Below are positions 1-64,000 of a stretch of DNA of 64,000 bases, one piece after another. The position numbers and the translations under genes are program-made. The notes below the pieces were generated by a model, which was not told where the DNA came from, made no database searches, and worked only from the letters and a program-made list of their open reading frames with translations. This DNA comes from Ianthella basta. Taxonomy: Eukaryota > Porifera > Demospongiae > Verongiida > Ianthellidae. Each line of letters opens with the position of its first letter. Position 1 is the first letter of the stretch. The stretch spans positions 956,642 through 1,020,641 of the forward strand of contig OZ025869.1 of assembly GCA_964019415.1 (NCBI GenBank), read 5' to 3'.

Positions 1-308
1 ACCCCACCCACAACTGTCCCTGTGCCCTATACCCTGGTCCGTCTGCTCCTCCATTTGTGGGAGAGAAGTACTTCTGCGAGTCAGGTGCTACTGGGACATA
101 TGTGTTCAGCCGATGGTTCCTCAATGGCCCTCTGTGGGACTCCAAGGGGTGTCCAGTCGGCAGCCAATGTTGCAATCGTGGTGGACCGTGGTTCAGTACC
201 TCAGCAAACCAGGAAGTGAATGACGACATAGAATTGAGGATTTGTTCTTACGAACCTTCAGTCCTTGATGACATTGGACTTGAACAACTTGAGATATATG
301 TTAACTGA
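1..308 (+). CDS. Collagen-stalk secreted protein, copy 1 (3' end only)
   Basis: The reading frame is open from base 3 to the TAA at 306-308 and has no start, because the gene enters from outside the window. About 101 C-terminal residues remain. They match the end of the globular head of the six complete paralogues: the [10 protein letters not shown] segment, FVGEKYFCESG, a PLWDSKGC motif, a CC pair before RGGPWFST, the acidic NDDIELR strand and the terminal LEIYVN. It belongs to head class A. It differs from its sisters just before the end (SYEPSVLDDIG), which is the most variable spot of the family. The collagen stalk is presumably upstream but is not seen. Confidence 0.9.
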   Translation, partial: PTHNCPCALYPGPSAPPFVGEKYFCESGATGTYVFSRWFLNGPLWDSKGCPVGSQCCNRGGPWFSTSANQEVNDDIELRICSYEPSVLDDIGLEQLEIYVN

Positions 309-960
309 TTACCAGCTGCAGGAAAGTTTCATCAGTCTAGGCCCACACAAATGTAGCTTTGCTGTTAGAAGTAGTGAACAGCAGTAGATTGCAGTTGTAC
401 CTGCTCAACCTATAGCTATGTAGGCCTGTATAGCTTGAGTGTCATGGAGTGTGTAAGTAGTGATTGATACTCCTCCAAACCAGTGACATGTGATGGCAAA
501 GAAAGCAGTGGCATGTTTACAGTTTGAACAAGCACATTGTGTTAACTAACTTCCCTTGTTTACTACTTGCTGAACTATAGCTACTCATCATTTTTGTTGT
601 AGGCACCAGCATATGCTGTTAGCTGTAGTGAACAGTGCTAGCAGTGCTGTATAGATTGCTGTCTTACTACCACAACCATTGTATAGGAGCCATAGGCCTT
701 GTACATAGCTTGAGTGTCATGTAGTAAGTGCAAGAAGTAGTGACTGATACTCCTCCAAACCAGTGACATGTTACTGCAAAGAAAGCAGTGGCATGTTTGC
801 ACTTTTAACAGGTGCATCACACTACTGCACTTGTTTGTGTGAGCACTGTAGTCTACTACTATAGTGAACAGGGACAGAATGTCATAATAGCTACGTATAG
901 TGTAATAGGTCATCATGGAAAATAACTCAATCTTCCAAACATTAACAATGTCATGTTAAA
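309..960 (+). repeat. 3' flank block of the collagen-stalk genes, with an internal duplication
   Basis: This is the first copy of a block that follows every gene in the array except copy 7 (also at 9535, 17203, 34271, about 42960 and about 49430). It probably holds the 3' UTR. Part of it is duplicated inside this copy: the stretch around 365-560, containing AGCTTGAGTGTCATG and ACTCCTCCAAACCAGTGACA, returns in diverged form around 600-800. I saw no AATAAA close behind the stop codon. Confidence 0.7.
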
Positions 961-2155
961 CTGTTATTGGCAGCCGGCCCCATGCACACACAAACAAAGC
1001 CTTGCTTGTATGCGTATAACTACCAGATATGCCCGAATGATGTATCACAAGAAATCACAAAGGTGATGAAATTGTAACTCTAACCCATACAAGATGCGAC
1101 ACATGATGTTTCACAACCATGCAGAGACTGACCCACATTGCGTAGCATGCACCATGCATGTGCGTATATATAATTATGGATAGATAATTATGCATATTTA
1201 TGCAGTGAAATTTGAGCAAGTATATACACACATACATTTCTGTATATATACTCACATCAATCAGTTCTGTCCATCTCTGACAACTAGTGAACTAGTATTA
1301 AGCAAACATCTCACCACAATTGGGACCTATGAAATAATTATCGACTAATGGTACTACACTGGATAGACGACTGGTCGCTTTAGTATCCTCCACAAGTCAA
1401 ACACTTGTGGTTTGAAGATAATTTATTTGATAAGGGGAAGTTACAGGCAGCACAGATGGTGTGAAGTTTTGGGGATCATACGGATGTCATGAAACTATTC
1501 GGGGAGGATGCTGCCAGGGGGACAATGTTGCTGTAAGAGGAGGTTGAGGAGGTCAGACACCTCTGCTTCAGCAATCTTTCCTCTTCATCAACTCTGTGGG
1601 ATAACTAAGTTAACGGAATGTAAGCACATCTAGGACTGTCATAGCAGCAACACGCACACACACACACACACACTTTTTTTTATTTTCACATTTCATTTAC
1701 TCAACAACATAACAGAGCAAAAGAAAGGGTGTTGAGTTTAAAACAGGTGATGCTCAGCATGCTGTGGAACACATGGCACATCAGTTAGTCCTGACCTCAA
1801 CAACAATGGTGTATGATAGCTATAACCTACAGAGACTAGCAATGACATTACATGTACACTATGATACTGCTTGGAAAAAACGTGTTACAGTGAATAATAC
1901 TTTATGGGTTTAACTGCTGTATGATGAAAAACTTGCTGTGTTTCTCAGTGCCCAGATAGTGTATGAGCCACATAGCGTTGCTTGTATGAGTTGCTCTTGC
2001 CCTTGATATCTTATGGTTCTGTTGGTGTTCGTTAGGTTAAAGAGATAGTCTAGGCTTCGAACGTCTAGGAAGCCTCTGCTGCCAACCTGTATGGTATGCA
2101 GGCTTCCTGCAATACCTTTCTGCCTCACTACTTCTAGAAGGTGTAGATATTTGGC
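961..2155. other. Non-genic spacer with a diverged copy of the 10.2-kb-type block
   Basis: I see no supportable gene. Around 1270-1440 lies a diverged copy of a block seen better at 35470-35650, 44400-44600 and 50570-50750 (TTCTGTCCATCTC, then CACTTGTGGTTTGA). A (CA)n tract at 1651-1673 runs into a T-rich stretch. Confidence 0.5.
1651..1673. repeat. (CA)n microsatellite
   Basis: About 11 CA units with one CG interruption, followed directly by a T7 run. Confidence 0.95.
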
Positions 2156-2244
2156 TTCCTTCCTGATTGCAGCGTCCTGGAAATTTCCTTCCCAGCAAAC
2201 AGTGAGGGGAAGGAAATTTCCAGGACGCTGCAATCAGGAAGGAA
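2156..2244. repeat. Perfect 38-bp inverted repeat (hairpin), 13-nt loop
   Basis: The arm at 2156-2193 and the arm at 2207-2244 are exact reverse complements over 38 bp. The loop is AGCAAACAGTGAG at 2194-2206. The right arm runs straight into a (CA)n tract. Perfect arms of this length point to a recent origin, such as template switching, a foldback element or a hairpin RNA. No coding role is apparent. Confidence 0.95.
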
Positions 2245-2860
2245 CACACACACACACACACACACACACCTGCCGTCATAGAAGATACACCTCATGTCCA
2301 TTCAATAGTGAGTCTTAAACATGTTCCCTTCCATACGAATACCCATAATGGAGGAGGAGTCACAGGTGCAACCATGGCAACGTCAAGAGCCTCATCCTGT
2401 CCACATTATTACATTCCATTGATGTACATGAGCTGCACAAATTGAAGTAAATTGCCATGATGACAAAATTGAACATTGCATAAATCTACATGATGAGAGA
2501 GTCTATACAGTATGAATTACATGATACCCACCAACCCAAACTGGCACATCTGCTACTAGTTGGAATGGTTGTGGGAAACAAGTCTGAGCAGAGTTTGGGA
2601 GAAATACTGCCTAATAATGATATGCATACACAATTGAACCGTGGCGAAGGTGAATTGACTGTGAATAGACACAGTCATAGCATATTCAATACATGAACAG
2701 ATTGCAGCATGTTCAGGAGAATGTCATCAACACACAGTATTGCAATATTTACACCAGGATTATGAAATGGTTAACTGAACAGCTGTGGTAAGAGTATACT
2801 GCAGAGCTCATGCACCCAAACAGTGGAATTAACAGGGATGAGTTTACTATTTGAAGCTTC
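2245..2860. repeat. (CA)13 plus duplicated block, sister of the window end
   Basis: A (CA)n tract at 2245-2269 leads into a block starting CTGCCGTCATAGAAGATACA. It is nearly the same as 63477-64000 and is related to 18965-19260 and 39105-39450. No gene is supported in it. Confidence 0.75.
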
Positions 2861-3779
2861 ATCTGTCAATGGTTTTGTACATGGTTTGTGCCTACCAGGG
2901 GTGTTACTAAAATGTCCGCTTCATATAATGGGGAAGGCTTCACTGTCATAGAACTGAAAACGGTTTGAGATGCAATGAGGAGTGAAAGAACTGAAGCAAG
3001 AACAATGAACCACAAAAGGTAACTAAAAGCTAACAAAACATTAGAAACTGTGTGAATTTGCCTCTTGTAAACCATGTCACAAGAATAATACTATATGATG
3101 ATACATATCAGATCAACAAGTGGTCCATATGGCATTCAGAGAATAAACAAACCTATATATATAGAAGATGTTGGCTGTGAAATTGCATGTACACTATATG
3201 TACAGTGTACATGTATAAGAAACACAATCCAAATTTAGCACATCTTCTGCAATAAAAGTTATAGACTGACATGACTATATTCCTTCACATTGGTGAAAAC
3301 TCACAATAATTATTCCGCATTGTTCTGGATCATAGCTTTCGGTCATGTACGTGTAAAGAATCAAATGATGTCACAGACTATACTATCATTGATATAGCAG
3401 CAGACACAACATGGTCAACCTGTGTTAATATAATATTATAGTCATACAAACATGTACACTATACAATGTGTATGCATGCAGTACATGGCACTACAATCAG
3501 GAACAGCTATACTGCTCCCTCACAGCAGACAAATGATGTACAGGTTGTGAACTATCACCTCACAATGTTAGCACACACAGCTATAGACTGCTACCTATGG
3601 CTTACAACAGAATTACACATCCAAGTTCCCCCAATGAACACTCTCTCTGCAGTTCTTTAATACATAGCTATGTCCATACCCATAACACACTACAATGCAT
3701 GAGTACTAGTATATAATAATTAATAACTACTGTATGGCTGCATGCCTAGTCTGAATAGCAATATCATAGCATCAATTCC
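2861..3779. other. Non-genic spacer
   Basis: No gene is supported. Around 3449-3500 there is a short dispersed segment (AACATGTACACTATACAATG) that recurs near 10898, 52970 and 57783. Confidence 0.5.
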
Positions 3780-4160
3780 AAACTAATTGGGCTCCACCCG
3801 CTGTCATTCCTTTCACTTTCTCAGTTACTGTACACACAATGCCTCACATTCTGTTCATATTCCCCCACATTGCCTCACGTACACCACAGCTAGCCCTAGC
3901 ACTAATGGGATGTACACATGTTAGCAAAGCACACCACTGTGTACACTGTACACTTCACAGTATGATCTCATTCTACTGCACACAAATACTAGAACATGAG
4001 TGCAGTGCCTTTGCTGTATACTACCTCACCTGCAGTGGGTGTGAGTGATGTCATATCAGTAGCAATGCTTGTTTCATATAGTTGTTGTGTGATAGGCACA
4101 TTACCACTTACAGACATGAGCCATACTGACACAGTATACCCCAGTGCATGCGAGAGAGAG
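3780..4160 (+). repeat. Copy of the 936-bp dispersed/tandem block (partial)
   Basis: This contains CCTCACATTCTGTTCA and the conserved stretch up to TTGTGTGATAGGCACATTA. The same unit is at 5600-6930 (two copies), 19560-19831 and 23384-25330 (two copies). Short open frames in it keep the same peptide between copies, which recent duplication explains without coding constraint. Confidence 0.75.
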
Positions 4161-4632
4161 AGACTTGAGTAAGAAATACAGTATCACTAGCAGTTCATGT
4201 TTTCTTCACGAAAGGCATGTGATTTGTCACTGCCTCTTTCTCACGCAATGCAAGTGATTAGTGTGAGTGAACTGACACAACACATGCATCACACACACAC
4301 GGGAAGAGGGGAGGGGAGTGTGGCAGGAGGAAGAAGAAAGAGTGGATGGGGAGGAGGATGTAAGGGGAAGGGAAATGGGAAGGGAATGGAGTAGTAGGAG
4401 TTAATCAAGAACAACATGCTAGAGGCTGAATCTGGGCAGTATGGTAAATTCACTATGGTATACTACACATATGTACAAAACATCAGTAATCTTGCCCAGT
4501 CCAACTTTGTGCTTAACATTGTGCACGTGGAACATATGTGACAGTGAGACTATATATAATCTGCACAATCTGCTCTCCTTCCATGTACAAACCATGACTA
4601 CAGCATAACTTACAATTTGTGCATGACTTTGG

Positions 4633-4716
4633 CACATCAAGATGTTGTCATGGTGATGGAGATTAAAGAAGAGCTGTCCTTGCAATTCCCTTCCATAGCC
4701 CAATAGCTTGGTCAAC
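4633..4716 (-). pseudogene. Short copy of the LTKLLGYG exon module
   Basis: Read on the minus strand, this encodes LTKLLGYGRELQGQLFFNLHH-like peptide directly behind an intron-acceptor-like pyrimidine stretch and TAG. Sister copies lie at 37100-37183, 52018-52094, 53335-53411 and 63208-63287. Here only the first exon-like part remains and the long C-terminal part is missing. The original gene is not recognised. Confidence 0.45.
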
Positions 4717-4756
4717 CTATCAATGTGACAGCTAGTGACAGAGGTGTGAGGGAATG

Positions 4757-4757
<1 letters not shown>

Positions 4758-4844
<87 letters not shown>
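4758..4844. repeat. (CA)n microsatellite
   Basis: Pure CA, about 43 units. Confidence 0.98.
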
Positions 4845-4848
<4 letters not shown>

Positions 4849-5072
4849 GCACGCACCATGGTAACAACTTATGTACAAAGTTAGAATGAATACAACTGAA
4901 TACTTCAAATTGTTGCCCACTTGCTGTACCCTAGCTCTTGCTATACTGTGCCCATCCTACACCACACACAGCCCATGATATTTTGCTGCTTGTGGCTCAC
5001 CTCAACACCTAACAGCTGTTAGAACAGACACATGGCAGCCCATGCCTTGGTCCACTCCATACAAGTGTATAC

Positions 5073-5178
<106 letters not shown>

Positions 5179-5519
5179 CTAAACAGGATAATGGAAACCA
5201 CTCTTACAGTCTAGTGTATTTGAGAGAGTTACTGTATTTAAGAGACTACAGCTGAAAGTGTACAATGCCATCATATTACCCTCACTGATGTATGGAAGTG
5301 AAACATGGGTATCGAATAAACAACATGAGTAGCTGTACAGGCAACAGAAATGAGGGTGTGCACAATATCAGTAAACCATCAGGCCATATAGCTTTCAACA
5401 GAATTACAAGCATGCTTACACACACACACTGAACATTGATGCAGGTTAATTTGATAGCTCTTCTCTACAGTTCTTTAATAGCAATGCCCATACCCATAAC
5501 ACACTGCACTCATCATATG

Positions 5520-6930
5520 AGTACTAGCATAATAATTATTAGAAACCATGGCTGCATGTTTAGTCTGAGAAGCAATGACATACATCCATTTTAAACTAAT
5601 TGGGCTCTATCCGCTGTCATTCCTTTCACATTCTCAGTTACTGCACACCCAAGCCTCACATTCTGTTCACATTCCCCCACATTGCCTCACGTACACCACA
5701 GCTAGCTATAGAACTAATGGGATATACACATGTTAGCAAAACACACCACTGTGTACACTGTACACTTCACAGTATATTCTCATTCTACTGTACACAAATA
5801 CTAGAACATGAGTGAAGTGCCTTTGCTGTATCCTACCTCACCTGCAGTGGGTGTGAGTGATGTCATATCAGTAGCAATGCTTGTTTCATATAGTTGTTGT
5901 GTGATAGGCACATTACCACTTACTGTACATGGAAGCCATACTGACACAGTATACCCCAGTGCATGTGAGAGAGAGAGAGACTAGAGTAAGAAATGCAGTA
6001 TGTCTGGTTCTTGTTGTAACAAGCTACTATGCATCATTTCAGGAAGCCAATGGTATGCGCTCAGAGCCATCCTACGTACATCATACAGTTTGCATCCTTC
6101 AGCTCTTGCTACTCACTTAGATCACCATTCTATGTCACTGCTTTCCCTGCTCACTGACTGGGGCTGTGTTGTTAGGTCTCAAGAGGCCGCTGCTGATGAA
6201 CATGACGCAGAGAACAGGCATTGCGGTCAACAGTGAAGTAGTTTCACACAATGTAGCCACGTATATAGCTAGCCAATGTTATGAATGAATTATCTAGCTT
6301 GTTACTTGAGCCCTGGCCTAAGCTTCACTTCCTGTGTCATATATAATACAAACGCCGTGTTATTTCCTGCAACATTTTCTTTACTTACCGGAGACTGTAC
6401 ATAGCTAAGTCATAAAGTTAGAGACACACCACAACTGATGTACATCTGTCTCCATGAAGGAAATGCAGACAACAGAAACCATGTCTGTATGTTTAGTCTG
6501 AGAAACAATGACATACATCCATTCCAAAGTGTGTGGGCTCCATCCGCTGTCACTCCTTTCACTTTCTCAGTTACTGTACACACAATGCCTCACATTCTGT
6601 TCACATTCCCCCACATTGCCTCACGTACACCACAGCTAGCTATAGCACTAGTGGGATATACACATGTTAGCAAATCGCACCACTGTGTACACTGTACACT
6701 TCACAGTACAATCTCATTCTACTGTACACAAACACTGTAACATGAGTGCAATGCCTTTGCTGTATCCTACCTCACCTGCAGTGGATGTGAGTGATGTCAC
6801 ATCAGTAGCAATGCTTACTTCATACAGTTGTTGTGTGATAGGCACATTACCACTTACAGACATGAAGCCATACCATACTGACACAGTATACCCCAGTGCA
6901 TGTGAGAGAGAGAGAGAGAGAGAGAGAGAG
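5520..6930 (+). repeat. Two tandem copies of the 936-bp block
   Basis: The CCTCACATTCTGTTCA landmark near 5652 returns near 6589, a period of about 937 bp. Between them lies the intervening part (CTTGTTGTAACAAGCTACTA, then TTTCCTGCAACATTTTC). A (GA)n tract at 6904-6930 ends the second copy. The same tandem pair exists at 23384-25330. No gene is supported. Confidence 0.75.
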
Positions 6931-7677
6931 TGTGTAGTATCTAGAGGCACTCAATCTAAGTTAGCTAAGTTGCTGTAGAGACGCCCAAGGACCGTTTCCG
7001 TTAAAGTCAGTCAGCTTGTTAAATGTCAGAGTCCTTATTGGCCAGTACATTGCTCTGTCACTACATTATAGATTGTTCTCACTACACACTGTGACACATA
7101 CACGTGCATGTGGATGTGAGAACTACATACACATTGCACCATTGCACACAGCCACTTCCACTATCCACCGTACAGGATACACACATACAACTCCAAATAG
7201 TATGCAGATAGCTAGAGAGATGGATACATGCACTCATGTTTTACGCATTACACATTAATGTTCATAGCAATACGTCCATGCAGCCCAATCTACACACACT
7301 CCTGCGCGTGGGTTATGTGTACTATGTGCACTCTAAATATTTCCTGCAACAATCTCTTCACTGACCGTGGTCTAGCTGTGTAGCTAAGTCACAAAGTTAG
7401 AGACACACATCACGATTGATGTACATCTGTTTCTTTGAAGGAAATGCAGACAATGTGTGCACTAGGAAAGGGAAGAGAATGCTGATTAGCTCATCCGTTC
7501 AATTTGCCGTGCAAGAAGACCTTATATCAATCTACCAACCATGCATCTTAGTGTTCATGATCACAGTGTGATGTGGTGGATTACAAGACAGCGCGATCAT
7601 ACCATTAATTGCTATAATGGGGCTTCAGGTGTTTGTCTCATTTGATTGTAGCAGTAGCAGGTTGTGTGTAATATGTA
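6931..7677 (+). repeat. Upstream spacer block of the gene array (copy a)
   Basis: This long block precedes gene copy 2. It contains AAGTCAGTCAGCTTGTTAAA, TTTCCTGCAACA and CAAGAAGACCTTATATCAAT. Related copies are at 25331-26040, 29690-30320, 40261-40560 and 58480-59260. No gene is supported. Confidence 0.65.
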
Positions 7678-7734
7678 CACACACACATACACACACTCTC
7701 ACACATGCACACACACGCACACACACACACACAT
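7678..7734. repeat. Imperfect (CA)n tract
   Basis: CA units with TA, TC, TG and CG interruptions. Confidence 0.9.
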
Positions 7735-7796
7735 ACTGTATGTCAATGAGCTTATACGATATAACATTAAGGTTTGGTGCTCACTAAAGGATGCTT

Positions 7797-8036
7797 TGAC
7801 AGATATTTGATGAATGTAGGTCAGGATATCTAGATGTGAATGTCTACTATCTGTTGCAGCTCTAGTACATGTGTTGCTATGGTAACAGTGCATCAGTTCA
7901 GTTAGCATTGATTCAGTGTATTGTATACAGACAGTATACAGGAAGTGAGACATATCAGTGTAAATATGTGGTGTTAACCACATCAAAGAGTTAGTACCTT
8001 TATAAAGATGGCTGTGGAGTGTCAGCAGTTCAGTTT
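7797..8036 (+). promoter_or_regulatory. Promoter of collagen-stalk gene copy 2
   Basis: In order: TAGGTCA in the conserved 5' stretch; an RFX-type X-box GTTGCTATGGTAAC at 7873-7886; the inverted repeat TGTATACAGACAGTATACA at 7922-7940; an ETS-like CAGGAAGTG at 7939-7947; TATAAAG at 8001-8007; and a TCAGTT initiator with its A at 8032. TATA to initiator is 31 bp, the standard spacing. All of these recur before the other five copies except the ETS-like site, which is lost in copies 6 and 7. Factor binding is inferred from motifs only. Confidence 0.75.
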
Positions 8037-8112
8037 CAGCTGCAACTCAGGTCTGCTGTCCCAAAGGCAAACTCTTAGAGAAGCACAACCTATTGCTTTT
8101 GAAAGCTAGAGA

Positions 8113-8124
8113 ATGGCCTATTAA
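8113..8124 (+). promoter_or_regulatory. Minimal upstream ORF (M-A-Y-stop) in the 5' UTR of copy 2
   Basis: ATGGCCTATTAA is the only ATG I see between the predicted start of transcription and the main ATG at 8227. The same uORF is at 32951-32962 before copy 4. In copies 3, 5, 6 and 7 the ATG has become ACG or ACA. Confidence 0.55.
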
Positions 8125-8226
8125 CATTCTGCCAAGAATAGAGAGCTTCAAGACAACTTCCAAAGACAGCAGCAATCAAGGAGTAGCAACGTCTTCCAGT
8201 GAGAACAGAAGGAACTGCCAGTGAGG

Positions 8227-9534
8227 ATGCTTCCCCTTACAGTCAAGCTCCTAGCAGCTCTTACCTGCTTCACTGCTGTGTACCTCACAACAGAAGCAGC
8301 TGACACTTGCTCTGCAGCGACTTGCATCCCTGGCCTACCAGGGAGAGATGGCAGAGACGGACAGCCAGGACACAATGGCAACGATGGTGTTGCAGGACCT
8401 CCAGGACGCGATGGGCGTGATGGTATCCCTGGGCAGACTTGTGGAACAGGAGGGTCTGTACTGGAGGGACCTCCAGGGCTGAATGGCACCGATGGAGAGC
8501 AGGGTCCACCTGGTCCACAGGGACCTCCAGGACAGAATGGCGCTGATGGTATCCCAGGTGATAACGGGGTAGACGGCCAGCCAGGACCACCTGGTGCACA
8601 AGGCCCCCCTGGACTCCCCGGTGCACTGAATGACACTGCCCAGCAACAGCTGAAGGATGACATTCTCAATGAGCTCAGAGATGAATTAAGTATGCTGCAG
8701 GGTTGCTGCAGCAGTCAACCTACTCCAACTGAACCACAATGTGAACATAATGCTACTTCCTGTAAAGAACTATACCAATGCAATCCAGCTACCCCTTCAG
8801 GATACTACAACATTACAACACCACAGGGAGTGGAAAGGGTGTATTGTCAAATGAACACAACCAATTGTGGCAACATCACTGGAGGTTGGACAAGGGTAGC
8901 TTTCATTGACATGACAGACTCTGGAAACAGTTGTCCGCCAGAATTTACACCTGAAACTCAGTCATCAATACGAATGTGCAGGTCATCAAGATCAGGAAGA
9001 GGGTGCACCGCCTTCATCAACTACCCAGTGCATGGCATTGCCTACAAGAACATTTGTGGTAGAGCTCTGGGATACCAATATGGCACTGGCGAAGCATTTT
9101 GGGGTTATGCGAGAACTGGTCACAATACAACAGCGGGTCACTATTCTGATGGACTATTGGTAACACGTGGCACAGCTCGGCACCATGTCTGGACATTTGC
9201 AGCAGGACTATCCAAAGACTACAACTACCCTACCAGCAACTGTCCCTGTGCCTTATACCCTGGTCTGTCTGCACCTACATTTGTGGGAGAGAACTACTTC
9301 TGCGAATCTGGGGACATTGGGACATATCAGTTCAGCCGGTGGTACCTTGATGACCCTCTGTGGGACTCACAGGGGTGTCCAGCTGGTAGCACATGCTGCA
9401 GTCGTGGTGGTCCATGGTTCAGTACCTCAGCAGACCAGGAAGTGAATGACGACATAGAAGTGAGGATTTGCTTTGCTGACCCTTCAACCCATGATGACCT
9501 TGGACTACAGCAACTTGAGATATACATTAACTGA
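8227..9534 (+). CDS. Collagen-stalk secreted protein with fibrinogen-like head, copy 2 (class A)
   Basis: An intact single-exon frame of 435 residues. The ATG at 8227 is chosen because it begins a clear signal peptide (about 1-24, ending TTEA). Then come Cys28 and Cys33; a Gly-X-Y stalk of 12 triplets (36-71); a nine-residue break with a Cys (72-80, CGTGGSVLE); 18 more triplets (81-134); a helical neck (135-158) with Leu147/150/154/157 in 3-4-3 heptad spacing; a CC pair; and a Cys-rich head (179-435). The head opens like a fibrinogen-related domain (CKELYQC, SGYYNI, VYCQM, GGWTR) and then diverges ([38 protein letters not shown]). N-glycosylation sequons such as NATS and NITG occur. This is a collectin/ficolin-like design, so a trimeric extracellular recognition or matrix protein is likely. 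The ligand is unknown. Related heads occur, as I recall, in unnamed cnidarian and sponge proteins. Confidence 0.93.
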
Positions 9535-9935
9535 TTACCAGCTGCAGGAACGTTTCATCGGTCTAGGCCCGTACAAGTGTAGCTTTGCTGTTAGAAGTAG
9601 TGAGCAGCAGTAGATTGCAGTTGTACTTGCTCAACCTATAGCTATGTAGGCCTGTATAGCTTGAGTGTCATGGAGTGTGTAAGTAGTGATTGATACTCCT
9701 CCAAACCAGTGACATGTGATGGCAAAGAAAGCAGTGGCATGTTTACAGTTTGAACAAGCACATTGTGTTAACTAACTGTCCTTGTTTGGGTCACTACTGT
9801 AGCCTACTACAGTGCATGAGCAGGGACAGAATGCTGTATAATTTTATAGCATTGTGGGTCATCTGAGAACATATCACAATCTACTGATACTATAATAATG
9901 TCAAGTTAAAGTATGTTCAGCACCTCAAGCTGTGC
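9535..9935 (+). repeat. 3' flank block of copy 2
   Basis: Begins GATTACCAGCTGCAGGAA right at the stop codon and matches the flank of copies 1, 3 and 4. Probable 3' UTR. Confidence 0.75.

Positions 9936-10946
<1,011 letters not shown>

Positions 10947-11019
<73 letters not shown>
10947..11019. repeat. (CA)n microsatellite
   Basis: Pure CA, about 36 units. Confidence 0.98.
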
Positions 11020-11020
<1 letters not shown>

Positions 11021-11668
11021 CACCTTGGCATACACTCGAAACACCAGTGCTAGTACTTCAACTCTACTATACTATATACGATGTACTACATCTTCTTCCT
11101 CCAAGCTAGGTATAGAAAGGTAATCTAACTTGCTGTTAGACCCAACACCCACTCACACACCTGCATGTGTATATACAGGTGTGTATGTACAATGGGCTAG
11201 CTACATCTCCTTCAATGAAGTGAAGAAATGTTACCCTAACACAACTTGTCTCCCCTCTGTAATAGCACTGTTGTTGACTACATTAATGTGTCACTTGAGA
11301 CTCCTGAGATACTTTGACATTATAGCTACACAGCTCATGCTAGTCCCCACTACTTAATTAGATGAAGGTAGAATGATGAAGTATATAGCTGTAAAGAGAG
11401 AGAACTGTTCCATGTACTCTAGCACTCTGTACGACTCCCACAACTGGACACAAGTGAAGGTACTGAAGTGGACAGTACTCTTGCTCTAGCACTCATCAGT
11501 ACTGCAATGATCACTTCAAGTCTACTACGCAGATCTAGTTGGTGATACTTCTCTAGGTGGAACAATCCAATGCACACATGTACACATTCCAGCACATTTT
11601 GCAAATGCACAGAGTATGTGGTATACACAATTAACCACATACGAGCACACAAACACATATACTCACAT
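11020..11668. repeat. Dispersed block with splice-acceptor-like TCCCCTCTGTA
   Basis: Contains CTACATCTCCTTCAA followed by CAACTTGTCTCCCCTCTGTA. Relatives are at 12300-12480, 54700-54790, 55900-55980, 56530-56600 and 57180-57400. In several copies the pyrimidine run ends in TAG like an intron acceptor, but I could not assemble a gene from it. Confidence 0.5.
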
Positions 11669-12640
<972 letters not shown>

Positions 12641-14795
12641 TTGTATGACATGTTACATGTAATAGACAGACAGTCATCACAACTGATGGAGACCTGATGA
12701 GTTAGCCATCACAAGTGTAGAGTGTACAGTATGAACAGAACAGTTAACTGTAAGTTGTTGGAGCATGCTCTGTAGCAGTAGGGACTGGAGACAGGGGACC
12801 TGCCCACCCACAGGTGCCATGGCAACAGCTCATGTACAAAGTTTGAATTAATTCACGTTGGACCACTGCAGCACCATGCATTGTTGACAAACCATATATT
12901 GCTAGACAATTAAGAACCAATTGCACCCACACACTATTTACCGCTACCTGAGGAATGGCAACATGGAGCAAACATAGTCAACAACACACATGCATACATA
13001 CACACACAATCATCCGCACACATCACATTGAAATTCGAAACCTGCCGTTGCATGGATATGAGACATCTCACAATGACCCATTGCATACCTCAATGTCCAC
13101 CTACTACTGAGGAATCCTGACAAGAAATTAAGGAGCAAAACTAATCACCCCATGCAGCTACAGGCACACTCACATCCATCCACACACACACACTAGGCCA
13201 TGGACCCAGCTCCCCTTGTCATGCACACTGGCAGCTCTGCTAGGGCAGCAAGAGGAATGAAACAACAACACTGATGAACACTAGAGCATAAACAGCAACA
13301 CAGGCCACCTGCCCCCCTGGGGGGTAGCAAGGAATGAGTCAACAACGACAATACTCATGGGCAGATAGACACAATGAGGAATGCCAATGGATTGCTTTGA
13401 CTGCTACAGTACACACACCGTATAAGGACTGGGTCAGTAAAGGCAGTGAAATAGTCTCCCATAGCTGGAGCAAAATGGCGGTCTGGCCGTATGTTAGACT
13501 AACCTAGATACCAATTGCTGGTTGTAACTTTGTGCTCAACACCAAATACTAAGCAGGCTCACACACAGAGAGAGAGATCATATAGTCTATTTGATAGTTT
13601 TTGGCAGTTCTAAAAGATGGCTATAGCTACAGTACAGCTGTGCCATGCAGGCCATAACACACCACATCGAGTACGTGTTACAGCACTACAAAAAAACAAT
13701 ATCTTAACGATACAACTGTAGATACTCTAGCTAGGAGCTATATAGGTGCAGGTGCTTCTTCTATGAGGGTAGCTAGCTAACCGCGCACCATTTCGGGAAG
13801 CGACTGTAATAGGCTTAGCTAATGATGTGTGCTCAAAGCTATCCCAACACCACACACAGTTGGCATACCTCAGCTCACACGGTGCACGCATCTCACCTTC
13901 TGTGTCGCTCTTGTTACTGCTCGCTGCGTAGCTGAAGTGCTGTGATGTTAGGGTCCCAAGAGGAGGGAGAGGGGCAGCGAAAATGATGGATGGTCCAACA
14001 GCGAAACATTTTCAAGCAATGTGGCCACAACTCTTATGGGTGAACTCTCTTCCCACTCGAGCCTTGAGCTTCATCTTTGGGAGGAGGGATTGGCAGAAGC
14101 TTCCGCAACTGACCAGCACTAGCTAGTTAGCTAAGGCATATTAAAGTTAGAGACACACAACGCGATGCGCATCTGTTTCTGTGAAGGAAGCTAAAGTGCA
14201 ATTGACAGAAAGTGGCTCTAGAGTAAGAAATGGTATATATCGCAATCAGTTCAGGATTATCCAACACTGCATATGGTATGTTACGCTCCACCATCTCTCT
14301 AAGACTTACACAACTGAGTAGTGTCACTTCTCCACTGATCGGATCGACACAAACTACTGTACTGCTACAATCTTTTGTAATATGCACATTCTATACTGAA
14401 GACCCACTGACTGTACTTTCTTCCCATCAACAACCTTCCCACACTGTACACACCCCACAATCATGCTGGTTGTAACACACCTTAACACCTAACAGCTGCT
14501 AGTACAGACACATGGAAGCCCATGCCTTGGGCCACTCCATACAAGTGTACAAAACACACACAACAGTAACAGCACAAGATCAGTATGCACCAGATCACAT
14601 AGCTTACAGCAGAAATACACAAGTGCTATATAGTGCTCACACACAAAGAGCACTCATCCAGCCTATTCTGAAAGCTATTCTTGGCAGCTTATAATAGATA
14701 CAATATATGCTCATAACACATCACACTGACTGCTATTTAACATAATTGATACACACAGTATGAATATATATGTTACGCGCATACCTATATACAAA
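12641..14795. other. Spacer with X-box-like site and diverged repeats, no supported gene
   Basis: GGTGCCATGGCAAC at 12813-12826 is close to an RFX palindrome. The stretch 13222-13402 is a diverged copy of 46426-46601 (GGCAGCTCTGCTAGGGCA). The stretch 13790-14190 is a diverged copy of the upstream spacer block. A minus-strand frame of 86 codons at 14127-14387 has no recognisable features, and I do not call it. Confidence 0.5.
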
Positions 14796-14834
14796 CACAC
14801 ACACGCATGCACACACACACACACACAGACACAC

Positions 14835-14877
<43 letters not shown>

Positions 14878-14879
14878 CA
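14796..14879. repeat. (CA)n microsatellite with CG interruptions
   Basis: About 40 CA units with interspersed CG and GA steps. Confidence 0.96.
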
Positions 14880-15226
14880 TGATGACTGAGTACATGACTC
14901 CACTTGTAGAAAGAGCAACACACATGTCCTGATAATGTACCAGTTGTAGGTAATGGTCAGTGAGGGGAGTGGAGCTGACAGTGACTACAAGGTGTACAGA
15001 ATACACAAGGCATTCACATCATTCCTACAACATGTCCACATTGTTTTACTCCAAAGCACATCCAACATACAGTGTGTTTAGTGGTGGAATTACACGACTG
15101 TGTGACTCTATGGGTCTTCAGTTGTCTGTCTCATTTGCTTGTAGTGGTTGCAGGGAATAGTAGAATTTATGCATGGGCTGGAAGGAGAAAGGAATATTCA
15201 TTCATATATGCATACAAGACTTGCTA

Positions 15227-15229
<3 letters not shown>

Positions 15230-15305
<76 letters not shown>

Positions 15306-15318
15306 ACATACACATGCA
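15230..15318. repeat. (CA)n microsatellite
   Basis: About 42 units with a CG/TA interruption near 15270. Confidence 0.96.
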
Positions 15319-15449
15319 CATTTGTATACTTGTACCCAGCTATGTGAAGGTGCTCATCAATCCCCTCCTCCCCTCTTTAAAGTTCTAGCTACGATATGTC
15401 AATGAGCTTATACAATATAACATTGAGGTTTGGTGCTCACTAAAGGATG

Positions 15450-15692
15450 CTTTGACAGATATTTGATGAATGTAGGTCAGGATGTCCAGATGTGAATGTC
15501 TACTATCTGTTGCAGCTCTAGTACATATGTTGCTATGGTAACAGTGCAGCAGTTCAGTTAGCCTTGATTCAGTGTATTGTATACAGACAGTATACAGGAA
15601 GTGAGACATATCAGTGTAAATATGTGGCGTTAACCACATCAAAGAGTTAGTGCCTTTATAAAGATGGCTGTGGAGTGTCAGCAGTTCAGTTT
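15450..15692 (+). promoter_or_regulatory. Promoter of collagen-stalk gene copy 3
   Basis: X-box GTTGCTATGGTAAC at 15529-15542, ETS-like CAGGAAGTG at 15595-15603, TATAAAG from 15657 and a TCAGTT initiator with A at 15688. Spacing is the same as for copy 2 (TATA to A 31 bp, X-box end to A 146 bp). The 5' UTR has no ATG, because the uORF of copy 2 is mutated here. Confidence 0.75.
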
Positions 15693-15897
15693 CAGCTGCA
15701 ACTCAGGTCTGCTGTCCCAAAGGCAAACTCTTAGAGAAGCACAACCTATTGCCTTTGAAAGCTAGAGAACGGTCTATTAACATTCTGCCAAGAATAGAGA
15801 GCTTCAAGACAACTTCTAAAGATAGCAGTGAAAGACTGTAGCGATCAAGAAGTAGCAACGTCTTCCAGTGAGAGAACAGAAAGAACTGCCAGTGAAG

Positions 15898-17202
15898 ATG
15901 CTTCCCCTTACAGTCAATTGCAAGCTCCTTGTAGCTCTTACCTGCTTCACTGCTGTGTACCTCACAACAGAAGCAGCTGACACTTGCTCTGCAGCGACTT
16001 GCATCCCTGGCCTGCCAGGGAAAGATGGCAGAGATGGACAGCCAGGACGCAATGGGAACGACGGTGTTGCAGGACCTCCAGGACGTGACGGGCGTGATGG
16101 TATCCTTGGGCAGATTTGTGGAACAGGAGGGTCTGTACTGCAGGGACCTCCAGGGCTGAATGGCACCGATGGAGAGCAGGGTCCACCTGGTCCACAGGGA
16201 CCTCCAGGACAGAATGGCACCGATGGTATCCCAGGTCGGAATGGGGCAGACGGCCAGCCAGGACCATTCGGAGAGCAAGGCCCCCCAGGAATCCCCGGTG
16301 CACTGAATGACACTGCCCAGCAACAGCTGAAGGATGACATTCTTAATACTCTCAGAAATGAAATAAGTATGCTGGGTTGCTGCAACATTCCAAGTCCTGA
16401 GCCGCTGTGTGAACGTAATGCTACATCCTGCAAAGAACTATACCAGTGCAATCCAGCTACCCCTTCAGGATACTACAACATTAGGACTCCACAGGGAGTG
16501 GAAAAAGTGTACTGTGAAATGAACACCACTAACTGTGGCAACATCACTGGAGGTTGGACAAGGGCAGCTTTCATTGACATGACGGACCCTAGAAACAGTT
16601 GTCCACCAGAACTTACACCTGAAACTCAATCATCGATACGAATGTGCAGGACGTCAAGATCAAGAGGAGGGTGCACCGCCTTCATCAACTATCCAGTACA
16701 TGGCATTGCCTACAAGAACATTTGTGGTAGAGCTCTGGGATACCAATATGGTACCACTGAAGCATTTAGGGGTTATGCAAGTAGTGGTCAGAGTACCAGA
16801 GCAAGTCGCTATGCTGATGGACTGTTGGTAACACGTGGCACAGCTCGGCACCATGTCTGGACATTTGCAGCAGGACTATCAAAAGACTACAACTACCCTC
16901 CCTGGAACTGTCCCTGTGCCCTCTACCCTGGTCCTGCTGGACCTTCATTTGTTGGACAGAACTACTTCTGCGAATCTGGGGATATCGGGACATGGCAGTA
17001 CAGCCGCTGGTTCCTCGATGACCCTCTGTGGGACTCACAGGGGTGTCCAGCTGGTAGCACATGCTGCAATCGTGGTGGACCGTGGTTCAGTACCTCAGCA
17101 GACCAGGAAGTGAATGATGACATAGAAGTGAGGATTTGCTGTAATGAACTATCAACCCGCGATGACCTTGGACTGGAACAACTTGAGATATACATAAACT
17201 GA
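15898..17202 (+). CDS. Collagen-stalk secreted protein, copy 3 (class A)
   Basis: An intact single exon of 434 residues. The ATG follows an in-frame TAG in the 5' UTR. Two extra residues sit in the signal peptide (VNCKLL). The stalk is as in copy 2: 12 triplets (38-73), a Cys break (74-82), 18 triplets (83-136). The neck is at 137-159 and the head starts at Cys178. The head differs from copy 2 in clusters: [14 protein letters not shown], the stretch before NCPCALY (YPPWN), [11 protein letters not shown] and the pre-terminal [11 protein letters not shown]. The NTT glycosylation site seen in that first cluster in copies 2, 4 and 6 is lost. The core motifs ([21 protein letters not shown]) are unchanged. 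Confidence 0.93.
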
Positions 17203-18816
17203 TTACCAGTTGCAGGAAAGTTACATCAGTCTAGGCCCATACAAGTGTAGCTTTGCTGTTAAAGTAGTGAACAGCAGTAGACTGCAGCTGTACTTGCTCA
17301 ACCTATAGCTATGTAGGCCTGTATAGCTTGAGTGTCATGGAGTGTGTAAGTAGTGATTGATACTCCTCCAAACCAGTGAAATGCGATGGCAAAAGAAAGC
17401 AATGGCATGTTTACAGTTTGAACAAGCACATCGTGTTAACTAACTGCACTTGTTTGTGTCACTACTGTAGCCTACCACAGTGAGCAGGGACAGAATTCTC
17501 ATAATTTTATAGCTTTGTGGGTCATCTGAGAACATATCACAATCTACTGATACTATAATAATGTCAAATTAAAGTATATTTAGTACCTCTAACTGTGCCA
17601 CACACACACACAGATACACATAAATATATACACAATTAAAGAAACACACACATACACACTCACACATATATACACACACATGCACACACTTCTTACACAA
17701 TGTTTGAATGGAGCCAGTGTCAATAACATAATTATACCAGATATATCTGAATGATGTGTTATTCAAAGAATTCACAAAGGAGATAAAATTACTGTAAATT
17801 CTATACCGAAAAGACTAAGATTAATTATTATTCATCAATGATGAATAATATATTATTGTATGTAAACAGATGTAATTAAGTAAACGTATAATTGCAAATT
17901 ATACACCTTCATATCTCTTACACTGATTCACTGTATTCAGTACTACACCTTAGCTGTAGGTGGAGTAACACCTCCTTCTACATGGATAGGGTTAGGTACA
18001 CTTGTACAAGTGAAGGCACTCACTCAAATCATTACATGATACGTGTCCATATCTAATACTCTCACATTGGACCACTGAGCCCCCACTCGCTGTTCCCTAG
18101 CTATTGCTGACAACAGCCATCCTACACCACACACCCCATGATCTATTGCTGGTTGTAACATTCCTCCCTCAACACCTAATAGCCATTTGTACAGACACAT
18201 GGCAGCCCATGCCTTGGTCCATGTCATATATGTGCACTAGATCAGTATGGACACCAGCTCCACAGCTTACAATAGAAATACAAACAGGCTCAGAACACTC
18301 AAGCTGGCTACTGAGTCTTAACATTCAATGTATATAGTCTGAAATAGGGAAACAATTAGAAGTAAGTCCAGTGATCCCACCTTGTCATCAACTGAGTTCG
18401 AGACTGTGCGGTGTCAGCACACAACCCCCGCTCCCCCTTAATGAGCATGGTTATGTGTGTGTTTATGCATTAGTTGATAGGCGGTGCTATCATGGAGACT
18501 ACCAATAATTATCCTGTCCTTGCAAACAAGTGCATACAGTTACACTCTGTTCCACTGATAATGTTTAACACTGAAACTGAACAATGCACTCCTAAATGCC
18601 TGAATGCTGTCTCACTGAAAGCACTCACAATGGAGATGACATTACATACATCTAACACATACACACACAAGGTATTTCATTCATTGTGAAACTTTGAAAT
18701 GTCATTTACTGTGAACAAGTATACTCCTGAAAAGACCAATGTTCAAGGAAGACTATCTGTGAACAGCTCAAATTACACACACGAGAAACACAGTACGTCA
18801 CACTATATGCACGCAT

Positions 18817-18819
<3 letters not shown>
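17203..18819 (+). repeat. 3' flank block of copy 3 and spacer
   Basis: 17203-17830 matches 34271-34930 almost base for base, including short CA-rich tracts and TAATAATGTCAA. 17930-18030 is a short piece of the downstream block. 18270-18790 matches 37497-37980 and 38478-38800 (ACTCAAGCTGGCTACTGAG, then ATGGAGATGACATTACATAC). No gene is supported. Confidence 0.65.
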
Positions 18820-18915
<96 letters not shown>

Positions 18916-18964
18916 CACACACACACACACACATGTACACACACACACACACACATGCACACAC
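18820..18964. repeat. (CG)n-(CA)n alternating tract
   Basis: TGCGCGCGCGC runs directly into about 65 CA units. An alternating purine-pyrimidine tract with a CG core has Z-DNA potential. Confidence 0.95.
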
Positions 18965-19440
18965 CTGCTGCCATAAAAGATACACCACATGTCCTTTCAA
19001 TGGAGAGTCTTAAAATGGTCTCTTCCATACGAATACCCATAATGGGGGGAGGAGTCACAGGTGTAACCATAGAAACAACAAGAGCCTCATCCTGTCCTTA
19101 TTATGACATTCCATTAATGTACATATCTGCACAATTTCGCAGTAAGTTGCCATGACAGCACTATTGAGGATGCCATGACAACACATGGTATCATGTCTAT
19201 GTCCATAACATAAGTTACATACTTCAGAAACACACAACTCAAACACATCTTCTACAATGACAGACTTACATGACTATATTCCTTCACACTGGTCAAAGTC
19301 ACAATAATATCCAATGTGTATAGCTTTTGTCCATATGTATGGACACACCTTCATTGAAATGTACATGGTGAAAGTGTAGCTCACACACACACTGAACACT
19401 CATACAAGTTAACTAGATAGCTCTTCTCTACAGTTCTTTA
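18965..19440. repeat. Duplicated block (sister of 39105-39600, 2270 and 63477)
   Basis: CTGCTGCCATAAAAGATACA and the following 280 bp match 39105-39450 closely. No gene is supported. Confidence 0.7.
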
Positions 19441-19831
19441 ATAGCAATGCCCATACCCATAACACACTGCACTCATCATATGAGTACTAGCATAATAATT
19501 ATTAGAATCCATGGCTGCATGTTTAGTCTGAGAAGCAATGACATACATCCATTCAAAGTGTGTGGGCTCCATCCGCTGTCATTCCTTTCACATTCTCAGT
19601 TACTGTACACACAATGCCTCACATTCTGTTCACATTCCCTCACATTGCCTCACGTACACCACAGCTAGCCCTAGCACTAATGGGATGTACACATGTTAGC
19701 AAAGCACACCACTGTGTACACTGTACACTTCACAGTATGATCTCATTCTACTGCACACAAATACTAGAACATGAGTGCAGTGCCTTTGCTGTATCCTACC
19801 TCACCTGCAGTGGGTGTGAGTGGTGTCATAT
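19441..19831 (+). repeat. 936-bp block copy, interrupted by the LINE
   Basis: The block stops at GTCATAT (19825-19831) and resumes at 23377 with the same GTCATAT. Uninterrupted sisters read straight through (ATGTCATATCAGTAGCAATG). Confidence 0.85.
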
Positions 19832-20027
19832 AGATAGATAGATAGATGAATTATTTCAAACAGGAGTGCTGCATCCACAAGAGTGGGTTTTCATGCAGGT
19901 CCTGAACAGTACAGATACAAGCATAGGTATATATACACACATAGGCAATTAAATAGCTAATAAATAATAGATAAATAAACAATGAATTTCAGGGTCCAGA
20001 TAAGTAAGACATAGCTATAGAGTTGAG

Positions 20028-20435
20028 TTACAGATTCAAAATTGCATGCTTAAAGGATTTCACACTTGATAATTGTCTAATACTTTGCGGTAGTTGATTG
20101 TACTGTAAGGCACCTTGGAATTCGAACGATTGTCTGTACATTTCTGTGCGAGGTTGCGGAAGGTGGAGTTTGTCGGCTCCTCTGGTGGATGAGTAAGTAC
20201 ACGAGTTCTTGACGAACTTTCCTGATAGATAACTGGGAGCCTGCTTGAGGACACACCGGTGGACCTGGCAGAGTGTTGCATTGTGTCGCCTCCTGTGGAG
20301 GGTGGTCCACCCAAGTTCGTCTCTGAGGGGGGCACTTGGTGTTCGTGGAGGCTTGTTCAGTACCACTCTCATTCCATAATTCTGTGCTCTCTCCACACTT
20401 TGGGCGAGGTTGGAACTGCAGGGGTGCCAGATCAC
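20028..20435 (-). pseudogene. C-terminal segment of the LINE polyprotein, out of frame with the RT
   Basis: 135 codons, beginning where the RT frame ends. Its start continues the RT sense (a DYCQVIWHP-like stretch can be read across the joint), so a small deletion near 20443 shifted the frame. It contains the thumb-like C-terminal region ending ILNL. The 3' UTR follows to 19832. Confidence 0.8.
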
Positions 20436-22851
20436 CTGGCAGTAGTCCGCAGGACTAGTGCGTTGTACAGCATCCGTTTGGTCGAGAGGGGGAGGTAAGC
20501 ACTGACTTGTCTTATGCTAGCAATTGCAGCTAGCATCCTTCTCCGCACTGCTCCTACATGGGACTTCCAACTCAGGTCGTGATCAATAGTTACTCCCAGA
20601 TACTTGACAGATTCCTGCCGAGGGATGGTTGTCCCATTGACTTGGACCTTGATCTGTTCTGCCCGTGACCTGGCGGCCCGCCTGCTTAGTACCATCATTT
20701 GGGTCTTGCTTACATTCATTGTCAGTTTGTTAGACACAATCCAGGTGGCAATGAGCTGGAGATCATCATTAATGGCACGTGTCACACAATCAGGATCCTG
20801 GTTTGCATAATAGATGGTAGTATCGTCGGCATATAGGTTGATGGTACAGCTGGTGACTACAGTAGGTAAATCATTCATGAATACCAAGAATAGCAGTGGG
20901 CCAAGAATGGAACCTTGTGGTACCCCACTTGAGACTGGGGCCCAATCAGAATAAGCTCCATTTACCATGACTCTCTGCTGCCTGCCTGAGAGATAGTTTG
21001 AGAACCATTGGTGCTCTCCATTCAAAATGCCATAGGCTGAAAGTTTGTCAAGGAGTAGGTTGTGATCGATAGAATCAAAGGCCTTACTCAGGTCCATCAT
21101 TGCAGTTCCGACACATTCTCCACGGTCAAGCGATGCTCTCCAATCATCAACAGTCTTGAGTAGCAAGTCCTGGGTGCAATGGGCGGGACGAAAGCCTGAT
21201 TGACTGGGATGGAGCAAGGAGTTCTCTGTCAGGTAGGTGTAGAGCTGCTTGTGAACAAGAGACTCAAAGACTTTGGCTATGACTGGGAGAACAGAGATGG
21301 GTCTGAAGTCAGATGGCTGACATGCTACTGTACACTTGGGGACTGGTGTGACATTTGCCCTCTTCCACTCTTCTGGGATTTCACCACCAGCCAGGCTCTG
21401 GTTAAACATCTTAGCCATGCTCGGTGCAATGGCTTCAGCAACCATGCGTAGGAGACGAGCTGATACTCCATCCACTCCAGTTGATTTATGCACATTCAAC
21501 CCTTTTAAAGCAGCCAGGATGTCATCCTCTTCAAGAGGGTGGAAAGTGAATTCTGACTTGGCCTGGTGCAATGCAGGTGGTGTACAATGATGGGCAGGTT
21601 GTTTAGCTGAATTGGTGAAATAGGAGTTGAGCTGGTTCGCGATCTCCCTGATTGATGTGAGAATACCAGAGCTGGTCTCTAGCTGGGTTATGCCACTCTT
21701 CACTTTACGACCTAGGGCTCTGTTCAGCTCATCCCATAGTTTCTTAGGTTGCCTGGACGTGTTTTTACAGACTCTCTCAAAATGATCTTTCTTGGACTCC
21801 CTCAGGTTCATTTTCACTGCATTCCTCAATCTACGATAAGTCTCCCAGTCCTGTTCATCCCGTGTCTTCCTATACTTATTGCGATAGTAGTTCCGAGACT
21901 TCATCATCATACGGATGTCAGCAGAGATCCACTGGTGGCTGTGCTTTCTTGGCCTTATCCTGATCATAGGGGCATGTTTGTTTACAATCTTCATGAAGAG
22001 AGTCTTCCAATAATCCCATTTGTCATCCATAGAATCGAAAACATCCATGACTCCCCAGGGGGCCTCCTGCAGATCAGTTAGCAAGGTGTCCACATTGCAC
22101 TTCTTAAAAGACCGAATCTCCTTAACAGGCTGTGTAGGTCTTCTAGTTCTCGCTGATCTAGATGCATAAATTAGCACATGGTCACTACCTGCTAGTGGGG
22201 TGACTCCAGAAGTGTAGCACATGGGAGCAGAAACAAAACAGAGGTCGATGAGAGTCTGTGACTGATTAGTCACCCTGGTAGGCTCGGAGATGAGCTGAGA
22301 GAGTTGGTGTTCCTCCATAATCGCAGTGAGGTGCTTCGTGGTTGCATTTGGTGCCAGGATGTTGCAATTTAGGTCCCCCATTATCATCAGTTTCTTTCGT
22401 TCACTTGCGGCTTGTTCAAGCACATCAGACAGGTCTTCTAAAATGCATTTAGCAGAGTTGGGGGGGCGATAGATGTGGCAAAGCAAAATGGTAGACTTCT
22501 CGATGCGTAGCTCCAGCCATACAGCTTCAATGTGGTCACGCTCCAGATCTTCCCTCCTGTGGCTTCTAATGGAGACAGGGACTTGAACCAGGATGCCTCC
22601 ACCCCTACCATATCTCCTATCCTTTCGGTATAGCTTGAAATTCTCCACTGTTACGGCAGCATCGGTCACAGAGCTGTCCAGCCAAGTTTCACTGATGCCA
22701 AGGATAACCGAGCATTCACTTCTGCTGAGAAAGTCTGAGATCTCATCCAGTTTGGATGTCAAAGACTGGACATTAAGATGACAGAAAGCATATCCATTGG
22801 ATGGGAATGAGGGTTGTTGTTGTGGCTCACTCTCAGAGAAAGGGAATGACT
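20432..22851 (-). pseudogene. LINE endonuclease-reverse transcriptase
   Basis: The frame is open from the G7 run at 22852-22858 down to 20432. APE-type endonuclease motifs are ISETWLD, MGDLNCN and GSDHVLIYA. RT motifs are FRPISVLP, SGFRPAHCT, DLSKAFDSIDH, SGVPQGSILGPLLF and the catalytic YADD at 20822-20833, followed by KYLGVTID. The catalytic residues are present. It makes target-primed cDNA in known relatives. It is broken off from its N-terminal part by an indel in the homopolymer and from its C-terminus by a small deletion. Confidence 0.9.
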
Positions 22852-23154
22852 CCCCCCCTGGTCAGACGTACCTGTTCCTGTGTTGAGATAATCAATGTCA
22901 GAGTCATAAAAGGGTAGCTCAGTGGAGATACAGGACGAGCAGAACCACTCCTGACCATTCAGTGATGCATAGTCAATAGCGGTGGATGCGGAGCATTTCA
23001 GGTGGGTCCACTTGAGGCAGCGCGAACATTCGATTCCACGCTGGTTTGATCTGACTGGCTTCATGCACCCAACACAGGGAAATTTGTAGTTCGGTTTGGC
23101 TGGTCCTGGATTGCACTCAATGTCGCCTGCTAGTATTAACAGGATTGACTGCAT
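22759..23154 (-). pseudogene. LINE N-terminal part: 2A-like peptide and PHD-type zinc finger
   Basis: The first Met in this frame is at 23154. It gives an N-terminus whose residues 10-18 read GDIECNPGP, which fits the D-x-E-x-N-P-G-P consensus of 2A recoding peptides preceded by a Leu/Ile-rich stretch. A Cys4-His-Cys3 PHD-like finger follows (CVGC, ECSRC, HLKC, FCSSC). Shortly after, the frame leaves the endonuclease frame at a 7-base homopolymer (22852-22858). 2A-like sequences at this position are known for sea-urchin APE-type LINEs. Confidence 0.8.
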
Positions 23155-23383
23155 AGGTGACCTAGCGCCTTTAGCGAGTTGTCTCTCCTCACGCGGGGGT
23201 TCTCTTTCACGCCAGGAGATAGCGAAGGATTCTAGACCTGTCGGCTTGAAATTGGAGGCAAACAGGATACATTCGGGGTCCAATGGATGAGTCCTAGGAT
23301 CCAGAATCGTTTCAAAGGATCCAGAATCGTTTCAAAGGATAGGATCCACCTCAGGATCACAAAGATCACAGTCATCGTCATAT

Positions 23384-25330
23384 CAGTAGCAATGCTTACT
23401 TCATCAGTTGTTGTGTGATGGGCACATTACCACTTACTGTACATGGAAGCCATACTGACACAGTATACCCCAGTGCATGTGAGAGAGCTAGAGAGAGACT
23501 AGAGTAAGAAATGCAGTATGCCTGATTCTTGTTGTAACAAGCTACTACGCATCATTTCAGGAAGCCAATGGTGTGCGCTCAGAGCCATCCTACGTACATC
23601 ATACAGTTGGCATCCTTCAGCTCTTGCTACTCACTTAGATCACCATTCTATGTCGCTGCTTTCCCTGCTCACTGACTGGGGCTGCGTTGTTAGGTCTCAA
23701 GAGGCCGCTGCCGATGAACATGACGCAGAGAACAGTTATTGCGGTCAACAGTGAAGTAGTTTCACACAATGTAGCCACGTATATAGCTAGCCAATGTTAT
23801 GAATGAATTATCTAGCTTGTTACTTGAGCCTGGCCTAAGCTTCACTTCCTGTGTCATATATAATACAAACGCCGTGTTATTTCCTGCAACATTTTCTTTA
23901 CTTACCGGAGACTATACATAGCTAAGTCATAAAGTTAGAGACACACCACAACTGATGTACATCTGTCTCCATGAAGGAAATGCAGACAACAGAAATCATG
24001 TCTGCATGCTTAGTCTGAGAAGCAATGACATACATCCATTCCAAACTAATTGGGCTCGATCCGCTGTCATTCCTTTCACTTTCACAGTTACTGTACACAA
24101 AATGCCTCACATTCTGTTCACATTCCCCCACATTGCCTCACGCACACCACAGCTAGCTATAGCACTAATGGGATGTACACATGTTAGCAAAGCACACCAC
24201 TGTGTACACTGTACACTTCACAATACAATCTCATTCTACTGTACACAAATACTAGAACATGAGTCAAGTGCCTTTGCTGTATCCTACCTCACCTGCAGTG
24301 GGTGTGAGTGATGTCATATCAGTAGCAATGCTTGTTTCTAATAGTTGTTGTGTGATAGGCACATTACCACTTACTCTACATGGAAGCCATACTGACACAG
24401 TATACCCCAGTGCATGTGAGAGAGAGAGAGAGACTAGAGTAAGAAATGCAGTATGCCTGATTCTTGTTGTAACAAGCTACTACGCATCATTTCAGGAAGC
24501 CAATGGTGTGCACTCAGAGCCATCCTACGCACATCGTACAGTTTGCATCCTTCAGCTCTTGCTACTCACTTAGATCACCATTCTATGTCACTGCTTTCCC
24601 TGCTCACTGACTGGGGCTGTGTTGTTAGGTCTCAAGAGGCCGCTGCTGATGAACATGACGCAGAGAACAGGCATTGCGATCAACAGTGAAGTAGTTTCAC
24701 ACAATGTAGCCACGTATATAGCTAGCCAATGTTATGAATGAATTATCTAGCTTGTTACTTGAGCCCTGGCCTAAGCTTCACTTCCTGTGTCATATATAAT
24801 ACAAACGCCGTGTTATTTCCTGCAACATTTTCTTTACTTACCGGAGACTATACATAGCTAAGTCATAAAGTTAGAGACACACCACAACTGATGTACATCT
24901 GTCTCCATGAAGGAAATGCAGACAACAGAAATCATGTCTGCATGCTTAGTCTGAGAAGCAATGACATACATCCATTCCAAACTAATTGGGCTCTATCCGC
25001 TGTCATTCCTTTCACTTTCACAGTTACTGTACACAAAATGCCTCACATTCTGTTCACATTCCCCCACATTGCCTCACGTACACCACAGCTAGCTATAGCA
25101 CTAATGGGATGTACACATGTTAGCAAAACACACCACTGTGTACACTGTACACTTCACAGTATGATCTCATTCTACTACACACAAATACTAGAACATGAGA
25201 GTGCAGTGCCTTTGCTATCCTACCACACCTGTTGTGTGATGGGCACATTACCACTTACTGTACATGGAAGCCATACTGACACAGTATATGCATGTGAGAG
25301 AGAGAGAGAGAGTGAGAGAGAGAGAGAGAG
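23384..25330 (+). repeat. Two tandem copies of the 936-bp block
   Basis: Landmarks recur at 935-936 bp: ATGCCTGATTCTTGTTGTAA at 23518 and 24453, and ATGTACATCTGTCTCCATGA at 23955 and 24891. The copies are nearly identical. The pair ends in a (GA)n tract at 25295-25330, like the pair at 5520-6930. No gene is supported. Confidence 0.85.
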
Positions 25331-26079
25331 TGTTGTATCTAGAGGCACTCAATCTAAGTTAGCTAAGTTGCTGTAGAGATGCCCAAGGACCATTTCTGTT
25401 AAAGTCAGTCAGCTTGTTAAATGTCAGAGTCCTTATTGGCCAGTACATTGCTCTGTCACTACATTATAGATTGTTCTCACTACACACTGTGACACATACA
25501 CGTGCATGTGGATGTGAGAACTACATACACATTGCACCATTGCACACAGCCACTTCCACTATCCACCGTACAGGATACACACATGCAACTCCAAATAGTA
25601 TGCAGATAGCTAGAGAGATGGATACATGCACTCATGTTTTACACATTACACATTAATGTTCATAGCAATACGTCCATGCAGCCCAATCTACACACACTCC
25701 TGCGCGTGGGTTATGTGTACTATGTGCACTCTAAATATTTCCTGCAACAATCTCTTCACTGACCATGGTCCAGCTGTGTAGCTAAGTCACAAAGTTAGAG
25801 ACACACACCACGATTGATGTACATCTGTATCTGTGAAGGAAATGCAGACAATGTATGCACTAGGAAAGGGAAGGGAATACTGTTTAGCTCAACCATTCAA
25901 TTTGCAGTGCAAGAAGACCTTGTATCAATCAACCAACCATGCATCTTAGTGTTCATGATCACAGTGTGATGTGGTGGATTACAAGACAGCGCGATCATAC
26001 CATTAGTTGCTATAATGGGGTTTCAGGAGTTTGTCTCATTTGAATGTTGAAGTAACAGATTATATATGCATCCTTATGT
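25331..26079 (+). repeat. Upstream spacer block (copy b)
   Basis: Near-identical to 6931-7677 for about 700 bp. At 7677 the block leads to a gene promoter. Here it ends in CA repeats with no gene behind it. Confidence 0.8.
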
Positions 26080-26102
26080 ACACACACACACACACACACA
26101 CA

Positions 26103-26129
<27 letters not shown>
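26080..26129. repeat. (CA)n microsatellite
   Basis: About 24 CA units with one AA slip. Confidence 0.95.
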
Positions 26130-26134
<5 letters not shown>

Positions 26135-26538
26135 TATTTTGGAAATATATATATGCACACATTGTGCACCAGATAACAACCGCATGCATGCACACATGCA
26201 CACATGCACACGCACACAGTCCATTGATTTTAAGCACACTTGCTTTGGGCTCCACTGAGCAATTTGAAAACTCAAACTTCAATTGGTAGAAGGTAGCTAG
26301 CTGGCTAAAAGAGATTGCCATGTCGCACACGCACACACACAGCTGGTCAGTTCTGAGTACATGACTCTTGACATGCAGCTGTAGTGTAAAGAGCACTCCT
26401 CAATGCAATTGCCTGCTTAGTGCAGTTGCATGTATAGCAAAGCTTATTCCCATTAATAATGTAGCTATACAATAATTATGTTACTGCAACTGATGTCTTT
26501 GCCCATGGTAAAAGGATATTATAATCAATTACAGCTAG

Positions 26539-26760
26539 CTAGCACTCCTCACAATCATCGCATAGTACATCTTCCTTAGAACCTATATCAGATTCCCATG
26601 CAGTGATAGTGGCAATACAGACAGAATTTGCATCGTTCAACGGGGCTGGCCATGTATACACACTGCATGCAAGTAGCTCAAAGACGTAAGGTGAGAGCTG
26701 CCCTGTACAATATTTATGCAGCAAACTCAAAAGCAACAGTCCATACAGTAACACAGTCAT
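26539..26760 (-). CDS. Possible small secreted peptide or first exon
   Basis: 73 codons from ATG to TAG. Residues 1-20 look like a signal peptide (MTVLLYGLLLLSLLHKYCTG), followed by a short region with five Cys ending CDDCEEC. A GTGAGG inside the last codons could be a splice donor, so this may be the first exon of a longer gene. I find no following exon. It lies in sequence I do not see repeated in the window. Chance is not excluded. Confidence 0.3.
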   Translation of the reverse strand: MTVLLYGLLLLSLLHKYCTGQLSPYVFELLACSVYTWPAPLNDANSVCIATITAWESDIGSKEDVLCDDCEEC

Positions 26761-26809
26761 GCTGTGGCTAAAAATGCACGTTACAAACTGAGTGTATAAT
26801 CATAATACA

Positions 26810-27225
26810 CTAGCAGGGCGCCCGCCTTCGGCGGGCTTCTGCTATGGCGAGTCGCACAACAGAGAGTCGGCCCAAGCCAGCTTTGATGTATGTGAGCTGG
26901 TAGCAACGGAAGGTAGCTGCTATAACGACGGCCGAGTTTAAAGTCGATCGTTGAACGACAGCGAATCAAACCGTCCGACAACCGGAAGTCAAGGAACAAT
27001 AATTAATAAAATGGCCGTCAGCCGCGAACGAAAAACCGGAAATAGAAGGATATCTCTTCAAGAACTGCAAGACGGGCGATTTCAGCCCGTGGAGGACACT
27101 CGTGGAGCCCCACTTTATAATCCCCGAGAGTTTGGTGGCGTTTTGTGCAGTAGTGTTTGCCCGAATCGCGAACGAACAGACAAACAAACAAACGAACGAA
27201 CTGAATTATATAAATTATATACAGA
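26810..27225 (-). mobile_element. Non-autonomous Helitron-like element
   Basis: Read on the minus strand, the element begins TCTGTATATAATTTATATAA and ends with the hairpin GCCCGCC-GAA-GGCGGGC, then GCCCTGCTAG. An A precedes it and a T follows it. TC start, hairpin plus CTAG end, and A/T target without duplication are Helitron hallmarks. It is GC-rich compared with its surroundings. The 95-codon plus-strand frame across it is not a gene. Confidence 0.65.
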
Positions 27226-27626
27226 TAACGGAAAGTGAGTGTGGAGATAATTGTGTTCTGGTGATTCAAGAGCATGCACATTCTCATGGCCAATCATGCA
27301 GTATACATACAGAAACACTATAGCTACACACCTCAGAACAATTGCATGATTCTATTGTATAATTATGCATGCATACTCCCTGCAAGCATATTCAGCAAAT
27401 TCAATGACTTTGAATTCCAAACAATAACTACAATACTTTCATTGAATTTCAATTAAACGCAAGAAAGTTAAGATTGAATTCAGAACTAGAGTTTGTAGAC
27501 ATCTACATTCCTAGTAGCACACAACTACAACACTATGTAATATGCTGCTGAAGCTGATTTACAAAGTATTCAAACCTAGGCCTAGATCACACATCAGATC
27601 TTCCAGCAACAGCTAAACTTCACTGT
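27226..27626. other. Spacer downstream of the 257-residue gene
   Basis: AT-rich sequence. It probably includes the 3' UTR of the minus-strand gene. No other feature is seen. Confidence 0.5.
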
Positions 27627-28400
27627 TCAAATCTTCAGTTTCAGTTTACCAAGATAGTCATGGGCATGGCTTCCAAGCATGTCTTTGACTAGGTCACGCA
27701 CCTCTGCATAGATGGCTTCATTCAGTGTGCATACCTGGCAACTACGGAAGAATTTCATTGACGAGGACTTGTACACGAACCAAAACCACCTGTCTGAAGA
27801 TTGGCTGGCTTTGAAATGGAATGCACCGAGGGTCATGACAACCTGCCCACTTTCATCTACCTCGCAGGGGCTAATCTGGAAGTTGCCATTGTCGCCTGAA
27901 GTGCTGGAGCTGTTGAACACCTCCCACCATGGTGCGTTTTCAGGGCCCTTCAAAGACTCGAGGGTGCGCTCAATAATAATATACTGGTTTCGGGAAAGCA
28001 GACTCTTCAGAATATCCAACAAGGAGTTGTCAACAGTGAAGCTATCCTGATGTGTCTGGTAGCGTTGGAAGTCAAAGTTCTGAATGACCCAGCCAGTGTT
28101 TTCAAGAACCTCTATGTACTTGCGGTACCAAGCTTCCGTATCCTTGAATCGGTCAGCGTCTGCATTTGCCGCAAGTTGAGCTAGCAAAGTGACATTCAAG
28201 ACGTCTTGCTTTTGCTGCCCTGAGACTTTGCTCATGAAGGACACAAGGGCACCATCATCCACGTATGCTTCATCCTTTCCATCGGTAACAGGTTCCGAAT
28301 GAGGTGGCACAGCAGTTTGCTTTGACTTGAGAATCGCTAGGCTTCTCTCAATGCCTGGCCTCTGCTTTTCAAGGTACTCGCGTGGGTTTGTCTTGGCCAT
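27627..28400 (-). CDS. Unrecognised 257-residue single-exon protein
   Basis: A clean open frame with a good start context (AAAATGG). There is no signal peptide or membrane segment, so it is probably cytosolic. Visible parts: a charged N-terminus (1-50); a helical stretch (52-80, LLAQLAANADAD); an aromatic segment AWYRKYIEVLENTGW (90-104); a Leu-rich helix (126-150); a beta-rich part with GNFQIS (172-177) and VVMTLGAFHF (187-196); RWFWFVYKSSS (204-214); two Cys (221, 224); and a C-terminal helix. I do not recognise the family. The WYxxY...GW and GNFQIS pattern vaguely recalls uncharacterised bacterial and fungal proteins (memory only). It is intronless and unique in the window, sitting inside a repeat-built region, so horizontal transfer or a retrocopy are options. 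Confidence 0.75.
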   Translation of the reverse strand: MAKTNPREYLEKQRPGIERSLAILKSKQTAVPPHSEPVTDGKDEAYVDDGALVSFMSKVSGQQKQDVLNVTLLAQLAANADADRFKDTEAWYRKYIEVLENTGWVIQNFDFQRYQTHQDSFTVDNSLLDILKSLLSRNQYIIIERTLESLKGPENAPWWEVFNSSSTSGDNGNFQISPCEVDESGQVVMTLGAFHFKASQSSDRWFWFVYKSSSMKFFRSCQVCTLNEAIYAEVRDLVKDMLGSHAHDYLGKLKLKI

Positions 28401-28507
28401 TTTACTTGCCTGCTCGCTTGTGACCTGTTAATCAGGTAGCTGCGATCTGAAGTGATTGCAGCTCGCAAGACAGCTGCTTAAATGCAGTTTTGCCATACAT
28501 AGCATGA

Positions 28508-28607
28508 CTATATATGGAATCCTCAAAGGGCACTTGGATGATCCTCTGTGGCACTGAGGGGTGTGAGCGCATTAACCATAAATAGATCCCGTTGCTATGG
28601 TAACGGG
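28508..28607 (-). promoter_or_regulatory. Probable promoter of the 257-residue gene, with RFX X-box
   Basis: A TATATA box (28510-28515) lies 110 bp upstream of the ATG. The X-box GTTGCTATGGTAAC at 28591-28604 is the same 14-mer as in the collagen-stalk promoters. Here it sits inside the near-palindrome CCCGTTGCTATGGTAACGGG (28588-28607). I found no clear initiator. Confidence 0.5.
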
Positions 28608-28620
28608 CCTCTTAACGATG

Positions 28621-30448
28621 GTTCTAAACCTCTCTGTGCGGAATTGAAAACTTTTGCCAGTAAACATTATTGAAGCTATACAGCACGTACCTCTGTATAC
28701 TGGTACACTGAGCTACTCCTACCAGCTCTATACTAAGTACAGTACTAGTACATGCACCAATCCTAGTAGACATGGGAATAAAGATTGTGCAATCTACTCT
28801 TTGATGTACATAACCGTGACTACGGCATAACTCACAACTGGCACATGACTTTTGGCACATCAAGATGTTGTCATGGTGATGGAGATCAAAGATGAGCTTT
28901 CTCACAGCACATGTTGTTCCCCCACAGGTGCCATGGCAACAGCTCAAGTCATGTTGGGCGTGAGTGATGTCACATCATTAACAATGCTCCATTCATACAG
29001 TTGTTGTGTGATAGGCACATTATCATTTAGTTGACGTGGAAGCCATACTAACACTGTGCATGTGAGAGAGACTAGAATGTAATCAGTTCTTGATTGCTCA
29101 GGGGTGCATGCCATTAGTCACTGTCTCTCTCATGCAAGTGTTCAGTGTCACTTGTACACTTAGTGTACAGACAGTCACACAACACATCGCACGCACATGG
29201 GAGGAGGGAAAGGGAAGGGAAGGGTGGTAAATGGAGTAGTAGGAGCTATTGACGAACAATATGCTAGAAACGAATCTGGCAGCATTGTAAATTCGTACCA
29301 TATCAACACAATTATTATCAGAGGTAGCTTTAAACGTTGTACAATGATAACACATCAGTGGATACTCCTGGAGTGGCGGTTCTTCTAGCTAATTTATAAA
29401 AGTAGACCAGGGCAATTCCGTCACTATTTCAGAGCGGGGTAATTCCGTCGTGCGAGTCTACCACTGCTTATCGAGAAGGAGCACGTGCTCACACCCGTTT
29501 AGGTTTAGAGAGTGCAGTGGATTGGTTGTATAACAGCGGTATTGTGCTGAGCTAACAGCCCACCGCGAAGGAACAAGAGTCGAGACAAACCCCTAGTGAC
29601 GGAATTACTCTAGTGACTTATTACCCCGGTTTACCTTACAAGGTATCAGCTATCTAACAGAACTAATAGAGGTGCACCTGAGCTCATGTTGTAGCTAGCT
29701 ACAGCGCGCTATTTCTGGAGGCGGTGTGTGCCCTAAGCCATCCTACACCGCACAGTTGGCACCCATCAGCTCACGCGACACGCGTAACTCACCACTCTGT
29801 GTCGCTGCTGTCACTGGTCGCTGGCTGAGGCTGCGCTGTTAGGTCTACTGCCGATAAAGACGACACTTCATGAGTACAGACAATGGGCTTACAGCGAATA
29901 TTTTTACACAACGTAGCTACGCAGCTAGCCAATCTTATGACCTCTCCTCCTACTTGAGCACGGGCCCAAGCTTCACTTCCTGCGTCATAATACAAGCTCC
30001 CTGTTATTTCCTGCAACATTTTTTACTGACCGTCCACGTACGTAGCTAAGTCACAAAGTTAGATATACACACACCACGATTCTGTTTCTGTGAAGGAAAT
30101 GCAGAAAATGCGTGCGCTAGGAAAGGGAAGAGAATACTGTTTAGCTCATCCGTTCAATTTGCAGTGCAAGAAGACCTTATATACATCAATCTGCTGACCA
30201 TGCATCTTAGTGTTCATGATCACAGTGTGATGAGGTGGATTACAAGACTGCGTGATCATACCATTAATTGCTATAAGGCTTCATGTGTCTCATTTGATTG
30301 CAGTAGTAGCAGGTTGTGTGGAATATGTATACATATATACACACACACACCAATCAATCTCTGTCTTGGAGTATCTTCACAATCTAGTGCACACAGTGTA
30401 GCATAAACTGGTAGTCAAATGTGCACACATGCATACACACACGTGCAT
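28621..30448 (+). repeat. Segmental duplicate (sister of 57867-59260)
   Basis: From about 28900 to 30320 it matches 57867-59260 with small indels. It includes GGTGCCATGGCAAC (28927-28940), a truncated copy of the LTKLL exon (28857-28900), a MITE (29403-29631) and the upstream spacer block. At the position where the sister has a hAT-like insertion this copy has the empty site (about 29770-29777). Confidence 0.75.
29403..29631. mobile_element. MITE-like element with degenerate inverted ends
   Basis: The left end (TAGACCAGGGCAATTCCGTC) and the reverse complement of the right end (TAAACCGGGGTAATAAGTCA) are related, and both ends carry AATTCCGTCACTA. The sister at 58340-58440 has lost the right half through a deletion between two GCAC sites. 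Confidence 0.5.
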
Positions 30449-30505
<57 letters not shown>

Positions 30506-30517
30506 CACACACACACA
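30449..30517. repeat. (CA)n microsatellite
   Basis: About 33 CA units with a TG interruption near the 3' end. Confidence 0.96.
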
Positions 30518-30750
30518 ATAACTTCTAGTAATTTAATTGGTAAGTATTCTCAAGTACAATCTAGTACATTTGAGAGAGACTAGAGAATTTAATACAATAT
30601 TGTTAAAGTTCTGTTCTATTCACCACTTTGCAATTTGTCACTCTCTCTCACAGACAACTCATTAGCGTCACTCATCCATTGATTGGGTTGACACATATTA
30701 GACTGCTACAATCTCTACCACACAGAGGCCTTCCTCAGTTGTCAGTCTAA

Positions 30751-30779
30751 CTGTTGAAGAAGGCCTCCTCGGCCGAAAC
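30751..30779 (+). ncRNA. Hammerhead-core-like motif (weak)
   Basis: CTGTTGA, a GGCC-TCCTC-GGCC stem-loop and GAAAC resemble the hammerhead ribozyme core CUGAUGA...GAAAC with one core change (A to T). The same motif is at 59403-59431. I could not define stems I and III or the cleavage site, so it may be only a transposon-end hairpin. Confidence 0.25.
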
Positions 30780-30951
30780 ATCTTGTCTTATTCACTTTTA
30801 TGCTATGCTCAATCCCCTCCCCCTCCCCTCATAAAAGTTCTACATTATGACAATGAGCTTGTACAACATAACATTGAGATTTGGTGCTCAACTTCAACCA
30901 CACTGTTATATAGAAAAATTACTGCACTTGCCAGTTTGCTCCAATGCCTAT

Positions 30952-32171
30952 TTATGTAACCTTAAAGACAGCATCACAGAAACATTCAACAAAGCAGACA
31001 AATCTCTCCAACAACTACAAATTAAAATAATTTCCCTAGGCATCACTGATTTTAAAACGATGGAGCACTTGTACAAATCGCAACCCATTTTGCTATTCAC
31101 TCAGAAATTTGGGGCATTTACAATACAGCCATACTTGAAAAGACTATACGCAAATTCTACAAATTTGCCTTAAGAGTATCTCCATCTTGCACAACCACCG
31201 CCATCCATGCTGAAACAGGCACACTCCCCCTATCTTTTGACTGCATTCGCTCATCCCTAAACTACTACTACCACATTATCTCCAATGACCCAAACTGTCT
31301 CACCTCACTTGCTCTACAGACCTCAATAAACTTAGCTACTTCTGGACACAAATCTTGGGCTTTCCTCATCAGGAACCAACATGCACACCTTGGATTTAAC
31401 CCCAACTTAATTCAGCCAGATAAAGCTGAAGTACTTACACGCCTCCATGATCAACATATTCAATCTCTACAGTCCGACCTAAGCTGCGCCCAAGGGGCAA
31501 CCCCATCGGGGGGGAGCAAGTTAAGAGCATACAGGTTGATCAAACATGATGTTACGGTGTGTGAGCCATATCTAACTCTGATTACCAACCCCAAGGCCCG
31601 CAGTGCATTAACTAAATTTTGACTATCAGACCACAAGCTCCACATCGAAAGTGGCCGTCACTGTAACCCTCCCAAGCCGGTTGAAGAACGCCTGTGTGAA
31701 ATCTGCAACAATCAAGTGGTTGAAGATGAAATCCACTTCCTATTAAACTGCTCCCACTATTGTGACCTCAGATCCTCACTCATGCAACAAGCAGTCACTC
31801 TAAGTCAAAATTTCCCCCACCTGACCCCTAAAGAAAAATTTACATTCCTGATGTGCACCTCCCACCCTGCCCTAATACAAGAAACTGCCCTCTACATCTA
31901 TAAAGCCATGCAAGCTAGATCACTTTGCTTGTCCCCACTCATTGATTGAAGCCCTGCACTACTCACACCCTCAACCCAACCTTGTCAATTCTGGCAACTT
32001 AACTTGTCTGTGTTAATTTGTATATATTGTCTATATTGCCTATCGCGTCTGTCTATGTTCCATGCAAGTCTTAGCCCTGTACTATCTGCACAAACCGACT
32101 GTATCACTCCCATTCTGTTATGAAGTATCTCTGCTGAAGTCAAGGCCGTTTTGGCTATGACCAGTGATGAC
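30952..32171 (+). mobile_element. 5'-truncated LINE fragment, decayed
   Basis: Sister sequences at about 40713 and 59609 read CCAATGCCTATATATACTC without the insert, so both edges are defined to within a few bases. The coding remnant gives typical C-terminal LINE sequence: ALRVSPSC, then CEICNNQVVEDEIHFLLNC (a Cys/His knuckle) and a helical end finishing at 31949. There are frameshifts before 31145 and an in-frame TGA at 31619-31621, probably from CGA. No polymerase core is left. It is a different LINE from the one at 19832. Confidence 0.75.
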
Positions 32172-32600
32172 ATATATATACTCATGTCTCTCCTACACAG
32201 CACACCTACACATAGTTTACACATGCACCTTTTTTTCTTGCATGCAATGTTCAAATTGGCATCTGCTATATGGTGTGTGAAAACATGCACATTAATACAC
32301 AATGACAGCAGTGGAAAGTGCTGAAGAAGAAAGCTGAAACAATATCCTTATTCCCCAGATATTCATTTGGCATGCTACTATTCAGATATTATGATGCGAA
32401 GCTCCCAGACAATTATACTGTAGCTGATTCTTCAGTTCACCTCCTTCAACCTGGTAATCACTGCAGCACTTGAAATCATGTAATCATTGCCTCACTTTCT
32501 TGATTGGACTGTGTTACATAGCGCAAAGACAAGTTAGGGTTTTCACTTTAAAGGGCTATAAGTTACAATATTTGGCACACTAGTAATAATTACTACAATA
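32172..32600 (+). repeat. Upstream block shared by gene copies 4, 5 and 7
   Basis: Contains TGCTGAAGAAGAAAGCTGAA and GGGCTATAAGTTACAATATT, and matches 40710-41120 and 59610-60030. Copies 2 and 3 have a different sequence here, so the array has two upstream classes. Confidence 0.75.
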
Positions 32601-32607
32601 TATGAAT

Positions 32608-32874
32608 CTTTCGACAGATATTCGATGAATGTAGGTCAGGATATCCAGATGTGAATGTCTATTATCTGTTGCAGCTCTAGTACATATGTTGCTATGGTAA
32701 CAGTGCAGCAGTTCAGTTAGCCTTGATTCAGTGGATTGTATACAGACAGTATACAGGAAGTGAGACATGGCAGTGTAAATATGCATTTTAACCACATCAA
32801 AGTGTTAGTGCCTTACAGATGCAGTGCAGAACACATATAAGAAGGACAGCTGTGGAGTGTCAGCAGTTCAGTTT
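32608..32874 (+). promoter_or_regulatory. Promoter of copy 4
   Basis: X-box GTTGCTATGGTAAC at 32688-32701, ETS-like CAGGAAGTG, TATAAG from 32836 and TCAGTT initiator A at 32870 (34 bp from TATA). All sites are intact although the gene is frameshifted. Confidence 0.7.
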
Positions 32875-32950
32875 CAGCTGACAGTCAAGCCTGCTGTCTC
32901 AAAGGCAAACACTTAGAGAAGCACAACCTATTTCCTTTGAAAACTTAAGA

Positions 32951-32962
32951 ATGGCCTATTAA
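32951..32962 (+). promoter_or_regulatory. Minimal uORF (M-A-Y-stop) in the 5' UTR of copy 4
   Basis: Identical to the uORF of copy 2 (ATGGCCTATTAA). Confidence 0.5.
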
Positions 32963-33066
32963 CATTCTGCCAAGATCAGAGAGCTTCAGGATAACTTCCA
33001 AAGACAGCAGCGATCAAGGAATAGCAACGTCTTCCAGTGAGAGAACAGAAAGAACTGCAGGAGAAG

Positions 33067-34270
33067 ATGCTTCCCCTTACAGTCAAGCTCCTTGTAGCTC
33101 TTATCTGCTTCACTGCTGTGTACCTCACAACAGAAGCAGCGGACACTTGTTCTGCAGTGACTTGCATGCCTGGCCTGCCAGGGAGAGATGGCAGAGACGG
33201 ACAGCCAGGACGTGACGGTGTTGCAGGACCTCCAGGTTGTGATGGACGTGATGGAGAGCAGGGTCCACAGGGACCTCCAGGGATGAATGGCACCAATGGA
33301 GAGCAGGGTCCACCTGGTCCACAGGGACCTCCAGGACAGAATGGTGCTGATGGAATCCCAGGAGAGAATGGGGCAGACGGCCAACCAGGACTCCCCGGTA
33401 CACTGAATGACACAGAGCAACAACAGTTGAAGGAAGCCATTCTCAATGAGCTCAGAGGTGTAATAAGTGTGTTTCTTTGCGATACCCCCCAGGTCTTGCA
33501 AAGAACTATACCAATGCAATCCAGCTACCCCTTCAGGATACTACAACATCACCACACCACAGGGAGTGAAAAGGGTGTACTGTCAAATGAACACCCAAAA
33601 TTGTGGCAGCATCACTGGAGGTTGGACGAGGGCAGCTTTCATTGACATGAGGTACCCTGAAAACAGTTGCCCACCTGAACTTACACTTGAAACTCAATCA
33701 TCAATACGAATGTGCACGTCATCAAGATCAGAAAGAGGGTGCACCACCTTCATCAACTATCCAGTGCATGGCATTGCCTACAAGAACATTTGTGGCAGAG
33801 CTCTGGGATACCAATATGGCACTGGTGAAGCATTTTGGGGTTATGCGAGTAGAGGTCACAATACAACAGCGAGTCACTATGCTGATGGCATGTTGGTAAC
33901 ACGTGGCACAGCTCGGCACCATGTCTGGACATTTGCAGCAGGGATATCAAAAGACCACAACTACCCCGGGTACAACTGTCCCTGTGCCCTATACCCTGGT
34001 CCGTCTGTACCTTCATTTGTGGGAGAGAACTACTTCTGCGAATCTGGGGATATCGGGACATGGCAGTACAGCCAGTGGTACCTTGATGACCCTCTGTGGG
34101 ACTCCCAGGGGTGTCCAGCTGGTAGCACATGCTGCAATCGTGGTGGGCCGTGGTTCAGTACCTCAGCAGACCAGGAAGTGAATGATGACATAGATGTGAG
34201 GATTTGCTTTATTGAATTTTCAACCCATGATGACCTTGGACTACAGCAACTTGAGATATACATTAACTGA
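33067..34270 (+). pseudogene. Collagen-stalk protein, copy 4 (class A), single-base frameshift
   Basis: The ATG at 33067 opens a signal peptide and the shortest stalk of the family: 26 unbroken Gly-X-Y triplets (about 36-113), no CGTGG break, and a Cys inside one triplet (GCD). After the neck the frame is lost at a C6 run (33485-33490). The head continues in the next frame from RSCKELYQC to the TAA at 34268-34270, with all family motifs kept. One C fewer would join the two parts into a 400-residue protein. The head has no other break and the promoter is intact, so a homopolymer sequencing error or a very young pseudogene are both likely. Translation in the first frame would stop at 33645. Confidence 0.85.
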
Positions 34271-35690
34271 TTACCAGCTGCAGGAACATTTCATCAGCCT
34301 AGGCCCATACAAGTGTAGCTTTGCTGTTAGAAGTAGTGAACAGCAGTAGATTGCAGTTGTACTTGCTCAACCTATAGCTATGTAGGCCTGTATAGCTTGA
34401 GTGTCATGGAGTGTGCAAGTAGTGATTGATACTCCTCCAAACCAGTGAAATGCGATGGCAAAAGAAAGCAATGGCATGTTTACAGTTTGAACAAGCACAT
34501 CGTGTTAACTAACTGCACTTGTTTGTGTCACTACTGTAGCCTACCACAGTGAGCAGGGACAGAATTCTCATAATTTTATAGCTTTGTGGGTCATCTGAGA
34601 ACATATCACAATCTACTGATACTATAATAATGTCAAGTTAAAGTATATTTAGTACCTCTAACTGTGCCACACACACACACAGATACACATAAATATATAC
34701 ACAATTAAAGAAACACACACATACACACTCACACATATATACACACACATGCACACACTTCTTACACAATGTTTGAATGGAGCCAGTGTCAATAACATAA
34801 TTATACCAGATATATCTGAATGATGTGTCATTCAAAGAATTCACAAAGGAGATAAAATTACTGTAAATTTTATACCGAAAAGACTAAGATTAATTATTAT
34901 TCATCAATGATGAATAATATATTATTGTATGTAAACAGATGTAATTAAGTAAATGTATAATTGCAAATTCTACACTTTCATATCTCTTACACTGATTTAC
35001 TGTATTCAGTATTACACCTTAGCTGTTAGCTGAAGTAACACCTCCTTTCACATGGATAGGGTTAGGTACACTTGTACAAGTGAAGGCACTCACTCACATC
35101 ATTACATCACTGCAAGTGAGATACAGCTCAGGACAAACATGTGTGTACATGTGGCAGTGTACACAAACACAGTGCACTATAAGTGAGGGGAAGGCTGTTG
35201 TGAACTTGACAGTGTTTGATTAGTGACATCAACTGTGTTGCATCAATATCCCTCGACCCATACACACAGAGTGGTGTACACATGACTGTATGAAAATATT
35301 CTTGTTTATGCCCATACACAACAGTGTGGTGTTTCACGTACACATGCATGCATGCAGGACTGACCCATATGCACAGCATCATGTGCGAATAGTGTTAGTA
35401 ATTTTGTTAATATCAATGCATGCAGTAAAGGAGGAGCAAGTATATGTATACATAATGTGTATACACATCCCTTAGTTCTGTCCATCTCAGACAACTAGTG
35501 AACTAGCATTAAGCAGATTGACAGCTCTTTCACTGTACTGGAGGCTCTGGGCATACTGATGGTATTACAGATGATAGATGACTGGTCGCTTCACTATCCT
35601 TCACAAGTTAAACACTTGTGGTTTGAACAGAAATAGATAAGGGGAAGTTACAGTCAACACAACTGGTGTGAAGTTGTGGGATCACAGCTA
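34271..35690 (+). repeat. 3' flank and downstream spacer block of copy 4
   Basis: 34271-34930 is nearly the same as 17203-17830. 34975-35690 matches 50080-50790 and 43955-44600. No gene is supported. Confidence 0.75.
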
Positions 35691-36492
35691 GGGATGATGT
35701 ATGTGTATATTGTGTGTATACTGCTGACTATCAGCACTCAATACAGGAGTACGTGGGAGCATACACTGGTCTACATGGACCTGTAACATGATCAGACGGA
35801 GCAAGAAGTTTCGTTTTCATTTGGCATTAAAAGTGGTTGGTTGTTCACATTTAATGAGTGGTCAGTACAGTTTACTGTAATTGGCATTAGCCAGGGTGTG
35901 CTGTAACTTAAGCTGGGCAACAAGTTCCGTTAATGGGTCTACTATATTATAGTTGAACACCATGCACCAGGTTTATCCACCACCACTACCACATACAACA
36001 GATGACATAATTATCCACACGTCATCAGCCTGACTGACACTCAGTACAAATAGATATTATGGTAAATTATCAAAATATATTTAATGGCTAGTCATTACAA
36101 TAATATTACATGTGGTGTGATGCACTACAGTTGGTCCACACTTCTTACACCTCACTCCAATTAATCTGTAGTATATACACTAGTACATGGATATATAGTG
36201 GGCACAATATTAATAATCCTCAATCATCACAAATGAAATGAACGAACAATTGACATTCAATTCGAAAAGGGCTTGTCAATGAAAGATACAAAGTAAGTAA
36301 GTTCGGAAAGGGCTTGAAAGATACAAACAGAACAATTGAGTTTTGTGAATGACAAATGTGCAATGTGTGCTATGTTTGTACAGACAGTACATGTGTTGGA
36401 TGGGTACAGTTATGTGGAACTGGTCAAAAGAGTGCTTGCATAGTTAAACGCTATCAATAAAGCAAGCTGGAGAGAAATGAGAGGTTTGATGT
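35691..36492. other. Spacer, probable 3' UTR of the minus-strand exon
   Basis: AT-rich, and duplicated at 50830-51444 (TTAATGGGTCTACTATATTA). The part next to the exon would be its 3' UTR. No other feature is seen. Confidence 0.5.
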
Positions 36493-37183
36493 CTAAGCCT
36501 TGAAGGAGATGCTGTCCAACTCTGACAAGAACTGGTTAAAGTCAATGTCGTGCACATCGTAAGTGGCATTGACAGATGAAGAAATCGATGAGGGAACTCC
36601 CCTGTGCATGGATGGCAGTCCAGGTACCATGGCAACGTGATTAGAGGCAGACACAGTTATAGTTGGGTGCAATGCCTGTGGAGCCATGGTAGTGTGAATG
36701 GGAATATGTTGGTTATCAGCATACGTTAGTAGCTCAGGGCTACTATTGATGGACCTGCAGTGGCTCTGTCCTACAGCACGGCCAGCTCCAGTGTCATCAG
36801 GGGGAAAGTCGCAGTAGCACATTGCATTGTTGCCATGATAGCTATTCTGATAATGCGGACTGATGACATTCGTGCTTGAAAGGCCAGAGCTGCTGGCAGG
36901 TGATAGTTGCCCAGGGCTATTAGCAATTGACAGCATAGCAGAGCTATTAGTTGCCAATTGCAGCCCAGGGCTGTAGACTGATGATTGAAGCCCAGGGCTG
37001 TAGACTGATGATTGAAGCCCAGGGCTGTAGGCTGATAGAGCCCATGTAGAGCTATAAGTTATTGACTGAAGCCCAGGACTATACGTAGGTTGCTGATTGA
37101 AGCCCAAGATGTCGCCTTGGTGATGGAAATCAAAGATGAGCTGTCCCTGCCATTTACTACCATGGCCCAATAGTTTGGTCAAC
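36493..37183 (-). CDS. Last exon of an unrecognised gene: LTKLL helix, SPGLQ repeats, acidic tail
   Basis: The minus-strand frame is open to the stop at 36493. I start it at 37183, after a pyrimidine-rich stretch ending ATTAATAG that looks like an intron acceptor. The same junction is kept in the short copies. It encodes an amphipathic helix (LTKLLGHGSKWQGQLIFDFH), then about five YSPGLQ repeats (unit of about 9 residues), a Ser/Pro/Asn-rich middle, MCYCDFPPDD, and an acidic-hydrophobic end (DFNQFLSELDSISF). The low-complexity middle and the tail suggest a transcriptional regulator's activation region, but no DNA-binding domain is here. In short copies the GRELQxxQL pattern slightly recalls the RanBP9 CTLH/CRA region, too short to trust. 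Upstream exons were not found. Confidence 0.45.
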
Positions 37184-37283
37184 CTATTAATGTGGATCGG
37201 TGCAGGACAGATGAGTGAGGTAATGGACAGACAACATGCTAGCGACTGTGACAATGTGTAAAACTATACCACACAAAATGGAT

Positions 37284-37366
37284 GACACAGACACACACAC
37301 ATTATCACACAAATTCACATAATATCACACAGACACACACACATTATCACACAAATTCACATAATA

Positions 37367-37428
<62 letters not shown>

Positions 37429-37438
37429 ACACACACAT

Positions 37439-37491
<53 letters not shown>
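37284..37491. repeat. (CA)n tract with a 42-bp-type leader repeat
   Basis: Two copies of a CA-rich unit containing ATTATCACACAAATTCACAT precede about 60 CA units. Confidence 0.95.
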
Positions 37492-37494
<3 letters not shown>

Positions 37495-38363
37495 CACTCA
37501 AGCTGGCTACTGAGCTTTAACATTCTATGTATATAGTCCCAAATAGGAAAATAATTCTAAAGAAGTAAATCCAGTGATCCCACCTTGTCATCAACTGAGT
37601 TCGAGACAGTGCAGTGTCACCACACAACCCCTGCTCCCCCTTAATGAGCGTGGTTATGTGTGTTTATGCATTAGTTAATAGGGAGTGCTCTCATGGCAAC
37701 TACCAATAATTATCCTGTTCCCACAAACAAGTGCATACAGTTACACTCTGTTCCACTGATAATGTTTAACACTGAAACTGAACAATGCATTCCTAAATGC
37801 CTGAATGCTGTCTCACTGAAAGCACTCACAATGGAGATGACATTACATACTTCTAACTACACACACACACACACAAGGTATTTCACTCATTGTGAAACTT
37901 TACAATGTCATTTACTGTGAATAAATATACTCCTGAAAAGGCCAATGTTCAAGGAAGACTATATGTGAATGTGTAATTAGACAGACAGTCATCACAACTG
38001 ATGGAGACCTGATGAGTTAGCCATCACAAGTGTAGAGTGTACAGTATGAACAGAACAGTTAACTGTAAGTTGTTAGAGCATGCTCTGTAGCAATAAGGAC
38101 TGGAGACTACAGGGGACCTGCCCACCCACTGGTGCCACGGCAACAGCTCATGTACAAAGTTTGAATCCATATCTAATACTCTCACATTGGACCACTGAAG
38201 CCCCACTCGCCGTACCCTATAGCTATTGCTGACAATTCCCATCCTACACTTCACGATCTATTGCTGGTTGTAACATTCCTCCCTCAACACCTAATAGCCA
38301 TTTGTAAAGACACATGGCAGCCCATGCCTTGGTCCATGTCACTTGAGAACACTCAAGCTGGTC
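37492..38363. repeat. Duplicated spacer (sister of 18285-18780 and 38478-38840)
   Basis: Starts GAACACTCAAGCTGGCTACT. The same block begins again at 38478, giving a local tandem duplication of about 980 bp with CA repeats at the joints. No gene is supported. Confidence 0.7.
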
Positions 38364-38480
<117 letters not shown>

Positions 38481-38839
38481 CACTCAAGCTGGCTACTGAG
38501 TCTTAACATTCAATGTATATAGTCCCAAATAGGAAAATAATTCTAAAGAAGTAAATCCAGTGATCCCACCTTGTCATCAACTGAGTTCAAGACTGTGCAG
38601 TGTCACCACACAACCCCCGCTCTTCCTTAATGAGCATGGTTATGTGTGTTTATGAATTAGTTAACAGGGAGTGCTATCTTGGCAACTACCGATAATTACC
38701 TGTTCTTACAAACAAGTGCATACAGTTACACTCTTTTTCACTGATAATGTTTAACACTGAAACTGAACAGTGCACTCCTAAATGGCTGAATGCTGTCACT
38801 GAAAGCACTCACAATGGAGATGACATTACATACTTCTAA

Positions 38840-38841
<2 letters not shown>

Positions 38842-38921
<80 letters not shown>
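38842..38921. repeat. (CA)n microsatellite
   Basis: About 40 pure CA units. Confidence 0.98.
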
Positions 38922-38923
<2 letters not shown>

Positions 38924-39042
38924 GGTATATATATCATTCATTGCAAAACTTTACAATGTCATTTACTGTGAACAATTATACTCCTCAAGAGACCAGTGCT
39001 CAAGAAAGACTATCTGTGAACAGCTCAAATTACACACACAAG

Positions 39043-39044
<2 letters not shown>

Positions 39045-39088
<44 letters not shown>

Positions 39089-39104
39089 ACACACACACAC
39101 ACAC
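39045..39104. repeat. (CA)n microsatellite
   Basis: About 29 CA units with one TA. Confidence 0.97.
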
Positions 39105-39893
39105 CTGCCGTCATAGAAGATACACCACATGTCTTTTCAATGGAGAGTATTAAACATGTTTTCTTCCATACCAATACCCATAATGGCTACGAATACTCAT
39201 AATGGGGGGAGGAGTCGCAGGTGTAACCATAGAAACAACAAGAGCCTCATCTTGTCCTTATTATGACATTCCATTAATGTACATTTCTGCACAATTTGCA
39301 GTAAGTTGCCATGACAGTACTATTGAAGATGCCATGACAACACATGGTATAATGTCTATGTCAATAACATAAGTTACATACTTCAGAAACATACGACCCA
39401 AACTGGGCGCATGTTCGACAATGATAGTCAGACTGACATGCTCAGATTCATTCACAGTCACATGGTCAAAGTCACAATAATATCAATGTGTAGCTTTTGT
39501 CCATGTATGAACACAACTTCATTGAAATGTACTGAAAGTGTAGCTCACACACACACTGAACACTCATGCAGGTTAAATATAGATAGCTCTTCTCTGCAGT
39601 TCTTCAATAGCTATGCCATCCTACACCACACAGTTGGCACCCCTCAGCTAACGTGACACGCTTAACTCACCATTCTATGTCGCCGTTGTCACTGATCGCT
39701 GGCTGAGGCTGTGCAGTTGGGTCTCAAGAGAGCACTGCGATGAAGATGGTGCTGAGTACAGGCAGTGGGCCAACAGCGAAATATTTTCACACAATGTAGC
39801 TACGGTAGCTAGCCAACATTATGAGTCACCTCTCTTCCTACTTGAGCACGGGCCTAAGCTTCACTTCCTGCGTCATAATACAAGCGCCTTGTT
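39105..39893. repeat. Duplicated block, then start of the upstream spacer block
   Basis: 39105-39600 matches 18965-19440. 39605-39893 matches the GCACCCATCAGCT part of the upstream spacer block up to CGCCTTGTTA, where an insertion follows. Confidence 0.65.
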
Positions 39894-40260
39894 ACACCGC
39901 GCGCGCGCGCGCGTAGCGCAGGGGTCTTCTTGGTCTGTCTGTCAGTCGGTCCGTAGATATAGTCAGTCAGATCTAGAACACTACGCGGACCCACGCCTGA
40001 GAAAATAACGGAAGATTGACATTCAGTCGTGTCTGTGGACCTAGATTCAATTGACATGGATAGTTTCCCAAGAAGTATTCCCGTCTTTAGTGGCATTTCC
40101 TGGGCTCCGCCATGTTTGTTTGTACTTTAAAGATACGGATCTTCATAGATAAATCTTCAGTATGCTGAGCTAGCTACGTGCTAAGGCTGCCAGCAGTGTG
40201 AGGAGCAAGACGGACGGTGTGCTAGGGCTACGAGCGCCCAAGGCTGAGTTGCTGTAGCGA
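39894..40260. mobile_element. Unclassified GC-rich insertion with a (CG)8 tract
   Basis: Sisters of the spacer block read CCTGTTATTTCCTGCAACA where this copy turns into CACCG followed by a (CG)8 tract (39898-39913), then unrelated sequence. The part near 40210-40270 (GAGCGCCCAAGGCTGAG) resembles the reverse complement of the internal repeats of the MITE at 58529. Ends and class are not defined. Confidence 0.4.
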
Positions 40261-41146
40261 GCACCCAAAACTAGAGTGTCGTAGAGGCACTTAATCTAAG
40301 TTGCTGTAGAGACGCCCAAGGACCATTTCCGTTAAAGTCAGTCAGCTTGTTAAATGTCATAGTCCTTATTGGCCAGTACATTGCTCTGTCATTACATTAT
40401 AGATTGTTCTCACTACACAGTGTGACACATACACGTGCATGTGGATGTGAGAACTACATACACATTGCACCATTGCACATAGCCACTTCCACTATCCACC
40501 GTACAGGATACACACATGCAACTCCAAATAGTATGCAGATAGCTAGAGAGATGGATACATGCTGTGAAATTTCACATTATCCCCTCCACTCATAAAAGTT
40601 CTACGTTATGACAATGAGCTTGTACAGCATAACATTGAGTTTTGGTGCTCAACCTCAACCACACTGTTACATATAAAGATCATTGCACTTGCAGTTTGCT
40701 CCAATGCCTATATATACTCATGTCTCTCCTACACAACACACCTGCACATAGTTTACACATGCACTTTTGTTTTCTTGCATGCAATGTTCAAATTGGCATC
40801 TGCTATATGATGTGTGAAAACATGCACATTAATGCACAATGATAGCAGTGGAAAGTGCTGAAGAAGAAAGCTGAAACAATATCCTTATTCCCCAGATATT
40901 CATTTGGCATGCAACTATTTAGACATTGTGATGCATAGCTCCCAGACAATACTGTAGCTGATTCCTCAGTTCACCTCCTTCAACCTTGTAATCATTGCAG
41001 CACTTGAAATCATGTAATCATTGCTTCACTTTCTTGATTGGACTGTGTTATGTAGCTCAAAGATAAGTTAGGGCTTTTACTTTGAAGGGCTATAAGTTAC
41101 AATATTTGGCACACTAGGGATAATTACTAGAATGCAATGAATCTTT
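40261..41146 (+). repeat. Upstream spacer blocks of copy 5
   Basis: 40300-40560 matches 6960-7230. 40590-41120 matches the 59480-60030 block and carries the empty site for the 30952 LINE fragment at about 40713. Confidence 0.7.
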
Positions 41147-41409
41147 CGACAGATAATTGATGAATGTAGGTCAGGATGTCCAGATGTGAATGTCTACTAT
41201 CTGTTGCAGCTCTAGCACATATGTTGCTATGGTAACAGTGCAGCAGTTCAGTTAGCCTTGATTCAGTGAATTGTATACCGACAGTATACAGGAAGTGAGA
41301 GACATCAAGGTAAATATGCATTCTTAACCACATCAAAGTGTTAGTGCCTTACAGATGCATCCAGAACAAATATAAGAAGGACAGCTGTGGAGTGTCAGCA
41401 GTTCAGTTT
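41147..41409 (+). promoter_or_regulatory. Promoter of copy 5
   Basis: X-box GTTGCTATGGTAAC at 41223-41236, ETS-like CAGGAAGTG, TATAAG from 41371 and TCAGTT initiator A at 41405 (34 bp). Confidence 0.75.
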
Positions 41410-41606
41410 TCAGCTGACAGTCAAGTCTGCTTTCCCAAAGGCAAACTCTTAGAGAAGCACAAACTTTCTCCTTTGAAAGCTCAAGAACGGCCTATTAACA
41501 TTCTGCCAAGAATAGAGAGCTTCGAACAGGAGAACATTCAAAGACAGCAGTGATCAAGGAGTAGCAACGTTTTTCAGTGAGAGAACAGAAAGAACTGCAA
41601 GAAAAG

Positions 41607-42890
41607 ATGCTTCCCCTTATAGTCAAGCTCCTTGTAGCTCTTACCTGCTTCACTGCTGTGTACCTCACAACAGAAGCAGCTGCCACTTGCTCTGCAGCGA
41701 CTTGCATCCCTGGCCTGCCGGGGAGGGACGGCAGAGACGGACAGCCAGGACTCAATGGGAATGACGGTGTTGCAGGACCTCCAGGGCTGAATGGCACCGA
41801 TGGAGAGCAGGGTCCACCTGGTCCACAGGGCCCTCCAGGGCTGAATGGCACTAATGGTATCCCAGGAGAGAATGGGGCAGATGGCCAACCAGGACCACCT
41901 GGAGCACAAGGCCCACCAGGACGAGATGGAAGCAACGGCGCTACAGGATCTCCAGGTGTTGATGGGCGTGACGGTGTTGCGGGTGTGAATGGCCAACCAG
42001 GACCACCTGGTGCACAAGGCCCCCCAGGACTCCCCGGTACACTGAATGACACTGAGCAACAGCAGCTGAAGGAAGACATTCTCAGTGTGCTCAGAGATGA
42101 ACTGAGTATGATACAGTGTCGACTTGTCCCTACTTCCTGTAAAGAACTATATCAGTGCAATCCAGCTACCCCTTCAGGATACTACAACATTACAACACCA
42201 CAGGGAGTGGAAAGAGTGTACTGTGAAATGGACACATCAGATTGTGGCAGCATCACTGGAGGTTGGACAAGGGTAGCTTTCATTAACATGACAGATATTG
42301 CTAATACTTGTCCTCAGGGACTGACCTACACTGTCCAGTCCTCCATACGCATGTGTAGGTCTTCACATACCACTGCTGGCTGCACTGCAGCCACCTTCCC
42401 AACACACATGATTCCCTACACCAAGGTCTGTGGAAGAGCTCGTGGGTACGCACTTGTTTCACCAGATGCATTTCAAGCCGGTGGTCAGACCACTATAGAT
42501 GGTTACTATGTTGATGGTTTATCAGTAACTCATGGCAGCTCTCGTAACCACATCTGGACCTTCGCAGCAGGAGTATCAAAGGACAACAACTCCCCTTGCT
42601 GCAACTGCCCTTGTGCCCCTTTTCCTGGTCCTGCTGCACCTCCATTTGTGGGAGAGAATTACTTCTGCGAGTCTGGGAGCGGGGGAGTATTGTACTCCCA
42701 GTGGTACCTTGATGACCCTTTGTGGGACTCACAGGGGTGTGCAAGTGGAAGCATATGTTGTGATCGTGGTGGACCGTGGTTCAGTACCACACTGAATGAA
42801 GTCACACGGGATGACATTGAAGTGAGATGGTGTTTTAGTGACCATTTTGAAGACATTGGAGTGGATCAGTTGGAGATCTATGTCAACTAA
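41607..42890 (+). CDS. Collagen-stalk secreted protein, copy 5 (class B)
   Basis: An intact single exon of 427 residues. The signal peptide is as in copy 2. The Asp before the first Cys is Ala here ([10 protein letters not shown]). The stalk is 37 unbroken Gly-X-Y triplets (36-146), with no CGTGG break and an extra module ([18 protein letters not shown]) not present in class A. The neck is at 147-169 and the head starts at Cys178 with a short linker. The head is class [31 protein letters not shown] replaces the class [20 protein letters not shown] region (shown here only as landmarks: [14 protein letters not shown]), followed by [20 protein letters not shown] and the common [15 protein letters not shown] and DDIEVRWC. 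It lacks the linker sequon NATS. Confidence 0.93.
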
Positions 42891-43111
42891 GTACAACAGT
42901 GACATTCCTAAGTCATGAATGTATTTACTGTGAAAGGTCCAAAATGCCCAAACATGTGTATGGAACTTTGCTGTTAGAAGTAGTGAACAGCAGTAGATTG
43001 CAGTTGTACTTGCTCAACTTATAGCCATGTAGGCCTGTATAGCTTGAGTGTCATGGAGTGTGCAAGTGGTGAATAATACTATATACTCCAAACCAGTGCA
43101 ACAAGCACAAC
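42891..43111 (+). repeat. 3' flank of copy 5
   Basis: The first 70 bp differ from class A genes. From about 42970 the common flank (GCTGTTAGAAGTAGTGAACA) resumes. Confidence 0.65.
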
Positions 43112-43281
<170 letters not shown>

Positions 43282-43504
43282 AACTGATCATGACTTCCTA
43301 GACATTATTTGTAAGGGCTAGTGTCAATAATTATATATAACTACCAGATAGCTATATCTGAATAATGCATCATTCTAAGAATTCACAAAGGAGATGATAT
43401 TGTTGTAATTGCATTCTCCTGAAAAGACTAAGCAAAATTATTTGTCAAGAATGAATTCTGTAAACAGATGAATACAGTGCAAGTTACAATATAAACCACT
43501 AATC

Positions 43505-43935
43505 TAAAGTAAATAAATACCACCAGTGCAAGTTACAGTAGCCACCACCACATGTGCCAGTAGAGTATCTGCACTAGTTGGTCATAGAAAAAGACCACCA
43601 GTGCAAGTTACAATAGCCACCACCACATGTGCCAGTAGAGTATCTGCACTAGTTGGTCATAGAAAAAGACCACCAGAGCAAGTTACAGTAGCCCCAGGCC
43701 AGCACACGCACCATTCGCACCGCCACATGTGCCAGAAAGTATAAATGCGCTCAGTGGCTGAAGAAAAAGACCACCAGCGCAAGTTACAGCCGGTCAGAAC
43801 CTGCACCGCCGCCATTGGAGTGCACGCTGCAGCAAGCAAATGTAACTTGCCTAAGGGCATGCCATTGAATTTCTTCCCATGCACCCTCAATTCAATGCCC
43901 TTAGGCAAGCTTACATTTGCTTGCTGCAGCATGCA
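43505..43935. repeat. Composite foldback with 75-bp tandem repeats
   Basis: Three 75-bp units start at 43521, 43596 and 43671 (CACCAGTGCAAGTTACA); a fourth, diverged one starts at 43772. An imperfect inverted repeat of about 45 bp follows: arm 43821-43869 and arm 43891-43935, sharing CTGCAGCAAGCAAATGTAA and TTGCCTAAGGGCAT. Because 75 is a multiple of three, the repeats give a 25-residue repeat peptide (ATTTCASRVSALVGHRKR), but I see no reason to call it a gene. Confidence 0.8.
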
Positions 43936-44690
43936 CTAATTACCTATACATATAATTGCAAATTACCTGTATTCATTATTACACCTTAGCTGTAGGTGAA
44001 GTAACACTTCCTTCTACATGGATAGGGTTAGGTACGCTTGTACAAGTGAAGGCACTCACTCACATCATTACATCACTGCAAGTGAGATACAGCTCAGGAC
44101 AAACATGTGTGTACATGTGGCAGTGTATACAAACACAGTGCACTATAAGTGAGAGGAAGCCTGTTGTAAACTCATCAGTGTTTGATTAGTGACATCAACT
44201 GTGTTGCATCAATATCCTTCCACCCATACACACGGAGTGTTGTATGCATATATGAACATATTATTTATTCATGTAGCTATGGAGACTCACACACATGCAG
44301 GGACTGACCCATGTGTACAGCATGCAGTGTGTATACATGTGTAAATATTGCTGGATTAGATAAGATTCAGGCAGTAAAGGAGGACCAAGTATAATATATT
44401 GTGTATACACATCCCTCTGTTCTGTCCATCTCAGCCAACTAGTGAACTAGTATTAAGCAGATTGACAGCTCTTTCACTGTAATGGAGGCTCTGGGCATAC
44501 TGATGGTATTACAGATGATGGCTGACTGGTCATGTCAGTATTCTTCACAAGTTAACACTTGTGGTTTGAACAGAAGTAGATATGGGGAAGATACAGTGAA
44601 CACAACTGGTGTTATACACATAATGTTATTGTATGTGTATACAGTAGCATTGCGTGTATACTGTTGACTATCAGCACTCAATATCCCAGT
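43936..44690 (+). repeat. Downstream spacer block of copy 5
   Basis: Matches 10200-10790 and 34975-35690. No gene is supported. Confidence 0.75.
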
Positions 44691-45506
44691 CCATCAATTG
44701 CATGCTCATAGTGCTTGGAATTACTGACAGTTAAGCTATCAATTGTTAATTTTATCACACAAATTGGAAGAGCTAACACCACCCACAATGACAAATGCAT
44801 AATCACAATTGTTAATTAAGGCTGACAAAGTGTGATGGAAAGGAGTATGGAGGAGATGCAGTGCTCAACTATACAAAAGTACCAAACACATCAAAATGGA
44901 ATTCCACAAACAATTAAATGGCATGACCTCTAACCAATTACAAGTGCCATCAACCAAGTGCCATCAACCAAGTGCACCAGTGTAGGGCAATCGTCCTCAC
45001 ACACATGCTACAGACTCAACAGACTAGAGACCTCTGCATGCATGTGCTTGTTTTCTAGCTAGATCTGTGCCTCTGCATAATCCGAAATAAAATCGGATCC
45101 AACAACAGGTGTTCTGGAGTAGCTGCATAGATACGGCTACATGTCATGGACCAATGGGGATTCCCCTTCTGTAGGTCTCTGCAACTCCATGATGATGCAA
45201 TATTGCTAATACATTATGCAATGTCATGAAATGCAGCCGGTCAATAATGCTTACTGTCGACATGTAATTAAGAGATGTACTTTCGCTATTACACATTAAA
45301 ATATGTATTCAACACTGCACTAGCTAGCTACAGCTATAGCTATAACTTATATATAGCCTCCTTATACAACACACATCAGTTCATCATTCTGTGGACTGTT
45401 CCTCTGATAATGTCTACAGTGCAGTACAGCTGAAATTACATCTGAACACACACAACATGTGCATGTGGATACAAGAGAATAGTGCAATAGCAATGCAGTC
45501 TTATGA
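44691..45506. other. Apparently single-copy spacer
   Basis: I see no gene and no clear sister copy in the window. Confidence 0.4.
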
Positions 45507-45683
<177 letters not shown>

Positions 45684-46885
45684 AATCCATATAATTTCAT
45701 GTACTACATGAATTGCCAACTTGCGACTGATTGAGGGTCCGGCACACACAGTCGCAGCAGTAAACAGCAGCTATTCATTAGTATTGCTGCATGTTGATCG
45801 GTACGGAAGCACTGGACAATGGACACAATTCACACCATGGAAACACACGAGCTTCAAATATGAGAGTAACAATGGTGTCATGAAACTGAAGAGAAGTGAA
45901 TAGGACTATAGGTAATGAGAAGAATTTTGTTTTTCTGCATTTCAGGCAGTAGTATTTTGGGAAGCTTAAGCTGTGCATTCATGCTATACATTCAACAAAG
46001 AAGGAAAGGAAATGACTCATCAAACAGCATGGTTCATATGGTAGGGTGCGTGGCAGTAGCAATGAGGTGATACACGAACACCATATGCAGATAGGGAAGT
46101 ACAAGACAAAGTATACTGGGGGTGTTCTCACTGCAAGTTTTGGTCCCTCGTCTAAAAATACACAGAAGCAACCGATATATTCATTGCGACTGCACACTAT
46201 CAAATAAAGCACATTCACTACATTTTACATAATTATACAATGTGTAATTATGCCTCATGTTATAATGGTCATAATCATATTATGTAAAGTAAGAACCTTC
46301 ATTATAATATATGCACCCTATTAATTAGATGCAGAATATGCAAACCTGGGAAAGTGTCCTAATCATATACAATCAGGTGGGGAGTGCACAGGGTGTGATT
46401 GATGCTATAATAGGAGATCATTCATGCACACTGGCAGCTCTGCTAGGGCACCACAAGAGGAAAGAAGCAACAACACTGAAGAGCATCAGAGTATAAACAG
46501 CAACATAGGCCACCTGCCCTGGGGGGGGGGAGCAAAGAAGAAACAACAGCAATTCTCACAGGCAGACAGAATAATAAGGAATGCCAATGGATTGCTTTGA
46601 GTGCGGATGAAGAGGATGCGACTCTGTACACGTGTATAGCATTATGTATAACTGCATATTGCTTGTCTGTGAAGTAAGTTAAACTAATATAGCTCTCTTG
46701 TAAGCTACTATCACATGAGCTATAGCAGGAAGCAGAAGTTTAGAATAATCATTCCTGTATGAGTTCCATTTCTGCACATGCAAATACTTTGAGAAGACAC
46801 AGCTGTAGCTACATGTATGAAAGTTAGCTTTGCTTCACTCACTGTGGTCCATGCGAAGTGGTTGTTTAGAAAAAACATGCACTCA

Positions 46886-46886
<1 letters not shown>
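45684..46886. other. Spacer, no supported gene
   Basis: Short frames occur around 45721-45903 (+) and 45979-46218 (-) without recognisable features. 46426-46601 is a diverged copy of 13222-13402 and holds a G10 run near 46520. Confidence 0.4.

Positions 46887-46978
<92 letters not shown>
46887..46978. repeat. (CA)n microsatellite
   Basis: About 46 pure CA units. Confidence 0.98.
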
Positions 46979-47147
46979 ATTCATCCCTCCACATTCCGCT
47001 TGTATTCCAAGGCCTTCATGAGGAGGGTGATACACACACACACGCGTGTATGTACACACATAAGTACAAAATAATTGCACCCAGCTGGTACACACCATTC
47101 ACAATGCTCCAAATGACAACTACTATACTGAGAAGGAAAGGATAATG

Positions 47148-47610
47148 AGCGTAAGCACAGCAAGGGTCCGATGGAAGGAGCTACGTCCGAAGACAAGCCT
47201 GTTGGAAGGAGCTGCGTTCGAAGACAAAGCCCGATGGAAGGAGCTACGTCCGAAGACAACGCCCGATGGAAGGAGCTGCGTTCGAAGACAAGGCCCGATG
47301 GAAGGAGCTACGTCCGAAGACCTTAAAGGCTACCTGTCGAAACAAGTCATGCACGATCGGCGTCGTTACTGTCCGTAGAGCGAGTGGTTGCCGGCGGGGC
47401 GTCGTAGATCAGTGGCTAGAGCACTGGCCGCTAAATCCAGATGTCCTGCATGGGTTCGAAATCCCGGCGGCGCCACTTTCTTTGCAGCCCTAAGTCGTTT
47501 CAAATTAATGTCTACAGACAGCAACGACGCCGAGCGTGACTTGTTTCGACAGGTTGCCTTTAAGGTCTTCGGACGTAGCTCCTTCCATTGGGCCTTGCTG
47601 TGCTTACGCT
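47148..47610. mobile_element. Foldback element with tRNA-like centre and A-B-A-B-A tandem repeats
   Basis: The outer ends AGCGTAAGCACAGCAAGG (47148) and its reverse complement (to 47610) are inverted. The inner arms ACCTGTCGAAACAAGTCA (left, from about 47330) and the matching right arm (near 47536-47553) continue the stem. Inside the left arm a 31-32 bp unit is repeated five times (starts near 47173, 47204, 47236, 47268, 47300), alternating GGAGCTACGTCCGAAG and GGAGCTGCGTTCGAAG. The loop holds a tRNA-like sequence. The class is unknown. It could be a SINE copied into an inverted pair or a foldback transposon. No clear target duplication is seen. Confidence 0.7.
47398..47474 (+). tRNA. tRNA-like sequence (probably a SINE head or pseudo-tRNA)
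   Basis: A 77-nt cloverleaf: a 7-bp acceptor stem (GGCGTCG with CGGCGCC, one G-U), a D-arm resembling an A box (TAGATCAGTGGCTAGAGCA), a CTGG/CCAG anticodon stem with a mispair, and a B-box-like GGTTCGAAATCC with one extra A. A mismatched D stem, G at position 33 and an 8-nt T loop argue against a working tRNA. No T4 terminator follows directly. Its position between inverted arms favours a transposon part. Confidence 0.5.
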
Positions 47611-47704
47611 TATGAACTTTACTTCTCAACCATTTCTACGCAGCATTTATCCTGTAAATTCTAGCTACTATATAATGTACATGAATACGCACATAATGAA
47701 TGAT

Positions 47705-47939
47705 TCGGCAGACATTCAAAAGAATGTAGGTCAGGATATCCATGCAGATGTGAATGTCTACTATCTGTTGCAGCTCTACTACATATGTTGCTATGGTAAC
47801 AGTGCAGCAGTTCAGTGGATTGTATACAGACAGTATACACGAAGTGAGACATATCAATGTAAATAATTATGTGTTCTTAACCACATCAAAGAGTAAGTAA
47901 TAATATAAGGACAGCTGTGGAGTGTCAGCAGTTCAGTTC
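47705..47939 (+). promoter_or_regulatory. Promoter of copy 6
   Basis: X-box GTTGCTATGGTAAC at 47787-47800, TATAAG from 47904 and TCAGTT initiator A at 47935 (31 bp). The ETS-like site is mutated (ACACGAAGTG). X-box to initiator is shortened to 135 bp by a deletion. The foldback element ends only about 180 bp upstream of the X-box. Confidence 0.7.
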
Positions 47940-48129
47940 CAGCTGACAGTCAAGTCTGCTATCCCAAAGAAAACTCTCCGAGAAGCACAACCTATTGCCT
48001 TTACAACTCGAGAACAGCCTATTAACATTCTGCCAAAAATAGAGAACTTTGAGACAACTTCCAAAGACAGCAGCAATCAAGGAGTAGCAACATTTTCCAG
48101 TGAGAGAACAGAAAGAACTGCCAGTGAAG

Positions 48130-49401
48130 ATGCTTCCCCTTACAGTCAAGCTCCTTGTAGCTCTTACCTGCTTCACTGCTGTGTACCTCACAACAGAAGC
48201 AGCTGACACTTGCTCTGCAGTGACTTGCATCCCCGGCCTGCCAGGGAGAGACGGCAGAGACGGACAGCCAGGACGCAATGGGAACGATGGTGTTGCAGGA
48301 CCTCCAGGACGTGATGGGCGTGATGGTATCCCTGGGCAGACTTGTGGAACAGGAGGGTCTGTACTGCAGGGACCTCCAGGGCTGAATGGCACCGATGGAG
48401 AGCAGGGTCCACCTGGTCCACAGGGACCTCCAGGACAGAATGGCGCTGATGGCATCCCAGGAGAGAATGGGGTTGATGGCCAACCAGGACCACCTGGTGC
48501 ACAAGGCCCCCCTGGACTCCCTGGTGCACTGAATGACACTGAGCAGCAACAGCTGAAGGATGACATTCTCAATGAGCTCAGAGATGAATTAAGTATGTTA
48601 CGATGTGAGACAGGACTCTACACTTCCTGTAAAGAACTATACCAATGCAATCCAGCTACCCCTTCAGGATACTACAACATTACAACACCACAGGGAGTGG
48701 AAAGAGTGTATTGTCAAATGAACACATCAAATTGTGGCAATGTCACTGGAGGTTGGACAAGGGCAGTTTTCATTGACATGACAGACCCTGGAAATAGTTG
48801 TCCACCTGAACTTACACTTGAAAATCAATCATCAATACGAATGTGCAGGTCATCAAGATCAGGAAGTGGGTGCACCGCCTTCATCAACTACCCAGTACAT
48901 GGCATTGCCTACAAGAACATTTGTGGTAGAGCTCTGGGATATCAATTTGGCACTGGTGAAGCATTTTGGGTTTATGAGGGTAGAGGTCACAATACAACAG
49001 CGAGTCACTATGCCGATGGACTGTTGGTAACACGTGGCACAGCTCAGCACCATGTCTGGACATTTGCAGCAGGAATATCTAAAGACTATAACTACCCCGG
49101 GTACAACTGTCCCTGTGCCCTATACCCTGGTCCGTCTGCACCTTCATTTGTGGGAGAGAACTACTTCTGCGAATCTGGGGACATTGGGACATATCAGTTC
49201 AGCCGGTGGTACCTTGATGACCCTCTGTGGGACTCCCAGGGGTGTCCAGCTGGTAGCACATGCTGCAATCGTGGTGGTCCATGGTTCAGTGCCTCAGCAG
49301 ATCAGGAAGTGAATGATGACATAGAAGTGAGGATTTGCTTTTATGATGACTCGACCGATGATGACCTTGGACTGGAACAACTTGAGATATACATTAGCTA
49401 A
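48130..49401 (+). CDS. Collagen-stalk secreted protein, copy 6 (class A)
   Basis: An intact single exon of 423 residues. The stalk is exactly as in copy 2 (12 triplets, Cys break, 18 triplets). The linker after the neck is shorter (RCETGLYT in place of the CC...NATS linker), so the head starts at about Cys167. Differences from copy 2 cluster again at [21 protein letters not shown] and the pre-terminal [11 protein letters not shown]. It ends LEIYIS instead of LEIYIN. The head is closest to copies 2 and 4. Confidence 0.93.
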
Positions 49402-49745
49402 TTTACAGAACTTGCTAAGTTGCTAAATAATCTGTTAGAAGTAGTGAACAGCAGTAGATTGCAGTTGTACTTGCTTAACCTATAGCTATGTAGGCCTGTA
49501 TAGCTTGAGTGTCATGGAGTGTGTAAGTAGTGATTGATACTCCTCCAAACCAGTGACATGTAATGGCAAAGAAAGCAGTGGCATGTTTACAGTTTGAACA
49601 AGCACATTGTGTTAACTAACTGCACTTGTTTGTGTCACTACTGTAGCCTACCACAGTGAGCAGGGACAGAATGTCATGTAATTCTATAGCATTGTGGGTC
49701 ATCTGAGTACATATCACAGTCTAGCTACTGATACCATTAACGTTA

Positions 49746-49749
<4 letters not shown>
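49402..49749 (+). repeat. 3' flank of copy 6
   Basis: The first 30 bp are diverged, then the common flank follows to TTAACGTTAAAGTA. Confidence 0.7.
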
Positions 49750-49835
<86 letters not shown>

Positions 49836-49855
49836 ACACACACACACAGACACAT
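49750..49855. repeat. (CA)n microsatellite
   Basis: About 52 units with two GA interruptions near the end. Confidence 0.98.
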
Positions 49856-51444
49856 GCATGCACTTCCTATATATATAGGCATTGTCAGTATTGAGCCAGT
49901 GTCAATAGTATATCTGTTTATCTACCAGATAAACCGAATGATGTGTCATTCAAATAATTCGCAAGGGAGATAAATTACTGTAATTCTATTCTTCTGAAAA
50001 GACTAAGATAATTACTAGACAAGGATGGATATATCTGTAAACAGATGTAATTGCCTATACGTATAATTGCATGTCTTTTATGCTGATTCACTGTATTCAA
50101 TATATTACACCTTAGCTGTTAGCTGAAGTAACACCTCCTTCTACATGGATAGGGTTATGTACACTTGTACAAGTGAAGGCACTCACTCACATCATTACAT
50201 CACTGCAAGTGAGATACAGCTCAGGACAAACGTGTGTGTACATGTGGTAGTGTATACAAACACAGTGCACTTTAAGTGAGGGGAAGGCTGCTGTGAACTT
50301 GACAGTGTTTGATTTGTGACATCAACTGTGCTGCATCAATATCAGTCCACCCATACACACAGAATGGTGTACACATGACTGTATGAAAATATTCTTGTTT
50401 ATGCCCATACACAACAGTGTGGTGTTTCACGTACACATGCATGCACGCAGGACTGACCCATACGCACAGCATCATGTGCGAATAGTGTTAGTAATTTTGT
50501 TAAGATCAATGCATGCAGTAAAGGAGGAGCAAGTATATGTATACATAATGTGTATACACATCCCTTAGTTCTGTCCATCTCAGACAACTAGTGAACTAGC
50601 ATTAAGCAGATTGACAGCTCTTTCACTGTAATGGAGGCTCTGGGCATACTGATGGTATGACAGATGATGGCTGACTGGTCGCTTCACTGTCCTTCACAAG
50701 GTAAACACTTGTGGTTTGAACAGTAATAGATAAGGGGAAGTTACAGTCAACACAACTGGTGTGAAGTTGTGGGATCACAGCTAGCGATGATGTATGTGTA
50801 TACATTGTGTGTTACTGTTGACCATCAGCACTCGGTTTACTGTAAATGGCATGGGCCAGGGAGTACCGGTCTGTGAAGTGCATTGTAACATCAGCTGAGG
50901 ATGAAGTTCCATTAATGGGTCTACTATATTATAGTTGAACACCATGCACCAGGTTTATCCACCACCACTACCACATACACCCACTTTTTGCCTAACATAA
51001 TTATCTCAATCCACATGTCATCAGCCTGACTGACACTCAGTACAAATAGATATAGGGTAAATTATCAAAATATATTAGCTAGTCATTATAATAATATTAT
51101 GTACATGTTGTGTGATGCACCATAGCACACTACACTAGCTTGTTACATCTCACTCCAATTAACCTGTAGTACACTAGTACATAGATATATAGTGGGCACA
51201 ATTATCCTCAATCATCACAAATGAAATGAACAAACAATTGACATTCAATTCGAAAAGGGCTTGTCAATGAAAGATACAAACAAAACAATTGAGTTTTGTG
51301 AATGACAAATGTGCAATGTGTGCTATGTTTGTACAGACAGTACATGTGTTGGATGGGTACAGTTATGTGGAACTGGTCAAAGAGTGCTTGCATAGTTAAA
51401 CTCTATCACTAAAGTGAGCTGGAGAGAAATGAGAGGTTTGATGT
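49856..51444 (+). repeat. Downstream spacer block of copy 6
   Basis: 50080-50830 matches 34975-35690, and 50830-51444 matches 35850-36492. No gene is supported. Confidence 0.75.
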
Positions 51445-52094
51445 CTAAGCTTTGAAGGAGATGCTGTCCAACTCTGACAAGAACTGGTTAAAGTCAACGT
51501 CGTGCATATCGTAAGTGGCATTGACAGATGAAGGAATCAATGAGGGAACTCCTCTGTGCATGGATGGCGGTCCAGGATTAGAAGCAGACACAGTTATGGT
51601 TGGGTGCAACACTTGTGGAGCCATGGTAGTGTGAATGGGCATTTGTTGGCCATTAGCATACGTTAGTAGCCCTGGGCTACTATTGATGGGCCTGCAGTGG
51701 CTCTGTCCTATAACACGGCCAGCTCCAGTGTCATCAGGGGGAAAGTCACAGTAGCACATTCCATTGTTGCCATGGTAGCCATTCTGCTGATGCAGACTGA
51801 TGACATTTGTACTTGAAAGGCCAGAGCTGGTAGCAGGTGATAGTTGCCCAGGGCTATTAGCAGTTGACAGCATAGCAGGGCTATTAGTTGCCAATTGCAG
51901 CCCAGGGCTATAGGCTGATGATTGAAGCCCAGGGCTGTAGGCTGATAGATGCCCATGTAGGGCTATAAGTTATTGACTGAAGCCCAGGGCTATACGTAGG
52001 TTGCTGATTGAAGTCCAAGATGTCGCCATGGTGATGGACATCAAAGATGAGCTGTCCCTGCCATTTCCTACCATGGCCCAATAGTTTGGTCAAC
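51445..52094 (-). pseudogene. Second copy of the LTKLL-SPGLQ exon, frameshifted
   Basis: Close paralogue of 36493-37183 with the same acceptor-like start (at 52094) and the same C-terminus (DFNQFLSELDSISFKA). It has fewer SPGLQ units. One extra base near 51950 (GGGCATCTATC against GGGCTCTATC) shifts the frame between the LTKLL helix and the distal part. A short deletion removes the HVAMVPGL segment around residue 200 of the sister. The distal 149 codons stay open. Confidence 0.6.
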
Positions 52095-52189
52095 CTATTG
52101 ATGTGGGCCGGGGCAGGACAGATGAGTGAGGGATGGACAACATGCTAGCAACCGTGACAATGTGTAAAACTATACCACACAAAATGGAT

Positions 52190-52190
<1 letters not shown>

Positions 52191-52245
<55 letters not shown>

Positions 52246-52280
52246 CACAGACACACACACACACACACACACATGCACAC
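52191..52280. repeat. (CA)n microsatellite
   Basis: About 44 units with GC and GA interruptions. Confidence 0.97.
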
Positions 52281-53334
52281 CCTCATGCATGCACACACAC
52301 GCATAAATAAGTTGCTATGACAACACAAATTGAAGATGCTATGACAACACAATGGTTTGGTGTGTACTGCAACAGTATAAAATACGTGTAGACAAAACTC
52401 AAGACCCAAAGGTGACTATAGCCACAGTCAGACTGGGATTATTAGATTTGTTCACACTAGCCGAAGTCACATCGTTACAAACAGGATTTGAGCATGTAGC
52501 TTTTGGCCATGTTTAAATGCTTCTTCAGCGGTAAATGTTGAATTAGGTGTGTGGCTGACATTTACCAAGATTTCTGTATTGTGTGAACTTATAGCTAGGT
52601 ACTGCGAAACATGTTGGAAGATTGTCATTACAGCAGATTAATCAAACATTGGTAAACATTGATAACAGTGTTGTGAGAGTCTCCCCAGCCATTCCCTCCG
52701 TCCCTCACCTTGTGTCTGTCAAGAAGCCAAGTTGGTCCTACAACTGAGACATTTCATCCAGCATGCGCAGAAGCAGCTGCAATTATACACAGGTATGTGT
52801 TAGATGGCATTGCTTTAATTAATCATTTCACTGCATTTACTGCACAAAGCATATGTTTCCAGTGTTGGTTTCAATGTAAAGAACCAACTGATTTCACAGC
52901 CCATGGCATCATGGATAGCAACAGACCCAACACAGCCAAACACAAAGTATTGATATATAGTCAGTCAAACATGTACACTATACAATGTGTATGCAAGCAG
53001 TATACATGTGACACTACCAACAAGAACAAATGAACAGCCATACTGCCCCCGCACAGCACACTAATGATGTACAGGTTGTGAACTATATTACCGCCCACAC
53101 AATGCACACAGCTATAGACAGTTGCCTATGGCTTCATTCACTTTAATGTTTGTATGACATGTTACATGTAATAGACAGACAGTCATCACAACTGATGGAG
53201 ACCTGATGAGTTAGCCATCAAAAGTGTAGAGTGTACAGTATGAACAGAACAGTAAACTGTAAGTTGTTGGAGCACGTTCAGTAGCAGTAGGGACTGCACA
53301 CAGGGGACAAGAATTGGCTGAATTCAACATCATC
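52281..53334. other. Spacer, no supported gene
   Basis: Includes two RFX-like half-palindromes (GTTGCTATGACAAC near 52311 and GATGCTATGACAACAC near 52331). 53150-53290 matches 12650-12800 and 37980-38110. Confidence 0.45.
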
Positions 53335-53411
53335 AAAATGTCGTCATGGTGATGGAGCTCAAAGATGAGCTGTCGTTGCAATTCCCTTCCATAGCCCAAT
53401 AGTTTGGTCAA
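53335..53411 (-). pseudogene. Short copy of the LTKLL exon module
   Basis: Encodes LTKLLGYGRELQRQLIFELH on the minus strand. The acceptor-like AG is kept (GATAAG). Confidence 0.45.
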
Positions 53412-53514
53412 CTTATCAATGTGGAGGAGTATTAGATGAGTGAGGGGTATGTGGGGTGTGACACAAGTGTGAGGGAATGGACAACAGGCTATTTTATCAC
53501 ACAAATTGGTCAAT

Positions 53515-53515
<1 letters not shown>

Positions 53516-53554
<39 letters not shown>
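53516..53554. repeat. (CA)n microsatellite
   Basis: About 19 CA units. Confidence 0.96.
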
Positions 53555-53557
<3 letters not shown>

Positions 53558-53869
53558 GCCATGAGTGCACCTTGCTATATCATGTGTACATGTGAAACCC
53601 AATATGCTTGTAGTAACACTGTGTGTAACTCTATAGCCTTGAAGTAGCTAGGTGTTGGTGTGGTGTAAGACCCGGCACCAGTTACTTACTAACAATGCAT
53701 ACAGGGCCCTACACTGCTTCCTAGTCTTTGTTCCATGTCTTTGTCCTATTGTGTACACTTGGTACACATACACACTGCACTTGTGTCATTGGGTTGAGCA
53801 ATCATGTTGAGGCTGATGCCTTAATTGGTGAAGTAAAGTGTGAAGCACTCGGATCACTGTCGTTACATA

Positions 53870-54335
53870 TCTTATTATAATAAACGTAATGCACATTTTC
53901 GTTGTTCGGGATAATCTCCTTCAATTCTGGACGAAATGCCATGAAACTTGGTAGGATTACGAAGAGGGGGACTGTGAAATTTGGTTTAAGGTTGTTCCTT
54001 TTGAGTTCTTGCCACTTTTACGGTCGCCACCATATCTAAGAGATAGGGAAAAGATCGTGCTTGGTTGTGCACGAATTCCTCAATTTTTCACCAATCTTCG
54101 CCAAACTTGGAATAGTATATCACGGCAATACGGTGGGTGACCTAAGGTGGTTAGCGCCTTCGCCGCTGAACTCCTTTATGTGAAATGGATTAACATAAGT
54201 AAATTCTATACACATGGAGTTTTACGGAGCGAGTCTATGGAATGCTCACAATTAAATGGACGGTTTTGATTGGTTAAAAGTTCCAATTTTCAACGTTATG
54301 CTGGGAACCCACCCGAAGGGCGGGCATTCAGCTAG
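53870..54335 (+). mobile_element. Non-autonomous Helitron-like element
   Basis: Starts TCTTATTATAATAAACG after an A. It ends with the hairpin CCCACCC-GAA-GGGCGGG, a short spacer ATTCAG and CTAG, before a T. The inside is non-coding. It shares the end structure, but little else, with the element at 26810-27225. Confidence 0.65.
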
Positions 54336-54885
54336 TAATACTATACCACAGCTACACAGTGGATGATCAGTGCATCTGTGCATTATGATGAGTCATTCTC
54401 AACACATGTACAATGCAGATAGGATCAACAGCACTGTACATGTCATGTGTACATTTGCGTCAAAGCCATGAACACATGTATTCTAAACCAACACATCCTC
54501 CTTCTGTATCAGTTCTCATGTTGTAGACTTGTTCACTACATGCCATCCTCCTCATCAGAAATGTACTAATCATAACACTACATCTCCTTCAAAGACAAAA
54601 GAAATATAAAACGTGATACCTCTCCACCCAGGTACAATGGAAAGCTAGTAACGTTGTCAGACCCAACACTATGTGAGTGCCGTCCAGGTATGTGTGCAGG
54701 TATGCTAACTACATCTCCTTCAAAGCGATGCAGAAATGTTCATCTAACACAACATGTCCTCCACTTTTAGTACACACAATGCAATCTCTGTTGCATGTTG
54801 ACTGCACTACTTCATCACACTGCAATGGACCAATGCACAAATCATCATATAATAGTCTCCAGATGCAGTCAAAATGATGAAGTAG
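54336..54885. other. Spacer with TCCCCTCTG-type block remnants
   Basis: 54490-54790 is a diverged copy of 12160-12460 and 57040-57340. No gene is supported. Confidence 0.45.
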
Positions 54886-55503
54886 CTCACTGTGTGGCAC
54901 TCACTGTGTGGTACTCACTGTGTGGTACTCACTGTGTAGCACTCACTGTGTAGCACTCACTGTGTGGTACTCACTGTGTGGCACTCACTGTGTGGTACTC
55001 ACTGTGTGGCACTCACTGTGTGGCGCTCACTGTGCAGTACTCACTGTGTGGCACTCACTGTGTAGCACTCACTGTGTGGCACTCACTGTGTAGCACTCAC
55101 TGTGTAGCACTCACTGTGTGGCACTCACTGTGTGGCACTCACTGTGTGGCACTCACTGTGTGGCACTCACTGTGTAGTACTCACTGTGTGGCACTCACTG
55201 TGTGGCGCTCACTGTGCAGTACTCACTGTGTGGCACTCACTGTGCAGTACTCACTGTGTGGTACTCACTGTGTGGCACTCACTGTGTGGCACTCACTGTG
55301 TGGTACTCACTGTGTAGCACTCACTGTGTGGCACTCACTGTGTGGCACTCACTGTGTGGCACTCACTGTGTGGCACTCACTGTGTGGCACTCACTGTGTG
55401 GCACTCACTGTGTAGTACTCACTGTGTGGCGCTCACTGTGTGGCACTCACTGTGTGGTACTCACTGTGTGTCGCTCACTGTGTGGCGCTCACTGTGTGGC
55501 ACT
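54886..55503. repeat. 14-bp minisatellite, about 44 copies
   Basis: The unit CACTCACTGTGTGG repeats for 618 bp without a frame of its own. Variants occur at fixed positions (TGTGTGGC, TGTGTGGT, TGTGTAGC, TGTGTAGT, TGTGCAGT). All three plus frames stay open and give a 14-residue repeat (HSLCGTHCVALTVW), which follows from the unit length. I do not call a gene. Confidence 0.97.
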
Positions 55504-56839
55504 ACCTCTTAAGCCAGATTAAACATAATTTTATGACAAGCTCTTGTTTTCAAACTACCATATTCACAGAGACAAACTGACTCACTAGAGTGCTAACTTT
55601 GTGTGGTCAAAGGAGAGAAGGTAATAGAGGTATATATGTACATCCTTAATCACATACATGCATGCATACACACTGTGCTAGCTGTGAGTGCACCTTGCTC
55701 AACAATGTGCTCTTTGCCATTCCATAGTACAAGACATGTACCAAACATAACACTACATCACCTTCAAAGAACTGAAGTAATGTTACCTTAAACACATGGT
55801 ACATCCCTTACCCAGGAAGAAGCTAGGGTAAGCTAACAGTGTTGCAGTCCCAACGCCCTCACAGCTATTGGTGTACACAGCTGTATGTGTGCATATGCTA
55901 ACTATGTCTCCTTCAAAGCAGTGCAGAAATGTTACCCTAACACAACATGTCTCCCCTCTGTAGTAACAATGCAATCTCATGTTGTTGATTGCATTCCTTT
56001 ATCACTCTTATCAACGTACATATACCAGATGTACGTGGACTGCTACTCATACAAGTTCCATGTTAGTAATGCAGTTGCAGGTAACATGCATCTTGAAGTA
56101 GTTTAAGTCAAAGTACTATTCTTTGTACTCATACATTCACTGAACAAATACAGTAATTGGAGGGAAAGGTCAATGGAGAAAACACATACTCATACATTCA
56201 TACGTGCACACACGCACATGCACAACACCTTGGCATACATTCAAAACACCATTACTTCAACTCTTGCTCACCATATACCAAACTCAGCTGAACACACGCA
56301 ATAGGTAAAACATTAGTTTCACCACTGACAACAATTCATCACAGAAAGGACTAGCTTATCTGATACAGCCATTGTCTGTATCAGAAGTATACTAAAACTA
56401 ACACACTACATTTAGCTACTTCAAAGATTGAAGGAGCATGAAACGGGATATATACCACTTTCCCTAGTAGAAAGGTAAGCTACCAATGTTGTATACAGTC
56501 TCAACACAGTCACAGTTGTTGGTGTAGATTTATAAACAGAGAAGAGAAGAAATGCTCCCCTAACACAACATGTCTCCCCTCTTTAGCAACAATGCACTCT
56601 CAGGATGTTGACTGCATACTTTCACCACTTGATCTACACATACCACATGTGGATTCAAAACTGATACGTAACAGGTCTCCAGAACTAAACAAGTTGCAAG
56701 TTACTTCCATAGCTACAAAGGCAGGGAATTGTCCTATTATCTATTATTTTGCAATTAAATCGAGCTTGCCACAAGACACTGACAAACACAAACATAATTA
56801 TACACGCACAGGCATGGAAACAAACAAACTTGCATACAT

Positions 56840-56841
<2 letters not shown>
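55504..56841. repeat. Two diverged copies of the TCCCCTCTG block
   Basis: Around 55740-56000 and 56390-56620. The acceptor-like TCTCCCCTCTGTAG is present at 55948-55961. No complete gene could be built. Confidence 0.5.

Positions 56842-56889
<48 letters not shown>
56842..56889. repeat. (CA)n microsatellite
   Basis: About 24 CA units. Confidence 0.96.
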
Positions 56890-56891
<2 letters not shown>

Positions 56892-57866
56892 CCTGCAACA
56901 CCAGCATATGCTGTGTGCATACTTTCCGCACTTCGTAGACCACTGCAACAATGCACCTGTGCACGGCATGTCCTGCTCAACACATACAGCATAAGGGAAG
57001 ACAATACCATGTTAAGCAGTGAAGGAATTTACTCTAAAACAACACATCCTCCTTCTGTATCAGTTCTCATGTTGTAGACTTGTTCACTGCATGTCATCCT
57101 CCTTATCAGAAGTGTACTAAGCATAACACTACATCTCCTTCAAAGATGTGAAAGTATGCTACTTTGGATCATGATACCCTCAAGCTAGGTATAGAAAGGT
57201 AAGCTAACATGTTATTAGACCCAACACCCACTCACACACCTGCATGTGTACATACAGGTGTGCATGTACAATGGGCTAGCTACATCTCCTTCAAAGAAGT
57301 GAAGAAATGTTAGCCTAACACAACTTGTCTCCCCTCTGTAGTAACAATGTTGCTGACTGCATTCCTGTGTCACTTTGAGATACTTTGACATCATAGAAAC
57401 CAGATGTGCATACACAGTTCATGCTAGTCCCCCACAATGAAACTAGATGCATGTAGAATGACAATGTATATAGCTATAAAGAGAGAGAAATATTCCACAT
57501 ACTCCAGCACTCTGTAAGGCTTCCACAAGTAGACACAAGTGAAGGTGATAGATACATTTTGAATTGTTAGTGTCCCCCATCCCTTCCCTCCGTCCCTCAC
57601 CTTGTGTCCATCACTCTTGAAGAAACCAGTTGGCCCTTTGAACTGAGACACTTCATCCGACAGAAGTAGCTGCAGTGAACTCCTTCAACTGGACAGATAG
57701 CAACAGACCCAACACAGCTTAACATAAATACCCGGCCAATACAGCTTAACATAAAGTACTGATATACAGTCATACGTACAAACATGTACACTATACAATG
57801 TGTATGCATGTACATGCAGTACAATGCACTACTATCAGGAACAGCTATATATGTATACTGCTTTCT
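56890..57866. repeat. Sister of 11989-12640 and neighbouring spacer
   Basis: 56900-57400 matches 12005-12480. 57700-57800 contains a 27-bp-spaced duplication (AACACAGCTTAACATAAA and AATACAGCTTAACATAAA). No gene is supported. Confidence 0.6.
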
Positions 57867-60046
57867 CACAGCACATGTTGTTCCCCCACAGGTGCCATGG
57901 CAACAGCTCAAGTGGGCGTGAGTGATGTCACATCATTAACAATGCTCACTTCATACAGTTGTTGTGTGATAGGCACACTATCATTTAGTTGATGTGGAAG
58001 CCATACTAACACTGTGCATGTGAGAGAGACTAGAATGCAATCAGTTCTTGATTTCTCAGGGGTGCATGCCATTAGTCACTGTCTCTCTCATGCAAGTGTT
58101 CAGTGTCACTTGTACACTTGGTGGACAGACAGTCACACAACACATCACACATATATACGTGGGAGGAGGGAAGGGGAAGGGTGGTAAATGGAGTAGTAGG
58201 AGCTATTGACGAGCAATATGCTAGAAATGAATCTGGCAGCATTGTAAATTCGTACTATATCGACATCAGAAGTAGCTTTAAACGTTGTACAATGATAACT
58301 CATCAGTGGATACTCCTGGAGTGGCAGTTCTTCTAGCTAATTTATAAAAGTAAACCAGGGCAATTCCGTCACTATTTCAGAGCCGAGTAATTCCGTCGTG
58401 CGAGTCTACCACTGCTTATCGAGAAGGAGCACCTGAGCTCATGTTGTAGCTAGCTACAACGCGCTTTTTCTGGAGGCTAACGGTGTGTGCCCTAAGCCAT
58501 TCTACACCGCACAGTTGGCACCCATCAGGGGTCAGGTGCATTATTCGGACCAAGGTGAATATCACAACAGCTTAGCCTTGGGCACTCGCTACAACAACTT
58601 AGCCTTGGGCGCTCGCTACAGCAACTTAGCCTTGGGTGCTCGCTACAGTTAGCGTTAGGGTTAGGGTTAGGGTTGGGGCTATGGTCCGGATAATGCACCT
58701 GATCCCCCATCAGCTCACGCGACACGCGTAACTCACCACTCTGTGTCGCTGTTGTCACTGCTCGCTGGCTGAGGCTGCGCTGTTAGGTGTACTGCCGATA
58801 GAGACGACACTTCATGAGCACAGACAATGCGTCAACAGCGAATACTTTTACACAACGTAGCTACGCAGCTAGCCAATCTTATGAGTCACCTCTCTTCCTA
58901 CTTGAGCATGCATGGGCCTAAGCTTCACTTCCTGCGTCATAATACAAGCGCCCTGTTATTTCCTGCAACACTTTTTTTACTGACCGTCCACGTAGCTAAG
59001 TCACAAAGTTAGATATACACACACCACGATTGATGTACATCTGTTTCTGTGAAGGAAATGCAGAAAATGCGTGCGCTAGGAAAGGAAAGAGAATACTGTT
59101 TAGCTCATCCGTTCAATTTGCAGTGCAAGAAGACCTTATATCAATCTACCAACCATGCATGCATCTTAGTGTTCATGATCACAGTGTGATGTGGGGGATT
59201 ACAAGACAGTGCGATCATACCATTAATTGCTATAATGGGGCTTCAGGTGTTTAATTTAATACTGTTAAGGTTCTATTCACCACTTTGCAATTTGTCACTC
59301 TCTCTCACAGACAACTCAGTCACTCATCCATTGATTGGGTTGACACATATTAGACTGCTACAATCTTTAGCACACAGAGGCCTTTCTCAGTTGTCAGTCT
59401 AACTGTTGAAGAAGGCCTCCTCGGCCGAAACGCTTGTTTTATTCACTTTTATGTTATGTGAAATTTCACATCAATCCCTCCCCTCATAAAAGTTCTACGT
59501 TATGACGATGAGCTTGTACAACATAACATTGAGATTTGGTGCTCAACCTCAACCACACTGTTATATATAAAAATTATTGCACTTGCAGTTTGCTCCAATG
59601 CCTATATATACTCGTGTCTCTCCTACACAACACACCTACACATAGTTTACACATGCACCTTTGTTTTCTTGCATGCAATGTTCAAATTGGCATCATTTGC
59701 TGTATGGTGTGTGAAAACATGCACAGTAATACACAATGACAGCAGTGGAAAGTGCTGAAGAAGAAAGAGCTGAAACAATATCCTTATCCCCCAGATATTC
59801 ATTTGGCATGCTACTATTCAGATATTATGATGCATAGCTCCCAGACAATTATACTGTAGCTGATTCTTCAGTTCACCTCCTTCAACCTGGTAATCATTGC
59901 AGCACTTGAAATCATGTAATCATTGCTTCACTTTCTCGATTGGACTGTGTTATGTAGCTCAAAGATAAGTTAGGGCTTTTACTTTAAAGGGCTATAAGTT
60001 ACAATATTTGGCACACTAGGAATAATTACTAGTCTATATTGAATCT
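57867..60046 (+). repeat. Segmental duplicate (sister of 28900-30950) and upstream block of copy 7
   Basis: 57867-59260 matches 28900-30310. 59260-59610 matches 30590-30950, including the hammerhead-like motif at 59403-59431, and reads through the site where 30952 carries the LINE fragment. 59610-60030 is the upstream block of copies 4, 5 and 7. Confidence 0.75.
58529..58705. mobile_element. hAT-like MITE with telomere-like repeats
   Basis: 177 bp flanked by the 8-bp duplication CCCATCAG (58521-58528 and 58706-58713). The empty site is seen in the sister at about 29770. Terminal inverted repeats of 24 bp (GGGTCAGGTGCATTATTCGG against GGATCAGGTGCATTATCCGG) have two mismatches. Inside are three tandem copies of about 27 bp (AACTTAGCCTTGGG) and a tract of TTAGGG units (58649-58676). 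An 8-bp duplication fits the hAT superfamily. Confidence 0.8.
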
Positions 60047-60313
60047 TTCGACAGATATTCGATGAATGTAGGTCAGGATATCTAGATGTGAATGTCTACT
60101 ATCTGTTGCAGCTCTAGTACATATGTTGTCATGGTAACAGTGCAGCAGTTCAGTTAGCCTTGATTCAGTGGATTGTATACAGACAGTATACAGGGATGGT
60201 GAGACATATCAGTGTAAATATGCATTCTTAACCACATCAAAGAGTTAGTGTCTTACAGATGCAGTGCAGAACAAATATAAGAAGGACAGCTGTGGAGTGT
60301 CAGTAGTCAGTTT
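60047..60313 (+). promoter_or_regulatory. Promoter of copy 7
   Basis: X-box variant GTTGTCATGGTAAC at 60125-60138, TATAAG from 60276 and TCAGTT initiator A at 60309 (33 bp). The ETS-like site is destroyed (CAGGGATGGTG). Confidence 0.7.
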
Positions 60314-60506
60314 TCAGCTGATAGTCAAGTCTGCTGTCCCAAAGGCAAACTCTTAGAGAAGCACAACCTATTTCCTTTGAAAGCTTAAAAACGGCCTATT
60401 AACATTCTGCCAAGAATAGAGAGCTTCAGGACAACATTCAAAGACAGCAGCGATCAAGGAGTAGCAACGTCTTCCAGTGAGAGAACAGAAAGAACTGCAA
60501 GAGAAG

Positions 60507-61883
60507 ATGCTTCCCCTTACAGTCAAGCTCCTTGTAGCTCTTACCTGCTTCACTGCTGTGTACCTCACAACAGAAGCAGCCGACACTTGCTCTGCAGCAA
60601 CTGGCATCCCTGGCCTGCCAGGGAGAGACGGCAGAGACGGACAGCCAGGACGCAATGGGAATGACGGTGTTGCAGGACCTCCAGGACGTGACGGGCGTGA
60701 TGGAATCCCTGGGCAGACTTGTGGAACAGGAGGGTCTGTACTGCAGGGACCTCCAGGGCTGAATGGCACCGATGGAGAGCAGGGTCCATCTGGTCCACAG
60801 GGACCTCCAGGACAGAATGGCACCAATGGAATCCCAGGTCGGAATGGGGCAGATGGCCAACCAGGACCACCCGGAGCACAAGGCCCACCAGGACGAGATG
60901 GAAGCAACGGCACTACAGGATCTCCAGGTGTTGATGGGCGTGACGGTGTTGTGGGTGTGAATGGGGTTAATGGCCAACCAGGACCACCTGGTGCACAAGG
61001 CCCCCCAGGACTCCCCGGTACACTGAATGACACTGAGCAACAGCAGCTGAAAGATGACATTCTCAATGTGCTCAGAGATGAACTAAGTGTGCTGATACAG
61101 TGTCGACTTGTCGCTACTTCCTGTAAAGAACTATACCAGTGCAATCCAGCTACCCCTTCAGGATACTACAACATTAGTACACCACAGGGAGTGGAAAGAG
61201 TGTATTGCGAAATGAACACATCAAATTGTGGCCACCTCACTGGAGGTTGGATGAAGGTGGCCAATATTGACATGACAGATGAGAACAATGCCTGTCCTGA
61301 GAACCTCAACTACACTGTCCAATCCTCTATGCGCATGTGTAGGTCTTCACATACCACTGCTGGCTGCACTTCAGTCACCTTCCCAGCACACATGATTCCC
61401 TACACTAACGTCTGTGGAAGAGCTCGTGGGTACGCATTTGGTTCACCAGATGCATTTCACCATGGTCAAGCCGGTGGTCAGACCATAGATGGTTACTATG
61501 TTGATGGTTTATCAGTGACACATGGCAGCCCCCGAAACCACATCTGGACATTTGCAGCAGGACTGTCAAAACTGGCATATTATCCAGACTACAACTGTCC
61601 CTGTGCAGTCAACCCTGGTCCGGCTTCACCTCCATTTTTGGGAAGCAACTACTTCTGCGAGTCAGGGTTAACTGGCATAAGTGAATTACTTATATGGTAC
61701 CTTGATGACCCTTTGTGGGACTCACAGGGATGTACAAGTGGAAGCACTTGCTGTATTCGTGGCGGACCGTGGTTCACTACCACTTTCAACCAGGAAGTGA
61801 ATGACGACATAGAAATCAGGTGGTGTTCTAGCGACATTGGTGAAGATGTCGGAGTGGATCAACTGGAGATCTATATCAACTAA
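60507..61883 (+). CDS. Collagen-stalk secreted protein, copy 7 (class B head, mixed stalk)
   Basis: An intact single exon of 458 residues, the longest copy. The second N-terminal Cys is lost (ATGIPG instead of ATCIPG). The stalk has 13 triplets (33-71), the Cys break CGTGGSVLQ (72-80) as in class A copies 2, 3 and 6, then 31 triplets (81-173) including the [19 protein letters not shown] module otherwise seen only in copy 5. The neck is at 174-197. The head (from about Cys206) is class B ([37 protein letters not shown]) with its own stretches [11 protein letters not shown] and [16 protein letters not shown]. The junction of class A 5' and class B 3' sequence suggests unequal crossing-over or gene conversion. 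Confidence 0.93.
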
Positions 61884-62827
61884 GTACATGTACAAGAGTG
61901 ACATTCCTGAGTCAAGTAGTGTGCCCACAGTTAGTACATGTAACAGCATGTAGTAATGGTTGTGATTTCATTTAGCTAGTTTGATTACTGCAACTCCAAT
62001 AGATTTATCACAGTTACTACCAGTAATGTTTTGAGCAATACCATATGCACTAAAATGTTTGTGGGGTTTCTATTTCACAGATTTTGCAATTCTAAATTAG
62101 TGAATGCTGGAGCAAGTAGTGTTGAAATATATATTTGTGGGTGAAATATTCATGGATGTGCAGAATTGTATATGTAGTTCAGTGCCTTTTGCACTACCTA
62201 TTTTTGCATTCTCATATGCTGAGAGTGATTGGAGAGGGATTGTCACAAGAGGATCTTCTCTCCTTCCTGCGAAGCCACCACTGGCTCAATAGCACATGCA
62301 TGCGTGCTGCTCTCTAGATCTCTACTAGTCTTTTTCAAATTACAGCAACTTAGCATTGATATAGAGGAGCACTTTAACTACAATCATCTGACATGCTGCC
62401 ATGTACTATATTTCCATGCTACGAATATATGCAGCAATAATGGTGTATATATAACTGAAAAGCACATCTACCTGCACTCATGTTAATAAATAGCATTGCT
62501 ATTGTGAATAATACAATAAGTAGTAATAGTGAGCCGCCTGTGTGAGTTGTGTATACAAGTTCCTTTAATTAACACTTTGCTCCTATAGTACATTTATAGT
62601 TGGAACAATAATCCTCAATCATTGCAAATATAATGAATGAACATTTGACATTCAATTTGAAAAGTGCTTGATAAATACAAACAGACAATTGAGGTTTGTG
62701 AATAATAAATGTGCAATGTGTGCTATGTTTGTACAGACAGTACATGTGTTGGATGGGTACAGTTATGTGGAACTGGTCAAAAGTGTGCTTGCATTGCCAT
62801 TGACTGTTTCTCCTTGCGGCAGCACTA
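61884..62827 (+). other. Downstream region of copy 7
   Basis: The usual 3' flank block is missing. Candidate polyadenylation signal AATAAA at 62485-62490, about 600 bp after the stop. 62590-62790 is a diverged copy of 36210-36440. No other gene is supported. Confidence 0.45.
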
Positions 62828-62935
62828 TGGAGGAAGAGAGGGGAAGTGTGGAGGGAGGGAGGGAGGGGAGTAGGAGGGAGAGGGAGGGATGGGGAAAGGG
62901 AGAGGGGAGAGGGAAGGGGAGGGGAGAGCGAGGGT
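62828..62935. repeat. Purine-rich (GGGA)n-like tract
   Basis: Nearly all G and A on the plus strand for about 108 bp. Triplex or G-quadruplex structure is possible. Confidence 0.9.
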
Positions 62936-63207
62936 GAATGGAGGTATGAGGATAGTGGCAGCTAATGAGGCATAATATGCTAGAATCTGAAGTTGTGCAG
63001 AAATTTTAATGCCAGTAGACATTATTGAAGTTATACAGTACGTAACTCTGTATACCGGTACACTGAGCTACTCCTCCCAGTCCTATACTAAGTACATGCA
63101 CCAATCTAGTAGACATGGGACTAAAGATTGCGCAGTCTACTGTCCTTTGACGTATGTAACCGTGACTACGGCATAACTTGTGGCATAATTAATGGATGAC
63201 TTTTGGG

Positions 63208-63287
63208 ACATCAAGATGTCATGGTGATGGAGATCAAAGATGAGCTGTACCTGCAATTCCCTTCCATAGTCCAATAGTTTGGTCAAC
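63208..63287 (-). pseudogene. Short copy of the LTKLL exon module
   Basis: Minus-strand LTKLLDYGRELQVQLIFDLH behind ATGATAG, like the copies at 4633 and 53335. Confidence 0.45.
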
Positions 63288-63343
63288 CTATCATTGTGGG
63301 CCAGGGTGTGACACAGGTGTGAGGGAATGGACAACATGCTACA

Positions 63344-63476
<133 letters not shown>

Positions 63477-64000
63477 CTGCCATCATAGAAGATACACCTC
63501 ATGTCCATTCAATAGTGAGTCTTAAACATGTTCCCTTCCATACGAATACCCATAATGGGGGGAGGAGTCTATGAGCTGCACAATTTGAAGTAAGTTGCCA
63601 TGGCAACACAATTGAACATTGCATAAATCTACATGATGAGAGAGTCTAGACAGTATGAATTACACGATACACACCAACCCAAACTGGCACATCTGCTACC
63701 AGTTGGACTGGTTGTGGGAAACATGTCTGAGCAGAGTTTGGGAGAAATACTGCCTAATAAGGATATGCATACAAAATTGAACTGTGGTGAAGGAAAATTG
63801 ATTGTGAATAGACACATAGAATATTTAGTACATAAACAGATTGCAGCATGTTCAGGAGGATGTTATCATCACACAGTATTGCAATGTTTACACCAGGACT
63901 GTGAAATGGTTAACTGAACAGCTGTGGTAAGAGTATACTGCAGAGCCCATGCACCCAAACAGTGGAATTAACAGGGATGAGTTTACTATTGGAAGCTTCA
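63477..64000. repeat. Sister of 2270-2860
   Basis: CTGCCATCATAGAAGATACA and what follows match the block near the window start, with a deletion of about 75 bp near 63570. It contains a perfect RFX palindrome GTTGCCATGGCAAC at 63594-63607. No gene is supported. Confidence 0.75.

What the first reader, a model, noticed from the sequence alone, without database searches (positions are those of the whole stretch)
1..61883. Seven-gene tandem array of collectin/ficolin-like proteins with a non-canonical head
Seen: signal peptide, N-terminal Cys, interrupted Gly-X-Y stalk, 3-4-3 Leu heptad neck, Cys-rich head beginning like a fibrinogen-related domain; all intronless and on one strand. Known: collectins and ficolins use stalk, neck and head to form trimers that bind microbial surfaces. 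Inference: an independent early-animal family of soluble pattern-recognition or matrix proteins expanding by local duplication.
Basis: partly seen in the sequence, partly recalled or inferred. Interest (0 to 1): 0.75.

Follow-up and report, generated by a model that had tools for sequence, protein, structure and literature searches.

The report
Collagen-stalked proteins with bacteria-like heads
An animal-like genome carries over three hundred copies, most of them uninterrupted, of genes for apparently secreted proteins that often hold, on a collagen stalk, a head domain also found at the tips of surface proteins of myxobacteria-like bacteria, which suggests a borrowed bacterial binding module turned into a large defence or adhesion toolkit.

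Summary
Seven same-strand copies lie in the window: five intact single-frame genes, one frameshifted (33067-34270), one cut by the window edge. Each intact protein has a hydrophobic leader, N-terminal Cys, Gly-X-Y stalk, Leu-rich neck and Cys-rich head of ~255 aa. The array is part of a family of at least 310 places in this genome; 242 of 310 sit in one unbroken frame of 320 aa or more. The head is not a fibrinogen C domain: only its first 37-75 residues are fibrinogen-like (closest solved relatives intelectins, 3e-10); the rest matches nothing significant in Pfam or the PDB. Unexpectedly, the whole head occurs in Deltaproteobacteria/Myxococcota MAGs, on Gly-Glu stalks or metal-binding repeats. 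In a 49-row tree the 22 animal heads form one clade (100/99), nearest two bacterial heads; clock-type rooting lies inside the bacteria. Best reading: collectin-like multivalent secreted binding proteins whose head was probably acquired from bacteria, then multiplied. Purifying selection holds the scaffold and variation clusters in loops, but positive selection is not shown. The neck's heptad does not exceed shuffles in 24 of 26 leaders. No structure could be predicted (server busy, 36 tries); glycan binding is untested.

The parts
3..308 (+). gene 1, last ~100 codons of the head, cut by window start (upstream DNA withheld)
8227..9534 (+). gene 2, intact, 435 aa: leader, Cys, Gly-X-Y stalk, neck, head
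8626..8757 (+). neck and linker of gene 2 ([24 protein letters not shown]...)
   Evidence: heptad not beyond shuffles for this gene (L009, p=0.178)
8758..9531 (+). head domain of gene 2 (258 aa); first ~47 aa match NCBIfam NF040941 (34 bits, cut-off 30), the rest matches no family significantly
9073..9144 (+). most variable stretch of the head (head aa 106-129)
15898..17202 (+). gene 3, intact, 434 aa (head 16426-17199)
33067..34270 (+). gene 4, frame changes between neck and head: stalk in frame of 33067-33645, head 33494-34267 in another frame
   Evidence: a near copy whose head frame opens alike lies at C2:938528
41607..42890 (+). gene 5, intact, 427 aa, uninterrupted stalk of 37 triplets (head 42135-42887)
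48130..49401 (+). gene 6, intact, 423 aa (head 48625-49398)
60507..61883 (+). gene 7, intact, 458 aa, most Gly-X-Y residues of the five (head 61119-61880)
7795..8226 (+). upstream block (about 430-500 bp) shared by genes 2-7 at 83-94% identity to gene 2's, with GTTGCTATGGTAAC at 7873-7886

Best explanation
The genes encode secreted, collagen-stalked, multivalent binding proteins that work like collectins or ficolins: the Gly-X-Y stalk makes trimers, Cys residues beside stalk and neck link trimers further, and the head at the tip binds ligands, most likely glycans on microbial or matrix surfaces. The head is an intelectin-like domain of a separate kind: a fibrinogen-like first subdomain (about 50 aa) followed by a ~190-aa Cys-rich part of its own. 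The same complete domain sits at the tip of stalked surface proteins in Deltaproteobacteria/Myxococcota, and the animal copies most likely descend from one such bacterial gene, were fused to a collagen stalk, stayed intronless and multiplied to over 300 copies. Shown: architecture, homology of the whole head to bacterial heads, family size, open frames, purifying selection with clustered variation (one cluster tested), one clade for the 22 animal heads tested. Inferred: secretion, trimerisation, glycan binding, defence role, direction of transfer.
For: Architecture: (collagen stalk of at least 5 uninterrupted triplets in 24 of 26 complete leaders; these come from fetched loci, mostly the best matches to a window head, not a random sample). 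Not canonical: 0 of 27 heads match Fibrinogen_C at E<=1, and head-FReD profile comparison aligns only 42 columns. PDB profile search: XEEL 3.3e-10, lamprey serum lectin 3.7e-9, intelectin-1 6.7e-9, then collagen III C-propeptide 1e-4, tenascin, angiopoietin, fibrinogen, all within the first 67 residues. Bacterial heads: L089 matched over query residues 1-257, 38% identity in the best segment, E 4e-47; full-span heads (>=170 aa of the query) in 16 of 377 genomes of one phylum sample and 3 of 195 of another; 15 of 15 further bacterial regions, picked from such long hits, reach profile position 254-255 of 255. Tree: 22 animal heads one clade 100/99, joined by L089 (96/64) and L120 (92/92); MAD roots inside bacteria 0.204 against 0.242 for the animal|bacteria branch (rank 18 of 96). 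L089 and L120 share with animals a CC.....PWF stretch that L090, L098 and L122 lack. Bacterial stalks: (GE)n after lipoprotein-like leaders (by eye) in 5 heads; Cu-binding_MopE repeats in L089 and L090, TSP_3 in L089. Selection: mean dN/dS 0.41 over 153 pairs of 18 heads; nonsynonymous variation clustered at head aa 106-129 (permutation p<=0.0004); the 25 most variable sites are less conserved in the bacterial heads too (0.36 against 0.50, p=0.011).
Against: No structure model was obtained (36 tries, all busy). No ligand, expression or protein data. Positive selection is not shown: among the 12 windows printed the smallest p for pN-pS is 0.09, and 1 of 153 pairs has dN>dS. The neck's heptad exceeds shuffles in only 2 of 26 leaders, both without a collagen stalk. 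Two of 26 complete leaders lack a 5-triplet stalk, and one further head (L082) follows its leader with no stalk, so the collagen is not universal. The animal side is one genome, so the transfer cannot be dated; MAD/midpoint rooting assumes similar rates while bacterial branches are long; support for L089/L120 as nearest is moderate (85/90, unresolved). Bacterial L090 passes the Fibrinogen_C cut-off over 44 profile positions (24.9 bits against 22), so the start of the head is shared with fibrinogen domains and an animal-to-bacteria transfer is possible.
Confidence: 0.55

Rival explanations
1. Structural matrix proteins: short-chain collagens of skeleton or basement-type matrix, whose head is a trimerisation and assembly domain like the fibrillar collagen C-propeptide rather than a ligand binder.
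For: 88 places in the genome match part of COLFI at E<=0.001 (150 of 304 candidates scored; many, not all, are places of this family), and the head start matches the collagen III C-propeptide at 1e-4. Fibrinogen-type proteins occur in a coralline sponge's mineral proteome (PMC4633127, passages) and in a red coral skeleton, where one without Gly-X-Y was auto-named collagen (PMC7853314, passages).
Against: No C4 (PF01413) in the 3 window proteins scanned and no full COLFI domain in the 27 heads. Stalks of 8-40 uninterrupted triplets in the 24 stalked leaders are short for fibres. Over 300 diverging copies with a variable stretch are unusual for structural collagen (recalled). No collagen is seen in the bacterial proteins (by eye; 4 scanned).
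Confidence: 0.25
2. The head arose in animals and passed to bacteria, once or several times, as proposed for some myxobacterial g-type lysozymes.
For: Full heads are patchy in bacteria (16 of 377 and 3 of 195 genomes); PMC12855814 (passages) infers an animal-to-myxobacteria transfer for another family.
Against: The bacterial heads are more diverse than the 22 animal ones and clock-type roots fall among them. Matches to the GGGWT start are common in one phylum on many other proteins (52 of 195 genomes at E<=1e-3), and the animal genes read through without introns.
Confidence: 0.25
3. Allorecognition or cell-adhesion repertoire: variable heads mediate self/non-self or cell-cell recognition, not microbe recognition.
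For: Large tandem families, clustered variation, stalk/head reassortment (L012, L024, L025 against window genes).
Against: No polymorphism data; no transmembrane anchor was noticed in the five intact window genes (read by eye, no program run); no positive selection detected.
Confidence: 0.12
4. True ficolins or collectins.
For: Same stalk-neck-head plan.
Against: Neither Fibrinogen_C nor a C-type lectin domain is found in the animal heads scanned; canonical Fibrinogen_C matches form a separate set of at least 141 in this genome.
Confidence: 0.03

Closest known systems
Intelectins (X-type lectins), including XEEL and the placozoan intelectin-like expansion (PMC6321704, passages read)
   Same: Best solved relatives of the head's first 67 residues (3e-10). 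The paper describes most placozoan ones as ~250 aa, with signal peptide, clustered, with a short N-terminal fibrinogen-like part and, in most, 10 conserved Cys.
   Different: No significant sequence match beyond the N-terminal part; [quoted passage not shown] Whether the placozoan family is the same as this head was not tested.
Ficolins / collectins
   Same: Leader, N-terminal Cys, Gly-X-Y stalk, neck, C-terminal head.
   Different: Head is neither Fibrinogen_C nor C-type lectin by Pfam.
GGGWT_bact (NCBIfam NF040941) proteins of Deltaproteobacteria/Myxococcota
   Same: 24 of 25 heads in A7 match it at E<=0.01; a subset of bacterial proteins carries the complete head.
   Different: Bacterial copies sit on (GE)n stalks or MopE/TSP3 repeats, not on collagen; at most 6 long heads were seen in one genome (G004; one search scored up to 7 candidates a genome).
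Fibrillar collagen C-propeptide (COLFI)
   Same: First ~40 residues of the head (1e-4).
   Different: Rest does not match; stalk short and interrupted.
g-type lysozyme of early animals (PMC12855814, passages)
   Same: Precedent for bacteria-to-early-animal transfer, with myxobacteria in the story.
   Different: Enzyme, not compared here; animal genes there have introns.

Membership tests
Ficolin | Fibrinogen_C (PF00147) head | tested here: not met
   0 of 27 heads at E<=1; one search lists the genome's canonical set separately
Ficolin | N-terminal collagen stalk | tested here: met
   Collagen PF01391 in 3 of 3 window proteins scanned; 24 of 26 leaders
Collectin | C-type lectin domain | tested here: not met
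   no such Pfam match
Collectin/ficolin | trimerising coiled-coil neck | tested here: inconclusive
   heptad beyond shuffles in 2 of 26 leaders, both stalkless; no structure model
Intelectin | fibrinogen-like N-terminal subdomain | tested here: met
   3.3e-10 over 67 residues
Intelectin | homology through the whole lectin domain | tested here: not met
   nothing significant beyond residue ~75; a fold comparison could not be run
Intelectin | calcium-dependent binding of exocyclic diols (recalled) | not testable with these tools
   needs protein
Spongin short-chain collagen (recalled definition) | C4/NC1 domain | tested here: not met
   no PF01413 in 3 window proteins
Fibrillar collagen | complete COLFI domain | tested here: not met
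   N-terminal part only, below cut-off where the cut-off was shown
GGGWT_bact | YCDxxxxGGGW module over cut-off | tested here: met
   34 bits against 30 for the window head; 27 of 27 heads match at E<=1 (cut-off shown for the first only)
Head family shared with Deltaproteobacteria/Myxococcota | homology over the complete head | tested here: met

The most novel reading that the evidence does not exclude
A bacterial cell-surface recognition domain was captured once by an early animal lineage from a Myxococcota-like donor, grafted onto a collagen trimer stalk, and expanded without introns into more than 300 copies with variable loops: a collectin-like recognition repertoire built independently of C-type lectins and ficolins, with stalks and heads reassorted between genes.
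Probability: 0.4. Interest if true: 0.88.

Novelty: new variant of a known kind. Interest (0 to 1): 0.7.

Why it matters
If true, animals made a collagen-stalked lectin system a third way, with a head taken from bacteria that themselves display it on stalks. It makes the question of where animal soluble pattern-recognition proteins came from testable: the bacterial and animal heads can be compared for fold and ligand. It also points to one of the larger intronless gene families that I know of in an animal genome (recalled comparison, not tested), which Pfam recognises mainly through its stalk.

Tried and rejected
Rejected: canonical ficolin/collectin (no such head domain in the heads scanned); spongin short-chain collagen (no C4). 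No relative was found in viral contigs (17 stretches matched a pattern, 0 encoded a relative). Positive selection on the loops was tested and not found. A promoter role of the GTTGCTATGGTAAC palindrome upstream of genes 2-7 was looked at: 9 of 30 loci L009-L038 carry the palindrome (or gene 7's variant) upstream, it may simply have been copied with the genes, and related palindromes occur in repeats, so no weight is put on it. The species was not identified: no listed sponge genome paper matched the size. Paper searches by collagen/fibrinogen/intronless/intelectin/transfer terms listed nothing whose title or abstract start describes this family; open-licence papers only. My recollection that cnidarians carry similar heads is from memory and could not be tested here.

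Corrections found on checking: note 1 says the heads are 'over cut-off' in 27 of 27, but the call shows the cut-off only for the first member. Note 3 gives too few structure tries. One search used 24 of the 25 most variable sites (site 35 was left out) and a conservation score that included animal rows; one search repeats it with all 25 sites (p=2.9e-6 on all rows, 0.011 on the 11 bacterial rows alone). Of the 242 unbroken frames, at least one (C22:5104533) and probably two more (C2:946995, C2:2898092) run into withheld N, which reads as open.
Full report
Observation. The window holds seven same-strand copies of one gene type. Five are intact single-frame genes, one changes frame between neck and head, and one is cut by the window start. 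Each intact protein has a hydrophobic leader, Cys before the stalk, Gly-X-Y repeats, a short Leu-rich neck and a head of about 255 aa with 15-17 Cys.

Scale. Four own-genome searches each score 147-150 candidates out of 568-608 found at first look. Their union is 310 distinct places, a lower bound; 242 of 310 lie in an unbroken frame of at least 320 aa (at least one and probably three of these run into withheld N) and 39 of 310 have a stop inside. With a gap limit of 60 kb there are 27 clusters of two or more plus 21 single places. By contrast, reading the table by eye, the near full-length canonical Fibrinogen_C matches sit in frames of about 220-310 aa, which is what separate exons give (one listed frame of 1977 aa, at C19:607918, may run through N). 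The head genes are therefore mostly intronless in their coding part, in a genome whose other fibrinogen-type genes look split.

What the head is. Pfam finds Collagen in the stalk and only a weak partial COLFI at the head's start; NCBIfam finds the 46-residue GGGWT module. Comparison with the genome's own fibrinogen domains aligns 42 columns. A profile of 14 animal and 11 bacterial heads finds intelectins and a lamprey serum lectin first (3.3e-10 to 8e-9), then collagen C-propeptides (1e-4), tenascin, angiopoietin and fibrinogen, all within the first 67 residues. So the head begins like a fibrinogen-related domain and continues as something of its own.

Bacteria. A scan of bacterial and archaeal genomes with the head alignment gave four confirmed relatives among 45 candidate stretches, the best matched over query residues 1-257. 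That gene (L089) lies beside genes that I recognise by eye as yajC, secD and secF, so it is not animal contamination. Searches with the L089 head found any match at E<=1e-3 in 52 of 195 genomes of one phylum, with full-span heads in 3. They found matches at E<=1e-12 in 25 of 377 genomes drawn from another phylum, with full-span heads (>=170 aa) in 16 (one search repeats that phylum with the same 25). Most other matches cover only the GGGWT start. The bacterial proteins carry the head at the end of a lipoprotein-like leader plus (GE)n stretch (L092, L095, L097, L100, L101, by eye) or of MopE/TSP3 repeats (L089; MopE alone in L090): again a head on a stalk.

Tree. Animal heads were chosen for diversity, 22 out of the 310 places. 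In three trees they form one side of a branch with 99-100/99 support. The nearest bacterial heads are L089 and L120, with moderate support; they share a CC.....PWF stretch with the animals that L090, L098 and L122 lack. Midpoint and minimal-ancestor-deviation rooting fall inside the bacterial part. This favours bacteria-to-animal transfer, but one animal genome and unequal rates leave the direction open.

Selection and variation. Over 153 pairs of 18 cluster members, mean dN/dS is 0.41. Nonsynonymous change is concentrated at head aa 106-129 (permutation p<=0.0004 for the central windows); the most variable single sites outside it are near 80, 151-160, 187-192 and 240-245. In the 12 windows printed, pN never significantly exceeds pS. 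The 25 most variable sites are also less conserved among the 11 bacterial heads (0.36 against 0.50, p=0.011). Gene conversion was not modelled. Heads 77-89% identical to that of gene 2 occur on different leaders and stalks (L012, L024, L025), so stalk and head have been reassorted.

Mechanism. The most economical reading is a soluble multivalent binder: collagen trimer, further Cys linkage, and a variable-loop head on a conserved scaffold. Glycan binding is inferred from the intelectin-like start and the display on stalks in both animal and bacteria, not shown. A matrix role is the main rival. No structure could be computed (36 busy replies), so fold claims rest on sequence profiles alone.

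Literature (passages seen, not whole texts). The placozoan intelectin expansion (PMC6321704) resembles the head in outline but is said to lack collagen repeats. Sponge fibrinogen-domain genes, up and down, respond to microbial signals (PMC6208332), though those are PF00147 genes. Early-animal/myxobacterial transfer has a precedent in g-type lysozymes (PMC12855814). No listed paper described this family in the searches named in Tried and rejected.

Noticed in passing
window 7873, 15529, 32688, 41223, 47787, 60125: A 14-bp palindrome GTTGCTATGGTAAC (GTTGTCATGGTAAC in gene 7), matching the RFX X-box consensus as I recall it, 343-384 bp before the start codon of genes 2-7. May be copied with the genes.
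   Followed up: partly
window 28591-28604 and 27630-28400 (-): The identical 14-mer lies about 190 bp upstream of a minus-strand ORF of 257 aa without Pfam match at E<=0.01; the surrounding DNA is not similar to the array's upstream block.
   Followed up: partly
window 20435-22387 (-): Reverse transcriptase ORF (RVT_1 8.7e-38, with an endonuclease-type match) between genes 3 and 4.
   Followed up: no
L015 (C2:938528) and window 33494: Two copies of a frameshifted gene about 51.6 kb apart, head frame opening alike: probably a broken copy was itself duplicated.
   Followed up: partly
L024, L025: An extra partial head start (about 35 aa) precedes the full head in these two genes.
   Followed up: no
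G000:C43, 22 kb contig: Small contig with five head genes, 2294-17954; may be unplaced array or alternative haplotype.
   Followed up: no
G000:C19:4152648 and 4191170, and further pairs: Pairs of heads with identical scores, this one about 38.5 kb apart: recent block duplication or unmerged haplotypes.
   Followed up: no
bacterial genomes G001, G368, G227: Many GGGWT-only matches in open frames of about 500-2800 aa (up to 107 first-look candidates in one genome, few of them scored): probably a large bacterial adapter family.
   Followed up: no
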